Of a stretch of DNA of 63,918 nucleotides, positions 1 to 63,918 are shown piece after piece. The stretch is from assembly GCF_900168115.1 (NCBI RefSeq), contig NZ_FUZC01000020.1, forward strand, positions 1 through 63,918, read 5' to 3'. Origin of the DNA: Salegentibacter salinarum (GTDB lineage: Bacteria > Bacteroidota > Bacteroidia > Flavobacteriales > Flavobacteriaceae). The translations under genes and the position numbers were made by a program. Under the pieces are notes generated by a model. It was not told the origin of the DNA and did no database searches. It saw only the letters and a list, made by a program, of their open reading frames with translations. How positions within the stretch are numbered: position 1 is the stretch's first letter; each line of letters opens with the position of its first letter.

Positions 1-95
1 TTAGAACGTAAATTAGGGAACCGCCCAGTACGGAACCGTATGCTGGGTGGTGTGGGAGGACAGGTAGGGAAATAATCCTTACCTTTCTACCCGAT
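1..95 (+). other. 3' end of a group II intron (domains V and VI), cut by window edge
   Basis: Positions 20-51 fold into a long hairpin with arms ACCGCCCAG and CTGGGTGGT, an inner TACGG/CCGTA stem and a two-base bulge on the 3' side, as in group II intron domain V. It is followed by GTGTGGGAGG and a second hairpin at 62-84 (AGGTAGGGA against TCCTTACCT), then CTACCCGAT, the usual way these introns end in bacteria. The reverse transcriptase/maturase and the rest of the ribozyme would lie outside the window to the left. The 3' exon starts near position 96, just downstream of the phosphoesterase stop codon. The boundary is approximate and the call rests on recalled domain V/VI patterns. Confidence 0.65.
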
Positions 96-117
96 TGCGC
101 CGTTCATGCTGCGCTTA

Positions 118-609
118 CTAACTCTTTAATTCTATAACCTCTAAATCAGAGATATTCTCACCTTCAATTTTAAACCGAAGCATAGTCCGTTTTTTATGAA
201 ACCCCTGTTTACCGGCTGCACCGGGATTCATATGGAGTAAGCCCAGGTTTTTATCATTCATCACCTTTAAGATATGCGAATGTCCGCTTATAAATAATTT
301 CGGCGGATCCTGTTTTATTTGTTCCCGAATTGCGGGAGAATATTTCCCCGGGTAACCGCCTATATGCGTGATCCACACATTAACTCCTTCGCATTTAAAT
401 CGTTGATGCAGCGGAAATTCCTTTCTTATCTCCGCATCGTCAATATTACCATAAACTGCCCTTAGCGGTTTTATTTTTTGCAATTCATCAGAAACATCGG
501 TAGTGCCAATATCGCCGGCGTGCCATATTTCATCGGCTTCCCCGGCGTAGTGCAAAATTCTTTCATCTATATGGCTATGCGTATCGCTTAGCAAGAGTAT
601 TTTTTTCAA
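118..609 (-). CDS. YfcE/MJ0936-type metallophosphodiesterase
   Basis: This 163-residue protein has the calcineurin-like phosphoesterase metal-site series in order: LLLSDTHSHI near the N-terminus, HAGDIG around residue 30, YGNIDD around 54, HIGG around 83 and SGHSH around 110. The length is normal for the small YfcE family, which hydrolyses phosphodiesters with divalent metals in the cytosol. The physiological substrate is not deducible. It is transcribed divergently from truA. Its stop codon lies only about 25 bases from the group II intron end, so the intron inserted just downstream of the gene and left it intact. Confidence 0.88.
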   Translation of the reverse strand: MKKILLLSDTHSHIDERILHYAGEADEIWHAGDIGTTDVSDELQKIKPLRAVYGNIDDAEIRKEFPLHQRFKCEGVNVWITHIGGYPGKYSPAIREQIKQDPPKLFISGHSHILKVMNDKNLGLLHMNPGAAGKQGFHKKRTMLRFKIEGENISDLEVIELKS

Positions 610-683
610 TTTTGGAGTATTTTATTTAAAAAAATCATTTAAAACCTATGCTATCAAAGAATTTCAGCTTCTAATAAATGCCT

Positions 684-691
684 TATCTTTG
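684..691 (+). promoter_or_regulatory. -7 promoter box (TATCTTTG) for truA
   Basis: TATCTTTG fits the Bacteroidota -7 consensus TAnnTTTG and lies about 32 bases before the truA start codon. The intergenic region is shared with the divergent phosphoesterase gene. Confidence 0.55.
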
Positions 692-722
692 CAGTTCGCA
701 AATATAAAAATAAAGAACTCGG

Positions 723-1466
723 TTGAGGTATTTTTTAGAACTGGCATATTTCGGAAAAGCTTATCACGGTTGGCAAAATCAGCCAAATGCGATTTCGGTT
801 CAGGAAGAAATAGAAAAAGCACTTGCTATAATTTTTCAGCGGAAAACTGATATTGTCGGTGCTGGAAGAACCGATGCCGGCGTGCACGCGAAGCAGATCT
901 TTGCGCATTTTGAGGTAGAAGCTGAATTAGATAAAGAGTCTTTTCTATTTAAACTGAATTCTTTGCTTCCGGCAGATATTGCATTAAAAGACGTTTTTAA
1001 AGTAAAACCAGATGCACACGCCCGTTTTGATGCTTATAGCCGGAGTTATGAATATCATATTGTTCAGCATAAGGATCCTTTTTTGGAAGACAGGAGTTAC
1101 TTTTTAAAGAATAAGCTGGATGTTGAAAAAATGAACCAGGCTGCAGAAATTCTAAAGGATTATACTAATTTTAAGTGTTTTTCAAAGTCTAAAACCGATG
1201 TAAAAACTTATAATTGCAAGATTTCTGAAGCAATCTGGAAAACTGAAAATGAGGTGTTGGTTTTTCATATTTCAGCCGACAGATTTCTAAGAAATATGGT
1301 ACGTGCAATTGTGGGAACTTTACTGGAAATTGGTTTTGGTAAACAACCGGTAGAAAATATGCATGAGATCATTAAAAGTAAAGATAGGAGCAAGGCCGGG
1401 ACTTCGGTACCGGCAAAAGCACTTTATCTAACCCGGGTTACATATCCTGAAATAGCATTAAAATAA
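723..1466 (+). CDS. truA: tRNA pseudouridine(38-40) synthase TruA
   Basis: The 247-residue protein matches TruA over its whole length. It has the catalytic-Asp block GAGRTDAGVHA near residues 47-57 and the later RFLRNMVRAIVGTLLEIG segment typical of the family. It converts uridines 38-40 in the tRNA anticodon arm to pseudouridine. The reading frame starts with TTG at 723, giving MRYFLELAYFG, which is where the family normally begins; no ATG occurs close by. The stop codon is immediately followed by the ATG of the ABC transporter, so the two are probably co-transcribed. Confidence 0.95.
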   Translation: MRYFLELAYFGKAYHGWQNQPNAISVQEEIEKALAIIFQRKTDIVGAGRTDAGVHAKQIFAHFEVEAELDKESFLFKLNSLLPADIALKDVFKVKPDAHARFDAYSRSYEYHIVQHKDPFLEDRSYFLKNKLDVEKMNQAAEILKDYTNFKCFSKSKTDVKTYNCKISEAIWKTENEVLVFHISADRFLRNMVRAIVGTLLEIGFGKQPVENMHEIIKSKDRSKAGTSVPAKALYLTRVTYPEIALK

Positions 1467-3233
1467 ATGGCATCTAAAACCGGTAGCGCATTCGATTTTG
1501 ATTTGTTTAAGCGCCTGCTTAAATACACCAACCCCTACAAAGGAACATTTTACTTTGTGGCGATTGCGGCTATCTTACTTTCATTTTTTGCTGTTTTAAG
1601 GCCGTATTTACTTAAGGTTACGGTAGATGATGCGATTACGCCGCAAGATTATAGTAACCTTGTTTTTTATGTAGGTCTAATGGCCGGAGTCTTATTGCTA
1701 GAAGTAATTTTCCAGTTCCTTTTTGTGTATTTCGCCAACTGGCTGGGACAGGAAGTGGTACGCGACCTTCGTGTGAACCTGTTTAAACATATGCTCGGTT
1801 TTAAAATGACTTATTTCGATAAGTCGGCTGTTGGGCGTTTGGTAACCCGGGCAGTTAGCGATATTGAAACTATTGCGAGCATCTTTAGTCAGGGGCTTTT
1901 TATGATCATCAGTGATATTTTAAAAATGCTGGTGGTAATTGGGTTTATGTTTTACCAGAGTTGGCAATTGACCCTATTGGTTTTAACGGTGCTTCCGCTA
2001 ATTATGTACGCTACAAGGGTTTTTCAGAAGAAAATGAAAGTTGCCTTTGAAGAAGTAAGAACCCAGGTGGCGAACCTAAACACCTTTGTGCAGGAACGAA
2101 TTACGGGAATGAAGATCGTTCAGCTTTTTACCCGTGAAAAAGCCGAATACAATAATTTTAAAGAGATTAACGGAAAACACCGTGATGCCTGGGTGAAAAC
2201 GGTTTGGTACAACTCCATTTTCTTCCCAATTGCCGAAATGGCAACGTCTATCACCATCGGTCTAATTGTTTGGTATGGCGGACTTCGAGCGGTGGCCGAT
2301 GACGGAATCACCCTTGGTGTGATTATCGCCTTTATTGAATTATCCCAGTTATTGTTTAGACCACTGCGCCAGATAGCCGATAAATTCAATACCCTGCAAA
2401 TGGGGATGGTTGCTGCGAACCGTGTTTTCGGAATTTTGGATACCGAATCTTCAATTAGCAATACCGGAAAAATTGAAGTTAGCGATCTGAAAGGTGAAAT
2501 AGAATTTAAGGATGTGCGTTTTAGTTATACCGATGATGAAGAAGTGCTAAAGGGTGTTTCTTTTAAGGCAAATCCCGGGGAAACCATCGCGATTGTTGGA
2601 GCTACTGGGGCCGGAAAATCTACGGTGATCAATTTACTGAATCGTTTTTATGAAATAAACAGCGGACAGATCCTGGTAGACGGTATTGATATTAAAGATA
2701 TTACACTAGAATCGCTACGTTCTGAAATTGCCGTGGTTCTGCAAAATGTTTTTCTTTTTGCCGATACTATTTTAAGCAATATTAATCTTAACGATCCCGA
2801 TATTACCGAAGAGGAAGTGATTAATGCCGCAAAACAAATTGGTATTCACGAGTTTATTAATACCCTGCCAAATGGCTACCATTATAATGTAAAAGAACGC
2901 GGGGCGATGTTATCTTCAGGCCAGCGCCAGCTTATTTCCTTTTTGAGGGCTTACATGAGCAATCCCAGTATTTTGGTTTTGGATGAAGCGACTTCCTCGG
3001 TAGATACTTACAGCGAAATCCTAATCCAGGAAGCGACGGATAAAATTACAAAAGGGAGAACTTCTATTGTAATCGCTCACAGACTTGCCACAATTAAAAA
3101 AGCCGATAAGATTATGGTGATGGATGCCGGTAAAATTGTAGAGATAGGAACTCATACTGAACTGCTTCAAAAGAAGGATGGTTATTACAAAAACCTGTAT
3201 GAAGTTCAGTTTATGGCAGAAGAATCTTTGTGA
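1467..3233 (+). CDS. ABC exporter, fused membrane and ATPase domains (MsbA/LmrA-like)
   Basis: This 588-residue half-transporter has six transmembrane helices in residues about 20-310. A nucleotide-binding domain follows, with Walker A GATGAGKST near residue 378, signature LSSGQRQ near 483, Walker B ILVLDEATSSVD and the H-loop IAHRLATI. The length is standard for a homodimeric type IV exporter. Such proteins export lipids or drugs, and the substrate here cannot be told. It starts at the base after the truA stop codon and ends four bases before the convergent cdaA stop. Confidence 0.92.
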   Translation: MASKTGSAFDFDLFKRLLKYTNPYKGTFYFVAIAAILLSFFAVLRPYLLKVTVDDAITPQDYSNLVFYVGLMAGVLLLEVIFQFLFVYFANWLGQEVVRDLRVNLFKHMLGFKMTYFDKSAVGRLVTRAVSDIETIASIFSQGLFMIISDILKMLVVIGFMFYQSWQLTLLVLTVLPLIMYATRVFQKKMKVAFEEVRTQVANLNTFVQERITGMKIVQLFTREKAEYNNFKEINGKHRDAWVKTVWYNSIFFPIAEMATSITIGLIVWYGGLRAVADDGITLGVIIAFIELSQLLFRPLRQIADKFNTLQMGMVAANRVFGILDTESSISNTGKIEVSDLKGEIEFKDVRFSYTDDEEVLKGVSFKANPGETIAIVGATGAGKSTVINLLNRFYEINSGQILVDGIDIKDITLESLRSEIAVVLQNVFLFADTILSNINLNDPDITEEEVINAAKQIGIHEFINTLPNGYHYNVKERGAMLSSGQRQLISFLRAYMSNPSILVLDEATSSVDTYSEILIQEATDKITKGRTSIVIAHRLATIKKADKIMVMDAGKIVEIGTHTELLQKKDGYYKNLYEVQFMAEESL

Positions 3234-3236
3234 AAA

Positions 3237-4010
3237 TTATAAAAGGTCTTCCTTAATTCGTTCAATAAGTTCTTCGTTACTTTCAAACATTACAAATTCC
3301 CCGTCTCTTATATAGGAAATTTGTCCCGTTTCCTCACTTACAACAAGTGCGAGGGCATCGGTTTTTTCAGTAATTCCAACTGCGGCACGGTGTCTTAAAC
3401 CAAATCTTAACGGAATAGACCTATCGTTAGAAACCGGTAAAATAACCCGGGTGGCGGTAATTTTGTTGTCTTCAATGATCATCGCGCCATCGTGAAGTGG
3501 TGAATTTTTATAGAAAATAGATTCAATAATGGGTTGATTGAGTTCAATATTCATATCGTCCCCGGAATTTTTTACAAAATCCAGATTCGTGTTTTTCTGA
3601 ATAATAATCAATGCCCCCGTAAAACTTTGTCCCATCACCTCGCAGGCTGAAATGATATCTTCTACATTCGTGCTGGTTTCTAGATCACCTTTGAGGAACC
3701 GAAGTTGGGTGAAAAACTTCCCTTTTTGAGTGAAATTGGTAGAACCAATCATTAAAAGGAATTTCCTGATTTCCTGTTGAAAAACCACAATTAATGCAAA
3801 CATTCCCACGCCAATAAATTCACCAAGAACACTACTCAAAAGCTCCATTTGCAGTAATTGCGTAAGGCTTCCCATTAAGTAAATAATAACGATCCCGATA
3901 AAGATATTCACCGCAACCGTTCCTTTTACCAGCTTATACAAATAATACAGCAGTAGGGCTACAAATACAATATCGAGAACATCAAGAAAACGAAGGTTTA
4001 TTATATCCAA
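3237..4010 (-). CDS. cdaA: Diadenylate cyclase CdaA
   Basis: The 257-residue protein has three N-terminal membrane helices and a DAC domain with the two catalytic signatures DGAMII (near residue 175) and RHRAAVG (near 208). CdaA makes cyclic di-AMP from two ATP at the membrane and is linked to potassium and cell-wall homeostasis. The start codon is TTG at 4008-4010, giving MDIINLRFLDVLDI. It follows folP on the same strand, with 37 bases between folP stop and this start, so the two probably form an operon. Confidence 0.93.
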   Translation of the reverse strand: MDIINLRFLDVLDIVFVALLLYYLYKLVKGTVAVNIFIGIVIIYLMGSLTQLLQMELLSSVLGEFIGVGMFALIVVFQQEIRKFLLMIGSTNFTQKGKFFTQLRFLKGDLETSTNVEDIISACEVMGQSFTGALIIIQKNTNLDFVKNSGDDMNIELNQPIIESIFYKNSPLHDGAMIIEDNKITATRVILPVSNDRSIPLRFGLRHRAAVGITEKTDALALVVSEETGQISYIRDGEFVMFESNEELIERIKEDLL

Positions 4011-4047
4011 ATTAGCGTGGTTTTGTGTAAAAATAGAAAATATGCGG

Positions 4048-4872
4048 CTACTTATTAAGTTCTGCGTATAATTTAGTGCATTCTACCGCTTCTTTCACAT
4101 CGTGCACCCTTAAAATGGAAGCGCCTTTACTTAAAGCAATAGTATTTAAAAAGGTAGTGCCATTTAAAGCTTCCTGCGCTGAGGTATTTAAAGTCTTATA
4201 AATTAAGGATTTTCGTGAAAGTCCGGCTAAAATGGGTAGCTCTAAAGTTTTAAAAAGTTCCATTTTAGAAAGCAGTTCGAAATTCTGACTAATATTTTTT
4301 GCAAATCCGAAGCCGGGATCTATAATAAGGTCGTTAATTCCCAACGTCCTTGCTGTATTTATTTTTTCTGAAAAATAAAATAATATATCTTGAACAAGAT
4401 CCTCATATTGATTCAGGTCTTTCATAGTTTGTGGTGTGCCCCGCATATGCATCATAATATAAGGGACCTGGTGTTTTGCCACGGTTTTCATCATTTTCGG
4501 GTCAAGATTTCCGGCAGAAATATCATTGATTATTGCCGCTCCAGCTTCGATGCTTTCTTCAGCTACTTTTGTTCTAAAAGTGTCTACCGAAATTAATGTT
4601 TCCGGAAAATTTTTCAGGATGTTTTCTACCGCGGGTAGAACGCGTTGCAATTCTTCGGCTTCTTCCACCTTTGTAGCACCGGGCGGAGTGCTGTAGCCAC
4701 CAACATCAATAAAATCGGCACCGTCTTTCAGCATTTGTTCAACTTGCTTCAGGATGTCTATTTTCGATATTTTTCGACTTTCAGCATAAAAAGAATTTGG
4801 GGTGGTGTTTATAATTCCCATTACTTTTGGGCTGCTAAGATCTATAAGTTCACCTTTACAATTTATGGTCAT
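4048..4872 (-). CDS. folP: Dihydropteroate synthase FolP
   Basis: This 274-residue TIM-barrel enzyme shows the expected motifs: VMGIINTTPNSF near the N-terminus, DFIDVGGYSTPPG around 55-67, DIIDPGFGF-like segment (LIIDPGFGFAKN) around 184-195, and GLSRKS near 219. It condenses 4-aminobenzoate with hydroxymethyl-dihydropterin diphosphate in folate synthesis and is the target of sulfonamides. It leads a probable two-gene unit with cdaA and is divergent from the DUF1599 gene, with the two promoters packed into 4873-4991. Confidence 0.95.
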   Translation of the reverse strand: MTINCKGELIDLSSPKVMGIINTTPNSFYAESRKISKIDILKQVEQMLKDGADFIDVGGYSTPPGATKVEEAEELQRVLPAVENILKNFPETLISVDTFRTKVAEESIEAGAAIINDISAGNLDPKMMKTVAKHQVPYIMMHMRGTPQTMKDLNQYEDLVQDILFYFSEKINTARTLGINDLIIDPGFGFAKNISQNFELLSKMELFKTLELPILAGLSRKSLIYKTLNTSAQEALNGTTFLNTIALSKGASILRVHDVKEAVECTKLYAELNK

Positions 4873-4991
4873 TTGTTATCTGTTTTTCTGAAGTTGAAGC
4901 TATAGTTTTTAAATCTTACTTCAGAATTTATAAAATGCAGTTTTAGTATCTAAAATATTTGCACGAAATTTACGCAAATTAGATCTCTTTT

Positions 4992-5537
4992 ATGCAGAAT
5001 ACCTCAGAACAGTATGACGCGGTGGTGGCTACCTGCCGCAGCCTGTTTATTAACAAAATGAAAGATTACGGAAGTGCCTGGAGAATTCTTAGGCTGCCGT
5101 CACTTACCGACCAGATTTTTATAAAAGCCCAGAGAATTAGGAAACTTCAGGAAAATGAGGTGAGAAAAGTAGATGAAGACGAAAAATCTGAATTTATAGG
5201 GATCATCAATTACTCGGTAATGGCTTTAATCCAGTTAGAAAAAGGTGTGGTCGCGCAACCCGATCTTGGGGTAGAAGAAGCTAAAGAACTTTATGACGAG
5301 AAAATAGCCGAGACCAAAGCCTTAATGATGAATAAAAATCACGATTATGGTGAGGCCTGGCGTGATATGCGGGTTAGCTCTTTGACAGATCTTATTATTC
5401 AGAAGTTATTACGCGTAAAGCAAATTGAAGATAATAAAGGAAAAACTCTGGTGAGTGAAGGCATTGATGCTAATTACCAGGATATGATTAACTATTCGAT
5501 TTTTGCAATGGTTTTAATGACCGAAAACGAAGACTAG
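4992..5537 (+). CDS. DUF1599 domain protein with two internal repeats
   Basis: The 181-residue protein consists of two related halves. Each half has the pattern NKMKDYGSAWRILR...SLTDQI (residues about 17-45) and NKNHDYGEAWRDMR...SLTDLI (about 114-140), followed by a helix ending in INYS. This is the DUF1599 family, common in Bacteroidota. No function is known to me; the paired helical halves recall all-alpha nucleotide-pyrophosphohydrolase-like folds, but that is only an impression. It lies 47 bases before the DoxX-like membrane protein gene. Confidence 0.85.
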   Translation: MQNTSEQYDAVVATCRSLFINKMKDYGSAWRILRLPSLTDQIFIKAQRIRKLQENEVRKVDEDEKSEFIGIINYSVMALIQLEKGVVAQPDLGVEEAKELYDEKIAETKALMMNKNHDYGEAWRDMRVSSLTDLIIQKLLRVKQIEDNKGKTLVSEGIDANYQDMINYSIFAMVLMTENED

Positions 5538-5584
5538 TTTTTGTAACTTTTCAGCGGATAAAAGCATTATTTAAATAAAATAAA

Positions 5585-6679
5585 ATGAAATTATTAGTAG
5601 GAATTTCCAGGGTGCTGGTTGGCGTATTATTTATTTTTTCAGGATTTATAAAACTCAACGATCCGCTGGGATTTTCTTACAAGCTCCAGGAATATTTTAG
5701 CCCGGAAGTTCTGGGATTGGAATTTCTGGTGCCTTATTCCCTCGTGATCGCCATTATTTTAGTGGTTTTTGAACTTGTAGTAGGAATTATGATCTTAATA
5801 GGATACCTGCCTAAATTCACGGTTTGGAGCCTGCTGTTGATGATTGTTTTTTTTACGTTTCTCACGTTTTATTCGGCTTATTTTAATAAAGTAACAGATT
5901 GTGGCTGTTTTGGGGATGCAATACCACTAACGCCCTGGCAGTCTTTTATAAAAGACGTCATTCTACTTATTTTTATACTAATTCTATTCTTTAACCGAAA
6001 ATTGATCACCCCGGTCTTAAATCCAATTTCCCATCGCTGGATCATCTTTTTGTCTTTTATGCTTTCCTTTTGGTTTTGTTATCATGTATTAATGCATTTA
6101 CCGGTTTTTGATTTTAGAGCTTATAAAATTGGAAGTAACATCCAGGAACAAATGGAAGTTCCCGAAGATGCTCAAAAAGGGGTTTACGAATACGAATGGA
6201 CTTTTCTCCATAACGGGGAAAAGGTTACGGTAACCACTGATGGAAGTTATCCCAACCAAGAGGGAGAATTTGTTGAGGTGGAAACTACTATGGTAGAAGA
6301 AGGATATGTGCCGCCAATTCAGGATTTTGAAATAGAAAAAGATGGTGAGGTATTCACCAATGAAATTCTTGATACAGAAAAACTTTTTATGGTAGTGGCC
6401 TATGATCTTTCGCATACTGAGCAGGAAGGGTTTAAAGCCATAGAAAAACTTGCCGCCGAAGCTGATGATAAAGGCTATAAAGTAGTTGGGTTAACCGCTT
6501 CAAATGATGCAGATCAGCAAAAAATCATCAGTAAATTCAAGCTCGATTTTGATTTTTACCAGGTAGATAAAAAGGTTTTACAAACAATTGTGAGATCTAA
6601 TCCCGGACTTTTGGTTTTAGAAAGCGGCACAATTACCCAGAAAAAGCATTGGTTTGATGCTGAGGATATAAAATTATAA
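5585..6679 (+). CDS. BT_3928-like membrane protein: DoxX/MauE-type TM domain plus thioredoxin-like C-terminus
   Basis: The 364-residue protein has a DoxX/MauE-like four-helix domain in residues 1-135 containing the pair CGCFG (near residue 105), then a further membrane helix at about 143-165. The extracytoplasmic part ends in a region (about 265-364) that resembles a thioredoxin-like fold without an obvious CxxC pair. Such proteins occur next to the folP/DUF1599/tpiA cluster in Bacteroidota and are thought to have a redox or quinone-linked role. The exact function is unknown. Confidence 0.8.
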   Translation: MKLLVGISRVLVGVLFIFSGFIKLNDPLGFSYKLQEYFSPEVLGLEFLVPYSLVIAIILVVFELVVGIMILIGYLPKFTVWSLLLMIVFFTFLTFYSAYFNKVTDCGCFGDAIPLTPWQSFIKDVILLIFILILFFNRKLITPVLNPISHRWIIFLSFMLSFWFCYHVLMHLPVFDFRAYKIGSNIQEQMEVPEDAQKGVYEYEWTFLHNGEKVTVTTDGSYPNQEGEFVEVETTMVEEGYVPPIQDFEIEKDGEVFTNEILDTEKLFMVVAYDLSHTEQEGFKAIEKLAAEADDKGYKVVGLTASNDADQQKIISKFKLDFDFYQVDKKVLQTIVRSNPGLLVLESGTITQKKHWFDAEDIKL

Positions 6680-6818
6680 ATCATCCTTAAGATTTTTTAA
6701 AATATTGGTAAAAAGCGAATCTTCATTCGGCTTAGGCGCAGCTATGTTTATTCTTATCGATATATTTGTAGGTGTGCGGATTTTTTCCGTAGAAATAAAT
6801 AAAATCAACTAAGAAATT

Positions 6819-7571
6819 ATGAGAAAAAAGATAGTAGCCGGAAACTGGAAAATGAATAATGATCTTGCTGAAACGCAGGAATTGCTTTCACATTTAAAAA
6901 TGCAATTGGTAAAAGAGCCACAAGCCGAAGTTATGGTAGCACCTGCTTTTACTAATTTATACTCGGCTTTTCAGGGGTTAAAGGATACCCCGGTACAGGT
7001 GGTGGCGCAAAATATGCACCAGGCAGAAAACGGAGCTTATACAGGAGAAGTTTCGGCAAAAATGCTTAAAAGTATTGGTGTAGATACCGTGATTTTAGGC
7101 CATAGTGAGCGCCGCGCACATTTTGGTGAGACCAATGATATACTTGCCGAAAAGGTAAATGCAGCCCTTAAAAACGAAATGAGAATTATCTTCTGTTTTG
7201 GAGAGGAACTAGCCGATAGAAAGAGCGATAAGCACTTTGATCTTGTAGCGAAACAACTTCTGGAGAGTCTTTATCAGATTACAGATTCAGACTGGAAAAA
7301 CGTGGTATTGGCTTACGAACCTGTTTGGGCCATTGGAACAGGAGAAACCGCTTCCCCGGAACAAGCGCAGGAAATGCACGCTTTTATCAGAAAAAATATT
7401 TCAGAAAAATTCAACGATGAAATCGCTCAGAATGTTTCTATTCTTTACGGTGGAAGTGTAAAGCCAGCCAATGCTAAGGAAATCTTCGCAAAAGAAGATG
7501 TAGACGGTGGACTTATTGGTGGTGCCAGCCTTAAAGCTGTAGATTTTGTTGAAATTATAAACGCCTTTTAA
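6819..7571 (+). CDS. tpiA: Triosephosphate isomerase
   Basis: This 250-residue TIM-barrel enzyme has all catalytic parts: N-terminal AGNWKMN (Asn/Lys), GHSERR around 96-101 (catalytic His), AYEPVWAIGTG around 165-175 (catalytic Glu and flexible loop) and YGGSV...GGLIGGASL for phosphate binding. It interconverts dihydroxyacetone phosphate and glyceraldehyde 3-phosphate in glycolysis. Its stop codon is two bases before the prmA start, which suggests co-transcription. Confidence 0.97.
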   Translation: MRKKIVAGNWKMNNDLAETQELLSHLKMQLVKEPQAEVMVAPAFTNLYSAFQGLKDTPVQVVAQNMHQAENGAYTGEVSAKMLKSIGVDTVILGHSERRAHFGETNDILAEKVNAALKNEMRIIFCFGEELADRKSDKHFDLVAKQLLESLYQITDSDWKNVVLAYEPVWAIGTGETASPEQAQEMHAFIRKNISEKFNDEIAQNVSILYGGSVKPANAKEIFAKEDVDGGLIGGASLKAVDFVEIINAF

Positions 7572-7573
7572 TT

Positions 7574-8407
7574 ATGTCTTCCAATTATCTCGAATTCAAG
7601 TTTAAAATAGAGCCGCTTCAGCCTGCTTCAGAAATCCTGGTGGCAGAGCTTGGCTATTTGGGGTTTGAGAGCTTTGTGGAAGAAGAAGACGGCCTTACAG
7701 CCTATATCCCTGCCGAAGAATATGAAGATGATCTTTTGGCAGGGGTTCATATTTTACAATCGGAGGAATTTCAAATTACCTATTCCAAAGGAGAAATAGA
7801 GCAGGTGAACTGGAATGAGGAATGGGAAAAGAATTTTAGTCCGATTTTGGTAGATGATATTTGCAGTGTTCGGGCACCATTTCATCCAGAACCCGATACT
7901 GAATTTGATATTGTTATCGAACCCAAAATGTCCTTTGGGACCGGCCATCACGCGACCACGCATATGATGATTCAGCATATTCTAAAAAACGACTGGAATG
8001 ATAAAGCAGTACTCGATATGGGCTGCGGCACCGGCGTTTTGGCAATTCTTGCAAGTATAAAAGGGGCAAAGTTTGTAGATGCCATAGATATTGATAATTG
8101 GTGTTACCAGAATACCCTGGAGAATGTTGAGAGAAATGAATGTGATAATATTAACGTTGAAGAAGGTGGTGCCGAATTATTGCAGGGTAGAAAATATAAT
8201 ATGATCCTGGCTAATATAAACAGGAACATATTGCTTAGGGACCTTCCCATCTATAAAGATTGCCTGAAGAAAGGTGGAAATCTTTTTTTAAGTGGATTTT
8301 ATGAAGAAGATATTCCGGTGATAAAAAAAGCCTGTCTGGAATTAGGTTTAAATTATATAGAACATATTGAACGAAGTAATTGGGTTGCTGTAAAGTTTTC
8401 AGCATAA
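7574..8407 (+). CDS. prmA: Ribosomal protein L11 methyltransferase PrmA
   Basis: The 277-residue protein has the class I SAM-binding motif VLDMGCGTGVLAILA around residue 150, a preceding SFGTGHHATT block and the NINRNILL motif near 215. This is the PrmA arrangement: substrate-recognition N-terminus followed by the catalytic domain. It trimethylates amino groups of L11. It is tightly coupled to tpiA. Confidence 0.94.
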   Translation: MSSNYLEFKFKIEPLQPASEILVAELGYLGFESFVEEEDGLTAYIPAEEYEDDLLAGVHILQSEEFQITYSKGEIEQVNWNEEWEKNFSPILVDDICSVRAPFHPEPDTEFDIVIEPKMSFGTGHHATTHMMIQHILKNDWNDKAVLDMGCGTGVLAILASIKGAKFVDAIDIDNWCYQNTLENVERNECDNINVEEGGAELLQGRKYNMILANINRNILLRDLPIYKDCLKKGGNLFLSGFYEEDIPVIKKACLELGLNYIEHIERSNWVAVKFSA

Positions 8408-8426
8408 GCATTTTATAGATAATTTG

Positions 8427-8434
8427 TATCTTTG
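8427..8434 (+). promoter_or_regulatory. -7 promoter box (TATCTTTG) for clpS
   Basis: TATCTTTG fits TAnnTTTG and lies 18 bases upstream of the first ATG of clpS, indicating a short leader and independent transcription from prmA. Confidence 0.5.
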
Positions 8435-8451
8435 AAGCTTTAAAATTGTAA

Positions 8452-8727
8452 ATGACGATGAGTACCAAAGAAGAAGTATTAGAAGAAGTAAAAACTACGA
8501 CGCAGAAGGAAAATGAAATCGTACTTTATAATGACGATTACAATACTTTTGATCACGTAATAGAAACACTAATTTATGCCTGTGAGCACACTCCTGTGCA
8601 GGCTGAACAATGTGCTATCCTTGTTCATTATAAGGGAAAATGTACCGTAAAAACCGGTTCTTTTGACGATTTAAAACCAAGATGTTCAAAATTACTGGAA
8701 GAAGGATTAAGTGCAGAGATTATCTAA
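8452..8727 (+). CDS. clpS: ATP-dependent Clp protease adaptor ClpS
   Basis: The 91-residue protein has the ClpS core with IVLYNDDYNTFDHVIETL around residues 23-40 and the later EQCAILVHYKGKC segment. ClpS brings N-degron substrates to ClpA/ClpC-type unfoldases. A second in-frame ATG at 8458 (MSTKEEV) is an equally good start and matches relatives I remember better. Confidence 0.93.
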   Translation: MTMSTKEEVLEEVKTTTQKENEIVLYNDDYNTFDHVIETLIYACEHTPVQAEQCAILVHYKGKCTVKTGSFDDLKPRCSKLLEEGLSAEII

Positions 8728-8855
8728 ACCTTCTAAGAAAAATCTTACATTATTCATAAATATTTAAATTTATGAATGCGTTATTGTTAATAGTATTTGG
8801 AATATAATTATGTTTAAGTAATAAATCAGTTCAGATCAAACTTAAACTAAAAATT

Positions 8856-9704
8856 ATGAAATTAAAAAAACTATTACTAGCTGTTTTCTCTGTAAGTCTC
8901 TTATGCGTTTCCTGTGAGCAAGAGGACATAGAAAATACTACTCCTGAAGCAGAAGCCGAAGTTATTTCTCAGGACAAAGTTTCCAAAGCAGTACTTGCCA
9001 AATTAGAAGCTCTCAACTTGAATACAGAAGATGTAGAAATTTCTGAATTCGTATTACCCGACGGGACTAAAAAGCAGACATTTATTATTGAGGGAGATAT
9101 TGCCATTGATGCAGAACAACTTGATGCTATGCAGCCGGGGAATATTACCAGCAAGCAGTACCGGACTTATAACCTGGTAAGCGCACCTAGAACTTTAAAT
9201 GTTGTTGGATGGACGGGTGGTAGCCAAAGCCTTACTCAAAAACAAAGAGATGCTTTGCAGGCTGCTTTAGATAATTATAATGAAATTGAGATAGGACTTA
9301 GCTTTACTCTTGAATTTAGTACAAATCAGGCAGCTGCCGATATCGTGGTTTTTCAAAATCCGAATGGTGCAGCAGGAGGCGTGGCAGGTTTCCCAAGTGC
9401 CGGAAATCCTTATGGATTTGTTCAAATCTATTCTGGAATGGAAGCTTTTAGCCTTGGAACCAATACGCATGTAATGGCACATGAAATTGGTCATACTTTA
9501 GGGCTACGTCATACGGATTGGTTTACCAGACAAAGCTGCGGAAGACCAAGCTTTGGTGAGTTAGCCAACCCAAGTGGTGCAGTGCATATTCCTGGAACGC
9601 CTTTTAGACTTGATCCAGAATCTATTATGCTTTCCTGTTTTAGTACAAACGAAGATGGAGAATTTGGCGCCAATGATGTTGTAGCTTTAGAATATTTATA
9701 CTAA
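8856..9704 (+). CDS. Secreted zinc metalloprotease with HEIGH motif (M57-like lipoprotein)
   Basis: The 282-residue protein has a lipoprotein signal ending in LLCVSC near residue 20, a propeptide-like region to about 105, and a catalytic domain with MAHEIGHTLGLRHTD around 208-222. That is the extended HExxHxxGxxH zinc site; ESIMLSCF near 255 could form the Met-turn. It resembles the dual-action HEIGH metallopeptidases of the M57 group. It is last before the tRNA and has its own terminator. The substrate is unknown. Confidence 0.85.
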   Translation: MKLKKLLLAVFSVSLLCVSCEQEDIENTTPEAEAEVISQDKVSKAVLAKLEALNLNTEDVEISEFVLPDGTKKQTFIIEGDIAIDAEQLDAMQPGNITSKQYRTYNLVSAPRTLNVVGWTGGSQSLTQKQRDALQAALDNYNEIEIGLSFTLEFSTNQAAADIVVFQNPNGAAGGVAGFPSAGNPYGFVQIYSGMEAFSLGTNTHVMAHEIGHTLGLRHTDWFTRQSCGRPSFGELANPSGAVHIPGTPFRLDPESIMLSCFSTNEDGEFGANDVVALEYLY

Positions 9705-9726
9705 TCATCAAACATCTGAACTGAAT

Positions 9727-9755
9727 AGGGGCTTCCAACAGGAGGTCCCTTTTTA
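9727..9755 (+). terminator. Rho-independent terminator after the metalloprotease gene
   Basis: The arms AGGGGCTTCC and GGAGGTCCCT flank the loop AACA and are followed by a T run, 23 bases after the stop codon. Confidence 0.8.
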
Positions 9756-9800
9756 TCTAAAAAAATATAAGATTAAGTTTTCAATTTTTAAAAATAATAA

Positions 9801-9808
9801 TATATTTG
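9801..9808 (+). promoter_or_regulatory. -7 promoter box (TATATTTG) for tRNA-Arg
   Basis: TATATTTG matches TAnnTTTG exactly and ends 36 bases before the mature 5' end of the tRNA, so a short 5' leader is expected. Confidence 0.55.
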
Positions 9809-9844
9809 CAGCCGCTTAACCAAGTAGGAAAAGCAACATTTAAT

Positions 9845-9918
9845 GGCCTTGTGGCGCAACTGAATAGCGCACCTGATTACGGCTCAGGAGGTTCCAGGTT
9901 TGAATCCTGGCAAGGTCA
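9845..9918 (+). tRNA. tRNA-Arg (anticodon ACG)
   Basis: The 74 bases fold as a full cloverleaf: acceptor GGCCTTG/CAAGGTC with discriminator A, D stem GCGC/GCGC, anticodon stem CCTGA/TCAGG with loop TTACGGC, and T stem CCAGG/CCTGG with loop TTTGAAT. The anticodon is ACG, read as ICG for arginine CGN codons. CCA is not encoded. Its 3' part, from the T arm onward, is duplicated twice downstream, so this is the original integration target of the island. Confidence 0.96.
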
Positions 9919-9978
9919 CTTCTAAGATTAACAAATCTTATCAAAACCGCGCAAATCTTATGATTCGTGCGGTTTTTT
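9895..9978 (+). repeat. att1: tRNA-Arg 3' end plus terminator, left boundary of the island
   Basis: The stretch from the tRNA T arm to the end of the terminator recurs at 37555-37635 and 63812-63894 with only a few differences. This is the core attachment sequence left by a tyrosine recombinase that integrates into the tRNA 3' end and restores it. The bases after it (TTCATTTAATTTGAT) are also similar after att2, which marks this as the left end of an element. Confidence 0.88.
9943..9978 (+). terminator. Terminator of tRNA-Arg, inside the att repeat
   Basis: AAACCGCGCAAATC pairs with GATTCGTGCGGTTT around a TTAT loop and is followed by T residues. The hairpin is retained in all three att copies. 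In att3 the arm reads CGCGCGG, giving perfect pairing. Confidence 0.8.
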
Positions 9979-10032
9979 AGGTTTTGGGTTTTCATTTAAT
10001 TTGATTAATTTAGAAATGGAAAGATAACCACA

Positions 10033-10070
10033 GGACACCTAAATTTTCAAAAGATACCTAAGGTGTCTTT
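10033..10070 (+). repeat. Repeated ACACCT/ATACCT motifs, candidate recombinase or Xis arm sites
   Basis: GGACACCTAAA at 10033 is followed by a near-perfect palindrome at 10050-10070, AAAGATACCT-A-AGGTGTCTTT. The motif AAAGATACCTAA recurs at 37485 and 63742, just inside the right-hand att copies. Repeats of this kind beside an att core are typical arm-type binding sites of tyrosine recombinases or excisionases. The role is inferred from position. Confidence 0.5.
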
Positions 10071-10139
10071 CGAAATTAATTTGATTTGAGCTTTATAGTT
10101 GATTTGACTTCATCTAATTAATAATTGTTTAATTAAAAG

Positions 10140-10699
10140 ATGACAACTATGAGTACTTCAAACACATTTTCAATTTTATTTTTGGTTAATCCCAAAAAAA
10201 TTTCCGGCGATTTGGTAACTATCTATGTTAGAATTACGGTAAACCAAAGAAGATCTACAATCAGTTTAAAAAGAAAAATCCCTTTAAAATGTTGGGACTC
10301 TGCAAAGAAAAGAGCACGAGGAACTTCTGCAGAAACAAAACAATTAAATCATTATTTAGATAAGGTCCAGGCTAGACTTTTCCAGTGTTATCAAGATCTT
10401 CTGTTTAAAGGAAAGAAAATTACTGCCCAGCTAATAAAAGCTACTTACCTAGGAGAGGATGAGAACTCTAAATCACTTCAGGATCTTATAGATTATCATT
10501 CCAGAAAAATTGAACATACTTTAGCTTCAGGAACAATCAAAAACTTCAAAATAACTGAAGGTTATATCTTTAAGTTTTTAAAGAAAGAAAAAAAGACAAC
10601 TGATGTTTATATAAAGGAATTGAACTACAAGTTTCTCTGCGATTTACAGGATTTCCTGAGTTCATACTATCCGAAAGGGCATCCAAAAGCTATGGGGCA
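10140..10699 (+). pseudogene. Truncated tyrosine recombinase (N-terminal arm-binding and SAM-like domains only)
   Basis: Residues 1 to about 186 match a Bacteroidota phage-type integrase: an AP2-like arm-binding domain (YVRITVNQRRSTISLKRKIP...CWD), then a SAM-like core-binding domain ending ELNYKFLCDLQDFLSSYYPKGHPKAMGH. The alignment stops abruptly at about 10697, where relatives continue with the catalytic domain. The entire catalytic domain (R...HxxR...Y) is missing and the frame runs on out of phase into a SRAP gene. This is the natural place for the element's integrase, next to att1, so the module has lost its own recombination function by deletion. Confidence 0.82.
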
Positions 10700-10702
10700 T
10701 AA

Positions 10703-11368
10703 ATTTTATATTACGGAACCTATGAACCATATTATCATCTTTCAGGCTATACTCATCCAAACCTTTTTTGCTTACCAATTGAAGATCTTTCACATATTTA
10801 TCCAATGGAGTGGGGCTTATTTCATAGTCAGCCTGGGATAGACATTATTGATTTCCGAAAAGATTATAATACCCTTAATGCGAGAGGAGAAAGTTTGCTT
10901 CAATCTAAACTTTTTAAGGAACCGGCAAGAAAACGGCGCTGTTTAATCCTGGCGGATGGCTTTTTTGAACCCCATTACCCAAATGATAATTTTAAGGCTA
11001 AGCCAGTTCCCAAATATTGTTATTTGGAAAACAGAAAACTGTTTTGTTTTGCTGGTATTTATAATGAATTTGATGATGAATATTGGAATGTAAGCTTGGT
11101 AACTACTGAAGCAAATGATTTTTTCGGAAAAATTCATAATAAGAAAAAACGGATGCCTTTGGTGTTAGATCCCACTTTTGAAGCGGAATGGCTAAGAGAA
11201 GATTTATCAGATAAAGGTATTTTAGACCTGGTGAAACACGGTTTTATTAAGGAAGAATTTAAAGCTCATTCGGTAGCCAATATTTATAAACGTGAGATTA
11301 ATACCAATACCCCTGAATTTTTAGAACCTGTGGATGATGGTGCAGGGGAACAAGGTAAGTTGTTTTAA
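10703..11368 (+). pseudogene. 5'-truncated SRAP domain (SOS response-associated peptidase, YedK/HMCES-like)
   Basis: The frame opens after a TAA at 10700 and reads YYGTYEPYYHLSGYTHPN..., then IYPMEWGLFHS, RRCLILADGFFEP and KRMPLVLDP, all SRAP-family blocks, ending with EFKAHSVANIYKREINTN. The N-terminus is missing, including the invariant Cys2 that crosslinks to abasic sites. The apparent ATG at 10805 is internal to the domain. The 5' end is fused to the broken integrase, so one deletion probably removed the integrase C-terminus and the SRAP start together. Without Cys2 no normal activity is expected. Confidence 0.78.
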
Positions 11369-13005
11369 CTTTTTGACGCTGCTTCATCAGGTTTCGTGCT
11401 CTTTTTCTTTCCTTTAAAAACCTTACAGATATTACGCACCTCCCTATATATTTTTATATAATTTTCATTGATTTCCTCATCTGAAAAGAATTGCCCTACT
11501 TCAGGCAGTTCCCTTTCAATTAGCTGCTGCTTAAATTGTACTTTTTTATCCTTCCCATCGGCGTATGTGATAAATTCGCCTTGTTTTAAACTAAAAAACA
11601 CATTCGCTCTTACTTTGTAAATTTCTTTTTCTCCTGTTGATATTTTAGTATCGAAATCTAAACCGGTACCCCGCATTACAGTTTTTGTTTCATCTTTTAT
11701 AATTTCGAAAAAACGTTCGTAAAAACGTGCGGTGTCAGGATCATTTACTTTTCCGAAGAATTGATAGGAAAGATTGCTTAAAATTGCCTTACTAGCCTTG
11801 TCTCCATACATCATATCATTTTGAATCTTATCTTGCATCACATATACTGTAGCTATATCATAGCTTCTAAGAGTGGCTGGAATACGATGCATATTTAATA
11901 ACCTTATAGTTGGGGCCTCTTCAATAAGTAGGAAAGATGATTTGGAGTGCCTCACGCTCATTTGTTTTACAATAGTATGCATAACCGTAGCGATCACCGG
12001 GGAATAGGAGGAATCGTATTTTGGATTATTTACAAGTGAGATTACGGCAGGGTTATCTTTATTATTAATATTTAGCGGAATATCATCTGCAGCCAACGCC
12101 ATAAAAATCCGTTTACTGCTAATTTTCATCAAAGCTGTTGAAAGGGTACTCTTTACCCCGGCAGTTTGTTTTTCGGAATCTTTCCCGCTAATAAAAGCAT
12201 CTGCAAATGCCCGTGAAGTTTGATTTGATTTTAAAAAACCAATAAGCTCATCGGTGCCCAAATATTGATAAATCGCAATGAGGTGGGGAAGGGTACAATA
12301 TTCCGGAAATGAAACTTTTAGTTTCCATATTAATCCGGAGATTAGTCCTTGCGCAGCATCATTAAAAAATTTTCCTACGCCTACCGCGCCCGATTCTTTT
12401 TGTTCCAATAGGTTCTCAATCAAGACACGAGATACCTCATTAATATCTTCTTCATTCTCCATGTACCGCGGTGCAATAGGATTTACCCGATGAATTATTT
12501 TATCAAAGGAAAGTATATAGAACTCCAGATTCCGATTTTTAAATAGGGGATAGGCCATTTCGGTAATCTCAAAATCTTTATAGTCGTGTATAAGTCCGCA
12601 GAAAGAATTTCGACTAAAATGTTCGAGAAGATTATAGACCACACTTTCAGTCTTCCCACTACCTGCAGCACCAATTACAGAAACTCCGCGTTTAATATTA
12701 TTGATTTTAAAGGATCCACTCTCAGTCTTAAATTGAACCTGGTATTTAGTTTCGATATTTGGTATTTCTTTTTTTGGTATAAAAACATAAAGAACCGTAT
12801 TGCTTAAAATAAGAGGACATCCTAAGTAAAGGGCTATATTAGCTATTTCCTTTAGTGAGGGATCATTCGGTAAAAGTGCCCAAAGAAACAAACCACATAC
12901 AAGTAGATTCTTAGGAAATGCAAAAGAGGTGATTTTATACATTCTGAAGAAAATTCCGGTCCCGATTGCAATGCATAAAATAATATTTAGAAAATTGACT
13001 TCCAT
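11365..13005 (-). CDS. Type IV coupling protein (MobC/VirD4-like mobilisation ATPase)
   Basis: The 546-residue protein has N-terminal membrane helices in residues 1-70. A RecA-like motor domain follows, with Walker A GAAGSGKTES near residue 112 and Walker B SFLLIEEAPT near 352. This is the arrangement of Bacteroidota MobC/TraG-type coupling proteins, which bring the relaxase-DNA complex to a conjugative secretion channel. It follows the relaxase gene by 11 bases and overlaps the convergent SRAP remnant by four. No mating-pore genes are present, so the element was mobilisable rather than self-transmissible. Confidence 0.85.
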   Translation of the reverse strand: MEVNFLNIILCIAIGTGIFFRMYKITSFAFPKNLLVCGLFLWALLPNDPSLKEIANIALYLGCPLILSNTVLYVFIPKKEIPNIETKYQVQFKTESGSFKINNIKRGVSVIGAAGSGKTESVVYNLLEHFSRNSFCGLIHDYKDFEITEMAYPLFKNRNLEFYILSFDKIIHRVNPIAPRYMENEEDINEVSRVLIENLLEQKESGAVGVGKFFNDAAQGLISGLIWKLKVSFPEYCTLPHLIAIYQYLGTDELIGFLKSNQTSRAFADAFISGKDSEKQTAGVKSTLSTALMKISSKRIFMALAADDIPLNINNKDNPAVISLVNNPKYDSSYSPVIATVMHTIVKQMSVRHSKSSFLLIEEAPTIRLLNMHRIPATLRSYDIATVYVMQDKIQNDMMYGDKASKAILSNLSYQFFGKVNDPDTARFYERFFEIIKDETKTVMRGTGLDFDTKISTGEKEIYKVRANVFFSLKQGEFITYADGKDKKVQFKQQLIERELPEVGQFFSDEEINENYIKIYREVRNICKVFKGKKKSTKPDEAASKS

Positions 13006-13016
13006 AGCTGGTTGAT

Positions 13017-14054
13017 TTAAATTCCTATTGATGCAGATCTTGAAGCTGTTAGGATGCCTTTTTGAATTGTTTTTATCAGTTTCACGCTTAGCTGGGCTTT
13101 AGAAAGAGGAATTACAGGCGGCAAGGGGATACCGGTTTCTCTAAGCATTTTCATTGCCAGGGCTTTTTCAGACGCGGGCAATCCCATAATAGCAGAAAAA
13201 TATATTTTCGGACTATTTATAAAATCTTTCCTCGCCTGGTAAGTTTCTACAAAATTACGTTGATACTGAAATTGTTTATCAAATGTCTTTTCTGCTTTTT
13301 TGAAAAAATCATCCCTGTTAAATCCTCTTTTCACCAGTTTACCATTCAGTTCAACCTCAGAAGCTTTGTATTTACTACCGGGCGATAGGCTATGGGAATT
13401 GGAAACATCCTTTCGGCTTACTATAATATGAATATGGCTCTGATTTCCTTCCTTAAGCATTCCCTGGACAATACGTTGGCCGTTTTGCTGGTGGGGAGCT
13501 TCCCTTTCCAAATTAGTAATCTGCTGTTCCCTGGATCTTATGCTGCCTTGCATTTCACCGCCTTCTATTTTCCGAATTTCATTTTTGATCACCTGGATTT
13601 TTGTGGCATAAGGCTGATTTTCCTTTATCTGGTAATCGGTGCCTTTAAATGCTCTGTGGTTTTCGATCTTTGCGAAATATTTAATATCGCTTACATTAAT
13701 TGGTCTACCATTAATCTCTCGATTAAAGCTGGAGGCATAATCTTTCATAATTGCTCTGGTATATTGTTTTAAAGCTTCAGAACTGTTTTGTAGTTTTTTC
13801 AACTCATATTGTGATGGGTTTACGGTAATAGAATAAAATTTTGGTTCCATCTTTTCCAGTTTGGCCGTATTGGCATCTATTTCCTTTACAACCATTTCCG
13901 GAGAAATTCCATCCTCCTCCTGATTGAAAAAAAGCTCCTGATCCTTTTCTTCTATACCCGCAATCTGATTTTCTTTTTCTAGATAATCAACATAATCTGC
14001 AGCACTTTGAGAATAATTTGCGCCAAGTTTCTGAGGTGTGATAGTGATATACAT
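13017..14054 (-). CDS. MobB-type relaxase (DUF5712 family)
   Basis: The protein starts MYITITPQKLG at 14054, where relatives start; the open frame continues 15 codons further upstream. It has an N-terminal acidic segment, a central region with YAKIEN-like text (YFAKIENHRAF) and the metal-binding histidine block SHIHIIVSRKD near residue 210, then KASEVELNGK. Proteins of this family nick oriT and are covalently linked to the transferred strand. It sits between the MobA-like gene (7 bases upstream) and the coupling protein, which is the standard Bacteroidota MobA-MobB-MobC order. Confidence 0.82.
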   Translation of the reverse strand: MYITITPQKLGANYSQSAADYVDYLEKENQIAGIEEKDQELFFNQEEDGISPEMVVKEIDANTAKLEKMEPKFYSITVNPSQYELKKLQNSSEALKQYTRAIMKDYASSFNREINGRPINVSDIKYFAKIENHRAFKGTDYQIKENQPYATKIQVIKNEIRKIEGGEMQGSIRSREQQITNLEREAPHQQNGQRIVQGMLKEGNQSHIHIIVSRKDVSNSHSLSPGSKYKASEVELNGKLVKRGFNRDDFFKKAEKTFDKQFQYQRNFVETYQARKDFINSPKIYFSAIMGLPASEKALAMKMLRETGIPLPPVIPLSKAQLSVKLIKTIQKGILTASRSASIGI

Positions 14055-14061
14055 AACAGGT

Positions 14062-14436
14062 TTATTTATAAAAATCGGGATGAGTATCGTCTTCCTCATA
14101 GTCCCTTATTCGATTTTCGTAGTTATTTTTGGGATCTGCAGCTTCCATCAGAGATTCCAAAATACCTAAAGTGGGGTTTACTTTATTCTTCTCTATATCC
14201 TTCAAAATTGCGATTACTGCATTTATTCTTTTTTTGACAAGGTTTTCCAGAGTCTCCATTTTTGGACCCATCAATTCATTTGGAGAAATACTATTCATTT
14301 CAAAAAAATCAACCATCGATAATAGTGTCATTGATTGAGATTTAGATAAAGACCGGCTGAACCGTCTAAATTTTTTAGCTACGGAAGTCTTGATCTTAAG
14401 AGTCTCGAACTTCTCTTTTTTATATTCTTCATCCAT
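14062..14436 (-). CDS. MobA-like accessory protein (BfmA/BtgA family)
   Basis: This 124-residue, charged, helical protein reads FETLKIKTSVAKKFRRFSRS near the N-terminus, a ribbon-helix-helix-like DNA-binding start, followed by LSMVDFFEMNSISPNE. It matches BfmA/BtgA-type mobilisation proteins that assist the relaxase at oriT. It is the first gene of the mob operon and lies about 100 bases from a cluster of inverted repeats likely to be oriT. Confidence 0.75.
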   Translation of the reverse strand: MDEEYKKEKFETLKIKTSVAKKFRRFSRSLSKSQSMTLLSMVDFFEMNSISPNELMGPKMETLENLVKKRINAVIAILKDIEKNKVNPTLGILESLMEAADPKNNYENRIRDYEEDDTHPDFYK

Positions 14437-14532
14437 TTTTTAGTAAATTTTCTGCCATTTCTCAATGGGTTTCAAAGGTTTTTAGTAATAAAGCAACTTC
14501 ATTTTAATTTTGACCCTTGAATAAAATTATTT

Positions 14533-14633
14533 AAATAACTGGTAAACAGTTATTTATATTCAAAAAGGTGATTCTTAACGGGGTTCTGCCCGTTACCCTT
14601 TTGCTTTACCTTTTCGTCCCGCAGGGACAAAAA
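14533..14633. other. Candidate origin of transfer (three inverted repeats upstream of mob genes)
   Basis: Three dyads lie in about 100 bases: AAATAACTG-GTAAA-CAGTTATTT at 14533-14555, AACGGG...CCCGTT at 14577-14594, and TTTTCGTCCC-GCA-GGGACAAAAA at 14611-14633. Position and structure match oriT regions placed next to mobA in Bacteroidota mobilisable elements. They could instead be the operator and leader of the mob operon. The surrounding gap 14437-14818 has no gene. Confidence 0.45.
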
Positions 14634-14766
14634 TTTCAACTATCAAATTGAATTTAATAGCGCTTTAATTAGTAATAAACTAAATCCTCTTTTTTATGAT
14701 TGGAAAAGAAATTCTTTGAAATTAACTGTAGAAAATTGGAAGAATAATTGAGAATTCTGTAAAATG

Positions 14767-14799
14767 AAAAACGGATCATGAACATCATAATCCGTTTTT
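14767..14799 (-). terminator. Terminator downstream of the RadC-like gene
   Basis: AAAAACGGAT and ATCCGTTTTT form a perfect ten-base stem around a 13-base loop. On the minus strand it ends in a T run 20 bases past the radC stop codon. Confidence 0.75.
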
Positions 14800-14818
14800 A
14801 AAATTTTATTATGTCCTC

Positions 14819-15268
14819 TTATAAAATCCCATCATCGGCAAAGCTGAAGTAATCCCCATCGGGAGTTAGTATTAAATGATCCAATACCTTAATATCAAAA
14901 AGTTCCCCTGCTTTTTTGATCTTTTCCGTTAGCAATTTATCGGGTTGGCTGGGGTGCAGAGTCCCTGATGGATGGTTATGGGCTAAAATTATAGAAGTGG
15001 TTACAGACTTTAGGACTACTGCGAAAACAATTCTTATATCTACTAAAGTTCCGGTGATGCCTCCTGTAGAGAGGGTGTAAATACCTTTTACCTGATTTGA
15101 ATTATTAAGGAGCAGCATTTTAAAACTTTCAAAAAGTTCAATATTTTGTTTATCCCAATGCTCAAATAGAAGGTTAGCAGCATCACGGGAAGAAGATATT
15201 TTGGGAAGGAATTTTGTTTTAATACTTCCGCTGTAACTTATAGCGATTTCATTAACTTTGGTTTCCAT
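14819..15268 (-). CDS. radC: RadC-like JAB-domain protein
   Basis: The 149-residue protein consists of a JAB/MPN-type domain with the zinc-binding block LAHNHPSGTLHPSQPD around residues 95-112. It lacks the N-terminal helix-hairpin-helix part of chromosomal RadC, like the short forms carried on mobile elements. No enzymatic role has been proven for such proteins. It lies downstream of ssb with a hairpin between them. Confidence 0.87.
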   Translation of the reverse strand: METKVNEIAISYSGSIKTKFLPKISSSRDAANLLFEHWDKQNIELFESFKMLLLNNSNQVKGIYTLSTGGITGTLVDIRIVFAVVLKSVTTSIILAHNHPSGTLHPSQPDKLLTEKIKKAGELFDIKVLDHLILTPDGDYFSFADDGIL

Positions 15269-15296
15269 TACAATCTTATTTAAGTGTTGATAATGA

Positions 15297-15331
15297 AAGA
15301 GGGCGCAATTTTCGACGATGACGCCCTCTTT
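15297..15331 (-). terminator. Terminator between ssb and the RadC-like gene
   Basis: AAAGAGGGCG pairs with CGCCCTCTTT around a 15-base loop just past the ssb stop codon. Because the stem is flanked by A and T runs it could act on either strand, and may reduce read-through into radC. Confidence 0.7.
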
Positions 15332-15339
15332 GCTTTTAA

Positions 15340-15687
15340 TTAATTACTATCCTGTTTTGAGTTGCCCAATAATAGGATCTCATCTACCAGAATTTCGGTG
15401 ATGTACTGTTTTTCTCTAGCTTCATTATTATATGAGCGATAAGTCAATTTGCCTTTAATAGCAATTTCCTTTCCTTTAGAAATATACTTACTGACAAGTT
15501 CTGCCTGCTTACTCCAGGCTACAAGCTGGTGCCATTGTGTTTCCTGAATTTTTTCTCCGTCTTTAAAAAATTGTTCATTGGTAGCCAAAGAGAATCGGCA
15601 AACCAACATCCCATTTTCAAACCTGTGGGTTTTTGGATCTTCCCCTACATTTCCAATTAATTGTACTGTGTTTCTAAGCGTTTTCAT
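15340..15687 (-). CDS. ssb: Single-stranded DNA-binding protein
   Basis: The 115-residue protein is a single OB fold: VQLIGNVGEDPKTHRFENG at the N-terminus, then WHQLVAWSKQAELVSKYISKGKEIAIKGKLTYRSY. It lacks the long acidic C-terminal tail used for partner binding in housekeeping SSBs. It is typical of SSBs on conjugative and mobilisable elements, where it would protect incoming single strands. Confidence 0.9.
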   Translation of the reverse strand: MKTLRNTVQLIGNVGEDPKTHRFENGMLVCRFSLATNEQFFKDGEKIQETQWHQLVAWSKQAELVSKYISKGKEIAIKGKLTYRSYNNEAREKQYITEILVDEILLLGNSKQDSN

Positions 15688-16745
15688 AATTAAAAGATTT
15701 AAAGGTTTATAATTGATTTTTAACTGATTTACTTATTGTATCCTGAACGTTTTCCTTTTTTGATTTTTTTAATTCCGCTTCCTTTTTGTGGATTTTGTAT
15801 GATTTCATTTTTCCGTTTTTAGATTTACTTCCCGTAGCGCCTTCACTGTTACCTTTTTTTGATGCTGATACATTTTCAAGATTTAGAATTAGGGAGGACT
15901 TATAAAAAGGGAGCGCAGGGACCGGCTTTATGCAGTCCGTACTAACTTATAAATCTTGGTATTTTGCATTACAGAAAAAGGTAGTGGCAGTGAAGGCCGG
16001 GAATACTTCAAATAGGGAAATGGAAGAGTAGGGAAGGAGCAGGAAGCGGAATTAAATTAATTATGAAATCCAATTTGAGGACTTAAGGGAGAAACCAGAA
16101 CCGGGAATGAAGCGTTTCCGTCATTTATGCGGAATAAGCGAAATAGAAGGTGGCGGTTTTTCGCTTGTGTCCGGTGCTTGTGAATGAAGCTCTTTTCCCT
16201 GGAGGCACGGAAGGGCAATGTGCTGAGTGTATTTAAAGTTATCCAGTATTATAAAACTTAAATCTACAGAAGTTTTTTTATAGGAATAGTTGGGGAGTAT
16301 ATGTGAATTAAATCAACATTACATTTACATTCCTTATTTTTTATTTGTGGATTATTTGTTTTTAGCTGTTACAAGAATCAGCTTTTCAGGTATCAAAAAG
16401 AATTTAACCTTTTATATAGCCAGGCATACTTTTGTTACTACTGTTACTCTTTCCAAGTATTGAAGTAATGGAGAGCATTTGAATTTTTTGTTTCAGAAGC
16501 AGCAAGCTATAAAAACGGCCATAGGATCCGGCGCAGGTAAGTTATGGTATATATGGGGCTGGAATTATAAATCTAGGACATTTCCCGAAAGAATCATATC
16601 TGACTACTCCTAAATGAATAAAAAAACCTTTTTTATTTGTGTAAATACGAAGGTGTAAATTTGAAGTCAATGACCTTTTACATTTGTGTTATCGTTTCGA
16701 GATATTTAAATTATAGCGTAACTTCACCTAATAAACAAATCAAAA
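15688..16745. other. 1.06-kb gap between ssb and the Crp/Fnr gene
   Basis: No convincing gene was found. A lysine-rich frame of about 33 codons (starting MKSYKIHKKEAELKK) occurs on the minus strand near 15718-15819 but has no known relative. The middle holds the conserved 150-base element at 16081-16230. The end carries two possible -7 boxes for the regulator: TAAATTTG at 16656-16663 and TACATTTG at 16679-16686. The region is low in coding signal and looks like element-end or regulatory DNA. Confidence 0.5.
16081..16230 (+). repeat. Conserved non-coding element, copy A
   Basis: About 150 bases here match 37799-37945 in the same orientation, from ACTTAAG to AATGTG-TGAGTG. Both copies contain a nested inverted repeat: an outer arm near the start with a partner just before the TTGTGTCC/TTATGTCC segment, and an inner arm CCGTCA (CCGCCA in copy B) facing TGGCGG. 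The C-to-T change keeps pairing as G-T, and one-base indels between copies break any common reading frame. This favours a structured DNA or RNA element over a protein. Confidence 0.7.
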
Positions 16746-17378
16746 ATGTTACAGGAATTAAAAGATGCTTATGGATTTATCTTTGAAGAAGAATTGATCC
16801 GGGAAATTGAGGAAACAGGCGTTCTCAAAGTTTCTCATGCAGGTGAAATTATAATGGATATCAATGATTATATAACCTCTATGCCTTTGCTTTTGGATGG
16901 AGCAATTAAGATACTTCGAGAGGATGAAGATGGAAATGAATTATTGCTTTATTTCCTGGAAAGAGGAGATACTTGTGCGCTTACGCTTTCCTGCTGTCTT
17001 GGCCAAACTCGAAGTGAAATAAGAGCAGTGGCGGAAAGAGATACAAAGTACATTATGGTTCCTGTGAGCAAAATTGAGGAATGGACCACCAGGTATAAAA
17101 GCTGGAGAAATTTTGTTTTTGAAAGTTACCAGTCACGGTTATCAGAAATGCTTGAAACTATCGACACTTTAGCTTTTATGAATATGGATCAACGGTTACT
17201 GCGTTATCTTCAGGACAAAGCGAAAATAAACCAATCAGAGGAACTGCAGGTTACACATCAGCAGATAGCATATGATCTAAATACTTCACGGGTCGTTATT
17301 TCAAGATTATTAAAAAAGCTTGAAATGGAAGGAAAAATTCTTTTACAGCGCAACCAAATACTTGTTCAAGACTTGTAA
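16746..17378 (+). CDS. Crp/Fnr-family transcription regulator, likely master of the sulfur island
   Basis: The 210-residue protein has a cyclic-nucleotide-binding-like beta-roll (residues about 20-120), a dimerisation helix, and a Crp-type winged helix at about 150-210 with LQVTHQQIAYDLNTSRVVISRLLKKLE. The N-terminal four-cysteine cluster of true Fnr is absent. Instead a conserved-looking CALTLSCC motif lies near residues 77-84, with Cys positions that could sense thiols, persulfides or a metal. It is the first gene of the cargo, and seven palindromes of a Crp-like form lie before the following operons. The signal is unknown. Confidence 0.88.
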   Translation: MLQELKDAYGFIFEEELIREIEETGVLKVSHAGEIIMDINDYITSMPLLLDGAIKILREDEDGNELLLYFLERGDTCALTLSCCLGQTRSEIRAVAERDTKYIMVPVSKIEEWTTRYKSWRNFVFESYQSRLSEMLETIDTLAFMNMDQRLLRYLQDKAKINQSEELQVTHQQIAYDLNTSRVVISRLLKKLEMEGKILLQRNQILVQDL

Positions 17379-17390
17379 AAGAATAGGTCT

Positions 17391-17404
17391 GTAACTTTTG
17401 TTAC
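17391..17404 (+). promoter_or_regulatory. Crp/Fnr-type operator (site 1) before the TauE/SafE gene
   Basis: The palindrome GTAACTTTTGTTAC has its centre at 17397.5. The -7 box TACTTTTG at 17427-17434 is 33 bases centre-to-centre downstream, placing the operator near -41, as for class II activation. Confidence 0.72.
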
Positions 17405-17457
17405 TGCCTAACCAGAAAGCCAAAGTTACTTTTGCTGGCAACTAATAAGAAAGAACT

Positions 17458-18255
17458 TTGGAATTAATTGACATTTTAGGATACTTCGGTGCGCTTGTAA
17501 TAGGAATAACTCTGGGCCTTATTGGAGGTGGTGGATCCATTCTGACAGTACCCGTCCTGGTTTACCTGTTATCTATCAACCCCGTTACAGCAACAGCATA
17601 CTCGCTTTTTGTGGTAGGGGCTTCCACTTTAGTAGGGGCAATAAACAATATGAAGAAAAAACTGGTGGATCTTCGTACTGCCACCGTTTTTGCCATACCG
17701 GCATTTATAGCCGTCTATGGTACCAGAAAATATCTTGTACCCGCAATTCCCGACCATATTTTTACCCTATGGGGTTTTGAAGTGACCAAAGATATAGGGA
17801 TCATGTTGTTTTTTGCCATTATAATGGTAGTGGCTTCTATCTCTATGATTAAAGGTAACGGAAAGGAAGAATTGCAGGAAGTAAAAGTTAAGTATAACTA
17901 TCCGTTGATCATCGTTGAGGGGGTTGTAGTAGGTATCCTCACCGGGATAGTAGGTGCAGGTGGGGGATTTTTAATTATTCCGGCTCTGGTTTTACTCGCT
18001 AAATTACCAATGAAGAAAGCAGTGGCGACTTCCCTGCTCATCATAGCGGTAAAGTCCCTTATAGGGTTTATAGGAGATGTGGAAAACCTTGAGATAGACT
18101 GGGTATTCCTTATGATCTTTACCGGGTTGTCTATTGCCGGGATCTTCCTGGGAGGCTATCTCAATAAATTCATTGATGGCGGAAAACTTAAAAAAGGCTT
18201 TGGCTGGTTTGTGCTGGTAATGGGTATCTATATTATCGGTAAAGAGTTACTGTAA
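17458..18255 (+). CDS. TauE/SafE-family sulfite/anion exporter
   Basis: This 265-residue protein has about eight hydrophobic helices and two glycine-rich repeats typical of the family: LGLIGGGGSILTVPVLVYLL near the N-terminus and GILTGIVGAGGGFLIIPALV in the middle. TauE/SafE proteins move sulfite, sulfoacetate or related anions across the inner membrane. The frame starts at TTG 17458 (MELIDILGYFG); no in-frame ATG precedes the first helix. It has its own site 1 promoter, so expulsion of sulfite would be switched on with the persulfide pathway. Confidence 0.87.
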   Translation: MELIDILGYFGALVIGITLGLIGGGGSILTVPVLVYLLSINPVTATAYSLFVVGASTLVGAINNMKKKLVDLRTATVFAIPAFIAVYGTRKYLVPAIPDHIFTLWGFEVTKDIGIMLFFAIIMVVASISMIKGNGKEELQEVKVKYNYPLIIVEGVVVGILTGIVGAGGGFLIIPALVLLAKLPMKKAVATSLLIIAVKSLIGFIGDVENLEIDWVFLMIFTGLSIAGIFLGGYLNKFIDGGKLKKGFGWFVLVMGIYIIGKELL

Positions 18256-18552
18256 ATGCTCTTTCTGACTTCGGAAAAAAGGGATTATTTTAAGTTTATT
18301 AATCATATCCTTAAGAAGGGCGGGGAAGTGATCTTTGAAGGATTTTGCTCAAAATTCTGAATATCACACATTGAATCCTTCTGTAGAGGAACCAAAGAAG
18401 AGAAAATTTTGTTTTCAGAAAAAGTAATACGAGAGGCTTTTCACGAATTTAGTTTTGAAAAGTTTTATGAAGAAGAAATAGAAATTAACGAAGGCAAATT
18501 CCATAAAGGCAAAGGTTATGTAATCAGGTTTGTTGCTGAAAAGAATAGCTAA
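18256..18552 (+). pseudogene. Remnant of a class I SAM-dependent methyltransferase
   Basis: Two pieces of a methyltransferase C-terminal half are readable. Positions 18256-18360 give LTSEKRDYFKFINHILKKGG and VIFEGFCSKF, then a stop. From about 18409 another frame gives ILFSEKVIREAFHEFSFEKF, EINEGKFHKGKGYVIRFVAE and a stop at 18552. The SAM-binding half is gone. Methyltransferases with this C-terminus are often found beside thiol and metalloid resistance genes. It is clearly dead. Confidence 0.65.
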
Positions 18553-18615
18553 AAACAATATAATTTTAAAGTTTACAAAGGTGTCCCGGAGATGCCTTTT
18601 TTTGTTATTCCAAGT

Positions 18616-18629
18616 GTAACTTATGTTAC
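18616..18629 (+). promoter_or_regulatory. Crp/Fnr-type operator (site 2) before the HMA-TlpA-DsbD genes
   Basis: The perfect palindrome GTAAC-TTAT-GTTAC is centred at 18622.5, with the -7 box TATATTTG at 18652-18659 exactly 33 bases downstream centre-to-centre. Confidence 0.75.
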
Positions 18630-18709
18630 AAGTTGGGCCAATCCCACAGCGTATATTTGATAAAAATACAAGAAGTTCAAATGAGGTATTTAAAATTTAG
18701 AAAATAAAA

Positions 18710-18973
18710 ATGAAAACAACTATAGCAGTACAAAATTTAAAGTGTGGAGGATGTGTGAATACCATTACCACTAAGCTTTCAGAAATAGAAAATATACAAA
18801 ATGTACAGGTGGAAAAAGCGTCTTCTTCAGTAACATTCAGTTACCGGGAACCTGAAGATGCATTTAAAGTTAAAGAGAAATTGAGGAAGCTGGGATATCC
18901 TGCTGTAGATGCTAAGAATTCCCTGGCCTCCAAAGCCATTTCTGTAATAAGTTGTGCGACCGGAAAAATGTAA
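18710..18973 (+). CDS. Small heavy-metal-associated (HMA) domain protein
   Basis: The 87-residue protein has the ferredoxin-like HMA fold with metal-binding LKCGGCVNTI around residues 10-19 and a beta-strand repeat ending in KLRKLGYPAVD. Such proteins bind copper or other soft metals, or may act as a thiol carrier. It is the first gene after site 2 and precedes two thiol-disulfide genes, so a role in periplasmic thiol or metal handling is likely. There is no signal peptide. Confidence 0.86.
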   Translation: MKTTIAVQNLKCGGCVNTITTKLSEIENIQNVQVEKASSSVTFSYREPEDAFKVKEKLRKLGYPAVDAKNSLASKAISVISCATGKM

Positions 18974-19022
18974 GAATCCGGAACAGAATCTTCACAACTT
19001 TCTAAAAAAATAAATCTGTACT

Positions 19023-19616
19023 ATGAAAAAAAAGACGAAAAAAAATTTAATTGAATACGGAATCATATTTGCCATTTTCGCCGGGTTATATATAACAGGA
19101 TTACATACAGAAGTGCTGGGATTCCTTCAGCGGGGAGTGCTTGCAACAGGATTAATGGATCCCGATCTTGACAAGAATGCAGATCTTGCGGTCAACGACA
19201 CCAATTCCAAAGCAGATTTTTCAATGAGCCTTATCAATTCCAAAGGTGAAAATGTGGCCATGGAAGAGTTGAAGGGGAAGGTGATCTTTATGAACCTATG
19301 GGCAACCTGGTGCCCTCCCTGTGTTGCCGAAATGCCGGGAATTAATAAGCTTTACAAGGATATAGATAAAGACAAAGTTGCCTTTGTAATGTTATCTATA
19401 GACCAGGATTTTCAAAAAGCCATAGATTTTAATGAAAAGAAAGGTTATGACTTTGAGATCTACAGATCAAACGGACCCATTCCTCAAATGTATTCCTCCC
19501 AAAGCATCCCAACTACCTACGTGATAGATGCGAGGGGAAATCTCGTCTTGACACATATGGGAATGGGCGATTATGATACTAAGGACTTCAAGGAATTCCT
19601 TAAAAAACAATACTAA
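19023..19616 (+). CDS. TlpA-family thioredoxin, membrane anchored
   Basis: The 197-residue protein has an N-terminal membrane anchor (residues about 8-40) and a thioredoxin fold with the CxxC active site in WATWCPPCVAEMPG around residues 96-109, followed by IPTTYVIDARGN with the cis-proline. TlpA/ResA-like proteins reduce disulfides outside the inner membrane. DsbD, which could supply its electrons, is encoded next. It follows the HMA gene by 49 bases. Confidence 0.9.
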   Translation: MKKKTKKNLIEYGIIFAIFAGLYITGLHTEVLGFLQRGVLATGLMDPDLDKNADLAVNDTNSKADFSMSLINSKGENVAMEELKGKVIFMNLWATWCPPCVAEMPGINKLYKDIDKDKVAFVMLSIDQDFQKAIDFNEKKGYDFEIYRSNGPIPQMYSSQSIPTTYVIDARGNLVLTHMGMGDYDTKDFKEFLKKQY

Positions 19617-19721
19617 GTTAAAAGCAGGAATGAATTTTTCCCTGCTTCCCTTTAGCCTTTTGGTAAAATTCTTTCATGTTACCTCTACGGGATTATAAAA
19701 TTCCCAGAAATCTTTTTGTCT

Positions 19722-21836
19722 ATGAAATTATCCAATCCTATATTTTTTTTAGTGCTCCTGTTGTTTGGAGCATCCTCTGCTGTTGGGCAAATGATGGAAG
19801 CCCCACAATGGGAGGTCAACCTTAATAATCCTGATGCTGAACCGGGGGAAAAGGTGACCATTCATTTTGAAGCAGAGATTCCCGATGACTGGTACATGTA
19901 TTCCAATGATTTTGATCCTGATATAGGACCTCTCCTGACAGAATTTACTTTTGAAGAGAGTGAAGAATATGAACTTCTTGGAGATATCCAGCCGATAGGA
20001 CAAAAGAAAAAGTATGATGAGATCTGGGAGGGAGAAATCAGTTATTTTAATGAAACGGCCAACTTCTCTCAGGAAGTGCTTATAAAGAAGGATTCCCCCG
20101 AATTCACGGGAAATATTTTCTTCCAGATCTGTACGGATGTCACCGGACAGTGCATTCCTTTTGATACAGATTTCGCGTTTGATAGTACTGGAAATACCCT
20201 TATTTCTACAGGTAATGAAGGAAGCGAAATTGAAAACTCCGGAATTTCTGATATATTTTCAGCACAGGGAAATACTACGACAAAAGGAAATGAAAATGTT
20301 TCTGCAGGTGAAAATGGTGAAATTCTTGAACCATTTCAGAATTCCTTCAAAACGGAATCTGATGAGGATGATCAGACCTGGGCAGGATTACTGACTTTCT
20401 TTTTTATCTCCTTTGGAGCCGGTCTCGCAGCTTTGCTGACTCCCTGTGTTTTTCCAATGATCCCTATGACTGTAACCTTTTTCACAAAGGGTTCGGGAGG
20501 TAAAAAAGGAAAGATGAACGCGCTGCTGTACGGGCTGTTTATTATTGCCATTTACACCATTGTCGGGACTTTGTTTGCAGTGCTTTTTGGCGCCGGATTC
20601 GCAAATTTCCTCTCTACCCATTGGCTGCCGAATCTTCTGTTCTTTGCAATATTCCTGCTGTTTGCACTTTCTTTCTTCGGAATGTTTGAAATCAGGCTGC
20701 CGAATAAACTGGTGAACCGGGTAGACAAACAAGCCGACAGGGGAGGCTTGGTTGGAATATTCTTTATGGCCTTTACCCTGGTGCTGGTAAGCTTTAGTTG
20801 CACCGGTCCTATTGCAGGAACTATCTTATTGCAGGCAGCCAGTGGTGAAGCCATTATGCCTCTTATAGGAATGCTTGGGTTTTCCCTGGCTTTTGCCATC
20901 CCCTTCACGCTGTTTGCCTTTTTCCCCGGATGGCTTAGTTCGCTGCCCAAGAGTGGGGGCTGGTTGAATACAGTAAAGGTAGTACTCGGATTTCTTGAAC
21001 TGGCATTTGCCTTGAAATTTTTGAGTATGGTGGACCAGGTGTACCACTGGAATATCCTGGACAGGGACATTTACCTTGCTCTCTGGATCGTGATATTTGC
21101 TCTTTTAGGTTTTTATCTGCTCGGAAAACTTGTGTTTCCGCACGAAAAGAAGATAGAGAGTGTTTCAGTGCCGAGGCTCATGTCAGCAATTCTGGTGTTC
21201 AGTTTTGTGGTGTACCTCATTCCGGGTCTGTTCGGTGCACCCTTAAAAGCACTTTCAGGTTACTTACCGCCTATGGGATCACAGGATTTTAATATGGTAA
21301 CAGCTTCGGCTGGCCCTGAGCTGGAAAGTAGTTCCAACTCCTGCGGAACACCCTTGTACAGTGAGTTCCTTGAATTACCTCATGGGATACAGGGGTTTTT
21401 CGATTATGAACAGGCTGTTGCCTGTGCCCGGGAACAAAATAAACCCTTGTTTATCGATTTTACAGGCCACGGCTGTGTAAACTGTCGTGAAATGGAGGCG
21501 AATGTATGGAGTGATCCGGAAGTTCTAAGAAGCCTTAAAAGCGATTATGTAGTGGTTGCTTTATATGTTGACGAAAAAACAGTATTACCAAAGGATAAAT
21601 GGTATACTTCTTCCTATGACGGAAAGCTCAAGAAAACAATAGGGGCTCAGAATATGGATTTTATGATCCAGAAGCTAAATGCCAATGCACAACCGTATTA
21701 TACGCTTCTTGGAGAGGAGGGGGAACTGCTTGCCGCACCCAAAGGATATGATCTTGATATAGCAGCATTTATTTCCTTTCTGGATAAGGGAAAGGAAGCG
21801 TTTTACAAGGGAAGTATTGAAATTAAACAAGATTAA
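19722..21836 (+). CDS. dsbD: Thiol:disulfide interchange protein DsbD-like
   Basis: This roughly 704-residue protein has a signal peptide, an N-terminal DsbC-type domain (about 25-150), a linker, and an eight-helix membrane domain (about 225-500). The membrane domain holds LLTPCVFPMIPMT and VSFSCTGPIAGT, whose cysteines carry electrons across the membrane. A C-terminal thioredoxin domain has FTGHGCVNCREME near residue 585. ATG at 19722 gives MKLSNPIFFLVLL, a proper signal peptide. It would deliver cytosolic reducing power to the periplasm, here probably to TlpA and DsrE-like partners. Confidence 0.93.
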   Translation: MKLSNPIFFLVLLLFGASSAVGQMMEAPQWEVNLNNPDAEPGEKVTIHFEAEIPDDWYMYSNDFDPDIGPLLTEFTFEESEEYELLGDIQPIGQKKKYDEIWEGEISYFNETANFSQEVLIKKDSPEFTGNIFFQICTDVTGQCIPFDTDFAFDSTGNTLISTGNEGSEIENSGISDIFSAQGNTTTKGNENVSAGENGEILEPFQNSFKTESDEDDQTWAGLLTFFFISFGAGLAALLTPCVFPMIPMTVTFFTKGSGGKKGKMNALLYGLFIIAIYTIVGTLFAVLFGAGFANFLSTHWLPNLLFFAIFLLFALSFFGMFEIRLPNKLVNRVDKQADRGGLVGIFFMAFTLVLVSFSCTGPIAGTILLQAASGEAIMPLIGMLGFSLAFAIPFTLFAFFPGWLSSLPKSGGWLNTVKVVLGFLELAFALKFLSMVDQVYHWNILDRDIYLALWIVIFALLGFYLLGKLVFPHEKKIESVSVPRLMSAILVFSFVVYLIPGLFGAPLKALSGYLPPMGSQDFNMVTASAGPELESSSNSCGTPLYSEFLELPHGIQGFFDYEQAVACAREQNKPLFIDFTGHGCVNCREMEANVWSDPEVLRSLKSDYVVVALYVDEKTVLPKDKWYTSSYDGKLKKTIGAQNMDFMIQKLNANAQPYYTLLGEEGELLAAPKGYDLDIAAFISFLDKGKEAFYKGSIEIKQD

Positions 21837-21943
21837 TGTGCTTTGATATGGCCATAAAAGAAAATAGTTTTTAAAAATTTCTTTATCCTGTTGGGATAAC
21901 CTTTCTTAAATTAGTAAAATGTAGACTCATTAAAATTTGTGAT

Positions 21944-22441
21944 ATGCCAATTATAAAGCTCCAAACTTCAATAAAAGCAAACAGGAATATTGTTTTTGAT
22001 TTGTCAAGAAGTATTGATCTACAGTCAAGGTTTGTTACAGGTTCCAATGAAAAAGCAGTTGCAGGAAGAACGAGCGGATTAATTAGCATTGGCGAAACAG
22101 TTACGTATAGGGGAAAACACCTTGGCGTTTGGCAAAATCTTACCTCCAGGATCACCGATTTTGACAGGCCATATTTTTTTGCAGATGAAATGGAAAAAGG
22201 TGCTTTTAAAACTCTTAGACATGAACATCATTTCTTCGCAACGGAAGAAGGCACTATGATGAAAGATATTTTTAATTTCGAGTCTCCTCTTGGCATTCTG
22301 GGGAAGCTTGCAAATACTTTATTTCTCAAATCCTATATGACCAATTTTCTTAAAAACCGTAATGAGATTATTAAAGAGTTTGCTGAAAATGGGAGATGGA
22401 AGGAACTTTTGGCGGAAAAAAATGTGGAGTATAAAGACTAA
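21944..22441 (+). CDS. SRPBCC (START/polyketide-cyclase-like) protein
   Basis: The 165-residue protein has the SRPBCC helix-grip pattern: a beta start PIIKLQTSIKANRNIVFDLS, a central strand block around GETVTYRGKHLGVWQNLTSR, and a long C-terminal helix containing LKNRNEIIKEFAENGRWKEL. It belongs to the ligand-binding subgroup often annotated as cell division inhibitor or cyclase/dehydrase. The ligand is unknown. It follows dsbD by 107 bases on the same strand and faces the dead nucleotidase gene. Confidence 0.75.
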   Translation: MPIIKLQTSIKANRNIVFDLSRSIDLQSRFVTGSNEKAVAGRTSGLISIGETVTYRGKHLGVWQNLTSRITDFDRPYFFADEMEKGAFKTLRHEHHFFATEEGTMMKDIFNFESPLGILGKLANTLFLKSYMTNFLKNRNEIIKEFAENGRWKELLAEKNVEYKD

Positions 22442-22599
22442 TTCCCATTCTTAATAACAAAACTGAAGAAATTATTATGAAATAAAACCTTTACAATTTG
22501 CCGAATTGTCTAGGTCTCTAAGTGGTGGACTTGTTGCAAGGTGAATTTATTCCTAGTAAATCCAGACTTCTCCTATGTTTTCAGGACCTGAGATATATC

Positions 22600-24157
22600 C
22601 TAATTTTCGAAATTTTTGATAACAAATTCATTTAGTTGAATTTCCTTCTTCTCAATATTTTTCCCTTTCCCCAGTTCATCGTAGCGATGAAGCCCAATCA
22701 GCATCCCGATGTGCGTGACGATCTTATAATTTTTTTTCAGATCTAGATCTTCTCCTTTCACCTGTACATCACTTATACGATTACCGGTGGGTTTGGAATA
22801 ATCTAAGGTATAACTAACTCCGCTACTTTACAGCAGGCCACCTACCATCTCATATTTATCTCTCGGTTTTTGATTGGTGGTTGTTTGCTCAAGGGTAGTC
22901 TTGACCTGTTCTCTGGTAAGGGTAAGAGTTGCCACTTTTGATGGGTGAGGGATTAACCTGGACAGGTTTTTACGTGTAATATCTCCCTGCAGGGAAATAC
23001 CGTATCCTACTCCAGGTAGAAAAGAAATATCTACATCATATTCCTCAAGCAGCAAATTTCCAACAAGTTTTTCAAACGGACTTTCACTTTTGTATTGCCT
23101 GTGGATCACCTCTGTTGCCGTTGCTATGTTCTCCTCCAGGTGGTCCCCGGTGTGGAGCACGTAGCTCTTCAATAAGAGATCCCATCTCCGGGTCTTTCTC
23201 GTAATCACTCAACCACAGAAAATGATGTAGTGCTTTTACCCCGGTTAATTTGCGATCTCTGATTTTCAGCTCAATTTCACCCAGAGCTGCGGCATCTGCC
23301 ATGGCCTGTACCATGAAAGTATTAATGATTCTTTCAGGACCTGAAATGAGGTCGTGGCTATGACCTCCAAGGATCATATCGATCTCACTGAATTCTTCTG
23401 CAATTAATCTGTCAACAGCAGTTCCCTGATGGGAAAGCAGGACGATGATATCTGCCTGTTCCTTAAGTTCGTGCAATATTTCGTTTAACACCTCATTCCC
23501 ACGCCGGAACTCAAGGTCGTTCATATTTTTTGAGTTACCCGTAAGATTGGTGTTGTGGTATCCCAGTGAAAGTAGTGCGATCTTAGTTCCTTCGACTTCT
23601 TTTAAGATATAAGGATTCCCGAAAAATGCTTTTGTCTTTATATAGAGCTGTGATGTTGGCAGCACCAAAGGGAAAGCCGGCGATTTTCATTAATTCTTCG
23701 GTGCGTTTCTTGCCCTAATCGAAATCGTGACTTCCAAGAGAGAGGTAGTCAAAAGCTAATGCCTTCATCATCTTATGACCGCTTCTCCTTCCGTTAAATT
23801 CCCAAGAAGGTCATCACTAAAGGTATCGCCGGAATCCAGCAGGAGGACGTTTCCATCTTCCCTTGAATTCCTGATCTCCTTTACGGCTGTTGCCAATACG
23901 GCAAAACTTCATATTGGGGCCAGCTTATTAAAGGTGATCAATGTATCTCTGCCTGCATCCCCTGTTTAAGAAGTGGCACTTACGGTAGTTGTTAAGAAAG
24001 GCATATAGTTGCCATGGATATCGTTCGTATGAAGTATGGTAAAGGTTTGATCTTGCTGCGCTTCATGAGCCGGGGTGGGCGTTCCTTTACCATAAGCGGT
24101 AAATACTGCAAACACGACTACCATACTTAAAGTCTTTACTGTTTTGTCTAATCTCAT
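22600..24157 (-). pseudogene. Broken secreted metallophosphatase/5'-nucleotidase
   Basis: Pieces of one protein are found in order but in different frames: a signal peptide and TILHTNDIHGNYMPF (24157-23966), the metal-site segment with LLSHQGTAVDRL and MILGGHSHDL (about 23668-23150), and the C-terminal domain (23208-22828). After an in-frame TAA the text resumes as SSGVSYTLDYSKPTGNRIS...LHRYDELGKGK to a stop at 22600. At least two frameshifts and one nonsense codon are present. It is a paralogue of the intact neighbour at 24254-25909 and appears recently inactivated. Confidence 0.82.
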
Positions 24158-24195
24158 CTCAGTGCATTTTTTATTGATAATTTCAGTCTTTAAAA

Positions 24196-24235
24196 AGAAA
24201 AAGCCTACCAATTCTTTGTTAGAAAAGGCAGGCTC
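24196..24235 (-). terminator. Terminator after the intact 5'-nucleotidase gene
   Basis: On the minus strand AGCCTGCC pairs with GGTAGGCT around an 18-base loop, followed by a T-rich tract. It separates the seven-unit minus-strand operon from the dead paralogue. Confidence 0.7.
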
Positions 24236-24253
24236 ATCCTATTTTTTTAGTTG

Positions 24254-25909
24254 TTACTGAAATATATATTCAGTTCCTGGAACGGTTGAGAAGGAATACT
24301 CTCCCAAATATTCACAGTACGCACGGCCATCGAGCTCTGGTGAAACCGGGGAATTCTTCTGGAGATATTCTTCGACCACATCGTGAATGGTGTAATCCTT
24401 TACCTCTACATCTTCCACATCGGGGATACGACATAGATTATCAATAGGATCACCGGGACGTACACAGGCAGAGATGGTGTAGTATTCATCCATTTGCATT
24501 TCTTCTCCTTTGATCGTTATGGATTGAACACGTTCCCCTTTATTTCCCTGGCTGTTGAAATCAACCTGCATTCCGGAGAATCTTACCAGCCATCCGCCAA
24601 ATCTTTCAGTAGGAACCTGCGCAAATGCATTGTGCATTTCCCGCTCTAGCCAGTCCTTAACCTGCTGTCCAGTAACTTTTCCAGTTTTCACCTTTTCATT
24701 CACGGGAAGCAAATTCCATAGGTTAGCGCGGGTAATAGGGGCTGGTTTTCCATCTTCTGGCACAATAGGGTTTCCAAATCTGAATCCGTTGGAAATGGAA
24801 ATATCGGCCCCTGTTTTCCATCTCGCGGCATCTGTGATCATATTATCCATCGGATTTTCCACCGTAAGATATCGGTAGATCGGTGTGGCTGTATGTCCCA
24901 CCACAGTTTCCAGGTGCTCTTCGTAAGGTTCCTTTGCATTATCAACCAACTGCTGAAGTTCAGGATCTGCGGGATAAACTTCGGGATCCACGTCAATAAG
25001 TTCGTACTCATCTCCTACCAGCTTTCCATCTACAAAATGCAGCGTTAGTTTTCCGACGAAAGAGCCGAAAGCCCCTGGTTCACTTACCTTGGCATATTTC
25101 CCCTGGATAAGTTCCCGTACCCGCTCGTGCGTATCATTCCCAAGGATGTAATCCACGTCTTTTGACATTTCCTGGTTAGCAAGATCCACCTGTTTGAAAA
25201 CTCCCATATGTGTTACAAGGAAAAGAACATCTACTTCTTCCTCCTGTTTTACGCTGCTGATGAGGTCCTTTACTTTATCTTCAATCCCTCTAAAGGTGAT
25301 CCCTTCACTAAAGATGGGATTCTGGCGTACGGGAACATCGGGATCATTAATTCCAATAAATCCTATTTTCACTCCTTCAATTTTCTTTGTCCAGAAGGGA
25401 GGGAAAAGCTCTTTTCCATCTTCTTCATGGAACATATTCTGTGCGATCACGGGAGTGTCGTAATTGGTCATTATATCCATCATTCTTTCCTTTCCGTAAA
25501 CCACCTCCCAGTTTCCCGGAATGATAACGTCGTATCCCATTTCACTGATAAGTTCCGGGAAAATACGCCCTTCAGAAAGCGCGGCATAACCGCTTCCCTG
25601 GATAAGGTCCCCGCCATCCACGATTACCGTGCGACCGGGATTCTTCTCTCGCTCTTCCCGAAAAAGGGTTTTTATATTGGCCAAACCGCCCCTTTCCTTA
25701 AACACGATCTCTTCATTTTCCCAGAACAATTCGGGGTGCGGATCAAGTTGCCCGTGGATATCTGCTGTTTGTAACACGGTGATGCTAAGAGTGTCAGTTT
25801 TCGTATTCTTTTCTTCTGAATTTCCCCCGGCTGCCTGGTTGCAGGATGTAAGACTTACAATTCCCAATACTGCCAGGATACATAAGGATGTTTTCAAATT
25901 AAATTTCAT
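24254..25909 (-). CDS. Bifunctional metallophosphatase/5'-nucleotidase lipoprotein (UshA/SoxB-like)
   Basis: The 551-residue protein has a lipoprotein signal (SLTSCNQ near residue 22) and a calcineurin-like domain with LQTADIHGQLDPH, DGGDLIQGSG, GNWEVVYG and VTHMGVF. A 5'-nucleotidase C-terminal domain contains the substrate-stacking region FRFGNPIVPEDG and LLPVNEKVKTGKVTG. Relatives hydrolyse nucleotides; SoxB, which cleaves sulfate from a carrier thiol in thiosulfate oxidation, belongs to the same family. Because the operon also holds DsrE-like proteins, a SoxB-like hydrolysis of a sulfur-carrier intermediate is possible but unproven. Confidence 0.85.
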   Translation of the reverse strand: MKFNLKTSLCILAVLGIVSLTSCNQAAGGNSEEKNTKTDTLSITVLQTADIHGQLDPHPELFWENEEIVFKERGGLANIKTLFREEREKNPGRTVIVDGGDLIQGSGYAALSEGRIFPELISEMGYDVIIPGNWEVVYGKERMMDIMTNYDTPVIAQNMFHEEDGKELFPPFWTKKIEGVKIGFIGINDPDVPVRQNPIFSEGITFRGIEDKVKDLISSVKQEEEVDVLFLVTHMGVFKQVDLANQEMSKDVDYILGNDTHERVRELIQGKYAKVSEPGAFGSFVGKLTLHFVDGKLVGDEYELIDVDPEVYPADPELQQLVDNAKEPYEEHLETVVGHTATPIYRYLTVENPMDNMITDAARWKTGADISISNGFRFGNPIVPEDGKPAPITRANLWNLLPVNEKVKTGKVTGQQVKDWLEREMHNAFAQVPTERFGGWLVRFSGMQVDFNSQGNKGERVQSITIKGEEMQMDEYYTISACVRPGDPIDNLCRIPDVEDVEVKDYTIHDVVEEYLQKNSPVSPELDGRAYCEYLGEYSFSTVPGTEYIFQ

Positions 25910-25920
25910 AAATGTTTTGT

Positions 25921-26340
25921 TTATAGTTGTAAACTGTAATAATTTTTATTTTTCTGTAGCTGGAAAAGGTGCGTATAAGCGTGGTCGACCACCTGTATGT
26001 ACTTGTGCAATTCGGATTGATCTATCCCCTGCCTGTCCAGGGAGATCTTGCACACAAAGATGCTGACTCCTGCAGCTTTAGCTTTGCCGGTGTAAGTTTC
26101 CATCTCTTCCTTATTTGTAAGTCCTTTCACATTGGATCCATACATCACGATCTGGAAGTCGCCATACTTATCCCCGTCCTCTTCCCTCAAAGCTTCGGCT
26201 GTAAGAATTATTGGTTGTAGTTGCGGAATCTTAGTTGTTGACACCACGTAGTTGTTCAAATCTCCCTGTGGATTTGTTTGAGCATTGCCGGTAATCCCCA
26301 GCATAATAAGCAGCATAAAAATTCCTAATGATCTTTTCAT
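25921..26340 (-). CDS. Periplasmic DsrE-like protein 1
   Basis: The 139-residue protein has a signal peptide ending GITGNAQ, then a DsrE/DsrF-type alpha/beta domain with IVMYGSNVKGL (residues about 64-74) and the cysteine segment AAGVSIFVCKISLDRQGID. Cytosolic relatives carry persulfide on such a cysteine. Export to the periplasm suggests sulfur carriage there, perhaps with the neighbouring nucleotidase. It is about 40 percent similar by eye to the next gene. Confidence 0.78.
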   Translation of the reverse strand: MKRSLGIFMLLIMLGITGNAQTNPQGDLNNYVVSTTKIPQLQPIILTAEALREEDGDKYGDFQIVMYGSNVKGLTNKEEMETYTGKAKAAGVSIFVCKISLDRQGIDQSELHKYIQVVDHAYTHLFQLQKNKNYYSLQL

Positions 26341-26351
26341 AGCTCTGTTTT

Positions 26352-26768
26352 TTAAAGCGAAATGCTAGTGTAGCCTTTCTTTTGCAGCTGAAGGTTGTAT
26401 AGGATCCCGTTCTCGACAACGCGAAATTCCGGGGAAATATCCTTGCGGTCCACTCCGAATTTATTCAGAGAGAATCCACAGGCGACCAACTCAACATCCT
26501 GTTCTTTAGCTTTATTGATATATTTCTGCATCATTTCTTTATCGGTAAGCTCCTTCACTGTTTGTCCGCAAATGATCACCTCGAATTTTCCGAAGTTATT
26601 TCCATCTTCTTCAGCTAAAGTTTCGGCAGTTAAAAAGATAGGTTGTAGCTGAGGGATCTTCTTTGTTAAGACCACATAATTCTGCTGTTCGTCCTGTACC
26701 TGTGCATTTGCTGGGCTACTTATTAAAGCAAGAAGAAGTACGATACTGCTTAAAAAATACATTTTCAT
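26352..26768 (-). CDS. Periplasmic DsrE-like protein 2
   Basis: The 138-residue paralogue of the preceding protein has a signal peptide ending SSPANAQ, then VIICGQTVKELTDKEMMQ and QDVELVACGFSLNKFGVD with the presumed sulfur-carrying cysteine. Both paralogues share the opening NYVV-T-KIPQLQPI-LTAE. Two secreted DsrE-like proteins side by side could form a heteromer, as DsrEFH proteins do. It is three bases from the DoxX gene stop. Confidence 0.78.
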   Translation of the reverse strand: MKMYFLSSIVLLLALISSPANAQVQDEQQNYVVLTKKIPQLQPIFLTAETLAEEDGNNFGKFEVIICGQTVKELTDKEMMQKYINKAKEQDVELVACGFSLNKFGVDRKDISPEFRVVENGILYNLQLQKKGYTSISL

Positions 26769-26770
26769 AG

Positions 26771-27214
26771 TTATTTGTTTTTTACGCTCAATTCGGTTTG
26801 AGCAGGGTTTGTTTCTGTTACTGATTCTTTATTAAGATCATTAAGGATAAAAAAGAGAAGCCCGCCAATAATGGCAATGTTCTTAAACAATGGGCCAAGA
26901 GTATTGATTTGTCCTACCTGTACGGTAAGGGTAATTGGTATAAGAACGGCGAGAAGCACAATTGCGGTCCACCGGGTTTTGAATCCTATAAGAAAGGAAA
27001 TACCTGCTATAAGCATCACAATTCCGGAAAGGATTACAAGTAATTCAGGATTGCCAAAGAAATAAGCAATCCCTTTGAAACTGGCCTGATCTATTCGGTT
27101 TGCCGTTTGCTCTACATTCATCAAATGGTTTACGCTGGCTATTAAGAAAATGCCGCTTAGCATAATTCGTAAAACCTGAATGGAGCGACGGCTTACACTA
27201 ATATGAGTCGTCAT
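26771..27214 (-). CDS. DoxX-family membrane protein
   Basis: The 147-residue protein has four hydrophobic helices with the DoxX-like opening RIMLSGIFLIASVNHLMNVE and the later GIVMLIAGISFLIGFKTRWT. DoxX subunits are linked to thiosulfate:quinone oxidoreductase in archaea and to membrane redox complexes in bacteria. Here it lies within an operon with DsrE-like proteins, consistent with thiosulfate or sulfane-sulfur oxidation. Confidence 0.83.
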   Translation of the reverse strand: MTTHISVSRRSIQVLRIMLSGIFLIASVNHLMNVEQTANRIDQASFKGIAYFFGNPELLVILSGIVMLIAGISFLIGFKTRWTAIVLLAVLIPITLTVQVGQINTLGPLFKNIAIIGGLLFFILNDLNKESVTETNPAQTELSVKNK

Positions 27215-27290
27215 AAAATATTATCATTGAGTCCAGATAGCTAAAGCCACTGAAACGTGAGAAAAAAGGTTAAAACTTTCCTGAAAAGTA

Positions 27291-27659
27291 TTAAGCTTTT
27301 GGTGGAGGGTAGAACCTGTCTCGGTTGGAATCTGGCAGGGAAGGGGAGTGATAAGCATATGCCCTGGATTCATCGAGTACTATAGGGTTTTCCCAGTTAA
27401 AGATCTCGAATTTGAAGGAAGTATTACAAAAGGTGTCCATGGATATACTCAATTGATTGGAATCCACAGTAAAGGTTGCCGGGCTGGTATCTCCGTCTAT
27501 TTTAGCATTTTGTTTAGCATTTTGTTTTTCGCAAAACGGGTTTACATAGACAATTTCATCAGTATCCAGTAGGACGACCAGGAATTTAGAATCCATCACC
27601 AGGAACTTTCCGAAGAAAATAAAGACAAACAGGATCGCTATGTAAGATTTCCATTTCAT
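27291..27659 (-). CDS. Hypothetical small exported protein, first gene of the DsrE operon
   Basis: The 122-residue protein has one N-terminal hydrophobic helix (about residues 5-30), probably an uncleaved anchor, then a short domain with two cysteines (FCEKQ near 44 and FCNTS near 78) and a proline-rich end FYPPPKA. The repeat KQNAKQNAK is notable. I do not recognise the family. It is immediately preceded by site 3 and its own -7 box, so it is co-regulated with and probably leads the operon running to the nucleotidase. Confidence 0.65.
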   Translation of the reverse strand: MKWKSYIAILFVFIFFGKFLVMDSKFLVVLLDTDEIVYVNPFCEKQNAKQNAKIDGDTSPATFTVDSNQLSISMDTFCNTSFKFEIFNWENPIVLDESRAYAYHSPSLPDSNRDRFYPPPKA

Positions 27660-27697
27660 AAGAGTTCCAAATATAAAAATTTTCTTCCGTTCGATTT

Positions 27698-27711
27698 GTG
27701 ACTTATGTTAC
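27698..27711 (-). promoter_or_regulatory. Crp/Fnr-type operator (site 3) before the DoxX/DsrE operon
   Basis: GTGACTTATGTTAC (one base off the palindrome) is centred at 27704.5. On the minus strand the -7 box TATATTTG occupies 27675-27668, exactly 33 bases away centre-to-centre and 9 bases before the start codon. It is back to back with site 4. Confidence 0.68.
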
Positions 27712-27744
27712 ACAAGGGAATTTATTTGGATGATAATCCTGTAA

Positions 27745-27758
27745 GTAACTTTTGTTAC
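27745..27758 (+). promoter_or_regulatory. Crp/Fnr-type operator (site 4) before the porin gene
   Basis: The perfect palindrome GTAACTTTTGTTAC is centred at 27751.5. The spacing of 33 bases falls on GAGCTTTG (27781-27788), a one-base deviation from TAnnTTTG. This puts transcription start near 27795 and supports ATG 27809 as the real start of the porin. Confidence 0.7.
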
Positions 27759-27808
27759 TGAAGTTAAATTAGGAAATGGAGAGCTTTGTGGCAAACCCTA
27801 ATTTACCC

Positions 27809-29173
27809 ATGAAGGCCATATTTATTATACTCTTATTTTTCTTTCAATTCACTCTCTTCTCCCAGGAGTATATACCAAAAAATGATCACCGGGAGAACCG
27901 GTTAGGGGACATTATAAGAGAAGGTACCGTACATGGTCATATCCGTAATTTTTTTATGACAACTGTTAATAGTGAAGATCTTACAAATTATTATACAAAT
28001 GCCACAGGTGGGGCTGTTGGATTTACCACCGGTAATTATAAAGGATTTGAAATAGGGGTGAAGGGTATTTTTACTTTTAAAACCTTTGGCAGTGATCTTG
28101 GCCTGGAAGATCCTATAACCGGGGCAAATGCAAAATGGGAGTATGAACTTTATGATGTATTAAATCAAGGAAACTTTAAGGACCTGGACAGGCTGGAGGA
28201 ACTTTTTATACGCTACAGTTTTGGAAATTCCTATATCTCCTATGGTAAGCTGGAAACAGAATATACTCCTTTGCTCAACCACAGTGACGGGAGGATGAAA
28301 CCTTTCGCGCACCGGGGGTTTTGGGGATATCTAAATTTGAATCCACAGAACACTATCAACATTGGATTGCTGGATGGAGTATCTCCCCGTTCTACAACTG
28401 AGTGGTTTGACCTGGAGGAAGGGATAGGACTTTTCTTCAACGGGTTCCAACCAAACGGGGAGAGGGCAAATTATCATGAAATTTATCCTGTGAATGGCAT
28501 AGGGGTCTTTAATTATAATTATAAAATTAAAAATTTTAATTTCGCTATTTATGATGTCTTCATCGATAAACTACATAATACTGTGTGGACAGAAGCAAAT
28601 TATGTTTATGATGGATTTAACCTGGGATTGCAGTACGTTTATCAAACGCCAATGAATTTTTCTGAAGGCCTGGCGTACGAAAACCGCTATATACAGCCAG
28701 ATGAGAATGGACAGGTTATAAGTTCGCAGCTGGGATGGGGGAATAATAGATTTAATTTCGGTTTTGCCTATACCCACGCTTTTGATACCGGCCGTTTTCT
28801 TTTCCCTAAAGAATTGGGGAGGGACAGGTTTTTTACCTCCATCCCAAGATCTAGGTTGGAAGGTTTAGGAGCTGCCAATGTTTATACTATTAAAGGAGAA
28901 TTCCTGCTTCCTCGCCCAGATTTACATTTTGGTGTAGAACTGCAACAGGTCAAAGGAACAACTCCCGGAGATTTCCAGTTAAATAAATATAATGTAGATG
29001 AATCTTTCCAGGTTAATACGCATTTGACTTTTGCAGTAAATGGTTTCTTTGATGGGCTTAGTTTTGACCTTCTTTGGGTTTACCGTGAAAATAAAAACAC
29101 CAGGGATGCAGAAAGTATTTTTAACAAGAGTAATTTTAATCAGTTCAATTTTGTGACAAATTTTATTTTTTAA
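27809..29173 (+). CDS. OprD-like outer membrane porin
   Basis: The protein of about 454 residues starts MKAIFIILLFFFQFTLFSQ, a signal peptide. A beta-barrel follows, with alternating aromatic strands and a C-terminal phenylalanine (NFVTNFIF), the normal outer-membrane insertion signal. It resembles Bacteroidota OprD-family porins for small substrates. An in-frame ATG at 27776 would start before the deduced promoter and is rejected. It may admit thiosulfate or other sulfur anions to the periplasm. Confidence 0.8.
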   Translation: MKAIFIILLFFFQFTLFSQEYIPKNDHRENRLGDIIREGTVHGHIRNFFMTTVNSEDLTNYYTNATGGAVGFTTGNYKGFEIGVKGIFTFKTFGSDLGLEDPITGANAKWEYELYDVLNQGNFKDLDRLEELFIRYSFGNSYISYGKLETEYTPLLNHSDGRMKPFAHRGFWGYLNLNPQNTINIGLLDGVSPRSTTEWFDLEEGIGLFFNGFQPNGERANYHEIYPVNGIGVFNYNYKIKNFNFAIYDVFIDKLHNTVWTEANYVYDGFNLGLQYVYQTPMNFSEGLAYENRYIQPDENGQVISSQLGWGNNRFNFGFAYTHAFDTGRFLFPKELGRDRFFTSIPRSRLEGLGAANVYTIKGEFLLPRPDLHFGVELQQVKGTTPGDFQLNKYNVDESFQVNTHLTFAVNGFFDGLSFDLLWVYRENKNTRDAESIFNKSNFNQFNFVTNFIF

Positions 29174-29254
29174 AAAACCTCTAAAGAACCACATAAACTC
29201 ATTATCTACACTTTCTTTCCGGTAAGGTGGATAATAATATTAATAGTAATAGAG

Positions 29255-30505
29255 ATGAGGACTGAAGATATAAAACTTGGTTTAAAAGAAAACTGGAAGC
29301 AATTTACGCTACTGGTGCTGGTCAATGCTTTTGTTGGTGGCATGGTGGGGCTGGAGCGGAGTATTTTACCGGAGATTGCCGAAAAGGAATTCGGAATGGC
29401 AGCGACTTCCGCTATTCTCTCCTTTATAGTGGTTTTCGGTATTGTAAAAGCAATCTCTAATTACTATGCGGGAGCACTGGCAAATAAGTTCGGCCGGAAA
29501 AATTTACTCGTACTGGGATGGATCTTTGCCATCCCCATTCCTTTTATCCTTATGTATGCGGAAAACTGGAACTGGATCATTGGTGCCAATGTGCTGCTGG
29601 GAATCAATCAGGGGCTTGCCTGGTCAAGTACCGTGGTTATGAAAATAGACCTGGTAGGTGAGAAGCAACGAGGATTTGCGATGGGTCTCAATGAATTTGC
29701 GGGATATCTTGCTGTTGCCGTCGTTGCTTTCCTCACAGGGTGGATCGCAGGAGAATATGGTTTAAGGCCATACCCTTTTTATCTGGGAATTCTTTTAATG
29801 ATTCTGGGGTTAGTTATGAGTATCTTTTTTATTAAGGACACCCGCGGCCATGCAAAGAAAGAAGAAGGTAGTAGTACAGTTTCTCTTCTGAAAAATATCT
29901 TTTGGGATACCACCTGGAAGGACAAGAACCTGGGATCTGTGACCCAGGCGGGACTAATCAACAACCTGAATGACGGGATGGCCTGGGGACTTTTTCCAAT
30001 CCTGCTGGCCGCTAAAAATTTTAGCCTGGAGCAAATTGGTATTGTAGTGGCTATTTATCCCGCAGTATGGGGCCTGGGCCAGCTCTTCACTGGAAAAATG
30101 GCAGATAAATTCTCAAAAAAAGACATGCTTTTCTACGGAATGCTTTTACAGTCCCTTGTCCTTATCACCCTGGTTTGGGCAGAAAGCTTGTGGCATTTTA
30201 TTGTTCTAATGTCGCTACTGGGTTGGGGCACGGCGATGGTCTACCCCACGTTCCTTGCCACAATTGCAGACAATACCCACCCCAGGGATCGGGCTAAAAG
30301 TATTGGAATTTTCAGACTATGGAGAGATCTTGGCTATGCAGTTGGGGCAATTCTTACAGGGGTCATTTCTGACTTAATTAGTATTGAAGCTGCAATTATG
30401 ACCGTGGGACTAATAACTTTTGTTTCTTCTTGTATCATTTTCTTTAGAATGAAAAACAAAGATGTTGCTCCCAGCCTTGTTTCAATCTTCAGGCATAGCT
30501 CATAG
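29255..30505 (+). CDS. Major facilitator superfamily transporter
   Basis: The 416-residue protein has twelve hydrophobic segments. MFS signature loops are readable: GALANKFGRKNLLVLGW between helices 2 and 3, and GKMADKFSKKDMLFYG in the second half. Helix 1 contains GLERSILPEIAEKEFG. The substrate cannot be deduced. It follows the porin by 81 bases with no terminator and no operator, so it probably shares the porin transcript: an outer and inner membrane pair. Confidence 0.88.
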   Translation: MRTEDIKLGLKENWKQFTLLVLVNAFVGGMVGLERSILPEIAEKEFGMAATSAILSFIVVFGIVKAISNYYAGALANKFGRKNLLVLGWIFAIPIPFILMYAENWNWIIGANVLLGINQGLAWSSTVVMKIDLVGEKQRGFAMGLNEFAGYLAVAVVAFLTGWIAGEYGLRPYPFYLGILLMILGLVMSIFFIKDTRGHAKKEEGSSTVSLLKNIFWDTTWKDKNLGSVTQAGLINNLNDGMAWGLFPILLAAKNFSLEQIGIVVAIYPAVWGLGQLFTGKMADKFSKKDMLFYGMLLQSLVLITLVWAESLWHFIVLMSLLGWGTAMVYPTFLATIADNTHPRDRAKSIGIFRLWRDLGYAVGAILTGVISDLISIEAAIMTVGLITFVSSCIIFFRMKNKDVAPSLVSIFRHSS

Positions 30506-30573
30506 ACAGATTTACGAATTAGCATTATCTTTTATTTAATATAATTTTCATTTTACAGGAATACCCCGTGATT

Positions 30574-30587
30574 GTAACAATTGTTAC
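30574..30587 (+). promoter_or_regulatory. Crp/Fnr-type operator (site 5) before the persulfide dioxygenase gene
   Basis: The perfect palindrome GTAACAATTGTTAC is centred at 30580.5, and the perfect -7 box TAAATTTG at 30610-30617 is again exactly 33 bases downstream. Confidence 0.76.
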
Positions 30588-30648
30588 TGCCAAAGGTGTT
30601 TTTTGAAAGTAAATTTGTATCAGTAAATAAAATAATAAAGTATTGATT

Positions 30649-31986
30649 ATGACTATAAAACAATTTAAAGACGATCCATTAGCACATTATTCGTATGCTA
30701 TAGTTAGTAAAGGTGAAATGGCTTTGGTTGACCCCAGCCGTAATCCTAAACAATATTATAAATTTGCTGAAGAGCACAACGCAAACATTGTAGCGGTTCT
30801 TGAAACCCATCCTCATGCCGACTTTGTGAGCGGACATTTACAAATTCACAATGAAACAGGCGCGACTATTTACGTGAGCGAAAAAGTAGGAGTAAATTAC
30901 CCTCATAAACCTTTTGATGAAGGACAATCAGTGAAAATTGGAAAAATTAACATCCGACCATTGCACACTCCCGGTCACTCGCCGGACAGTTTGGCCTTTG
31001 TTGCGGAAGAAAATGGTGAAACTGCATTATTTACGGGAGATACTTTATTTATCGGCAATGTTGGCCGGCCCGATCTTCGCGAAAAAGCTGGAAATATGAA
31101 ATCAAAACGGGTGGAACTTGCGAAGGCAATGTATAACACCATGCAAACCAAATTCAATGATCTACCAGATAATTCCATAGTTTACCCAGCACACGGTGCA
31201 GGTTCGTTATGTGGTAAAAATATGAGTGCCTCGCCTTCGAGCACCCTTGGCGATGAGCGTATAGGGAACTGGGCTTTTAAAGACCAGACTGAAGAAGAAT
31301 TTGTTGAGGAGATCCTTAAAGATCAACCCTTTATTCCCTCCTATTTTGGATTTAATGTGGATTTGAACAGAAACGGCGCAGGAAATGTACAGCAGGAGAA
31401 ATATCGTGTTCCGCTAAGAGTAGGTGTAAATGATGTTGAAGAAGGTATTACAGTGGTAGATGTGAGAGATGGAGATTCCTATAAAGCGGGACACCTGCCA
31501 TACAGTATCAATATTATGTCCCGCACCGAGGGCGATAAATATGAGACATGGCTGGGAGCCATTATTGAGCCGAAGGAACCATTTTATCTGGCTGTAAACT
31601 CTGTAGAGAATATAGATGAGCTTCTCGAAAGAACCGCTAAAATCGGGTATGAGAAGCAAATGAAAGGGGTGGTAACCTTGAGTGAAAAAGTTTCCCGAAC
31701 ATCTAGTGATTTGGATCTTCAAAATTTTAAAGACAACAAGGATAATTATACCATAGTAGATATTAGAAACGAAAGTGAACTGGCCGAAGGTAAGATCTTT
31801 GACAGCGCCATAGGAATTCCACTTAACGAATTAAGAAACCGTGCAGATGAATTACCAAAAGACAAGCCGTTTGTGGTACACTGTGCCGGTGGATATAGAT
31901 CTGCTGCCGGAAGCAGTATCCTTGAGAATAAGTTTAAAGATCAAAAGGTATTTGATCTGAGTGAAGCAATTGAGGATTTTAAATAA
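30649..31986 (+). CDS. Persulfide dioxygenase-rhodanese fusion (CstB/ETHE1-like)
   Basis: The protein of about 445 residues starts with a metallo-beta-lactamase-fold dioxygenase: ETHPHADFVSGHL (metal ligands), TPGHSPDSLAF and FTGDTLFIGNVGRPDL. Two rhodanese domains follow. The first (about 265-350) has lost its cysteine. The second has the active loop HCAGGYRSA near residue 415. CstB-type enzymes oxidise low-molecular-weight persulfides to sulfite and thiosulfate, which fits the sulfite exporter and YeeE genes nearby. ATG 30649 is used, since the frame upstream only has TTG. Confidence 0.92.
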   Translation: MTIKQFKDDPLAHYSYAIVSKGEMALVDPSRNPKQYYKFAEEHNANIVAVLETHPHADFVSGHLQIHNETGATIYVSEKVGVNYPHKPFDEGQSVKIGKINIRPLHTPGHSPDSLAFVAEENGETALFTGDTLFIGNVGRPDLREKAGNMKSKRVELAKAMYNTMQTKFNDLPDNSIVYPAHGAGSLCGKNMSASPSSTLGDERIGNWAFKDQTEEEFVEEILKDQPFIPSYFGFNVDLNRNGAGNVQQEKYRVPLRVGVNDVEEGITVVDVRDGDSYKAGHLPYSINIMSRTEGDKYETWLGAIIEPKEPFYLAVNSVENIDELLERTAKIGYEKQMKGVVTLSEKVSRTSSDLDLQNFKDNKDNYTIVDIRNESELAEGKIFDSAIGIPLNELRNRADELPKDKPFVVHCAGGYRSAAGSSILENKFKDQKVFDLSEAIEDFK

Positions 31987-32009
31987 GGATTTAGATAAGA
32001 GGGTTAGTG

Positions 32010-32042
32010 AAAAGAGGTTGCCGGTATTGGCAGCCTCTTTTA
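32010..32042 (+). terminator. Terminator after the persulfide dioxygenase gene
   Basis: AAAAGAGGTTGCC pairs with GGCAGCCTCTTTT around a six-base loop. It also lies just past the stop of the convergent DUF2892 gene. Confidence 0.82.
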
Positions 32043-32062
32043 TTTAGGACTAGACAGCTTAA

Positions 32063-32530
32063 TCAATCTTTTGTGGTAGCCTTGAAGATCATCTCGGGAT
32101 TTCCGGGAGCTCCCGGCCTGGGAACATTTTTAAAGTCGCCTCTTAGCACCTTTAAAGCATACTTCTCACGATCCAATTCTGCCCGGGTCATTTTTCCCAT
32201 AGATCTGAAGATTGGTAGGGGAGGACACCACCCCTGTAATGCGTGCTGTAAAAAGAATAAAAGTACGACTAGGGGAAGAATGATCCAGTATTCATGTACA
32301 AGAATAGTGAGAGCAATTCCAATTAAAGCAAGTGTTGACATGTTTGTCTCTAGTAACCGCTCAATGTCCCACTCTTTTTCTAGTTCCTCAATCCTGTTTT
32401 GTATTTCTTGAGGACTTTTATTCTCATATTTCCTTATGTTCGCAATTGTCTCCCGGTCTATCTTTCGGTTCTTTTTAGATGACGAGGAGCTGCGAACCCT
32501 TTCCTCATGTTCTTGATGTTGCTCTTCCAT
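32063..32530 (-). CDS. DUF2892-type membrane protein with coiled-coil N-terminus
   Basis: Reading from MEEQHQEHEE (32530), the protein has a charged helical N-terminus of about 75 residues and two short membrane helices with NMSTLALIGIALTILVHEYW and HALQGWCPPLPIF. The helix-GWCPPLP pattern is that of DUF2892/YgaP-like membrane domains which accompany rhodaneses. The tail MGKMTRAELDREKYALKVLR is soluble. It is convergent with the dioxygenase gene and has no visible operator of the GTAAC type. Confidence 0.72.
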   Translation of the reverse strand: MEEQHQEHEERVRSSSSSKKNRKIDRETIANIRKYENKSPQEIQNRIEELEKEWDIERLLETNMSTLALIGIALTILVHEYWIILPLVVLLFFLQHALQGWCPPLPIFRSMGKMTRAELDREKYALKVLRGDFKNVPRPGAPGNPEMIFKATTKD

Positions 32531-32751
32531 AATAACCTTCTTTGTGTTATTCACCTTCAATTTAAGGAAAACAAAAAATATCTTCTAACTTTTAAAATAG
32601 AATTGGGAAATAATAAGTTCAGTGTTTCTATCTAAGAGGACGCTGTATAAGTTTTTCTTAAAACAAGGTTAAGGTTTACTAATCCAGAGAGGATCTATTT
32701 TTATAACCAGTTAATAATGTGTAAATTGAATAGATTTTTAAAAACCGTAGT

Positions 32752-33519
32752 ATGAAAGTTTTAAACCACCTTTTAGTAGTATTTCTAACCGCCGCAATCT
32801 TTACCTCCTGTGGGGAGGATCGTAAATCTGACACCGAAGTACCGGGAAGAGATGAGAGCACGAAAACAAATGTGCTGGAAACAGGATCTAATTTAATCCA
32901 AACAAAAGCCCCTTTTGATCCCATGGAGGTTTATTTGGTAGGCTTTCATCCTATGAAACAAGATCCCGGGCACCAAATGGAAGCTCATCATTTTTGCACT
33001 CAGATAAATGAAGATTTTGCTCAGTGTGTATTGTTTGACGGAAATACAGAAGACGCAAGACTTACGGGAATTGAATACATTATTTCTGAAAGATTGTTTG
33101 AAACTTTACCTGAAGAAGAAAAGCAGTACTGGCACCCGCACAATTATGAAATACTCTCCGGCCAATTAGTTGCACCTGGGCTACCCGATATAGCTGAAAC
33201 TGAATTAATGGATAGTAAAATGAACAGCTACGGCAAAACCTGGCATACTTGGAGTACAGATAAAGGAGATGAACTTCCGTTTGGAGATCCTATGTTAGCC
33301 TGGTCCTTTAACCGGGATGGAGAAGCAAATCCAGAGTTGGTCAGGAGACGTAATGAGGCTATGGATATTGATCCAAATGAAAAGCGCGAACAGCGAAAAG
33401 AGCTAATCTCCAAGGCAAATCCGCAGGAGGGTGTGGATGCTATAAAAGATGAATTCCCCGGTCCCACGGAATTAATCCCCGGGGTAGAGAGCAAGAAAGG
33501 AAGAGATTCAGTGCAGTAA
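32752..33519 (+). CDS. OBAP-family (DUF1264) lipoprotein
   Basis: The 255-residue protein has a lipoprotein signal ending FTSCGED. A domain follows with YLVGFHPMKQDPGHQMEAHH, CTQINEDFAQCVLFDGN and GIEYIISERLFETLP, matching the oil-body-associated protein family (DUF1264), known from plants and some bacteria. The bacterial role is unknown. The histidine- and cysteine-rich segment around residues 75-95 might bind metal. No operator of the island type is seen upstream. Confidence 0.8.
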   Translation: MKVLNHLLVVFLTAAIFTSCGEDRKSDTEVPGRDESTKTNVLETGSNLIQTKAPFDPMEVYLVGFHPMKQDPGHQMEAHHFCTQINEDFAQCVLFDGNTEDARLTGIEYIISERLFETLPEEEKQYWHPHNYEILSGQLVAPGLPDIAETELMDSKMNSYGKTWHTWSTDKGDELPFGDPMLAWSFNRDGEANPELVRRRNEAMDIDPNEKREQRKELISKANPQEGVDAIKDEFPGPTELIPGVESKKGRDSVQ

Positions 33520-33583
33520 TGAAGTAGTAGCCGCAACGTGAGTTGATTTTTCGGAGCTCAGGACTTTGCTGGACTCCAATAAA

Positions 33584-33617
33584 AAATCCCACATTCCACC
33601 AAAGGAATCCGGGATTT
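33584..33617. terminator. Bidirectional terminator between convergent genes
   Basis: AAATCCC-ACA-TTCC pairs with GGAA-TCC-GGGATTT, flanked by A and T residues, between the OBAP gene and the oppositely oriented OsmC gene. Confidence 0.65.
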
Positions 33618-33637
33618 GAATCTATATATAAAGCTGC

Positions 33638-34087
33638 TTAAGCAGTATGTTTTTCTGAAATAAAAACTTTAGTTTTCAAATGAACTTTAGAAGTTATTGA
33701 GTTCGAAATAAGACAGGCTCTTTCTGCTTTGATCATTATCTTTTCTGCTTTTTCTCTTTCAGCCTCATTTGGAATGGTTACTACAGGCTTTAAAATGATC
33801 TCTGTCATTGCGAATTTTCCACCTTTTTTATCCAATATACCTTCTGCAGGGCAGGTAAGGCTTTCAAATTCTAAATTAGAATATTCGGCAATTGCCAGGA
33901 AAGTAGTCATAAAACAACTGCTTACTGCAGCGGTAAAAAGATGTTCGGGAGACCAGATTCCGGGCATTCCTTTAGGAAATTCCGGCGGAGTTGCAACTTC
34001 AACTTTCTGGTCAAGAACCGGAGAAGAAATTTCTCCTTTTCTGTCCATTTTCCATTCAAGATCTACGTGATATTTATGTGCTTCCAT
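33638..34087 (-). CDS. OsmC-family peroxiredoxin-like protein
   Basis: The 149-residue protein has the OsmC arrangement with an N-terminal beta part (KYHVDLEWK), the first cysteine in SSCFMTTFLAIAEYSNLEFES (about 58-78) and a second in AERACLISNSI near 127. Family members reduce organic hydroperoxides or act on low-molecular-weight persulfides with this cysteine pair. It lies immediately downstream of the YgaP/rhodanese operon genes and may be co-transcribed. Confidence 0.88.
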   Translation of the reverse strand: MEAHKYHVDLEWKMDRKGEISSPVLDQKVEVATPPEFPKGMPGIWSPEHLFTAAVSSCFMTTFLAIAEYSNLEFESLTCPAEGILDKKGGKFAMTEIILKPVVTIPNEAEREKAEKIMIKAERACLISNSITSKVHLKTKVFISEKHTA

Positions 34088-34126
34088 ATTTGTTAGTTTA
34101 ATTTTTAAAGATACACTGCGATTTTC

Positions 34127-34345
34127 TTATTGTTTATGATCTGTATCAGGTTTGAATTCGCAGGTTCCTGTGGCGCAATTTCCAGATGCACAACCAAATG
34201 CAAATAATCCCATTGCAGCCGGCCAAGCGCCAAGTAATACCCCGATCCAATGACCTTCAACAGCGCTTTGTACTATTACCCAAACTCCAATAATGAGATA
34301 GACGGCGCGCATCCAGGTCCAGTTGATAAAGATCCTGTTGATCAT
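34127..34345 (-). CDS. YgaP-like two-helix membrane protein (DUF2892)
   Basis: The 72-residue protein has two membrane helices: WTWMRAVYLIIGVWVIVQSA and a second including VLLGAWPAAMGLFAFGCASG. It ends CATGTCEFKPDTDHKQ. In YgaP such helices are fused behind a rhodanese domain. Here the rhodanese is the separate gene directly upstream, with adjacent stop and start. The three C-terminal cysteines may take part in sulfur transfer at the membrane. Confidence 0.82.
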   Translation of the reverse strand: MINRIFINWTWMRAVYLIIGVWVIVQSAVEGHWIGVLLGAWPAAMGLFAFGCASGNCATGTCEFKPDTDHKQ

Positions 34346-34663
34346 TTAACCAATTTTATTGTTAAGGCTGGACCAACTTCCGCCGTTATGAACATTGTTG
34401 TAACCTTGAGACTTTAGCAAGCTCCTGGCTGAAGCACTTCTCATTCCCGAAGCACAGCAGGTAATAATGGACTTATTCTTATTCTTGGGAATTCCCGGAT
34501 TAGAATTTAGATTTGGTAATGGAATATTTTTAGATCCCTTAATGTGTCCGCCGGCATATTCAGCTTTGCTTCTCACATCTACAATTATTCCGCCTTCTTT
34601 AAGCAGCTGATTATAATCTGGTACCGGGGAAAAACCCAACATTTCTTTTAGTTTGTTGAACAT
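34346..34663 (-). CDS. Rhodanese-like sulfurtransferase 2
   Basis: The 105-residue single rhodanese domain has IVDVRSKAEYAGGHIKGSKNIPLPNL and active-site loop CCASGMRSA near residue 69. It has a short N-terminal extension, KLKEMLGFSPVPDYNQLLKEG, as in YgaP-type forms. It lies one base after the preceding rhodanese stop and directly before the two-helix protein. Confidence 0.9.
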   Translation of the reverse strand: MFNKLKEMLGFSPVPDYNQLLKEGGIIVDVRSKAEYAGGHIKGSKNIPLPNLNSNPGIPKNKNKSIITCCASGMRSASARSLLKSQGYNNVHNGGSWSSLNNKIG

Positions 34664-34664
34664 A

Positions 34665-34949
34665 TTATGCTTCTTGAGAGGTTAGATAATTTACATCAAG
34701 CCAGGAGCCACCGTTAACACAATCTACTCCCTGGCGGCTAACATAATTTGTTGCCTGTCCACTTCTGTTCCCGGATGCACAGCAAAAGATTATAGGTGTT
34801 TTCATCTCTTTTAGTTCGTCGATCCTTTGTTGTATCTCATTTAATGGAATATTCACGGCGCCGGAAACACTTCCTCCCATAAACTCACCGGGAGTGCGCA
34901 CATCTACTATGGTACCTGCGTTGTTTTTAATTATTTCTTCTGTATTCAT
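34665..34949 (-). CDS. Rhodanese-like sulfurtransferase 1
   Basis: The 94-residue single rhodanese domain has IVDVRTPGEFMGGSVSGAVN and active loop CCASGNRSG near residue 51. It heads the four-gene operon rhodanese-rhodanese-YgaP-like-OsmC behind site 6. Proteins of this kind move sulfane sulfur to acceptors and are the usual companions of CstB-type dioxygenases. Confidence 0.9.
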   Translation of the reverse strand: MNTEEIIKNNAGTIVDVRTPGEFMGGSVSGAVNIPLNEIQQRIDELKEMKTPIIFCCASGNRSGQATNYVSRQGVDCVNGGSWLDVNYLTSQEA

Positions 34950-35044
34950 AATTGTTATGTTTTTAGTTTTAAACTGGTTAATTTCAGCGGTTATACCTAA
35001 CTGAATTATACCCGCAAATTTAAACCTAAAGCCAAATTCCCACA

Positions 35045-35058
35045 GTTACTTTTGTTAC
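35045..35058 (-). promoter_or_regulatory. Crp/Fnr-type operator (site 6) before the rhodanese operon
   Basis: GTTACTTTTGTTAC on the plus strand (one base off the palindrome) is centred at 35051.5. Reading the minus strand, the perfect -7 box TAAATTTG lies at 35022-35015, exactly 33 bases away centre-to-centre. Confidence 0.7.
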
Positions 35059-35228
35059 ATAAGAAGTTGGGCTTCAGCAATAAAAAAGTGAAGAAGAAGA
35101 GGAGTTTCTGAAGAATGTTTTAGAATAATGAAAGTGCAATCTTAGTTAAGATTCTTCGGAAGAAATATAAATTCAGGAGTAGCGGAAAAGAATTCAGGAA
35201 TTGCTTTTTTGACTACCCCTGAAGATGT

Positions 35229-35726
35229 TTAGGAAAGCCGTTCAATTACCGTTTTAAGCTTCGACTGAACTTCCTGAGCTATACCTCCTAACTCATCATT
35301 CTCTATTGCAGTCATTGAAGCTACGGGATCTACGGCAGAAACTTCTATCTTACCATCTTCTGTTTCCTGAACAATTACATTACAGGGCAGCATGGTCCCA
35401 ATCTTACTTTCGGCAGAGATTGCTTGATATGCCATCTTAGGATTACAAGCTCCCAGGATTCGGTATTTCCTGAAATCCAAATCCAGTTTCTTTTTGAAAG
35501 TTTCTTTTATATCAATTTCGGTAAGGATACCAAATCCCTCCTCTTTTAATTCTCTTAAATTTACCTCTTTTAAACCGGCAGGAAAAAAACTTAATACTAA
35601 TCTTATGTGAAGATAGGGAACTTTGAAAGCGTTAATTATCAGAAAGGATAAAATCGGCAGCCATTTGTGCATGAAGTTGTGTGCTTGCGAGAAGGGGTAG
35701 ATGATAGTCCTTTTCTCCATAAGCAT
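35229..35726 (-). CDS. DUF302 protein with foreign or damaged N-terminus
   Basis: Residues about 58-165 of this frame are a DUF302 domain: LKEEGFGILTEIDIKETFKK, YRILGACNPKMAYQAI and IGTMLPCNVIVQE. The domain should start some 15-20 residues earlier, but the preceding frame (MLMEKRTIIYPFSQAHNFMH...) belongs to the racemase remnant upstream. Either a non-ATG start just before the domain is used, or the gene lost its own start. DUF302 genes usually accompany sulfur and metal stress genes. I am unsure it is expressed. Confidence 0.6.
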   Translation of the reverse strand: MLMEKRTIIYPFSQAHNFMHKWLPILSFLIINAFKVPYLHIRLVLSFFPAGLKEVNLRELKEEGFGILTEIDIKETFKKKLDLDFRKYRILGACNPKMAYQAISAESKIGTMLPCNVIVQETEDGKIEVSAVDPVASMTAIENDELGGIAQEVQSKLKTVIERLS

Positions 35727-35850
35727 TGGCAGCTCGGTACAACCATGTATGATCCCTTCTGCTCCTTTTGCTTGAGCCTTTGCATTTGCTCAAGGAAGAA
35801 AAATTTGGATTCCCCGCTAAAGATTACCCGGGTTAGTTCGGCAGACACGT
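35645..35850 (-). pseudogene. C-terminal remnant of an aspartate/glutamate racemase
   Basis: The minus strand reads AKGAEGIIHGCTELPMLMEK, the second-cysteine motif of Asp/Glu racemases. A frameshift follows, and LHAQMAADFILSDN then completes the usual LHAKAAVDF ending. Everything before the motif is missing or interrupted by stops. It is a small scar between the DUF302 gene and the YeeE pair. Confidence 0.6.
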
Positions 35851-35927
35851 AAGGAAGATTTTAAATTATAAACTGAGCATCGGGAATAATGGTCTCAATT
35901 CCGTATTCGGCTATTTATGCTCATATT

Positions 35928-35941
35928 GTAACATTTGTTAC
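35928..35941 (+). promoter_or_regulatory. Crp/Fnr-type operator (site 7) before the YeeE pair
   Basis: The perfect palindrome GTAACATTTGTTAC is centred at 35934.5. Thirty-three bases on lies TTTCTTTG (35964-35971), a one-base deviation from TAnnTTTG, about 22 bases before the start codon. Confidence 0.72.
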
Positions 35942-35993
35942 GGTCCATTGATTAAAATCATTCTTTCTTTGCACCCATAAAAAAAGAATATAT

Positions 35994-36551
35994 ATGGAAT
36001 GGATTTTAGAACCCTGGCCTTGGTATGTGGCGGGACCGCTTATAGCAGGAATTATGTTTTTACTTCTTTTTGGAGGTAGAACCTTCGGGATGTCGTCTAA
36101 CCTGCGCACAATGTGTACCATTGGAGGTGCCGGAAAAAAAGCAGATTTTTTTGCTTTTGACTGGAAAGCCCAGCGCTGGAACCTGGTAGTGGTAGCCGGC
36201 GCAATCCTTGGCGGATTTATAGCAGCAAATTTTTTAAGCACAGACATTTCCGTGGAGATTAATCCTGATACTGTGACAACTCTTGAAAATTTAGGATTCG
36301 CAAGTGCAGGAGAAGCTTATCTTCCAAATGAACTTTTTGCCACCAATGCCCTTACTGATCCTAAATCATTAGTCATTTTATTGATTGGTGGGTTATTGAT
36401 AGGGTTTGGAGCAAGGTATGCCGGTGGATGTACTTCAGGACATGCCATTTCTGGGTTGAGTAATTTACAGTTACCATCCTTAATTGCAGTTGTAGGATTT
36501 TTTGTTGGTGGACTGGTTATGGTTCACCTGTTGTTTCCTTTAATTTTTTAA
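35994..36551 (+). CDS. YeeE/YedE thiosulfate transporter, first half
   Basis: The 185-residue protein has four to five hydrophobic helices and the family signatures GGRTFGMSSNLRTMC (about 24-38) and GARYAGGCTSGHAISGLSNLQ (about 138-158). The paired cysteines in such loops bind thiosulfate in the single-chain transporter TsuA/YeeE. Here the family is split in two genes, and this one supplies the N-terminal repeat. It is followed after six bases by the second half. Confidence 0.87.
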   Translation: MEWILEPWPWYVAGPLIAGIMFLLLFGGRTFGMSSNLRTMCTIGGAGKKADFFAFDWKAQRWNLVVVAGAILGGFIAANFLSTDISVEINPDTVTTLENLGFASAGEAYLPNELFATNALTDPKSLVILLIGGLLIGFGARYAGGCTSGHAISGLSNLQLPSLIAVVGFFVGGLVMVHLLFPLIF

Positions 36552-36557
36552 TACGAT

Positions 36558-36971
36558 ATGAAATATTTAAAATTTTTAATAATAGGCATCATCTTCGGAA
36601 TTGTAATGTTTAAAAGTGAAGCCGCATCCTGGTTTCGCATTTATGAAATGTTCCAGTTTCAATCTTTTCACATGTATGGAATAATGGGTTCTGCGCTCAC
36701 CCTGGGTGTACTTGGAACCTGGCTGATCAAGAAATACAAATTAAAGTCCATAGACGGGGAGCCAATAAAGTTTACTCCAAAAAATAAAAGCTTTAGCCGG
36801 TATATGTATGGAGGTATTTTGTTTGGTTTAGGATGGGCACTCGCAGGATCCTGCCCTGGCCCCATCTATACATTGATTGGAGCCGGATATATCTCTATTC
36901 TGGTCGTCTTGGTGGGAGCACTTGTTGGGACTTTTCTATACGGACTTTTAAGGGAAAAGTTGCCGCATTAG
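36558..36971 (+). CDS. YeeE/YedE-type transporter, second half (DUF6691)
   Basis: The 137-residue protein has about four helices and the motif GILFGLGWALAGSCPGPIYTLIGAG around residues 80-104, where the conserved cysteine follows Gly-Ser. With the preceding gene it makes up a complete two-part transporter for thiosulfate or a related sulfur compound. The pair is the last cargo transcription unit before att2. Confidence 0.87.
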   Translation: MKYLKFLIIGIIFGIVMFKSEAASWFRIYEMFQFQSFHMYGIMGSALTLGVLGTWLIKKYKLKSIDGEPIKFTPKNKSFSRYMYGGILFGLGWALAGSCPGPIYTLIGAGYISILVVLVGALVGTFLYGLLREKLPH

Positions 36972-37440
36972 GAGTTGAGATTACTCTTAAAATGTCAAAT
37001 ATCATTTATTCCTTTCCCTTTCAGACTTTGATTTATAGTACCCAAACAAAAAAAGCCAACTCGTTCAAATCGGCTTTTGCTTGTGATTCAGATGGGAGAT
37101 TTGAGCTCCAGTGTGAGATTAGGTCCTAATATTCTAGACAATTAGAGAGGAGCGATCATTTCTGCGTTTTTGTACAGTTCGGCATTTATATTTTGTCTTT
37201 TTCAATTGAAGATTTCAGCAAGAAAGCAGCGGTTTACACCATCATTTAGGGATTTATTTCTAAACCTTTAAAAATAAGCAATCACCCGGGAAGTTATCGC
37301 TTAATTCCGTTCGAATCTTTTCCTCCCGGCCCTGAGCGATAATTCCATTGAAAATGTCAAAGTTAGCTTTTGGGGGCATTTTCACTCTGAATATTTTATG
37401 TAGATTTATATTTTCTATTATATTAAGTAATAAAAATTAT
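36972..37440. other. Gap between the YeeE pair and the right end of module 1
   Basis: No gene is recognisable. The only clear structure is the terminator at 37051-37078. From about 37380 the sequence becomes very A+T-rich as it approaches the element end. Confidence 0.4.
37051..37078 (+). terminator. Terminator after the YeeE pair
   Basis: AAAAGCC pairs with GGCTTTT around a 14-base loop, about 80 bases past the stop codon. Confidence 0.65.
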
Positions 37441-37554
37441 TTTTATAGAATTGAAGTCAATATATTATAAATCAGTTCAAAATTAAAGATACCTAAAAGG
37501 TTACCTTTAATTTTTTAATCGCCGGAACTACCTCTAAGACTAAGATGCGCAAAT
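37441..37554 (+). repeat. Right-end repeat of module 1
   Basis: This 114-base stretch from TTTTATAGAATTGAAGTCA to TAAGATGCGCAAAT is repeated at 63697-63811 with roughly 85-90 percent identity by eye. It contains the arm-like motif AAAGATACCTAA and GGTTACCTT. It lies immediately left of att2, so it marks the conserved right arm of this element family. Confidence 0.8.
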
Positions 37555-37635
37555 CAGGTTTGAATCCTGGCAAGGTCACTCTTAAGATTCACAAATCTTA
37601 TCAAAACCGCGCAAATCTTATGATTCGTGCGGTTT
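37555..37635 (+). repeat. att2: second copy of the tRNA-Arg 3' end and terminator
   Basis: It starts CAGGTTTGAATCCTGG and includes CAAGGTCACT and the hairpin, nearly identical to att1. It is not a tRNA gene, since the 5' half is absent. It separates the sulfur module from the arabinan module. Confidence 0.88.
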
Positions 37636-37744
37636 ATTTTCTTAATATTCATTTTAATTTGATATTATTTGGGATCAAGCCTAATTGTTGAATTATTCGT
37701 CTGCTTCTATTCGAATTTATACTAGAGTGAGATCGTAAAATGCA

Positions 37745-37767
37745 GAATTACTAAGGCTTAGTAATTC
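37745..37767. other. 23-base palindrome at the left end of module 2
   Basis: GAATTACTAAG and CTTAGTAATTC form perfect eleven-base arms around a single G. No T run follows, so it is more likely a protein-binding site or recombination-related dyad than a terminator. It lies between att2 and conserved element copy B. Confidence 0.5.
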
Positions 37768-37798
37768 TCCTAAAACCTTCAGTTTAGTCCGTAGCTCG

Positions 37799-37945
37799 AC
37801 TTAAGTGAAAACCACAACTGAGAATGAGCGTTTCCGCCATTTATGAGGGAAAAATAAACTGAAAGGTGGCGGTTCTTCACTTATGTCCCGTGCTTCTGTA
37901 AGAAGCTCAATAACCTGGAGGTGCGTAAGGCGAATGTGATGAGTG
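37799..37945 (+). repeat. Conserved non-coding element, copy B
   Basis: This is the counterpart of 16081-16230. Outer arms AAGTGAA-AACC and GGTT-CTTCACTT and inner arms CCGCCA and TGGCGG form a nested hairpin. An open frame of 83 codons across it on the minus strand is not kept in copy A because of a one-base indel and a stop. A shared role in element maintenance or transfer, or a small RNA, is possible. Confidence 0.68.
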
Positions 37946-38029
37946 GTGTGTAGAATTGTTGGGGAATTGAAAACTAATACTTTCAAAAAGTTATCCTTGA
38001 ATTCTTGTGTTAAGTAGGTTTTACTTAAA

Positions 38030-41000
38030 TTAGATATTGTGATCTTGATCAATGAATTCAGAGGGTGTCATACTAAAATGTTTTTGAAAACTTCTCCCAA
38101 AACTACTTTGAGACTTGAACCCCACTTTTTCTGAGATTTCATAAATTTTTAAGTTTGAGGTTTTAAGTAGGTATGCTGCTTTCTTTAATCGGCTTTCATT
38201 AATTAATTCATTAGGAGATAAATTGGAAATATCCTTTATTTTACGGTAAAGGGTCGAACGGCTCATATTCATATGCCTGGCTAGCATTTCCACATTTAGG
38301 TTGGTATCTTTTAAATTATCATCTATTTTCTGATCCAATTTTGAGATGAAAGATTTATCACTTGTAGCCAGAGACAGGGATTTAAGATGGGCTAGGGGAG
38401 AACTGTTATAATGACCAATTATAGATTTTCTATTTTGTAATAGGTTAGAAATTTGCACCTGAAGATGATTTAATGAAAATGGCTTGGAAATATAAGCATC
38501 CGCTCCTGATTCTAATCCCTCAATTTTAGCATTCAGGGCACTTTTTGCTGTTAAAAGTATGACTGGAATATGACTTTTATCAATATCTTCCTTGATCTCT
38601 TTGCATAATTCAATCCCACTTTTAAAGGGCATCATAACATCACTTATCACTATGTCGACCTCATAAGTGCAAATTGCCTTCCAGGCTTCCTTGCCATTCG
38701 AAGCCACAATAATATTATACTTTTCAGACAATTCGTTTAAGATAAAATCCGCTAATTCAGGATTGTCTTCAGCGACAAGAATTAATGCAGAGTCATTATC
38801 AAATTTTCTGATAATTTCATCGGATTCTTTCACCTCCTTGGGTTGATTTTTAAAAGCTCTGAATTCATTATCTTGATGAAGTGGTATTTGTAATACGAAT
38901 TCATTGAGGGAGAGGTTATTGCTATTTATAAATAATTTACCGTGATGCAATTCAGCCAGAGAATGCGCAAGAGAAAGCCCTATTCCTGTTCCTGATTTTT
39001 TAGTTTCTCCCGGTACCCTGAAAAATGGTTCGAAAATACGTTGCTTTAATTCTAAGGGAATTTTTTCTCCGTCGTTTTGTACAATGATTCTAAAGTGATC
39101 TTCTGTTTTCTCCAATTGAACCTGGACATGATATTCACAGTATTTTATGGCATTACTAAAAAGGTTACTAAGGATTTTTCTAGTGGCTTCTTCATCGACG
39201 AATGCATATATATCTTTCTCCTTTTTTGTGATATCAAAATGTATATTTTTATCCTTAATCAATTGACTAAAGCGTATATATGTTTCTTCAAGGAGCTGTG
39301 AAATATTTACTTCTACGAAACTCAGTTTCACATGTTTCATTTCAGTTTTTCGAAAATCTAAAAGTTCATTTACAAGATTTAAAAGTCTTGAAGTATTTCT
39401 TTCCATAATACCTAAATTTTTCGGTATCTCTAGGGAGTTATATTTTAAACTTAATAACTTTTCAAGTGGACTTTTAATTAAAGTTAAAGGGGTCCTGATT
39501 TCATGGGCTATATTGGTGAAAAATTCGATCTTAGCCTGATAAATTTCTTTTTCTTTATCGTTTTCAAGTTGTTGTATCCTGAGGTTATTCTTATCCCGGT
39601 TATATCTGTGGTAGTACCTTAAAAGGAAGAAAATGATTAGAATAAGTAAAGCAGCATAAAAAACATATGCTAAATTACTGCTTAAAAAGGGAGGAAGCAC
39701 TTCAATCTTTAAACTACTATTTTCATTACTCCACACACCATGACTATTGAATGCCTTAACCTTAAAGGTATAATCCCCTGCCGGTAATTCATTAAAACTG
39801 ACCTTGTGGTTTTTACCAATAGGTATCCAGTTCTCATTGAGACCTTCAAGTTTATACCAGTATTTTGTCATCTCCGGAGCCGTATAGCTGAGGGAAGCAA
39901 ATTCCAGGCTAAAAGTAGACTGTTGGTTATTTAGTTCTATATTCTCAGAGAAGGTAATTGAAGTTTCTAAAGGGGAATTATTTTTTTTTACGGAAACATC
40001 CTGATTATTTATTTGAATGTTAGTGATGTAGATAGGAGGCTGATAATTATTCTGAATAAATTTATCAGGATTGAAACTTATCAAACCATTCACGCTACCA
40101 AAATACATCTTTCCGTTTTCATCCTTAAAGGCGGAATTATAATTAAACTGATCACTTAATAATCCGTTAGATTTTGTAAATACCTTAAGTTCCTGTTCTT
40201 TCATACTGAACTCGACCAAACCATTGGAAGTACTAATCCAAAGATTAGAGTCATCATCTTCTAAAATAGAGTATGCTACATTACTCGGAAAACCGTTCTC
40301 GGTGGTATACCGATAGAAGTTATCTTCTTTTTGGTTAAAGAGATTCAATCCGTTTTCAGTTGTAACCCAAAGATTATTACTGGAATCTTCAAATAAACCG
40401 TTTATCACATTAGAACTCAAACTCGATTTATCATTGCTGTTAAAACGATAGAAGCCTTTGTCTTTTGTTTTAGGATCATAATAAAATAGGCCATCCCAAT
40501 AGGTTCCCGCCCATAATACTCCTCGGTGATCTTCAATGAAAGTAGTATAGTGATAAATTTCGGGGAAACCCTCAACTAATTCAAAGCTATTTGATTCAGG
40601 CTTATAGCGGTGAATTCCGGATGATGTAAGGACATACACATCTTTATTTCGAGTTTCATAGATATAAAGAATAAAATCACTGCGTAATCCTCCTTCGTAG
40701 GATGCAGTTCCAAAATGGTGTTTAACCTTACCCGTTTTGATATCCATGATATCAAGCCCATGTTCAAATGTTCCTATCCATAATTCATCATTTCGAGGTA
40801 GTAAGCCGTGAATATTATAATGAGAAAGTATCCCACCACTACGGACAGAAAAATAGTTTTTGAATCTGCCCGTATCGGTCTCCAATTTGTTTAGACCGGC
40901 ATCTTCGGTTCCAACCCATATATTTCCGAAACTATCCTTCTTTATTTCTCTAATAGCATTACCACTAATTGAATTTTCTCCAACCTTTGGAAAATAGCGA

Positions 41001-41989
41001 TCTATAGGCGTATATTGTTTTGGGTAGTAGTTAACTCCACCAAAATAGGTTCCGATCCAAACTCCGCCTTCCCTGTCCAACACCAACGAATAGATTGCAT
41101 TGTCTGAAAGTGAATAAGGATTATTATAGCTTTTTGTAGAATTTTGGTAGGTACCTTTTTCCAAATTGTAGATAAATATTCCGGATTCACTAGCTATCCA
41201 TAATTCTTTATTATTTTTCATTAGAAAATCTCTTACAAAAAGAGGATTTTCATCTTCTTTCAAAAGTGGGGTAAGGGTATTTTTTATCCTATTGTATAAA
41301 AGTGCGCCCTTATTTTTGGTCCCTATAAAAATGGAATCTTTACTATGTGCATTAATAGTGGTAATTATCAGATCGCTTACGCCATTTTCTATTGCTGTCC
41401 CTTCCAACTCAATTCTTTTAAATGAATTATTCTCGGGTACATATTGATAAAACAGATCTGAAGAGGAAACATAGACATCTCCTTCTTCATTGGTAGTAAT
41501 GAATGAAGTGTAAAATTGATCAAAACTTTCCTCTTTGGTCTTGTCCGTGGTCAGATCAAGTTTATGCAGAGTTCCTGAAGCAATGAACCATAAATTGCCT
41601 TTTGAGTCACCCTCAATATCAAGGATGGGCTTATCCTTAGTACTCAGTATTAATTTAAAGGATTCTGTTTTATCGTTATACTTGAATAATCCGGTATCGG
41701 TTCCTACCCAAATATGTCCATCGAATTGGTAAAGGCATCGTATAAAATTACTGCCGAGGCTATTCTCATTTTCGGATTCATTCCTGAAAATTTTAAAATT
41801 ATATCCATCATAGCGATTTAACCCATCTTTGGTTCCAAACCATAGAAAACCATTGTCATCCTGCAACATACTTATCACAGAATTGTGGGATAAACCATCT
41901 TCAACCTTTAACTGTTTAAAAGAAAGATTTTGCGCTTCGGATATGTAAAACGAAAATACAAGAATTAAGAAAATTCGAAAGCTCCTCAT
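38030..41989 (-). CDS. Hybrid two-component system regulator of the arabinan locus
   Basis: The 1319-residue protein has a signal peptide (ends YISEAQ), a periplasmic sensor of repeated propeller blades (first blade GLSHNSVISMLQDDNGFLWF), a Y_Y_Y domain at about 690-760 and a membrane helix near 775-795. The cytoplasmic part has a histidine kinase (phospho-His in NIAHEIRTPL, ATP lid GTGIGLSLAHSLAE), a receiver with Asp in DIVISDVMMP, and a C-terminal AraC-type HTH (LARHMNMSRSTLYRKIKD). Such regulators bind oligosaccharides in the periplasm and switch on the adjacent sus operon, here divergent at 42347. Confidence 0.94.
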   Translation of the reverse strand: MRSFRIFLILVFSFYISEAQNLSFKQLKVEDGLSHNSVISMLQDDNGFLWFGTKDGLNRYDGYNFKIFRNESENENSLGSNFIRCLYQFDGHIWVGTDTGLFKYNDKTESFKLILSTKDKPILDIEGDSKGNLWFIASGTLHKLDLTTDKTKEESFDQFYTSFITTNEEGDVYVSSSDLFYQYVPENNSFKRIELEGTAIENGVSDLIITTINAHSKDSIFIGTKNKGALLYNRIKNTLTPLLKEDENPLFVRDFLMKNNKELWIASESGIFIYNLEKGTYQNSTKSYNNPYSLSDNAIYSLVLDREGGVWIGTYFGGVNYYPKQYTPIDRYFPKVGENSISGNAIREIKKDSFGNIWVGTEDAGLNKLETDTGRFKNYFSVRSGGILSHYNIHGLLPRNDELWIGTFEHGLDIMDIKTGKVKHHFGTASYEGGLRSDFILYIYETRNKDVYVLTSSGIHRYKPESNSFELVEGFPEIYHYTTFIEDHRGVLWAGTYWDGLFYYDPKTKDKGFYRFNSNDKSSLSSNVINGLFEDSSNNLWVTTENGLNLFNQKEDNFYRYTTENGFPSNVAYSILEDDDSNLWISTSNGLVEFSMKEQELKVFTKSNGLLSDQFNYNSAFKDENGKMYFGSVNGLISFNPDKFIQNNYQPPIYITNIQINNQDVSVKKNNSPLETSITFSENIELNNQQSTFSLEFASLSYTAPEMTKYWYKLEGLNENWIPIGKNHKVSFNELPAGDYTFKVKAFNSHGVWSNENSSLKIEVLPPFLSSNLAYVFYAALLILIIFFLLRYYHRYNRDKNNLRIQQLENDKEKEIYQAKIEFFTNIAHEIRTPLTLIKSPLEKLLSLKYNSLEIPKNLGIMERNTSRLLNLVNELLDFRKTEMKHVKLSFVEVNISQLLEETYIRFSQLIKDKNIHFDITKKEKDIYAFVDEEATRKILSNLFSNAIKYCEYHVQVQLEKTEDHFRIIVQNDGEKIPLELKQRIFEPFFRVPGETKKSGTGIGLSLAHSLAELHHGKLFINSNNLSLNEFVLQIPLHQDNEFRAFKNQPKEVKESDEIIRKFDNDSALILVAEDNPELADFILNELSEKYNIIVASNGKEAWKAICTYEVDIVISDVMMPFKSGIELCKEIKEDIDKSHIPVILLTAKSALNAKIEGLESGADAYISKPFSLNHLQVQISNLLQNRKSIIGHYNSSPLAHLKSLSLATSDKSFISKLDQKIDDNLKDTNLNVEMLARHMNMSRSTLYRKIKDISNLSPNELINESRLKKAAYLLKTSNLKIYEISEKVGFKSQSSFGRSFQKHFSMTPSEFIDQDHNI

Positions 41990-42346
41990 AGTTATACAAA
42001 TGAAGTCAATATCCTAAGAATCCATTAAACATATCGTTTTAAAATTATACAATATCGTTCAAAAACTCATTTATGTTAAACTTAAATTAAATCTGACCAA
42101 AAATGTTGAAATATTGATACATAAATCTTGCATATCTTAAAATTAAATTAACCTACTTTGAAAAAGAGTTTTTCGTAATAAATGTATTGGTTATTCGTAT
42201 TTTACTAATATTTAATGAATAAAAATACATAATTCATAAACGGTGGTTTAATACAATCCATGATTTTTACTAAAATTTTTGTTAATGAATCTTGTTATGC
42301 TCTTCAATTTGTTTCAAATGAATAAAAACTAACTAAATGAAATTCT
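41990..42346. promoter_or_regulatory. Divergent control region between the sensor and susC
   Basis: This is 357 bases of A+T-rich DNA without a gene. It must contain the promoters of the sensor and of the sus operon and the regulator's binding site. I could not identify a convincing operator or -7 box and so give no finer call. Confidence 0.4.
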
Positions 42347-45300
42347 ATGAGAACTATTTTACCTTTTAAATTAATGTTCATTGTAGGTTTCTTGCTTTTT
42401 CCCTTCCTCTGTTCAGAAGCCCAGAATGCTTCACAGGTAACAGGAAAAGTAACAAACCAGAATGGCGAGGCTATTCCATTTGTTAATGTGGTGATCAAAG
42501 GTACATCAGTAGGTACTTCAGCAGACATTGATGGAAATTACACTATTGAAGCTAGCCCGGATCAAACCCTAGTATTCAGTTATATTGGGTTTGATTCCAG
42601 AGAGGTAGCTGTGGGCGATCAATCTGTGATTAATATCCAGTTACAAGAGGATATTGCGGCACTGGACGAAATCGTTGTCGTCGGATATGGTACCCAGGAA
42701 AGAAAGGACCTGACCAGTGCTATTTCGGTAGTCAGCTCCGATCAGATTCAAAAAAGACAGACCACTACTGTAGCGGAGAGTTTGCAAGGTCTTGCTGCTG
42801 GGGTAAATGTTAGAGGGGGAGGTCAACCTGGTCAGGAAGCCAGAATTGAAATTCGCGGGCTTAAAAATCTTCAGAGCGCAAACCCTCTATATGTAATTGA
42901 TGGTATGGTTACTACTGCCAATAGGGATTTTAACCCGAATGATATTGAATCCATTCAGATTCTTAAAGATGCGGCAGCTGCTGCTATTTATGGGTCCAGG
43001 GCAGCAAATGGTGTCGTTATTATTACTACTAAAAAAGGAAAAAAAGGCCCCTTACAGGTTAATGTAAGTTCCAAATTAAGCATTACCGAAGTACCACGGT
43101 ATGATCTCGCGGGACAGGAGGAGTTTGTGAGATTAAATAACATGGCCTATGATAATGCCGGAATTCCCAGGCAGGATCTTAACCTGGATGTAAATACCGA
43201 CTGGCAGGAAGAAGTATTCCGAACTGGAATGATTCAAGATCAAAATGTTAGTTTTTCCGGTGGTGGAGAGAACAGTTCTTATTTTATGTCCGGTAACTAT
43301 TTTGGTAATAAAGGCACCGTAATCGATACTAAGTTTGATCGTGTATCTTTTAGAGTTAATAGTAGTGGAAGCAAAGGAATTTTTAGCGTGGGTGAAAACC
43401 TGGCCATCTCAAATTCCAAGAATAATGAAATTGGTGGTCCGGAAGCTTTACGAGGCAATCCTTTTATTGATGTAGTCAGAATGTTTCCTACGATACCAGT
43501 TCGTGATGAAAGTAATCCAGGCGGGTATGGTTACGGTAAATCCGGGGTAGCAAATACCTTTGGAGCAAACCCGATTGCCATTTCTAATCTTATAGATCAA
43601 ACTATAGAAAACTTAAGAATTAGAGGAAATGTTTGGGCCGAATTAGACCCATTTTCATGGCTAAAATACCGGGTGAGTTATGGTTATGAAACCAGCTTTG
43701 ACGATTTTAAATATTTACGAAGAGAAGGAAGTTGGACCTTAAACCAACCTCAGGATCCCTCATTTACAGATCAAAATAGGGCTCAATCACAGACGCACCT
43801 CCTGGAAAATACATTAACTTTTGATAAGGAATTTGGTAAACACGACATTTCCTTGGTTGTTGGAACAACCTACCAAAAGGATTCTTATGAACAGATTAAT
43901 GGTTTAAAGCGAAATCTTCTTGTAAATCCCAACACCGGTGAATATTTCGATGTCCTTGATTTAGGAGACCAGGCACAGGTTGGAGGATTTAGAAATGAAT
44001 CTACGCTTCTTTCTTACCTTGGTAGGCTTGAATATAATTTTGATGATCGTTATATCGTAAATGCCGTATTTAGAAGGGATGGATCTTCAAGATTTAGTGA
44101 TGAAAACAAATGGTCTAATTTTCCTTCCCTCTCAGCGGCCTGGAGGCTGAGCAATGAATCCTTCTTCGATATTAATAATATAAGTGACCTTAAACTTAGA
44201 GCTAGTTATGGAGAGCTAGGTAGTGGGAACATCGGGAATTACGAATACCAGGGGTTCATAAATACATTCGGAGCAATTGTATTGGGAAATGGACAAAATT
44301 TATATCCATCAGCAACCCAGGTTAGACTTGCAAATTCGCGATTAAGATGGGAAACTCTAAAACAAACTAATCTAGGTGTTGATCTTAGTATGTTTAAAAA
44401 TAAACTGCAGTTTACCGCTGACTATTTCGTGGCAAGAACCGAAGATGTGTTATTCGGTTTCCCAATCCTTCTTTCTACAGGGAATGATGGAGGAAACCCT
44501 ATTTCAAATGCTGCAACTGTAGAGAATAAAGGTTTTGAGTTTAATGTGTCTTACAATAAAGTGGTTAATAATGACCTAAGCTTTAATGCTTCTGTTAATT
44601 TCACAAAACTTAATAATAAACTTGTAAGATTAGGAAACGGTTTAAATGAGAGTATTCAAGGTAATACAATAACCCGTGCCGGAGGACCGGTTGGAATGTG
44701 GTATGTACTTCAAACGGATGGACTGTTCCAAAGCCAGGAAGAAATTAACAATTATACAAATTCGGAAGGAGAAATAATCCAACCGGATGCTCTGCCAGGA
44801 GATATACGATTTTTGGATATTAATGATGATGGCGAGATTACCAATGAAGATAAGGAAGTAGTAGGAAGTCCCTGGCCAGATTTTGAAATGGGTCTCAATG
44901 CAGGCCTTAACTATCGGAATTTTGATTTCTCAATGAACTGGATAGGTTCTTTTGGAGCTACAGTATACAACGGCTATAGAAGTACCGTGGATCGATTTGA
45001 TGATGATACTAATTATAGATCAGGAATTCAACCCTGGACCCCGGAAAATCCTAATACAGATTTCCCCAGAGTGGTAAAAGGAACTACGCTGAATTCAAGA
45101 GGGGATAGTGACAGGTGGTTGGAAGATGGCAGTTTTGCACGATTGAAATACATTGGTTTAGGCTATAACATTCCAGCCAATACCTTGGAAAAAATAGGGT
45201 TTTCAAGAGCGCGTATTAGTCTCTCCGCACAAAATATACTTACTATAACCGATTATCAAGGTCTGGATCCGGAGTTTAGTAATAACAATATTTTCCAAAG

Positions 45301-45367
45301 AGGAGTTGATTTGGGCTCATTCCCAAATGTTCAAACGTATTCATTAGGCGTAGAATTTGGTTTCTAA
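42347..45367 (+). CDS. SusC-like TonB-dependent outer membrane transporter
   Basis: The 1006-residue protein has a signal peptide (ends CSEAQ), a carboxypeptidase-regulatory-like domain (VTGKVTNQNGEAIPFVNVVI), a TonB-box-like DEIVVVGYGTQ, a plug domain (RIEIRGLKNLQSANPLYVIDG and ILKDAAAAAIYGSRAANGVV) and a barrel ending in YSLGVEFGF. With SusD it imports oligosaccharides, here probably arabino-oligosaccharides, into the periplasm. Its stop lies 17 bases before the susD start. Confidence 0.95.
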   Translation: MRTILPFKLMFIVGFLLFPFLCSEAQNASQVTGKVTNQNGEAIPFVNVVIKGTSVGTSADIDGNYTIEASPDQTLVFSYIGFDSREVAVGDQSVINIQLQEDIAALDEIVVVGYGTQERKDLTSAISVVSSDQIQKRQTTTVAESLQGLAAGVNVRGGGQPGQEARIEIRGLKNLQSANPLYVIDGMVTTANRDFNPNDIESIQILKDAAAAAIYGSRAANGVVIITTKKGKKGPLQVNVSSKLSITEVPRYDLAGQEEFVRLNNMAYDNAGIPRQDLNLDVNTDWQEEVFRTGMIQDQNVSFSGGGENSSYFMSGNYFGNKGTVIDTKFDRVSFRVNSSGSKGIFSVGENLAISNSKNNEIGGPEALRGNPFIDVVRMFPTIPVRDESNPGGYGYGKSGVANTFGANPIAISNLIDQTIENLRIRGNVWAELDPFSWLKYRVSYGYETSFDDFKYLRREGSWTLNQPQDPSFTDQNRAQSQTHLLENTLTFDKEFGKHDISLVVGTTYQKDSYEQINGLKRNLLVNPNTGEYFDVLDLGDQAQVGGFRNESTLLSYLGRLEYNFDDRYIVNAVFRRDGSSRFSDENKWSNFPSLSAAWRLSNESFFDINNISDLKLRASYGELGSGNIGNYEYQGFINTFGAIVLGNGQNLYPSATQVRLANSRLRWETLKQTNLGVDLSMFKNKLQFTADYFVARTEDVLFGFPILLSTGNDGGNPISNAATVENKGFEFNVSYNKVVNNDLSFNASVNFTKLNNKLVRLGNGLNESIQGNTITRAGGPVGMWYVLQTDGLFQSQEEINNYTNSEGEIIQPDALPGDIRFLDINDDGEITNEDKEVVGSPWPDFEMGLNAGLNYRNFDFSMNWIGSFGATVYNGYRSTVDRFDDDTNYRSGIQPWTPENPNTDFPRVVKGTTLNSRGDSDRWLEDGSFARLKYIGLGYNIPANTLEKIGFSRARISLSAQNILTITDYQGLDPEFSNNNIFQRGVDLGSFPNVQTYSLGVEFGF

Positions 45368-45383
45368 AAAAAATATATCAACG

Positions 45384-46913
45384 ATGAAGAAATTACTATT
45401 AATATTTACAGTTTTCTGTTCCCTCTTAGCGCTAGTGTCCTGCCAGGAGGAGGAACTTGATCTTAAGAACCCCAATGCTTTAACAACCGATCAATTTTGG
45501 GTAACACCAAATGATGCCGAGTTAGGGGTTAATTCAATTTATGCCATGTTTTATAAAGATGGACTGTGGGCACGCTGGATGTACTTCAGGTTAGATTTAA
45601 CTTCAGATGAAGGTTTTAGTACCAGTCCCTGGATAGAACTTGCGGATTGGACCCGCTTCAATTATATAAATTATAATTTTTGGGAAGGTAACGCGGTTAC
45701 ATGGAGGGATTCCTATAAAGCAATTTTCAGGGCTAACCAGGTTCTGGCAAATGTACCGGAAATTGAATTTGAGGATGAAGCCCGAAAACAATCAATCATT
45801 GCGGAGGCTAAATTTTTAAGAGCATTACATTATTATTATGCCGGCCTACTTTGGGAAAACATTCCTATGGTACTGGAACCTTCTACTCCTGATGCACTTC
45901 CGCAACAAGTTTCACAAGAAGAAGTTTTTGCCCAGGTGGAACAGGATTTAAACGATGCATTTACAGATCTGCCTATGCAATGGGATGCTGAAAATGTGGG
46001 AAGACCTACAAAAGGAGCTGTAAAGGCTATGCTCGCCAAAGTTTATATGCAGCAGCATAGGTGGCCAGAAGCAAAAACAGCATTGGATTTTCTAGTCATT
46101 GGTGAGGGTGCGAATTATTCACTTGTGGATAATTACAAGGACAATTTTACCGATATCAATGAGAATAATTCCGAGTCTGTATTCGAAATACAATTTGGCG
46201 ATCAACGCCGAGGCGGTACAGGAGAAGGCCAGGATGCATCAGTATCCAGTACAAGAGCACAATTTTTTGCTCCAAGAGGTATTGGATGGTCTGATGGACA
46301 AGCCAGATTCTGGCTAGTTGATACTTTTAAAGAAGAACAAACCGTAGCTGGAGAAATAGATCCCAGATTACAACATTCGTTATTTTATCCAAGTTTATTT
46401 GAAGATTTCGGAGATAGAACTTACGGAAGAGAATGGGAATGGGGCGAAGACGAAGCTTGGTTCAGAAAAGGTGCAAGAGATTATAAACGAGATAATGAAG
46501 ATTATTTTTCTGGTGTAAACTGGAGACTTATCCGATATGCCGATATTTTACTACGCTATGCTGAAGTTTTAAATGAACTGGAAATGACCTCTGAAGCTTA
46601 TCAATATGTGGATATGGTAAGGGAAAGAGCAAACATGGCACCTTTAGCAGATACTTACCCTGAAATTGGAAATGATCAGGATAGATTCCTTGATCGGCTA
46701 AAAATTGAGAGAGTCCTGGAACTATCGGGAGAAAGCGTACGTTGGGAAGACTTAAAACGCTGGGGTGACCTGGAAGATCAGGCTTCTGTAGATGAAATAG
46801 CGGAAAGAGATCCTGATTTTAACAATTTCGAGATAGGTAAGAATATTAGAATGCCCATACCTCAGAGCGAGGTTGAAAACAATCCCAATTTAGAGCAAAA
46901 TCCTCAATATTAA
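45384..46913 (+). CDS. SusD-like glycan-binding lipoprotein (RagB/SusD family)
   Basis: Starting at ATG 45384 (MKKLLLIFTVFCSLLALVSC) the protein has about 509 residues with a lipoprotein signal. The helical SusD fold includes AIFRANQVLANVPEIEF, AEAKFLRALHYYYAGLLWEN and the C-terminal RYADILLRYAEVLNE...RERANM blocks. It caps the SusC pore at the cell surface and captures glycan. The longer frame from 45357 overlaps susC and lacks a proper signal. Confidence 0.95.
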   Translation: MKKLLLIFTVFCSLLALVSCQEEELDLKNPNALTTDQFWVTPNDAELGVNSIYAMFYKDGLWARWMYFRLDLTSDEGFSTSPWIELADWTRFNYINYNFWEGNAVTWRDSYKAIFRANQVLANVPEIEFEDEARKQSIIAEAKFLRALHYYYAGLLWENIPMVLEPSTPDALPQQVSQEEVFAQVEQDLNDAFTDLPMQWDAENVGRPTKGAVKAMLAKVYMQQHRWPEAKTALDFLVIGEGANYSLVDNYKDNFTDINENNSESVFEIQFGDQRRGGTGEGQDASVSSTRAQFFAPRGIGWSDGQARFWLVDTFKEEQTVAGEIDPRLQHSLFYPSLFEDFGDRTYGREWEWGEDEAWFRKGARDYKRDNEDYFSGVNWRLIRYADILLRYAEVLNELEMTSEAYQYVDMVRERANMAPLADTYPEIGNDQDRFLDRLKIERVLELSGESVRWEDLKRWGDLEDQASVDEIAERDPDFNNFEIGKNIRMPIPQSEVENNPNLEQNPQY

Positions 46914-46922
46914 TTATTAAAG

Positions 46923-46962
46923 AATCCCTGGAGCTTTGAATTAGCCACTGCAGGGATTTTTA
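46923..46962 (+). terminator. Terminator/attenuator after susD
   Basis: AATCCCTG pairs with CAGGGATT around a 20-base loop followed by TTTATTT. It lies between the transport pair and the enzyme genes on the same strand, so it probably lowers enzyme expression relative to susC/susD. Confidence 0.72.
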
Positions 46963-46975
46963 TTTAAATAAATGT

Positions 46976-48154
46976 ATGAAAAAGACATATTTCCTATTGT
47001 TATTGTTAATGTCCAGTGTTCTTTTTTCCTGTAAAGAAACCCAGAATAAGGAAGAAAATATAGCGGCCAACAATTCAGAAGAAAGGGCTTTAGAAACCCG
47101 AACCATTTGGAGTAAGGAAAAAGCTGAAGAATGGTATAGTAAGCAACCCTGGTTGGTAGGAGCAAATTTTAATCCCAGTACTGCGATCAATCAGCTGGAA
47201 ATGTGGCAGGAAGAAACCTTTGACTCAGAAACCATAGATAAGGAACTGGGTTGGGCAGAAGACATAGGTATGAATACTATGCGGGTCTATCTTCATGACT
47301 TATTGCATAAAAACGATCCGGAAGGTTTGTATAAAAGAATGGATGAATTCCTAAAAATAGCGGATAAGCATAGAATGAAAACATTATTTGTGCTATTCGA
47401 TTCCTGCTGGGATCCATTTCCTGAGGCAGGAGAACAGAGGGCTCCAAAACCACATGTACACAACTCCGGATGGGTACAGAGCCCTGGGCAGCAAGTATTG
47501 CAGGATAGTTCACAGTATGATAGGCTTGAAAAGTATGTAAAGGAAACAATTGGCGAGTTCAGGAATGATGACCGAATTCTAGGATGGGATGTATGGAATG
47601 AACCTGATAATATGACGGGACCTTCCTATGAGGATGTAGAAATACCCAATAAAGTAGAATTGGTCCTACCGCTTCTAAAGGATGCTTTTGGATGGGCGCG
47701 AGCAGCCAATCCTACCCAACCCTTAACTTCCGGTGTCTGGATCGGCGATTGGAGTGATCCGGAGAAAATGGAACCAATGCATAAAATGCAATTGGAACAA
47801 TCTGATATAATCACTTTTCATAATTATGATTCACCAGAAGACTTCGAAAAGAAAATCAAAGATTTACAGAGATACGGAAAACCAATTCTTTGTACGGAAT
47901 ATATGGCACGACCTAATGGAAGTACCTTCCAGGGATTTCTTCCCATAGCCAAAGAATATAACGTAGGAATGTATAACTGGGGCTTTGTAGATGGTAAAAC
48001 CCAAACTAAGTATCCCTGGGATAGCTGGACCAAAACGTATACTTCAGAACCGGAGGTGTGGTTTCATGAAGTTTTCAGGAATAATGGAGAACCTTATGAT
48101 GAAGAAGAAACGGAATTGATTAAAGAACTTTCCGCAGAGGTGAATACTCCTTAG
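46976..48154 (+). CDS. Clan-A (GH5-like) glycoside hydrolase, copy 1, lipoprotein
   Basis: The 392-residue protein has a lipoprotein signal (SVLFSCKE). A TIM-barrel hydrolase follows, starting TIWSKEKAEEWYSKQPWLVG, with NTMRVYLHDLL, LFVLFDSCWDPFP, the likely acid/base in ILGWDVWNEPDN and the likely nucleophile in ILCTEYMARPNG. The NEP/TEY pair is typical of clan GH-A. I cannot place it in a numbered family with confidence. The paralogue at 52043 shares most of the text. In this context it would act on arabinan side chains or linked oligosaccharides. Confidence 0.8.
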   Translation: MKKTYFLLLLLMSSVLFSCKETQNKEENIAANNSEERALETRTIWSKEKAEEWYSKQPWLVGANFNPSTAINQLEMWQEETFDSETIDKELGWAEDIGMNTMRVYLHDLLHKNDPEGLYKRMDEFLKIADKHRMKTLFVLFDSCWDPFPEAGEQRAPKPHVHNSGWVQSPGQQVLQDSSQYDRLEKYVKETIGEFRNDDRILGWDVWNEPDNMTGPSYEDVEIPNKVELVLPLLKDAFGWARAANPTQPLTSGVWIGDWSDPEKMEPMHKMQLEQSDIITFHNYDSPEDFEKKIKDLQRYGKPILCTEYMARPNGSTFQGFLPIAKEYNVGMYNWGFVDGKTQTKYPWDSWTKTYTSEPEVWFHEVFRNNGEPYDEEETELIKELSAEVNTP

Positions 48155-48191
48155 AATACTGAGCTTAAAGTTAACACTCAACCCTCAACTT

Positions 48192-49229
48192 ATGAAACAT
48201 TTTAAATTTATTTTCATCTTACTGGGACTTTCCAATGTACTGGCTCAGCAACCGGATCCGCCCGGCCAAGTAAATTCAGGGGAAAAAGCGGTAAATGAAG
48301 CTTATCTATTTGCCCATATGACTCATAAGGATTACGGAAGGTTGTACTATTCTGTGAGTAAAGATGGTTTGCACTGGCAAAATTTGAATGAAGGTGAGCG
48401 GGTTTTTGATAACTATCAGGGACATCCGGATATTGTAAAGGGACCAAAAGGGAATTATTATATCGCGGGGAATACAAGCGATTCATCTCCTGATATTAAT
48501 ATCTGGAGTTCTGATGATTTGATAACCTGGGAAAAACATGCCATATATACTCCTGATTTAACTGCTACTCCCGGTTATGAAAATGCCTTGCAGAGAATTG
48601 GTGCTCCAAAACTCTTTTATGATAAGGCTTCATCACAATTTATTATGACCTGGCATACTCCCCATAAGGAAGGAACTAAAGAGGACCCCGAAAGATATTG
48701 GGCAAGCCAGCGTACTTTGTTTGTACTTTCGGATGATCTCAAAGAATTTAAGGGTCCACCTAAAATGCTATTTGACTGGAATATCGGTACTATAGATGTG
48801 ATTATCAGAAAAGTGGATAGCAGTTATTATGCAATTATAAAGGATGAGACTTATCCTACGCTTTATTGGCCAACTGGAAAAACCATTCGCATAGCGAGAG
48901 CAAACTCGTTGTTAGGACCATATTCTCTCCCGCAGGAACCCGTAAGTCCGAATTTTAGGGAAGCGCCGAGTTTGATTCCTTCACCAACTGGAGAAGTCTG
49001 GTATCTCTATTATGAACAATATCCTGGGGTTTCCTATGGCCTCTCCATAGCGGATAATCTCAATGGGCCCTGGTACCAGGCTTCAGGATATACCTTTTTT
49101 AGCGATTGGGATAAATACAGCTTACCTGAGAAGGTAAGACATGGCTCTATGATTACTATTTCAGGAAAAGAATATGATACATTGGTTAATGAATTCGGAA
49201 TCTCATTAGAGACAAAAGGTGAAAAATAG
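48192..49229 (+). CDS. Divergent GH43-like five-bladed propeller glycosidase
   Basis: The 345-residue protein has a signal peptide (LSNVLAQ) and propeller blades of the type YYSVSKDGLHWQN, IWSSDDLITWEKH, RIARANSLLGPYSLP and SIADNLNGPWYQ. The usual DP-YYY start of GH43 is not evident, but HPDIVKGPKGNYYIAG, IDVIIRK and REAPSLIPS could be the three acidic positions. It is related to GH43/GH117-type propellers. Specific activity is unknown. Confidence 0.62.
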   Translation: MKHFKFIFILLGLSNVLAQQPDPPGQVNSGEKAVNEAYLFAHMTHKDYGRLYYSVSKDGLHWQNLNEGERVFDNYQGHPDIVKGPKGNYYIAGNTSDSSPDINIWSSDDLITWEKHAIYTPDLTATPGYENALQRIGAPKLFYDKASSQFIMTWHTPHKEGTKEDPERYWASQRTLFVLSDDLKEFKGPPKMLFDWNIGTIDVIIRKVDSSYYAIIKDETYPTLYWPTGKTIRIARANSLLGPYSLPQEPVSPNFREAPSLIPSPTGEVWYLYYEQYPGVSYGLSIADNLNGPWYQASGYTFFSDWDKYSLPEKVRHGSMITISGKEYDTLVNEFGISLETKGEK

Positions 49230-49233
49230 GGTT

Positions 49234-50991
49234 ATGAAATTTTTAATAAAATTATTCCTTGCAGCTTTGGTGATAGTAATGATAAGTTGTTCCACAGATG
49301 AAGCTCAGCCTAAAAACGATGAGATTGATGATGATCCCGTTTCTGGAATTGAATCCAGGACGCCGGTTGCAGGAGTTAGAATTGCCTGGGATTTTAATAC
49401 GAAAACTTTGGTCTCCCAAGAAAACGACACAGGCTATAGTGGTTATCCCCGCTTAATTCAACTCGAGGATGAATCCCTTTTGGTTGTTTATGAGTCCAAG
49501 GGAAATGTTTTAGTAAAGAAGAGTAATGATTCGGGTGAGAATTGGTCTGAACCAATAACGGTTGTCAAAGGTGACCAGGGGGTTAATATGGCGACACCTG
49601 ATGTCTTGCAATTGCAAAACGGAGCTATTTTAGTGATGTATAATCCACGTCCTGGAGAAACCGCTGACCCGACTAAAAAATTTTTAATCAAGACGATTTT
49701 GAGTAATGATAACGGAATGAGTTGGCAAAACGATCAGGTCGTATATGAAGGCGACACGGAATTTGAAAATGGTGTTTGGGAACCAACGGCATTACAACTT
49801 CCAGAGGGGGAAATTCAATTATTTTTTTCCAATGAAAGTATATACCCGAATTCAAATGAACAAAATATCTCGTTACTGCGCTCAAAAGACCATGGATTGA
49901 CCTGGAGTGAACCGGAAATTGTGAGTTTTAGAGCAGGTAGTAGGGATGGAATGCCTGCTCCCTTATATTTAGACAATCAGAATGAAATTATGCTCTCCAT
50001 TGAAGATAATGGAGAGCATAATCAATTCAAGCCTTATATAATTAGAAATTCTGTTTCTGAAAACTGGTCACATACCATTGGGGGTAGCAGTGAGCAAAGA
50101 AATTATGCTTTGTTAGAGGAATTGGAAAATTCGGAATATGCAGGAGCTCCTTATTTAGCTCAATTGCAAACAGGAGAGACATTACTTTCTTACCAGGGAA
50201 CTGATGCGCGCAATGGGAACGATTTGAATAATGCCGATATGAAAGTAGCTTTAGGCAATGAGAATGGAGAAGATTTCAATAGGATTTCCACACCCTTCCT
50301 AATACCTGAAGGAAAATCAGCACTATGGAATAGTATCGCCGTATTGAATGATAATACAGTAATAGCTCTTACCACCACAAATGCATTTTCCTCAGCTAAT
50401 GCTTCAGAAGTCTGGATGATTAAAGGTCAGGTAATTCCTGAATTAAAGGCAGAGCATACTTCCCTAGAAATTGATGGAGAAACTACAGAAGGTATATGGA
50501 AAGATCATTTTCCGATTTTTATTGGGCATACAAGTTCCACGCGACTTCAGGCTAATGTCTCTTTCGATAACCAGAATCTTTATATAATATCCAAGGTATC
50601 GGATGTAACAGTATCAACCGATAATCAAAATATAGCCAATAATGACGGCATGGTAATTTATTTAGATCCCTCCAATAAAAGCTTTGAAACCCCTGGTCCG
50701 GGTACCTATAAAATAATTATTTCAGCATCTAACCAGGTCTTGGCTTATGAAGGAAATGATTCCCAATGGCGGGAGATCGAATTGACGGAAATGGACACCG
50801 AAGTCATAAATAATGAAGAGGGATATGCCCAGGAAATCGCCCTGGCTTGGAACGCTATAGGAGGTAAACCAACCTCTAATACGATTGGTTTGAATGTGGA
50901 ACTCATAGAAAGAGGTGACTCCAACTATATCGAGACAATTTCAGCCACTCAGACAGATGCACCTTATACCTGGTTAAGCTTAAAGTTATAA
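49234..50991 (+). CDS. GH93-like exo-arabinanase with C-terminal CBM9-like domain, lipoprotein
   Basis: Starting at ATG 49234 (MKFLIKLFLAALVIVMISC) the protein has about 585 residues. After the lipoprotein signal comes a six-bladed sialidase-type propeller with Asp-box-like repeats (SNDSGENWSEPITV, SNDNGMSWQND, RSKDHGLTWSEPE), matching GH93 exo-alpha-1,5-L-arabinanases. The last 170 residues (LEIDGETTEGIWKDH onward) resemble CBM9/DOMON-type sugar-binding modules. GH93 releases arabinobiose from linear arabinan. The preceding frame overlap with 48192-49229 disappears with this start. Confidence 0.78.
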   Translation: MKFLIKLFLAALVIVMISCSTDEAQPKNDEIDDDPVSGIESRTPVAGVRIAWDFNTKTLVSQENDTGYSGYPRLIQLEDESLLVVYESKGNVLVKKSNDSGENWSEPITVVKGDQGVNMATPDVLQLQNGAILVMYNPRPGETADPTKKFLIKTILSNDNGMSWQNDQVVYEGDTEFENGVWEPTALQLPEGEIQLFFSNESIYPNSNEQNISLLRSKDHGLTWSEPEIVSFRAGSRDGMPAPLYLDNQNEIMLSIEDNGEHNQFKPYIIRNSVSENWSHTIGGSSEQRNYALLEELENSEYAGAPYLAQLQTGETLLSYQGTDARNGNDLNNADMKVALGNENGEDFNRISTPFLIPEGKSALWNSIAVLNDNTVIALTTTNAFSSANASEVWMIKGQVIPELKAEHTSLEIDGETTEGIWKDHFPIFIGHTSSTRLQANVSFDNQNLYIISKVSDVTVSTDNQNIANNDGMVIYLDPSNKSFETPGPGTYKIIISASNQVLAYEGNDSQWREIELTEMDTEVINNEEGYAQEIALAWNAIGGKPTSNTIGLNVELIERGDSNYIETISATQTDAPYTWLSLKL

Positions 50992-50994
50992 AAG

Positions 50995-52035
50995 ATGAAC
51001 ACAGAACACCAATACATAATCGGCTTACTTTTTATCCTGATGTTTGCAAATTGTTTTTCACAATCCAAAACTTTTACAAACCCCTTATTACCATCAGGCG
51101 CAGATCCTTATAGTACCTACTATAATGGATATTACTATTATACCCATACCCTTCAGGACAAGCTTGTCTTGTGGAAGACTAAAAACCTTGCCAATATTGC
51201 AGCGGCCGAAAGTAAAATCATTTGGACGCCTCCCGAAGGAACTATGTATTCCAAAGATATCTGGGCTCCGGAATTTCATATAATTGATAACAAATGGTAT
51301 GTATATTTTGCTGCGGATGATGGGAACAATGAAAACCATCGAATGTATGTACTTGAAAATGATAATGAAGATCCTTTTCAAGGAGAGTGGGACTTTAAAG
51401 GTAAAGTGGCGGCCTGGCCGGATCGCTGGGCTATTGATGGGAATGTGTTTACTTATGAAGATGAACGCTACATGATTTGGTCAGGCTGGGAAGGACATAC
51501 CAATGGCCAGCAGAACATTTATATCGCAAAAATGAAAAATCCCTGGACAATTGAGGGCAAACGCGTGCTGATTTCTGAACCTACCTATGTTTGGGAAAAA
51601 CAGGGTGATTTGGATGACGAGGAGAACCCACCACACGTTAATGTCAATGAAGGTCCTCAATACTTAGAACATAACGGAGAAATTTTCATTGTGTATTCAG
51701 CAAACGGGTGCTGGACGGATTACTATTCCCTTGGATTACTTAGTTTTAAGGGTGAGGATATTCTCGATCCGGGTTCCTGGATAAAACATAATAAACCGAT
51801 TTTTAAAAAGTCGGAAGAAAATTCTGTCTATGCGCCCGGCCATAATTCCTTTTTCAAATCTCCCGACGACTCTGAAGATTGGATTCTTTATCACGCTAAT
51901 TCCCGCCCAGGAGAAGGTTGTGGTACAAGAAGGTCTCCCAGGATGCAAAAAATAAAATGGAATGAAGACGGTACACCAAATCTAGGAACTCCAGTTTCAG
52001 CAAAAACTATATTAGAAATACCAACACTAAAATAA
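50995..52035 (+). CDS. GH43 exo-alpha-1,5-L-arabinofuranosidase-like (subfamily 26-like), copy 1
   Basis: The 346-residue protein has a signal sequence and a five-bladed propeller with FTNPLLPSGADPYSTYYNGYYYY (catalytic Asp base) broken into blades, then WAIDGNVF (transition-state Asp) and NVNEGPQYL (acid Glu), plus YSANGCWTDYYSLGLL and APGHNSFFKSPD. It resembles GH43_26 enzymes that remove terminal arabinose from alpha-1,5-arabinan. It starts three bases after the GH93 stop. The copy at 54208 is a close paralogue. Confidence 0.82.
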   Translation: MNTEHQYIIGLLFILMFANCFSQSKTFTNPLLPSGADPYSTYYNGYYYYTHTLQDKLVLWKTKNLANIAAAESKIIWTPPEGTMYSKDIWAPEFHIIDNKWYVYFAADDGNNENHRMYVLENDNEDPFQGEWDFKGKVAAWPDRWAIDGNVFTYEDERYMIWSGWEGHTNGQQNIYIAKMKNPWTIEGKRVLISEPTYVWEKQGDLDDEENPPHVNVNEGPQYLEHNGEIFIVYSANGCWTDYYSLGLLSFKGEDILDPGSWIKHNKPIFKKSEENSVYAPGHNSFFKSPDDSEDWILYHANSRPGEGCGTRRSPRMQKIKWNEDGTPNLGTPVSAKTILEIPTLK

Positions 52036-52042
52036 TTTAATT

Positions 52043-53098
52043 ATGAAAAAAAATATTCTTACAACACTCTTAGTAATCATCTCCTTAGGTAGTTTAAATG
52101 CACAGGAGAGATGGAGCCGAGAAAAGGCTCAGGACTGGTATAATCAACATGACTGGATAACGGGCGCAAATTTCAACCCCAGTACAGCCATTAATCAGTT
52201 GGAAATGTGGCAGGAAGAAACCTTTGATCCCGAAACCATCGACAGGGAGTTGGGTTATGCTGCTCAAATAGGATTTAATACGATGAGGGTTTATTTGCAC
52301 AGCCTTGCCTATAAAGCCGATCAAGAAGGTTTTAAATCCAGAATGGAAGAGTATCTGAAAATTGCAGACTCCCATGATATCAAAACCATGTTTGTGATAT
52401 TCGATGATGTTTGGGACGCTAATCCTAAAACCGGAAAGCAGCCAGAGCCTAAACCCGGAACACATAATTCCGGATGGGTGCAGGATCCCGGCTATCCTGA
52501 ATCGGTTGAGATGGCAGATTCAAAAGAATTAGAAGCATATGTGAAGGACATACTTAATACGTTTGGAGAGGATAAGCGGGTGTTGCTTTGGGATCTTTAT
52601 AATGAACCCGGAAACAATGATAAGGGCAATGAATCTATGCCTTTGTTGAAAAATGTTTTCAAATGGGCTCGAGAGGCCAATCCCTCACAACCTTTATCAG
52701 TAGGACTTTGGAAATGGAATTTAAAGGATCTGAACACTTTCCAGGCTCTAAATTCAGATATCATAACTTATCACAGCTACGATGAACCCGAAAAACATAG
52801 ACGTATTATTGAATTACTAAAAACCCATGGACGTCCTATGATATGTACGGAGTATATGGCACGAACCAGAAACAATACTTTTAATAATACCCTACCGATG
52901 CTCAACGAAGAAAATATCGGTGCCATTAATTGGGGCTTGGTTAGCGGGAAATCCAATACGATTTATGCCTGGAATACCCCCATAGAAAGTGGGGAGGAAC
53001 CTGTGGAATGGTTCCATGATATATTTAGAAAAGATGGGACACCTTACCGCCAGGATGAAGTAGACCTGATTAAAAAATTAAATGCAGAGACTCCTTAG
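52043..53098 (+). CDS. Clan-A (GH5-like) glycoside hydrolase, copy 2
   Basis: The 351-residue paralogue of 46976-48154 has a cleavable signal peptide (ISLGSLNAQ) instead of a lipoprotein signal. Shared blocks include GANFNPSTAINQLEMWQEET, NTMRVYLHSL, VLLWDLYNEPGN with the acid/base and MICTEYMARTRN with the nucleophile. One copy is lipid-anchored and the other soluble, so they likely act at different sites or on different chain lengths. It starts seven bases after the GH43 stop. Confidence 0.8.
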   Translation: MKKNILTTLLVIISLGSLNAQERWSREKAQDWYNQHDWITGANFNPSTAINQLEMWQEETFDPETIDRELGYAAQIGFNTMRVYLHSLAYKADQEGFKSRMEEYLKIADSHDIKTMFVIFDDVWDANPKTGKQPEPKPGTHNSGWVQDPGYPESVEMADSKELEAYVKDILNTFGEDKRVLLWDLYNEPGNNDKGNESMPLLKNVFKWAREANPSQPLSVGLWKWNLKDLNTFQALNSDIITYHSYDEPEKHRRIIELLKTHGRPMICTEYMARTRNNTFNNTLPMLNEENIGAINWGLVSGKSNTIYAWNTPIESGEEPVEWFHDIFRKDGTPYRQDEVDLIKKLNAETP

Positions 53099-53176
53099 GA
53101 AGATGTCAACCTTGTAAAAACACATGGATAATTGTAGCAGAGAGTTTAAATAGCAAAAATTTCACATAAAGAAAAA

Positions 53177-54202
53177 ATGAAAAAATACATTTTAAAAGTG
53201 CTAATGTTTATCGTTGTTATACTAAACATTTCATGTACCGATGGAAAAGGTAATTCCAGGTCGGAGAACGATATTTCCCCGGATACTGAAAATGAAACTA
53301 AATCTGAACAAATTGAACTTGCTGATCCGACAATTTTCTACCATAATGATACCTATTATTTATACGGAACCTCACAGGGAAGCCTTGCTGAGAAAGGTTT
53401 AGGTTTTTTAGTGTTTACTTCGGATGATATGGAGAATTGGGAAGGTCCGGTAGGTAAGTCAAATGGCTTTGCGTTAGCCGAAACCGAGGCTTACGGAAAT
53501 CAAGGTTTTTGGGCACCCCAGGTTTTTGAATATAAGGATACCTTTTATATGGCATACACTGCCAATGAGAATATAGCTATTGCAACAAGCGATAGCCCTT
53601 TGGGGCCATTTGTCAATGCGGGGGAAGCCTTATATGCTGAAACTAAACAAATTGATCCATTCGTTTTTTTTGACAACGGAAAAGCTTATTTATATCATGT
53701 GAGGCTTGAAGATGGAAACAGGATATTTGTAGCCGAAATGGAAGAAGACCTTGAAAGTATTAAACCTGAAACTCTTAAAGAGTGCCTATCGGCAACACAA
53801 CCATGGGAAAATACAGCGTCTGCCGCATGGCCCGTGGCCGAGGGCCCCACTGTTTTAAAACATAATGAACTTTACTACTTGATTTACTCTGCCAATGATT
53901 TTAGAAACCCTGACTATGCTGTGGGATATGCAACGGCGGATAGTCCTGTGGGACCCTGGGAAAAGTCTGGTGATAATCCGATTATTAACAGGGAAATGGT
54001 AGGGGAGAATGGCTCGGGGCACGGTGATATTGTAATAGGGGAAAATGAGGAGATGCACTATGTGCTACACACCCATTTTTCCAATGCGTCGGTCCATCCA
54101 AGAAAAACAGCCATAATTAAACTTAATTTCAATGAAGATGCGGAGGGGAATGTGTCCTTAACTGCAGAGGAAGAGAGCTTCAAATTTTTAAAATCAAATT
54201 AG
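53177..54202 (+). CDS. GH43 family glycosidase (lipoprotein)
   Basis: The 341-residue protein has a lipoprotein signal (ILNISCTDG) and a GH43 propeller: LADPTIFYHNDTYYLYGTS (Asp base), QIDPFVFFDNGKAYLYHV (second Asp) and AEGPTVLKHNELYYLIYSAN (Glu acid). The intervening GFWAPQVFEYKDTFYMAYTA is typical. It is probably an alpha-L-arabinofuranosidase. I cannot fix the subfamily. Confidence 0.83.
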   Translation: MKKYILKVLMFIVVILNISCTDGKGNSRSENDISPDTENETKSEQIELADPTIFYHNDTYYLYGTSQGSLAEKGLGFLVFTSDDMENWEGPVGKSNGFALAETEAYGNQGFWAPQVFEYKDTFYMAYTANENIAIATSDSPLGPFVNAGEALYAETKQIDPFVFFDNGKAYLYHVRLEDGNRIFVAEMEEDLESIKPETLKECLSATQPWENTASAAWPVAEGPTVLKHNELYYLIYSANDFRNPDYAVGYATADSPVGPWEKSGDNPIINREMVGENGSGHGDIVIGENEEMHYVLHTHFSNASVHPRKTAIIKLNFNEDAEGNVSLTAEEESFKFLKSN

Positions 54203-54207
54203 AATTT

Positions 54208-55275
54208 ATGAATTATAAACCATTATTACTTCTTTTTGTTTTATACGTGACCTTCGGGTGTAATCAATCAGATAATGAACCATCTTCGAATGATGATAAT
54301 GATAGTTCCGTAGTAGCGGAGGAAAACACGTTTAAAAATCCATTATTATCGTCTGGGGCCGATCCCTGGGTGATAAAAAGAAATGGTACTTATTATTATA
54401 CCCATACCACAGGAAATAAACTGCAAATATGGGAGACCAAGAACATGGAAGACCTTAGCAGTGCAAGCCCTAAAACTATTTGGACTCCACCTTCGGGCGA
54501 GGAATATTCTACTCAGATCTGGGCCCCTGAATTACATTATATAAACGAAGCATGGTATATGTATTTTGCCGCTACTTCCAATAATAGCGACAAAGACAGG
54601 AGAATGTTTGTGCTGGAAAACACGGCTGAATCTCCCATGGAAGGAGAATGGGAATTTAAGGGCAAAATAGCCGATGAAACCGATCAGTGGGCTATAGATG
54701 GTACAGTTGTAGAAATTGCAGACGAAAAATATTTTGTATGGTCTGGTTGGAGAACAGAAAACCCGGAAGTTAATTCAGGCAGACAGCAGCTTTATATCGC
54801 CAGGATGGAGAACCCCTGGAGTCTCGAGGGTTCCAGAGTGATGATTTCTGAACCGGATTATGAGTGGGAAAAAAACGGGTTGGTAAATGAAGGGCCGGTA
54901 GCCTGGAAAAATCCAAATGGGGAATTGTTTATGTTTTATTCAGGTTCGGGTTGCTGGACCGATGATTATAAGATAGGGGTACTTTCTTTCGAAGAAGGAG
55001 ATCCTCTTGACCCGGCTTCCTGGAAAAAGCATCAAGAACCTGTGTTTGAAAAGAGTGAGATCAACAATGTGTATGGTCCAGGTCATAACAGCTTTTTTAA
55101 ATCTCCGGACGGATCGGAGGACTGGATTTTATACCATGCTAATGATCATTCTAGTGATGGATGTACTGATAAAAGAAAACCACGCGTGCAGCAAGTTCAT
55201 TGGGATGAGCAGGGGTTTCCTGATTTCGGAATACCGGCGGGCAGGAATGACCAATTAACACCACCTTCTTCATAA
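54208..55275 (+). CDS. GH43 exo-alpha-1,5-L-arabinofuranosidase-like (subfamily 26-like), copy 2, lipoprotein
   Basis: The 355-residue paralogue of 50995-52035 has a lipoprotein signal (VTFGCNQSD). The catalytic triad is seen as LSSGADPWVIKRNGTYYY, QWAIDGTVV and LVNEGPVAW, with the shared SGSGCWTDDYKIGVLSF and GPGHNSFFKSPDGSEDWILY segments. Two such copies suggest work on different arabinan lengths or locations. It starts six bases after the preceding gene. Confidence 0.82.
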   Translation: MNYKPLLLLFVLYVTFGCNQSDNEPSSNDDNDSSVVAEENTFKNPLLSSGADPWVIKRNGTYYYTHTTGNKLQIWETKNMEDLSSASPKTIWTPPSGEEYSTQIWAPELHYINEAWYMYFAATSNNSDKDRRMFVLENTAESPMEGEWEFKGKIADETDQWAIDGTVVEIADEKYFVWSGWRTENPEVNSGRQQLYIARMENPWSLEGSRVMISEPDYEWEKNGLVNEGPVAWKNPNGELFMFYSGSGCWTDDYKIGVLSFEEGDPLDPASWKKHQEPVFEKSEINNVYGPGHNSFFKSPDGSEDWILYHANDHSSDGCTDKRKPRVQQVHWDEQGFPDFGIPAGRNDQLTPPSS

Positions 55276-55293
55276 TAATAAAACCAAATTCAA

Positions 55294-56463
55294 ATGAAAA
55301 AAAAATTTAAATGCCAATATCTTCTTTTTATAAGCCTGGCATTTTTAGCTTTCTCTTGCAAACAGGAAGAAAAGAAAAGTGATAACAAGAAAAAAGATCT
55401 TGCCCAGGTCAAAACATATTCCAATCCCCTGGATGTCGAATTCGGAGATCCCTATATCTTAAATGATGGTGATGGTAAGTTTTTTATGTATGGCACTGGC
55501 GGCGGGGTTAAGAACGGTTTTGCTACATATTCTTCTAATGATTTGGTGAACTGGGAGTTTGAAGGCCAGGTTTACAAGGGGAATGATGAAGATTCCTGGG
55601 CAATAGGCAGTTTCTGGGCTCCTGAAGTTTATAAATTCAACAATAAATATTATATGTTTTTTAGTGCTCAATGGAGAAAGAATCCCAGTGATGAACTGGA
55701 AAACTTTAAAATAGGGGTGGCGGTTGCTGATCAACCAACCGGCCCATTTAAGGAAGTAAGTGATGAGCCGCTTTTTGATCCCGGTTACCCGGTGATAGAT
55801 GCGAATGTATTCCAGGATGACGATGGGAAGTTTTACCTCTATTATTCAAGGGTAGCCTATAAGCACCCGGTAGAAACAGAAATTTCTGAATGGGCCAGGG
55901 AGAAAGGTTGGTTTGATGAGATTGAAGAAAGTTGGGTGTATGGTATAGAATTGAAACCAGACTTTAGCGGAGTAATAGGAGAACCTCAATTATTGCTTCG
56001 TCCACCAAAAAAGATGGATGAAGATAATGCAGAATGGGAAAGTCTTTCTGTTACCACCAGGGAAGTCAATCGTAGATGGACCGAAGGATCTTTTACTTTT
56101 AAACATAACGGGATATATTATATGATGTATTCCGCTAATTTTTATGGGGGTCCAAATTATGCCGTAGGATATGCCACGGCACCTTCACCTCTAGGCCCTT
56201 ATCAAAAAGCTGATCATAATCCTATTCTTGCGAAGAATATTGAAAAAGGAGGTAATGTTACCGGAACGGGACATAATAGCCTGGTGTTTTCAAAAGATAG
56301 CACTAAAATCTATGCTGTTTATCACGGCAGAACTAAATCCACGGGAGATGAGCGTGTAGTTTTTATTGACAGATTAAGAATTCTTGAAAATGGAAAGCTT
56401 CAGGCAGAAGGGCCAACAACAACAGATCAACCACTTCCATTTCTAACTAACGAAACTGAATAA
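55294..56463 (+). CDS. GH43 family glycosidase (lipoprotein), larger form
   Basis: The 389-residue protein has a lipoprotein signal (AFLAFSCKQ) and a GH43 propeller with FGDPYILNDGDGKFFMYGTG (Asp base), VIDANVFQDDDGKFYLYYSR (Asp) and WTEGSFTFKHNGIYYMMYSAN (Glu acid). An insert at about 190-245 (EISEWAREKGWFDEIEESWV) distinguishes it from its neighbours. It is likely an arabinofuranosidase or related exo-enzyme of the locus. Confidence 0.83.
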   Translation: MKKKFKCQYLLFISLAFLAFSCKQEEKKSDNKKKDLAQVKTYSNPLDVEFGDPYILNDGDGKFFMYGTGGGVKNGFATYSSNDLVNWEFEGQVYKGNDEDSWAIGSFWAPEVYKFNNKYYMFFSAQWRKNPSDELENFKIGVAVADQPTGPFKEVSDEPLFDPGYPVIDANVFQDDDGKFYLYYSRVAYKHPVETEISEWAREKGWFDEIEESWVYGIELKPDFSGVIGEPQLLLRPPKKMDEDNAEWESLSVTTREVNRRWTEGSFTFKHNGIYYMMYSANFYGGPNYAVGYATAPSPLGPYQKADHNPILAKNIEKGGNVTGTGHNSLVFSKDSTKIYAVYHGRTKSTGDERVVFIDRLRILENGKLQAEGPTTTDQPLPFLTNETE

Positions 56464-56478
56464 CCTAATAAGATACCT

Positions 56479-57678
56479 ATGAAACAAGTATATTTCTTAA
56501 TGATAATAAGTTGTCTGAGTACAGTCTTCTATTCCTGTAAAGATGAAACTAAATCAACAAAAGGATTAACTTCAAAAGAATCACAAACAATGAAAAATAA
56601 CCCGGAAGAGCTTCTTAAAGCCGAAAATTTCGATACTATAATTGATAACAAAAAGGTCAGGTTATACTGGTTAGAGAATGATAGTATTAAAGCTGCTTTT
56701 ACAAATTATGGAGGAAGACTTGTGGGGTTATGGGTTCCAAATCGTAAAGGCGAAATGACCGATGTAGTGGTAGGAATGAACAGTGTAAAGGGGTTTGTAG
56801 AATCAACGGAACCCTATTTTGGAGCAACCATAGGCCGGGTAGGCAATAGAATCGCTGATGGTAAATTTCAGTTAGAAGATAAAGAGTATAACATTCCCAA
56901 AAACAATGGTGAGAATAGTTTACACGGTGGGAATAAGGGATTTCAATATGTGGTTTGGAATGCTACCCAGCCTGAAAAAAATAAACTGGTACTGGAATAC
57001 CAATCTCCTGATATGGAAGAAGGTTTTCCAGGTAATCTTGATGTTAAAGTAACCTATTCCCTCACCGATGACCAGGAAATTGTAATGGAATACGAAGCTA
57101 CCACCGATAAAGCTACGCCTGTAAACCTAACCAATCACGCATTTTTTAATTTGAATGGAGAGGGCAGTGGAGAAATTTTGGATCATCAGCTTCAACTCAA
57201 TGCTGATAGATTTACTCCGGTGGATAGCGGATTAATCCCTACAGGGGAATTACGCGAAGTGCAAGGAACGCCTTTTGACTTCAGAGAATTTCATAGAATA
57301 GGAGAACGTATAGAAGAGAATAATAAGCAATTAAATTATGGTAAAGGTTATGATCATAATTTTGTGCTCTATCAAGGGGAATCGAAATTTCAGGATCTGA
57401 CCCACGCAGCAAGTGTTATTGGTGATCAATCCGGTATTAAGATGGATGTGTTCACTGAAGAACCCGGAATTCAATTTTATAGCGGCAATTTTATGGAAGG
57501 GAAGAATAATTTCAAATCAGGAGCCAGTGATGACTTCAGGACAGCTTTTGCCTTGGAAACTCAGCATTTCCCTGATGCTCCTAACCAGGATAATTTTCCA
57601 TCAATTATACTGGAACCTGGAGAAAAATATCAGACTCTTTCAAAATATAAATTTTCGGTAATAGAGCAGGAAAACTAA
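56479..57678 (+). CDS. galM: Aldose 1-epimerase (GalM-like), lipoprotein
   Basis: The 399-residue protein has a lipoprotein signal (STVFYSCKDE). A galactose-mutarotase fold follows, with GATIGRVGNRIADGKF, NNGENSLHGGNKGF, the catalytic His in TNHAFFNLNG near residue 217, and the Glu in a region ending FALETQHFPDAPNQ. It interconverts alpha and beta anomers of released sugars, here probably L-arabinose, in the periplasm or at the surface. Its last base overlaps the ATG of the next gene. Confidence 0.9.
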   Translation: MKQVYFLMIISCLSTVFYSCKDETKSTKGLTSKESQTMKNNPEELLKAENFDTIIDNKKVRLYWLENDSIKAAFTNYGGRLVGLWVPNRKGEMTDVVVGMNSVKGFVESTEPYFGATIGRVGNRIADGKFQLEDKEYNIPKNNGENSLHGGNKGFQYVVWNATQPEKNKLVLEYQSPDMEEGFPGNLDVKVTYSLTDDQEIVMEYEATTDKATPVNLTNHAFFNLNGEGSGEILDHQLQLNADRFTPVDSGLIPTGELREVQGTPFDFREFHRIGERIEENNKQLNYGKGYDHNFVLYQGESKFQDLTHAASVIGDQSGIKMDVFTEEPGIQFYSGNFMEGKNNFKSGASDDFRTAFALETQHFPDAPNQDNFPSIILEPGEKYQTLSKYKFSVIEQEN

Positions 57679-58685
57679 TGAGGCAGGTTTTTTACATATT
57701 AATATTTTTATTTGCAGGCGGGGTACATGCCCAGGTCAAAAATTATAAAAATCCTTTAGTAGATTTTAATTTTCCGGACCCTACTGTAATCAAAGCAGAA
57801 GATGGAAATTACTATGCCTATGCTACAAATACTGAAAGAAAGGGGGAGGTAATAAATATCCAGGTATTGAAATCTGACAATTTGGTATTATGGGAGGAAC
57901 TGGGTGATGCGTTGCCGGAGAACCCAAATTGGGCATCTTCTGATTTTTGGGCACCCCACGTGGTTTATAATAAAAAAAATAGAAAATATTACCTGTATTA
58001 TTCCGGAGAATCAAATGATAAAACAATAGGTAAATGCCTCGGCATTGCAATTTCTAATTCACCGGAGGGACCTTATATAGATAAAGGAGAACCATTATTA
58101 TGTGGAGATAATTTTGTGAATATTGATCCAATGGTTTATCAGGATGAGAAGTCAGGGAAGAATTATCTGTATTGGGGTTCGGCTCATGAAAGTATCAAAA
58201 TGCGCGAACTATCCAGGGATCTTTTAAATTTCAAAAAAGGTTCAGAAGTTAAAGAAATAATTCACCCAGTAGAAAATTCAGAAATTGAGAATTATGAAAA
58301 TTTAATTGAAGGGGTATGGTTATCTAAGCATAAGGATTTCTTTTATTTGTATTATTCAGGTGATAATTGTTGTGGTGATGAGGCACATTACGCTGTTATG
58401 GTGGCTCGCTCGAAGAGTCCAGAGGGTCCATTCAAAAAGTTCAAAAACCCTAAGGGAAATTCTGTTATTTTAAGTCGAAATAAAGACTGGATTGCTCCAG
58501 GTCATAACTCCTTAATAACAGATGAAGAGGGGACTGATTGGATAATGTATCATGCGATAGATCCAAAAGACAGATCAAAAGGCAGAGTTTTTTTAATGGA
58601 TAGCATAAATTATAAGAACGGCTGGCCTATAATTAAAAGCGGATCACCTTCGAGAAAATGGTTGCCGGCACCTCAAACCAATTAG
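57678..58685 (+). CDS. GH43 glycosidase, endo-arabinanase-like
   Basis: The 335-residue protein has a signal peptide (FAGGVHAQ) and a propeller with NFPDPTVIKAEDGNYYAYAT (Asp base), NIDPMVYQDEKSGKNYLYWG (Asp) and NLIEGVWLSKHKDFFYLYYS (Glu acid). The segment SGDNCCGDEAHYAVMVARSK resembles the DNCCAG...VGRSK stretch of endo-1,5-alpha-L-arabinanases, which makes it the best candidate for chain cleavage within the locus. It is the last enzyme gene of the operon. Confidence 0.8.
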   Translation: MRQVFYILIFLFAGGVHAQVKNYKNPLVDFNFPDPTVIKAEDGNYYAYATNTERKGEVINIQVLKSDNLVLWEELGDALPENPNWASSDFWAPHVVYNKKNRKYYLYYSGESNDKTIGKCLGIAISNSPEGPYIDKGEPLLCGDNFVNIDPMVYQDEKSGKNYLYWGSAHESIKMRELSRDLLNFKKGSEVKEIIHPVENSEIENYENLIEGVWLSKHKDFFYLYYSGDNCCGDEAHYAVMVARSKSPEGPFKKFKNPKGNSVILSRNKDWIAPGHNSLITDEEGTDWIMYHAIDPKDRSKGRVFLMDSINYKNGWPIIKSGSPSRKWLPAPQTN

Positions 58686-58716
58686 CAATTAGACCTGGAA
58701 TGTCAAAGATACTTTA

Positions 58717-58929
58717 TTGTTAAATGTGGAAAAATTAAAAAACGAGGTTGTAGGTCAGAAATGGATTTTCACTTCTAGAAACAAGACCAAAGCCAAGGTT
58801 AAGATCCCTTTTTTAGATAAAGCTCTAGAGATACTCGAAAAGTATGACGAACATCCAATGACAGAAATAACCCAAATTACAATTTCCAACGTAGAGTTTG
58901 TTTTAATGGGTAGGAAAGAGAGGTATTAG
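58717..58929 (+). pseudogene. Tyrosine recombinase fragment
   Basis: This short frame from a TTG reads VEKLKNEVVGQKWIFTSRNKTKAK split across VKIPFLDKALEILEKYDEHP. It matches the catalytic-domain middle (between the first Arg and HxxR motifs) of Bacteroidota integrases, where WIFT-R-KT and a PLL-KA-EII-KY pattern are usual. Both flanks are lost and the last 23 residues are unrelated. It may be the remnant of the integrase that once served module 2. Confidence 0.65.
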
Positions 58930-59040
58930 ACTTTCTGGGCTTGGTATTTGAGAATATTTCTTCAATTTTAATTTACTCACCTGGTAATAGTGTTTTGTCA
59001 CAAAAATTTAAAATATTTGTGACAGAATTTTACGCAAAAG

Positions 59041-59541
59041 ATGTCTGAATCCATTGAAAATAGAGTAAAAAAGAAGATTGGTAATTATAAGAGAGGAAAA
59101 ATTTTTTCCCCGTCTGATTTTACTAATTTAGGTTCCTCAACAGCTATAAGACAAGCCTTAAATAGATTAGAAGAAGATGGGTTTTTAACTAGATTAGCTC
59201 ACGTAATTTATTTGTATCCTAAAGAACATCCTATTTTAGGTGAATTAATACCTACTACAGAAGAGATTGCATTAGCTATTGCAAAAAGAGATAGAGCTCG
59301 AATAATTCCTACAGGAAATCAAGCCCTTAATAAACTCGGTCTTTCAACTCAAGTACCAATGAATATAGTCTATTTAACCGATGGCTCTTCCCGATCAATC
59401 AAGATTAATAATGGAAGCGCCCAAAAGCATAATCTGCCAGGTGTTGGCCGCTCCTTAATCGCTGTTTTCAACTTAAATTCAAATATAAAAGTTTTAATAA
59501 ATCATCATATTACCTTGATGATAATAAGCCGAGACACTTGA
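59041..59541 (+). CDS. DUF6088 (AbiEi-like winged-helix) protein, C-terminally truncated
   Basis: The 166-residue protein has the DUF6088 text: MSESIENRVKKKIGNYKRGK, a winged helix with SSTAIRQALNRLEEDGFL, and ALNKLGLSTQVPMNIVYLTDG. Family members run on for about 30-40 residues after SIKINN, but here the end differs (KHNLPGVGRSLIAVFNLN) and no partner toxin gene follows. Such proteins resemble type IV antitoxins of the AbiEi group. This copy is likely damaged and orphaned. Confidence 0.65.
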   Translation: MSESIENRVKKKIGNYKRGKIFSPSDFTNLGSSTAIRQALNRLEEDGFLTRLAHVIYLYPKEHPILGELIPTTEEIALAIAKRDRARIIPTGNQALNKLGLSTQVPMNIVYLTDGSSRSIKINNGSAQKHNLPGVGRSLIAVFNLNSNIKVLINHHITLMIISRDT

Positions 59542-59626
59542 GATTTTCCTAATTTTTTTTCTAAATTGGTTTGTTTTAATAAGTATAAGCATAAGATTCA
59601 AGATGGAATAAATAAAAAACGTAGTT

Positions 59627-60061
59627 ATGAAATCTTTAAAAACCCAGCTATCTATTTTAACAATCATACTATGTTTTTCAGCTTGCAAGGAAAATAATGC
59701 AAGTAATGATGACTTCAGCACTAAAGAAAGGCTAATAAGAATAGCAGAATTAGAAATTTACCCTGAATACTTGGAGGAATATAAAGTGATTCTAAAAGAA
59801 GAAGCTGAGGCTTCAGTTAGGGTAGAGCCCGGAGTGGTTTCAATTTTTCCCATGTACCAGAAAGAAGAACCTAACCAAATAAGGATATTGGAGATATATG
59901 CTGATGAAAAAGCCTACGAGGCTCACTTGGAAACTCCCCATTTTAAATATTATAAAAACAATACTCAGAAAATGGTAAAATCCCTGAGATTAATAGATAT
60001 GAATGCTATTGATGAAGAATCGATGCCAGAAATATTTAAAAAGATTCAGGGTCTTGACTAG
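59627..60061 (+). CDS. Antibiotic-biosynthesis-monooxygenase-like (ABM) lipoprotein
   Basis: The 144-residue protein has a lipoprotein signal (CFSACKENN), then an ABM dimeric alpha-beta-barrel domain: RIAELEIYPEYLEEYKVILK, EASVRVEPGVVSIFPMYQKE, IRILEIYADEKAYEAHLETP and HFKYYK. Family members are heme-degrading or quinol monooxygenases. Export as a lipoprotein is common in Bacteroidota. The substrate is unknown. Confidence 0.82.
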   Translation: MKSLKTQLSILTIILCFSACKENNASNDDFSTKERLIRIAELEIYPEYLEEYKVILKEEAEASVRVEPGVVSIFPMYQKEEPNQIRILEIYADEKAYEAHLETPHFKYYKNNTQKMVKSLRLIDMNAIDEESMPEIFKKIQGLD

Positions 60062-60298
60062 CAGATTTCCTATTATTCCTCGATAAATTTAATAATGCTT
60101 GCCAGAATGCCTCCTACATAAATTCCTTGGTAATGAATCCAATTTCCATAAAGAGCAACTGTAATTGAAATCTTCATTAGTATTTAGAACTAAAGAGCAA
60201 GAAATAAAATTAAATTTTAAAAATTTCTCCAAAGTGGGCGTTAAAGTTCTAATCAGTTTAGGTCGTTTGAAGGGTTCTCCTAAGGCATTGCGTTTTTT

Positions 60299-61623
60299 GG
60301 GTCTGTAAATTAAACTCTGTCTGATATTTCAATTCCTCTGAGACTAGCCTCAGAGGAATTGGCGTTTATGGCCAGTGGTATCCGGTCTCCAAATTTAATA
60401 TAAAATTGTTGGATCGTAAGGCTCCAATTATGCAAAGGAGCGGTCCATTTCTTCTCAATGTTTCTTGTAGCGAGGTAGACCAGTTTGAGTAATGACATAT
60501 CATTAGTGAAAGCACCTTTGGTCTTGGTAACTTTCCTGATCTGACGATAGAAGCCCTCTACGGCATTGGTGGTATAAATATCTTCTGTATACTCAAAATA
60601 CTGGGATAGCTGTTCCCAGTTACGTTGCCAGCTTTCAATGACTACAGGATATTTACTTTCCCATTTCTCTTCCAGGTTAATTAGTTCATCTTCGGCTACA
60701 TCTTTAGTGACGGCCCTATAGACCTTTTTCAGATCTTTCATAAATTCCTTCTGATCCTTTGAAGCCAAGTATTTAAGTGAATTACGGATTTGATGTACAA
60801 TACAAAGCTGCACCTGGGCCTTTGGATAAACGCTTAAGATGACCTGGGTAAAGCCTTTGAGGTTATCTGTACAGGCAATCAGGATATCCTGTAATCCGCG
60901 GTTCTGAAGATCGGTTAAAACCTGTAGCCAGAAATTAGCATCTTCACTCTCAGAAATGTACATCCCCAGGATTTCCTTTTTTCCTTCTTTTGTAATACCC
61001 AGGATGTTATAGAGTGCTTTGTGGGTAATCTTTCCATCCACTTTAATTTTATAATGCATGGCATCAAGCCACACAATGCAGTAGAGCGGCTCTAAAGGAC
61101 GACTTTGCCAAGCTTTTATATCAGGAATAATCTGATCGGTGATCTGGCTTAAAACCGTATGGGAAATATCGGTATCGTACATTTCCTTGATATGCCCGGA
61201 GATGTCACGGTAGCTCATCCCTAGTCCATAAAGACCGATGATTTTCTCTGAAAGATTATCCGCTAGAATCGTCTGTCGTTTTTTGACCAGTTCCGGTTGG
61301 AAGCTGCTTTGACGGTCTTCAGGGTTTCAATATCAAAAGAGCCAAAGCCACTTTTGAGTTTTTTATTTCCCTTGCCATTACGCTTATTCCCTTTGGAGCG
61401 TTCATCGCTATTTAGATGGGAGTTCATCTCTGCCTCAAGGGCTTTTTCGATAACGTTCTTTAGCATCGGTGCAAAAGCACCGTCTGCACCAAAAAGGCTC
61501 TTGCCAGACATGAACTGGTCGAGTACCTTCTTCTCGAATTCTTGTTGTTCTTTTGTTGTCATAATTCTGTATGAATGAAATTAATAAATAATTCAATTCA
61601 GACAGAGTTTATTTTACACCCTC
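60299..61623 (-). mobile_element. IS256-family insertion sequence with intact ends and 8-bp target duplication
   Basis: The 1325-base element has inverted ends at 60299-60324 and 61598-61623 (22 of 26 positions the same, sharing TAAACTCTGTCTGA). It is flanked by the direct repeat CGTTTTTT at 60291-60298 and 61624-61631. Length, transposase and duplication size all fit IS256. The intact target duplication means the insertion has not rearranged since it occurred. Confidence 0.88.
60310..61562 (-). pseudogene. IS256-family (mutator-type) transposase, frameshifted
   Basis: The protein reads from MTTKEQQEFEKKVLDQFMSG (61562) to FGSFDIET, then shifts frame at about 61319. The other frame continues EDRQSSFQPELVKKRQTILA into MSYRDISGHIKEMYDTDISH and on to 60310. 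One base appears missing (ACCCTGAAG where ACCCCTGAAG would restore the frame). DDE residues are visible as WLDAMHYKIK, CTDNLKGF and the later NAVEGFYRQIRK. It is inactive unless the shift is a sequencing error. Confidence 0.85.
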
Positions 61624-62103
61624 CGTTTTTTGGGCCCATTTTCATTATAAAGATCTGCTTAATTAATTCTATTTCTTTTTTATATTTTAAATCAGTTCTA
61701 GTAGCAAAGTGAAGTGTATTGGATACTTCTTTCAGACCGCTCCATACCAGTTTCATTTTGTTCGATTCCAGGGATTCTTTAACAAGTCCAGACCCCTGTT
61801 TTAAGTTTCTTGTTGCCCTTACCATTACGTGAAATAACTCCGATAAAATCTGATAATAGGCAGTTGGCCGATTTGCCCTTAAGACTTTTCTTCCATCGAA
61901 AAATTGGAATAAATAATGAAAGTGTTGGTGCTCTTAAAATCCTATGAACAGATATGATTTTAAATGGCCAGTTCAAAGTCAAGTACTTAAATCCTTATTA
62001 ATCGTTTGATTTTCAAGGTTTTTTTGTTTTTAGGAGTCTTTGTCTATCCGCTGTTTTAATATCCTTTAAAATGGTGAAATAATTTATTTACAGTTTATTT
62101 GGT
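61624..62103. other. Scar region with a second IS256 trace
   Basis: No intact gene is present. On the minus strand at about 61796-61830 the text NGKGNKKLKTG matches the intact transposase (NGKGNKKLKSG), so a fragment of a second IS256-type copy survives. The rest of the region yields only unrecognised frames. Confidence 0.5.
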
Positions 62104-62310
62104 GATTTAATTGACAAACTTTTTTGAATTCAGTTTTTGTAGACAAAAAGATTTGTTTCTAGTTTAAACGTCAATTTCATCGACAAACTGTTTTGAATTC
62201 AATTTCTGTACACAAAGTTATTTGTATACAGTTTTTATGTCGATTTGATGGACAAACTGTTTTGAATTCAATTTCTGTACACAAAGTTATTTGTCTACAA
62301 GTTTTATAAG
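62104..62310 (+). repeat. Three 69-bp tandem repeats with operator-like palindromes
   Basis: The units are 62104-62172, 62173-62241 and 62242-62310; units 2 and 3 are nearly identical. Each contains a 24-base dyad at the same phase (62138, 62207, 62276). In unit 2 the arms are TGTACACAAA and TTTGTATACA around GTTA. A lone half-arm TTTGTATACA occurs at 62349 and an inverted partial copy at 62381-62397, beside the fic promoter. The array looks like an iterated operator controlling fic. Confidence 0.82.
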
Positions 62311-62407
62311 AAAGTGATTTACAAATTTTGTGAACCTAAAATTCACTATTTGTATACAACTTAAGGGTTATAATGGAAATCAAATAACTTTGTGTCTTAT
62401 TTTTTGC

Positions 62408-62415
62408 TATTTTTG
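62408..62415 (+). promoter_or_regulatory. -7 promoter box (TATTTTTG) for fic
   Basis: TATTTTTG fits TAnnTTTG and lies 19 bases before the fic start codon. The matching -33 position falls in TTTGTG near 62389, which is inside the last partial operator copy, so a bound repressor would block the promoter. Confidence 0.5.
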
Positions 62416-62433
62416 AGAATCAAAACATGAATT

Positions 62434-63546
62434 ATGGATTTTAATGAAACAGAAGCAGTTCGATATCATTACGGAAAATTTCCACCTAAGAATATTAGCT
62501 ATAATAATTTTATTACCGAAATTATTAAAGCCACGGCCGCTCTAGCGCGATTTGATCAAATGCTTAAAAACTTACATAATAATGAGATTTTGTTAGCTCC
62601 GTTAAGAAATCAAGAGGCTGTTATTTCTTCAAGAATAGAAGGTACAATAAGTACAATGGATGAAATTCTGCAATATGAAGCTGATGACGACGGTGGGAAT
62701 TTAAATGCCAGATCAGAAGTAATTGAAACGATATTATACCAACGTGCACTAAAAAATGCACAAAAAGCATTGGAGGATGGATACGAACTTTCTACAAGTT
62801 ATATAAAACAAATGCACCAACAATTATTACATTTTGGTAGAGGTGCAACCAAATCGCCAGGAGAATTTAAGACGGAACAAAATTACTTAGCAGATAAGAT
62901 TAAAAAGAAGATCCAGTTTATTCCTATTAGTCCGGAAAAATTAGATGAAGGTCTTGATGAACTTTTTAATTACTTAAAGAATAGTGATGATCCCGCATTA
63001 ATAAAAACTGCATTAATGCATCTAGAGTTTGAAGCACTTCACCCTTTTCAGGATGGAAATGGAAGAATTGGACGAATGTTAATAACTCTCTTTCTATGGA
63101 AAGAGGGGATACTCTCACAACCACATTTTTATATTAGTGGTTATATGGAAGAAAACAAAGATCAATATATAGATACTATGAGAAAAGTATCAGAAAAAAA
63201 CGATTGGGAAGCCTGGATAAAATTTTTTTTAACGGCTGTGGAAAAACAAGCCATCTGGAATTTAGAGATTGCGGAAAATATAAGGACTCTCTATGAGAAA
63301 ATGAAAATCGAATTTTCAGATATTCTTTCGTCCAAATGGAGTATGAATACTTTAGATTTTGTTTTTACTTTTCCGGTTTTTAGAAATAATAAATTTATAT
63401 CCACTTCAGGTATACCTTCTGCAACTGCAGCAGGAATTACCAAAAAATTATTAGAAAATGGTTATTTGCTTCAAAAAGAAGAAGCATCAGGCAGAAGGCC
63501 GGCTTTATATTCCTTTGAACCACTTATGAGAATTGTGAGAGTGTAA
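62434..63546 (+). CDS. Fic-family AMPylase with N-terminal inhibitory helix and C-terminal winged helix
   Basis: The 370-residue protein has a Fic_N region with the inhibition motif in ISSRIEGTIST (residues about 66-76; Ser...Glu-Gly), a Fic core with the full catalytic motif HPFQDGNGRIGRMLI near residue 208, and a C-terminal winged helix (SGIPSATAAGITKKLLENGY, then LLQKEEASGRRPALYSFE). This is a class II Fic protein. It would transfer AMP to target proteins once inhibition is relieved. The winged helix and the palindromic array upstream suggest it binds its own promoter. Confidence 0.92.
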   Translation: MDFNETEAVRYHYGKFPPKNISYNNFITEIIKATAALARFDQMLKNLHNNEILLAPLRNQEAVISSRIEGTISTMDEILQYEADDDGGNLNARSEVIETILYQRALKNAQKALEDGYELSTSYIKQMHQQLLHFGRGATKSPGEFKTEQNYLADKIKKKIQFIPISPEKLDEGLDELFNYLKNSDDPALIKTALMHLEFEALHPFQDGNGRIGRMLITLFLWKEGILSQPHFYISGYMEENKDQYIDTMRKVSEKNDWEAWIKFFLTAVEKQAIWNLEIAENIRTLYEKMKIEFSDILSSKWSMNTLDFVFTFPVFRNNKFISTSGIPSATAAGITKKLLENGYLLQKEEASGRRPALYSFEPLMRIVRV

Positions 63547-63696
63547 AAATATTTCAATGCTTCTTTTAAAGCTCCTTCCATCTGCCGAAATTTAATTTCC
63601 GTTTTCTTTTATCTCTCTTATCATAGGCAAACAGATTAAATATGTATTACAATACGGGATTAGCTTTGTCCTATTACCAATACAATAATCTTTGTA

Positions 63697-63811
63697 TTTT
63701 TATAGAATTGAAGTCAAAATATCACAAAATAGTTCAAAATTAAAGATACCTAAAAGGTTACCTTGATTTTTTAAAGCCCCGAAACTACATCTAAGACTAA
63801 GATGCGCAAAT
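63697..63811 (+). repeat. Right-end repeat of module 2
   Basis: This is a copy of 37441-37554, containing TATAGAATTGAAGTCA, AAAGATACCTAA and GGTTACCTT, and ending TAAGATGCGCAAAT. Shared right arms show that both modules descend from the same family of integrative element. Confidence 0.8.
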
Positions 63812-63894
63812 CAGGTTTGAATCCTGGCAAGGTCACTCTTAAGATTACCAAATCTTATCAAAACCGCGCAAATCTTATGATTCGCGCGGTTTTT
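63812..63894 (+). repeat. att3: third copy of the tRNA-Arg 3' end and terminator
   Basis: It starts CAGGTTTGAATCCTGG and runs through the hairpin, here with perfect CGCGCGG pairing. The bases after it (TTTTTTAGGTTTTGAACTTTCATTTTATT) resemble those after att1 and att2, which suggests a further element may follow outside the window. Confidence 0.87.
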
Positions 63895-63918
63895 TAGGTT
63901 TTGAACTTTCATTTTATT

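Follow-up and report, generated by a model that had tools for sequence, protein, structure and literature searches.

A predicted Crp/Fnr-type sulfur regulon with fixed operator-promoter spacing in Salegentibacter salinarum and other Flavobacteriaceae

Gene content and predicted operators of the sulfur island

The window, i.e., the whole 63,918-nt stretch of Salegentibacter salinarum DNA that was analyzed, contained a 27.7-kb sulfur island between 26-bp repeats of the 3' end of a tRNA-Arg gene (Table 1). These exact direct repeats were found at 9895, 37555, and 63812. A tRNA 3'-end target, flanking direct repeats, and an integrase are features of integrated islands, and the sulfur gene set, which the first-pass annotation had regarded as cargo of a mobile element, is accordingly given ends at the tRNA-Arg repeats. 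Only the N-terminal part of the integrase was present and no catalytic domain was matched in it; thus, the present mobility of the island is doubtful.

Some of the gene names need qualification. The two DsrE-like proteins scored just below (21.8 bits, cut-off 22.7) and just above (22.9 bits) the threshold of PF02635, and the small protein of the same predicted operon (27291-27659) matched no family. The predicted persulfide dioxygenase (PDO) matched the NCBIfam model Blh at 6.1e-12, far under the model cut-off. The porin-like protein belonged to no Pfam or NCBIfam family, and its name derives from a tblastn match to a stretch of Pontibacter Paks1 containing a gene annotated as porin. No close type III SQR was detected in the genome (best 29% identity), a point that speaks against the sulfur regulon proposed below.

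Table 1. Features of the sulfur island in the window; operators, -7 boxes, and gene functions are predictions.
Feature	Position	Strand	Family match or remark
tRNA-Arg(acg), integration site	9845..9919	+	
att core, left end of sulfur island	9895..9920	+	26-bp exact repeat
Integrase, N-terminal part only (Arm, SAM-like domains)	10140..10841	+	PF17293, PF13102
Mobilisation-type genes: coupling protein (T4SS-DNA_transf), DUF5712 protein, small ORF	11365..14436	-	
Crp/Fnr-family regulator, 210 aa, predicted activator	16746..17378	+	Cys77, Cys83, Cys84; recognition helix SRVVISR
Operator GTAACTTTTGTTAC upstream of TauE	17391..17404	+	
-7 box TACTTTTG	17427..17434	+	
TauE/SafE exporter	17458..18255	+	PF01925 1.1e-42
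Operator GTAACTTATGTTAC upstream of HMA-TlpA-DsbD	18616..18629	+	
-7 box TATATTTG	18652..18659	+	
HMA domain protein, TlpA-like thioredoxin, DsbD-like protein	18710..21836	+	PF00403; PF08534/PF00578; PF02683, PF11412
DsrE-like (two), DoxX, small protein without family; predicted operon	25921..27659	-	PF02635; PF07681
-7 box TATATTTG	27668..27675	-	
Operator GTAACATAAGTCAC upstream of DoxX/DsrE operon	27698..27711	-	one change
Operator GTAACTTTTGTTAC upstream of porin	27745..27758	+	
-7 box GAGCTTTG	27781..27788	+	one change
Porin-like protein and MFS transporter	27809..30505	+	start revised from 27776
Operator GTAACAATTGTTAC upstream of PDO	30574..30587	+	
-7 box TAAATTTG	30610..30617	+	
Metallo-beta-lactamase/rhodanese fusion, predicted PDO	30643..31986	+	PF00753 2.7e-16, PF00581 5.2e-16
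Two rhodaneses	34346..34949	-	PF00581 on 34346-34663; rhodanese-type NCBIfam models on both, under cut-off
-7 box TAAATTTG	35015..35022	-	
Operator GTAACAAAAGTAAC upstream of rhodaneses	35045..35058	-	one change
Operator GTAACATTTGTTAC upstream of YeeE pair	35928..35941	+	
-7 box TTTCTTTG	35964..35971	+	one change
YeeE/YedE-type pair	35994..36971	+	PF04143; PF20398/DUF6691
att core between the sulfur island (right end) and a second island (left end)	37555..37580	+	

Seven palindromic 14-mers of the form GTAAC-N4-GTTAC, five perfect and two with one change, preceded these genes, two of them on the minus strand (27698 and 35045) and the other five on the plus strand. Each was followed, after a spacer of exactly 22 nt (33 bp from center to center), by a TAnnTTTG-like box with six fixed bases, whereas every other spacer between 0 and 69 nt yielded a box at one operator at most. 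Five boxes were exact (TACTTTTG once, TATATTTG and TAAATTTG twice each) and two had one change; boxes with at least five of the six fixed bases occurred in the window at a background of about 0.01 per position and strand. The window gave nine palindrome matches, compared to a mean of 0.78 and a maximum of 4 in dinucleotide shuffles, and the two further one-mismatch palindromes (1428 and 16434) had no box at the 22-nt spacing when their flanks were read by eye. The sites, their orientation, the 33-bp offset, and the division into exact and one-change boxes all agreed with the first-pass annotation, as did its view that the site at 27745 decides the porin start: the box ends inside the mechanical ORF that begins at 27776, so the start must be later, and the predicted start is therefore placed after 27788, for example at ATG 27809, which opens a signal-peptide-like stretch.

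Second copy in the genome and occurrence in other genomes

The 4.3-Mb genome contained 12 perfect palindromes, of which five were located in the island, six on contig C13, and one on contig C24. All six on C13 preceded homologs of the same gene set and had a box (at least five of six fixed bases) at 22 nt, whereas the palindrome on C24 had none. C13 (253 kb, presumably chromosomal) also carried a second regulator, 74% identical to that of the window, and one of its units (C13:17439) was about 72 kb away from this gene. The C13 copy is probably native to the genome. A genome-wide search with one mismatch allowed gave 122 forward matches versus 165 for the reversed control; after subtraction of the 12 perfect sites and four in the window, 106 remained, and none of the 38 with readable flanks had a box at 22 nt. 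The first-pass annotation had held that an equal density of such units elsewhere in the genome would speak against the regulon. On the perfect-site counts and these 38 of the 106 one-mismatch sites, the units were not equally dense elsewhere, but they were not confined to the island either. Its claim of an island-specific novelty is contradicted by the second regulator with its six operators and by the distribution of the regulator in the family, and a regulon restricted to the island is rejected.

A match to the regulator was detected in 166 of 199 Flavobacteriaceae genomes (152 close and 14 remote; 33 had none). Among 15 genomes of the genus, 12 contained one copy, two contained two (G000 and G494), and one, 61% complete, contained none. 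The spacing was also conserved: over 137 loci, window included, 112 boxes were found at 22 nt and at most 10 at any other distance, and over 29 loci the corresponding counts were 41 and at most four. In 91 loci, 126 of the 150 distinct perfect palindromes had a box at 22 nt; a consensus drawn from these loci was built from box-selected units only and thus cannot count in favor of the box. In 212 kb of control sequence, taken as 20 stretches from the same genomes, no operator-box unit was present.

The palindrome by itself was not enriched across the 199 genomes, since it was rarer than its reversed control (1.94 versus 2.83 per Mb in the 152 genomes with a close regulator), and enrichment of the palindrome alone was therefore rejected. 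Its density nevertheless followed the regulator, with 1.94, 1.39, and 0.71 sites per Mb in genomes with a close, a remote, and no regulator, respectively (Mann-Whitney, 152 versus the other 47, p 3e-13; genomes of at least 2.5 Mb only, p 4e-6), although the density of the reversed control also differed slightly between the groups (p 0.02).

In 27 of 39 loci (L023-L061), a unit came directly after the regulator gene, and nine of the 39, including that of Salinimicrobium xinjiangense (L054), had no unit. TauE, PDO, or YeeE was located within 5 kb of the regulator in 34 of 76 loci with enough flank, compared to none of 20 control stretches. A same-strand unit of the window form within 1.5 kb was found for only 59 of 139 homologs; regulators of the Cys-Gly-Gly group often stood beside TauE, PDO, and YeeE, yet mostly lacked such a unit, which suggests that the geometry or the operator is altered in part of the family. 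In 33 loci, 66 of 107 units preceded homologs of window genes (mainly PDO 20, TauE 18, YeeE 8, regulator 5); these counts are biased because the loci were picked for holding the regulator or its cluster, and most PDO assignments were made at 33-40% identity. For five other target types, a single representative of each was assigned to a family, namely SQR-like, peroxiredoxin, CydA, SulP, and Fe-S subunit. Relatives of the regulator were also carried on 23 plasmid records. Six of these were examined, and units of the same geometry with GTCAC/GTGAC-type halves were present in Pontibacter Paks1 and Spirosoma pSLIN02; the plasmids of Persicobacter psychrovividus, Thiothrix, Azospirillum, and Paracoccus had no unit at the thresholds used. 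The best reading of these sequence comparisons is a sulfur regulon that is widespread in Flavobacteriaceae and partly found across Bacteroidota. This wide regulon is the main object, and the island is a second, probably transferred copy.

The regulator and its proposed mode of action

The regulator at 16746 combined a cNMP-binding-like beta barrel with a Crp-type winged HTH, the features of the Crp/Fnr superfamily. Cyclic AMP-dependent CRP contains a phosphate-binding cassette, Gly-Glu-Leu ... Arg-Ser-Ala. This cassette was not kept in a sequence alignment with Vfr, where the Gly-Glu position was Ala plus a gap and RSA was RSE, and the NCBIfam CRP model gave 48 bits (cut-off 266), so an identity as cAMP-dependent CRP is not supported. 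FNR carries N-terminal cysteines for a 4Fe-4S cluster; these were absent from the regulator, which has only Cys77, Cys83, and Cys84, and Fe-S sensing of the FNR type is likewise not supported. The score for NtcA (TIGR03697, 45.2 bits) was far below the cut-off of 244.95, so orthology to cyanobacterial NtcA is not supported. Cys77 aligned with the start of the Vfr cyclic-nucleotide cassette and was invariant in 139 of 139 homologs, which makes it the candidate sensor. Cys83 and Cys84 occurred in 95 and 81 of the 139, and a vicinal dithiol sensor was weakened by homologs that lack them beside the same sulfur genes.

Residue 183 covaried with the operator: in 58 of 59 rows, Val at this position went with a GTAAC-type site and Glu with a GTGAC half. 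On the tree, this match reduces to only two contrasts that are independent of each other (sign test, p 0.5), so the naive Fisher value (p 1e-11) does not count as independent evidence. This match and the conserved adjacency make the 16746 protein the likely regulator, as the first-pass annotation had proposed. The window and C13 regulators had identical recognition helices, and for this reason each probably also acts on the operators of the other.

We consider it highly probable that the 16746 protein is a class II Crp/Fnr-type activator of sulfide, persulfide, and thiosulfate genes, that the seven sites are its operators, and that the island holds a second copy of the system. A dimer would bind GTAAC-N4-GTTAC with its center 33 bp ahead of the Bacteroidota -7 box, at roughly -40 relative to the transcription start, where it would occupy the -33 region of the promoters, touch RNA polymerase, and activate transcription by a class II mechanism. 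The putative targets (PDO, rhodaneses, the TauE exporter, the YeeE-type pair, DsrE/DoxX, TlpA/DsbD, and the porin) would handle reduced sulfur, and a reactive sulfur species detected through Cys77 is the most likely inducer. The class II layout, already suggested by the first-pass annotation, is consistent with a site at a fixed distance near -41.5, as measured to the -7 box, and with the constancy of this distance in the window and over the 137 loci.

A pattern produced at the seven sites by chance or by the composition of an AT-rich region can be practically dismissed: one-mismatch palindromes were indeed at genome background, but the conserved spacing refutes such a pattern, and boxes were lacking both at the readable one-mismatch sites elsewhere and in the control stretches. 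The operators could also belong to another regulator, with the Crp/Fnr gene a mere neighbor. The link between protein and operator is indeed inferential, and one unit lies some 72 kb from the regulator on C13; however, the covariation with residue 183, the unit directly after the regulator gene, and the scarcity of sites in genomes without the gene make this very improbable.

Two alternatives retain the protein at its sites. It might repress until a sulfur species releases it, like the repressor BigR; known persulfide regulators include repressors (PMC7315123, PMC9774590), and the operator overlaps the -33 region. Repression needs no single exact spacing, in contrast to the 22 nt kept across the loci, and both the fold and the geometry match what is expected of a class II activator, so that it appears improbable. 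Alternatively, the protein may activate the regulon in response to oxygen, NO, a cyclic nucleotide, or redox state, with the sulfur genes among the responses. Only the signal sets this reading apart from the class II sulfur activator, and the two therefore overlap; it is a real, if less favored, possibility, against which stand the missing N-terminal Fe-S cysteines, the lost cyclic-nucleotide cassette, and the identified targets, which are mostly sulfur genes. Beyond the class II activator itself, we tentatively suggest a phylum-wide Bacteroidota sulfide/persulfide regulon under a new Crp/Fnr sensor class, in which a single invariant Cys may replace the cyclic-nucleotide cassette and the whole regulon may have moved repeatedly as a block (the tRNA-Arg island, one congener that has a second cassette, and the Pontibacter and Spirosoma plasmids).

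Relation to known regulons

Bacteroidota are abundant heterotrophs, and the control of sulfur oxidation genes in them is undescribed as far as a literature search at title and abstract level shows; the same search found no description of this regulon. From the unit of operator, 22 nt, and TAnnTTTG, promoters, start sites, and targets can be predicted in many genomes. Carrying the activator together with its operators as a single block would also explain how a cassette could work at once in a new host.

BigR/SqrR belongs to the ArsR family, FisR is a sigma-54 activator, and CstR is CsoR-like; these families are unrelated to the Crp/Fnr regulator of the window, although the targets of their persulfide regulons (PDO, SQR, TauE, and YeeE/YedE) overlap with its own. 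The regulators of persulfide and sulfide described in PMC9774590 and PMC7315123 are CstR, SqrR/BigR, and FisR; the Acinetobacter persulfide regulon comprises PDO, SQR, TauE, and YeeE/YedE (PMC7315123); and in the passages considered of the 2022 persulfide review (PMC9774590), Crp is named in the reference list only. Plasmid p1 of Paracoccus sediminicola resembles the window in that a regulator with 31% identity is located next to YeeE, DUF6691, and MBL-fold genes, and differs in that no operator-box unit of the window form was found.

Class II promoters of CRP/FNR resemble the window in the constant distance from a dimer operator to the core promoter element downstream of it, whereas the window has the Bacteroidota box and its distance is taken to this box, not to a mapped start. 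The NtcA site is GTA-N8-TAC at about -41.5 (PMC3898017). The cyanobacterial NtcA regulon of the Crp family has the same GTA-N8-TAC core, class II position, and Arg-Val-x-x-x-Arg recognition helix; in contrast, the signal of NtcA is 2-oxoglutarate and its targets are nitrogen genes, whereas the window combines the Bacteroidota TAnnTTTG box with sulfur genes.

Operators and promoter boxes at a fixed spacing

The seven GTAAC-N4-GTTAC palindromes described in the first-pass annotation were all recovered in place (five perfect, two with one change), and the distance of 33 bp between the centres of operator and -7 box was confirmed as a gap of 22 nt in seven of seven cases, on the strand of the downstream gene. 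Only this spacer stood out, with a box at all seven operators versus at most one at any other spacer from 0 to 69 nt; the background of TAnnTTTG-like boxes in the window was about 0.01 per position. TAnnTTTG is a published Bacteroidetes promoter motif, according to an excerpt of PMC6414381. The same spacing recurred at 29 regulator loci of relatives (41 boxes at 22 nt versus at most 4 at other spacers) and, with the pattern GTNAC-N4-GTNAC, at 137 loci holding 139 regulator homologs, including the window and contig C13 of the same genome (112 boxes versus at most 10). Complete units (operator, 22-nt spacer and box) numbered 74 in 377 kb at the closer regulator loci (n = 66) and 19 in 625 kb at the distant ones (n = 60), and none occurred in 212 kb of control sequence, taken as twenty stretches from these genomes. 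A single exact spacing over so many promoters suggests contact with RNA polymerase, and thus argues for activation rather than repression by the Crp/Fnr-family regulator.

The palindrome by itself was not enriched across the 199 family genomes, because the reversed control was commoner in every group. Perfect palindromes occurred at 1.94, 1.39, and 0.71 per Mb in genomes with a close regulator (152), a remote one (14), or none (33), versus 2.83, 2.29, and 2.18 for the reversed control. The evidence is the contrast in palindrome density between these groups, together with the fixed box.

The tRNA-Arg island and a second copy of the regulon

The first two of three 26-bp exact repeats of the tRNA-Arg 3' end bound the sulfur genes, which therefore lie in a 27.7-kb element; a second element of 26.2 kb follows directly in tandem. 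The latter carries polysaccharide-type genes, named by reading (SusC/SusD-like, glycosidase-like, and hybrid two-component). After the tRNA-Arg gene come an N-terminal integrase portion and then genes for a coupling protein, a DUF5712 protein, RadC, and SSB. No catalytic domain was matched in this integrase, so the sulfur element may now be fixed. Elsewhere in the genus, an integrase homolog lay inside the examined 1.5 kb at eight of 13 other PrmA/tRNA loci.

Features of the island, of contig C13, and of a related locus
Feature	Position	Detail
tRNA-Arg gene	9845-9919	
26-bp exact repeat	9895-9920	tRNA 3' end
26-bp exact repeat	37555-37580	tRNA 3' end
26-bp exact repeat	63812-63837	tRNA 3' end
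Second 5'-nucleotidase-like gene	22828-24211	Seemingly broken across several frames
Homologous region, Salinimicrobium sediminis locus L052	13167-14738	Matches window 22828-24211
C13 operator		Precedes TauE
C13 operator		Precedes porin
C13 operator		Precedes 235-aa gene, first of a divergent run with DoxX and DsrE homologs
C13 operator		Precedes 304-aa gene overlapping the start of the predicted persulfide dioxygenase (PDO); hydroxylase-like by reading only
C13 operator		Precedes YeeE pair
C13 operator		Precedes TlpA, about 72 kb away from the regulator

The genome contained 12 perfect palindromes versus four for the reversed control, namely five in the island, six on C13 (253 kb, presumably chromosomal), and one on contig C24. 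At each of the six C13 operators, five or more of the six fixed bases were present in a box at 22 nt; the C24 palindrome had no box. The view that the regulon is confined to the island was thus not borne out: the C13 set also includes a regulator 74% identical to that of the window, which makes the island genes a duplicate of a regulon present elsewhere in the genome. Among the sites read, such units were not equally dense outside the island, with a box at 22 nt at 0 of 38 one-mismatch sites (35 sites and three further loci, of 106 such sites beyond the window), but the six full units of C13 show that they are not confined to it.

The regulator was matched in 166 of 199 family genomes (E 1e-30; 152 close and 14 remote), in 117 of 296 genomes of the phylum (1e-20), and in 14 of 15 genomes of the genus, two of which (G000 and G494) held two copies. 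Several copies in relatives lie on contigs of 3.9-4.4 Mb and are therefore chromosomal. The second copy of the congener G494, 81% identical, occupies a different chromosomal place on a 4.7-Mb contig (L240), at the head of a cassette resembling the window set (TauE, PDO, YeeE pair, TlpA, DsbD, DUF1264, nucleotidase, and a partial DsrE at the stretch edge). Among named species, the top match was Salinimicrobium sediminis, with an 87% identical regulator on a 1.68-Mb contig that also carries TauE, TlpA, DsrE, DoxX, PDO, and rhodaneses in the window order and keeps four units (TauE, TlpA, PDO, and rhodanese). Judged by the regulator identity, the island copy probably derived from a Salinimicrobium-like donor.

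Predicted operator recognition and a candidate sensor

The recognition helix of the regulator reads SRVVISR, with Arg182 and Arg187 invariant in 139 homologs. NtcA, the second-best PDB relative by sequence, has a similar helix (STRVTVTR), and its site is given as GTA-N8-TAC at about -41.5 in an extract of PMC3898017; GTAAC-N4-GTTAC is a special case of this site. Homologs with Glu183 tended to a GTGAC half with the 22-nt spacer unchanged. When the nearest same-strand unit at most 1.5 kb away was taken (59 of 139 rows), 48 regulators had Val183 without a GTGAC half, 10 had Glu183 with one, and a single Val183 regulator had one. On the tree these amount to two independent contrasts, both as expected, which support but do not prove a pairing of residue 183 with the operator base. 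Among loci L023-L061, a unit lay directly after the regulator gene in 27 of 39, and nine of 39 had none inside 1.5 kb. A regulator subgroup with Cys-Gly-Gly (L114, L118, L119, L124, and others) often occurs beside TauE, PDO, and YeeE, mostly without a unit.

Cys77 was present in all 139 homologs, Cys83 in 95, and Cys84 in 81. An alignment with Vfr places Cys77 where the cyclic-nucleotide cassette begins; the key letters of this cassette are not kept in the regulator. The best PDB match by sequence, 3dv8, also has a cysteine at this place. The AlphaFold model (14 sequences) has a Crp fold with pLDDT 86, and residues 79-84 are below 50. Persulfide sensing at Cys77 is therefore put forward as a hypothesis only.

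Predicted target genes and comparison with known systems

Across 33 loci selected for holding the regulator or its cluster, the window and C13 included, 66 of 107 units stand before a homolog of a window gene: PDO (20), TauE (18), YeeE (8), the regulator itself (5), rhodaneses (5), the small ORF before DoxX (4), TlpA (3), porin (2), and HMA (1). Another 35 precede an ORF lacking a window homolog, and six have no ORF. Family searches with five representatives of these 35 returned a type III SQR-like protein (234.6 bits versus a cut-off of 525), which has no close relative in the S. salinarum genome, a peroxiredoxin (295.8 versus 211), fragments of cytochrome bd subunit I and of the sulfate permease SulP, both below cut-off, and a TtrB-like Fe-S subunit, also below cut-off. 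TauE, PDO, or YeeE lay inside 5 kb of 34 of the 76 regulators with enough flank, versus 0 of 20 control stretches.

On two plasmids typed as mobilizable, Paks1 of Pontibacter akesuensis and pSLIN02 of Spirosoma linguale, the regulator is accompanied by TauE, MBL/PDO, and YeeE genes, and the GTGAC/GTCAC-type operators there keep the 22-nt spacing. On plasmid p1 of Paracoccus sediminicola, a remote relative of the regulator sits beside YeeE, DUF6691, MBL-fold, sulfate permease, and cydB genes, and the operator-box unit is absent. Extracts of the open-licence literature searched contained no Crp/Fnr regulator of these sulfur genes in Bacteroidota. Closest in targets to the window regulon are the gene sets that FisR and BigR control in Acinetobacter (PMC7315123); these two regulators are unrelated to the Crp/Fnr protein described here.
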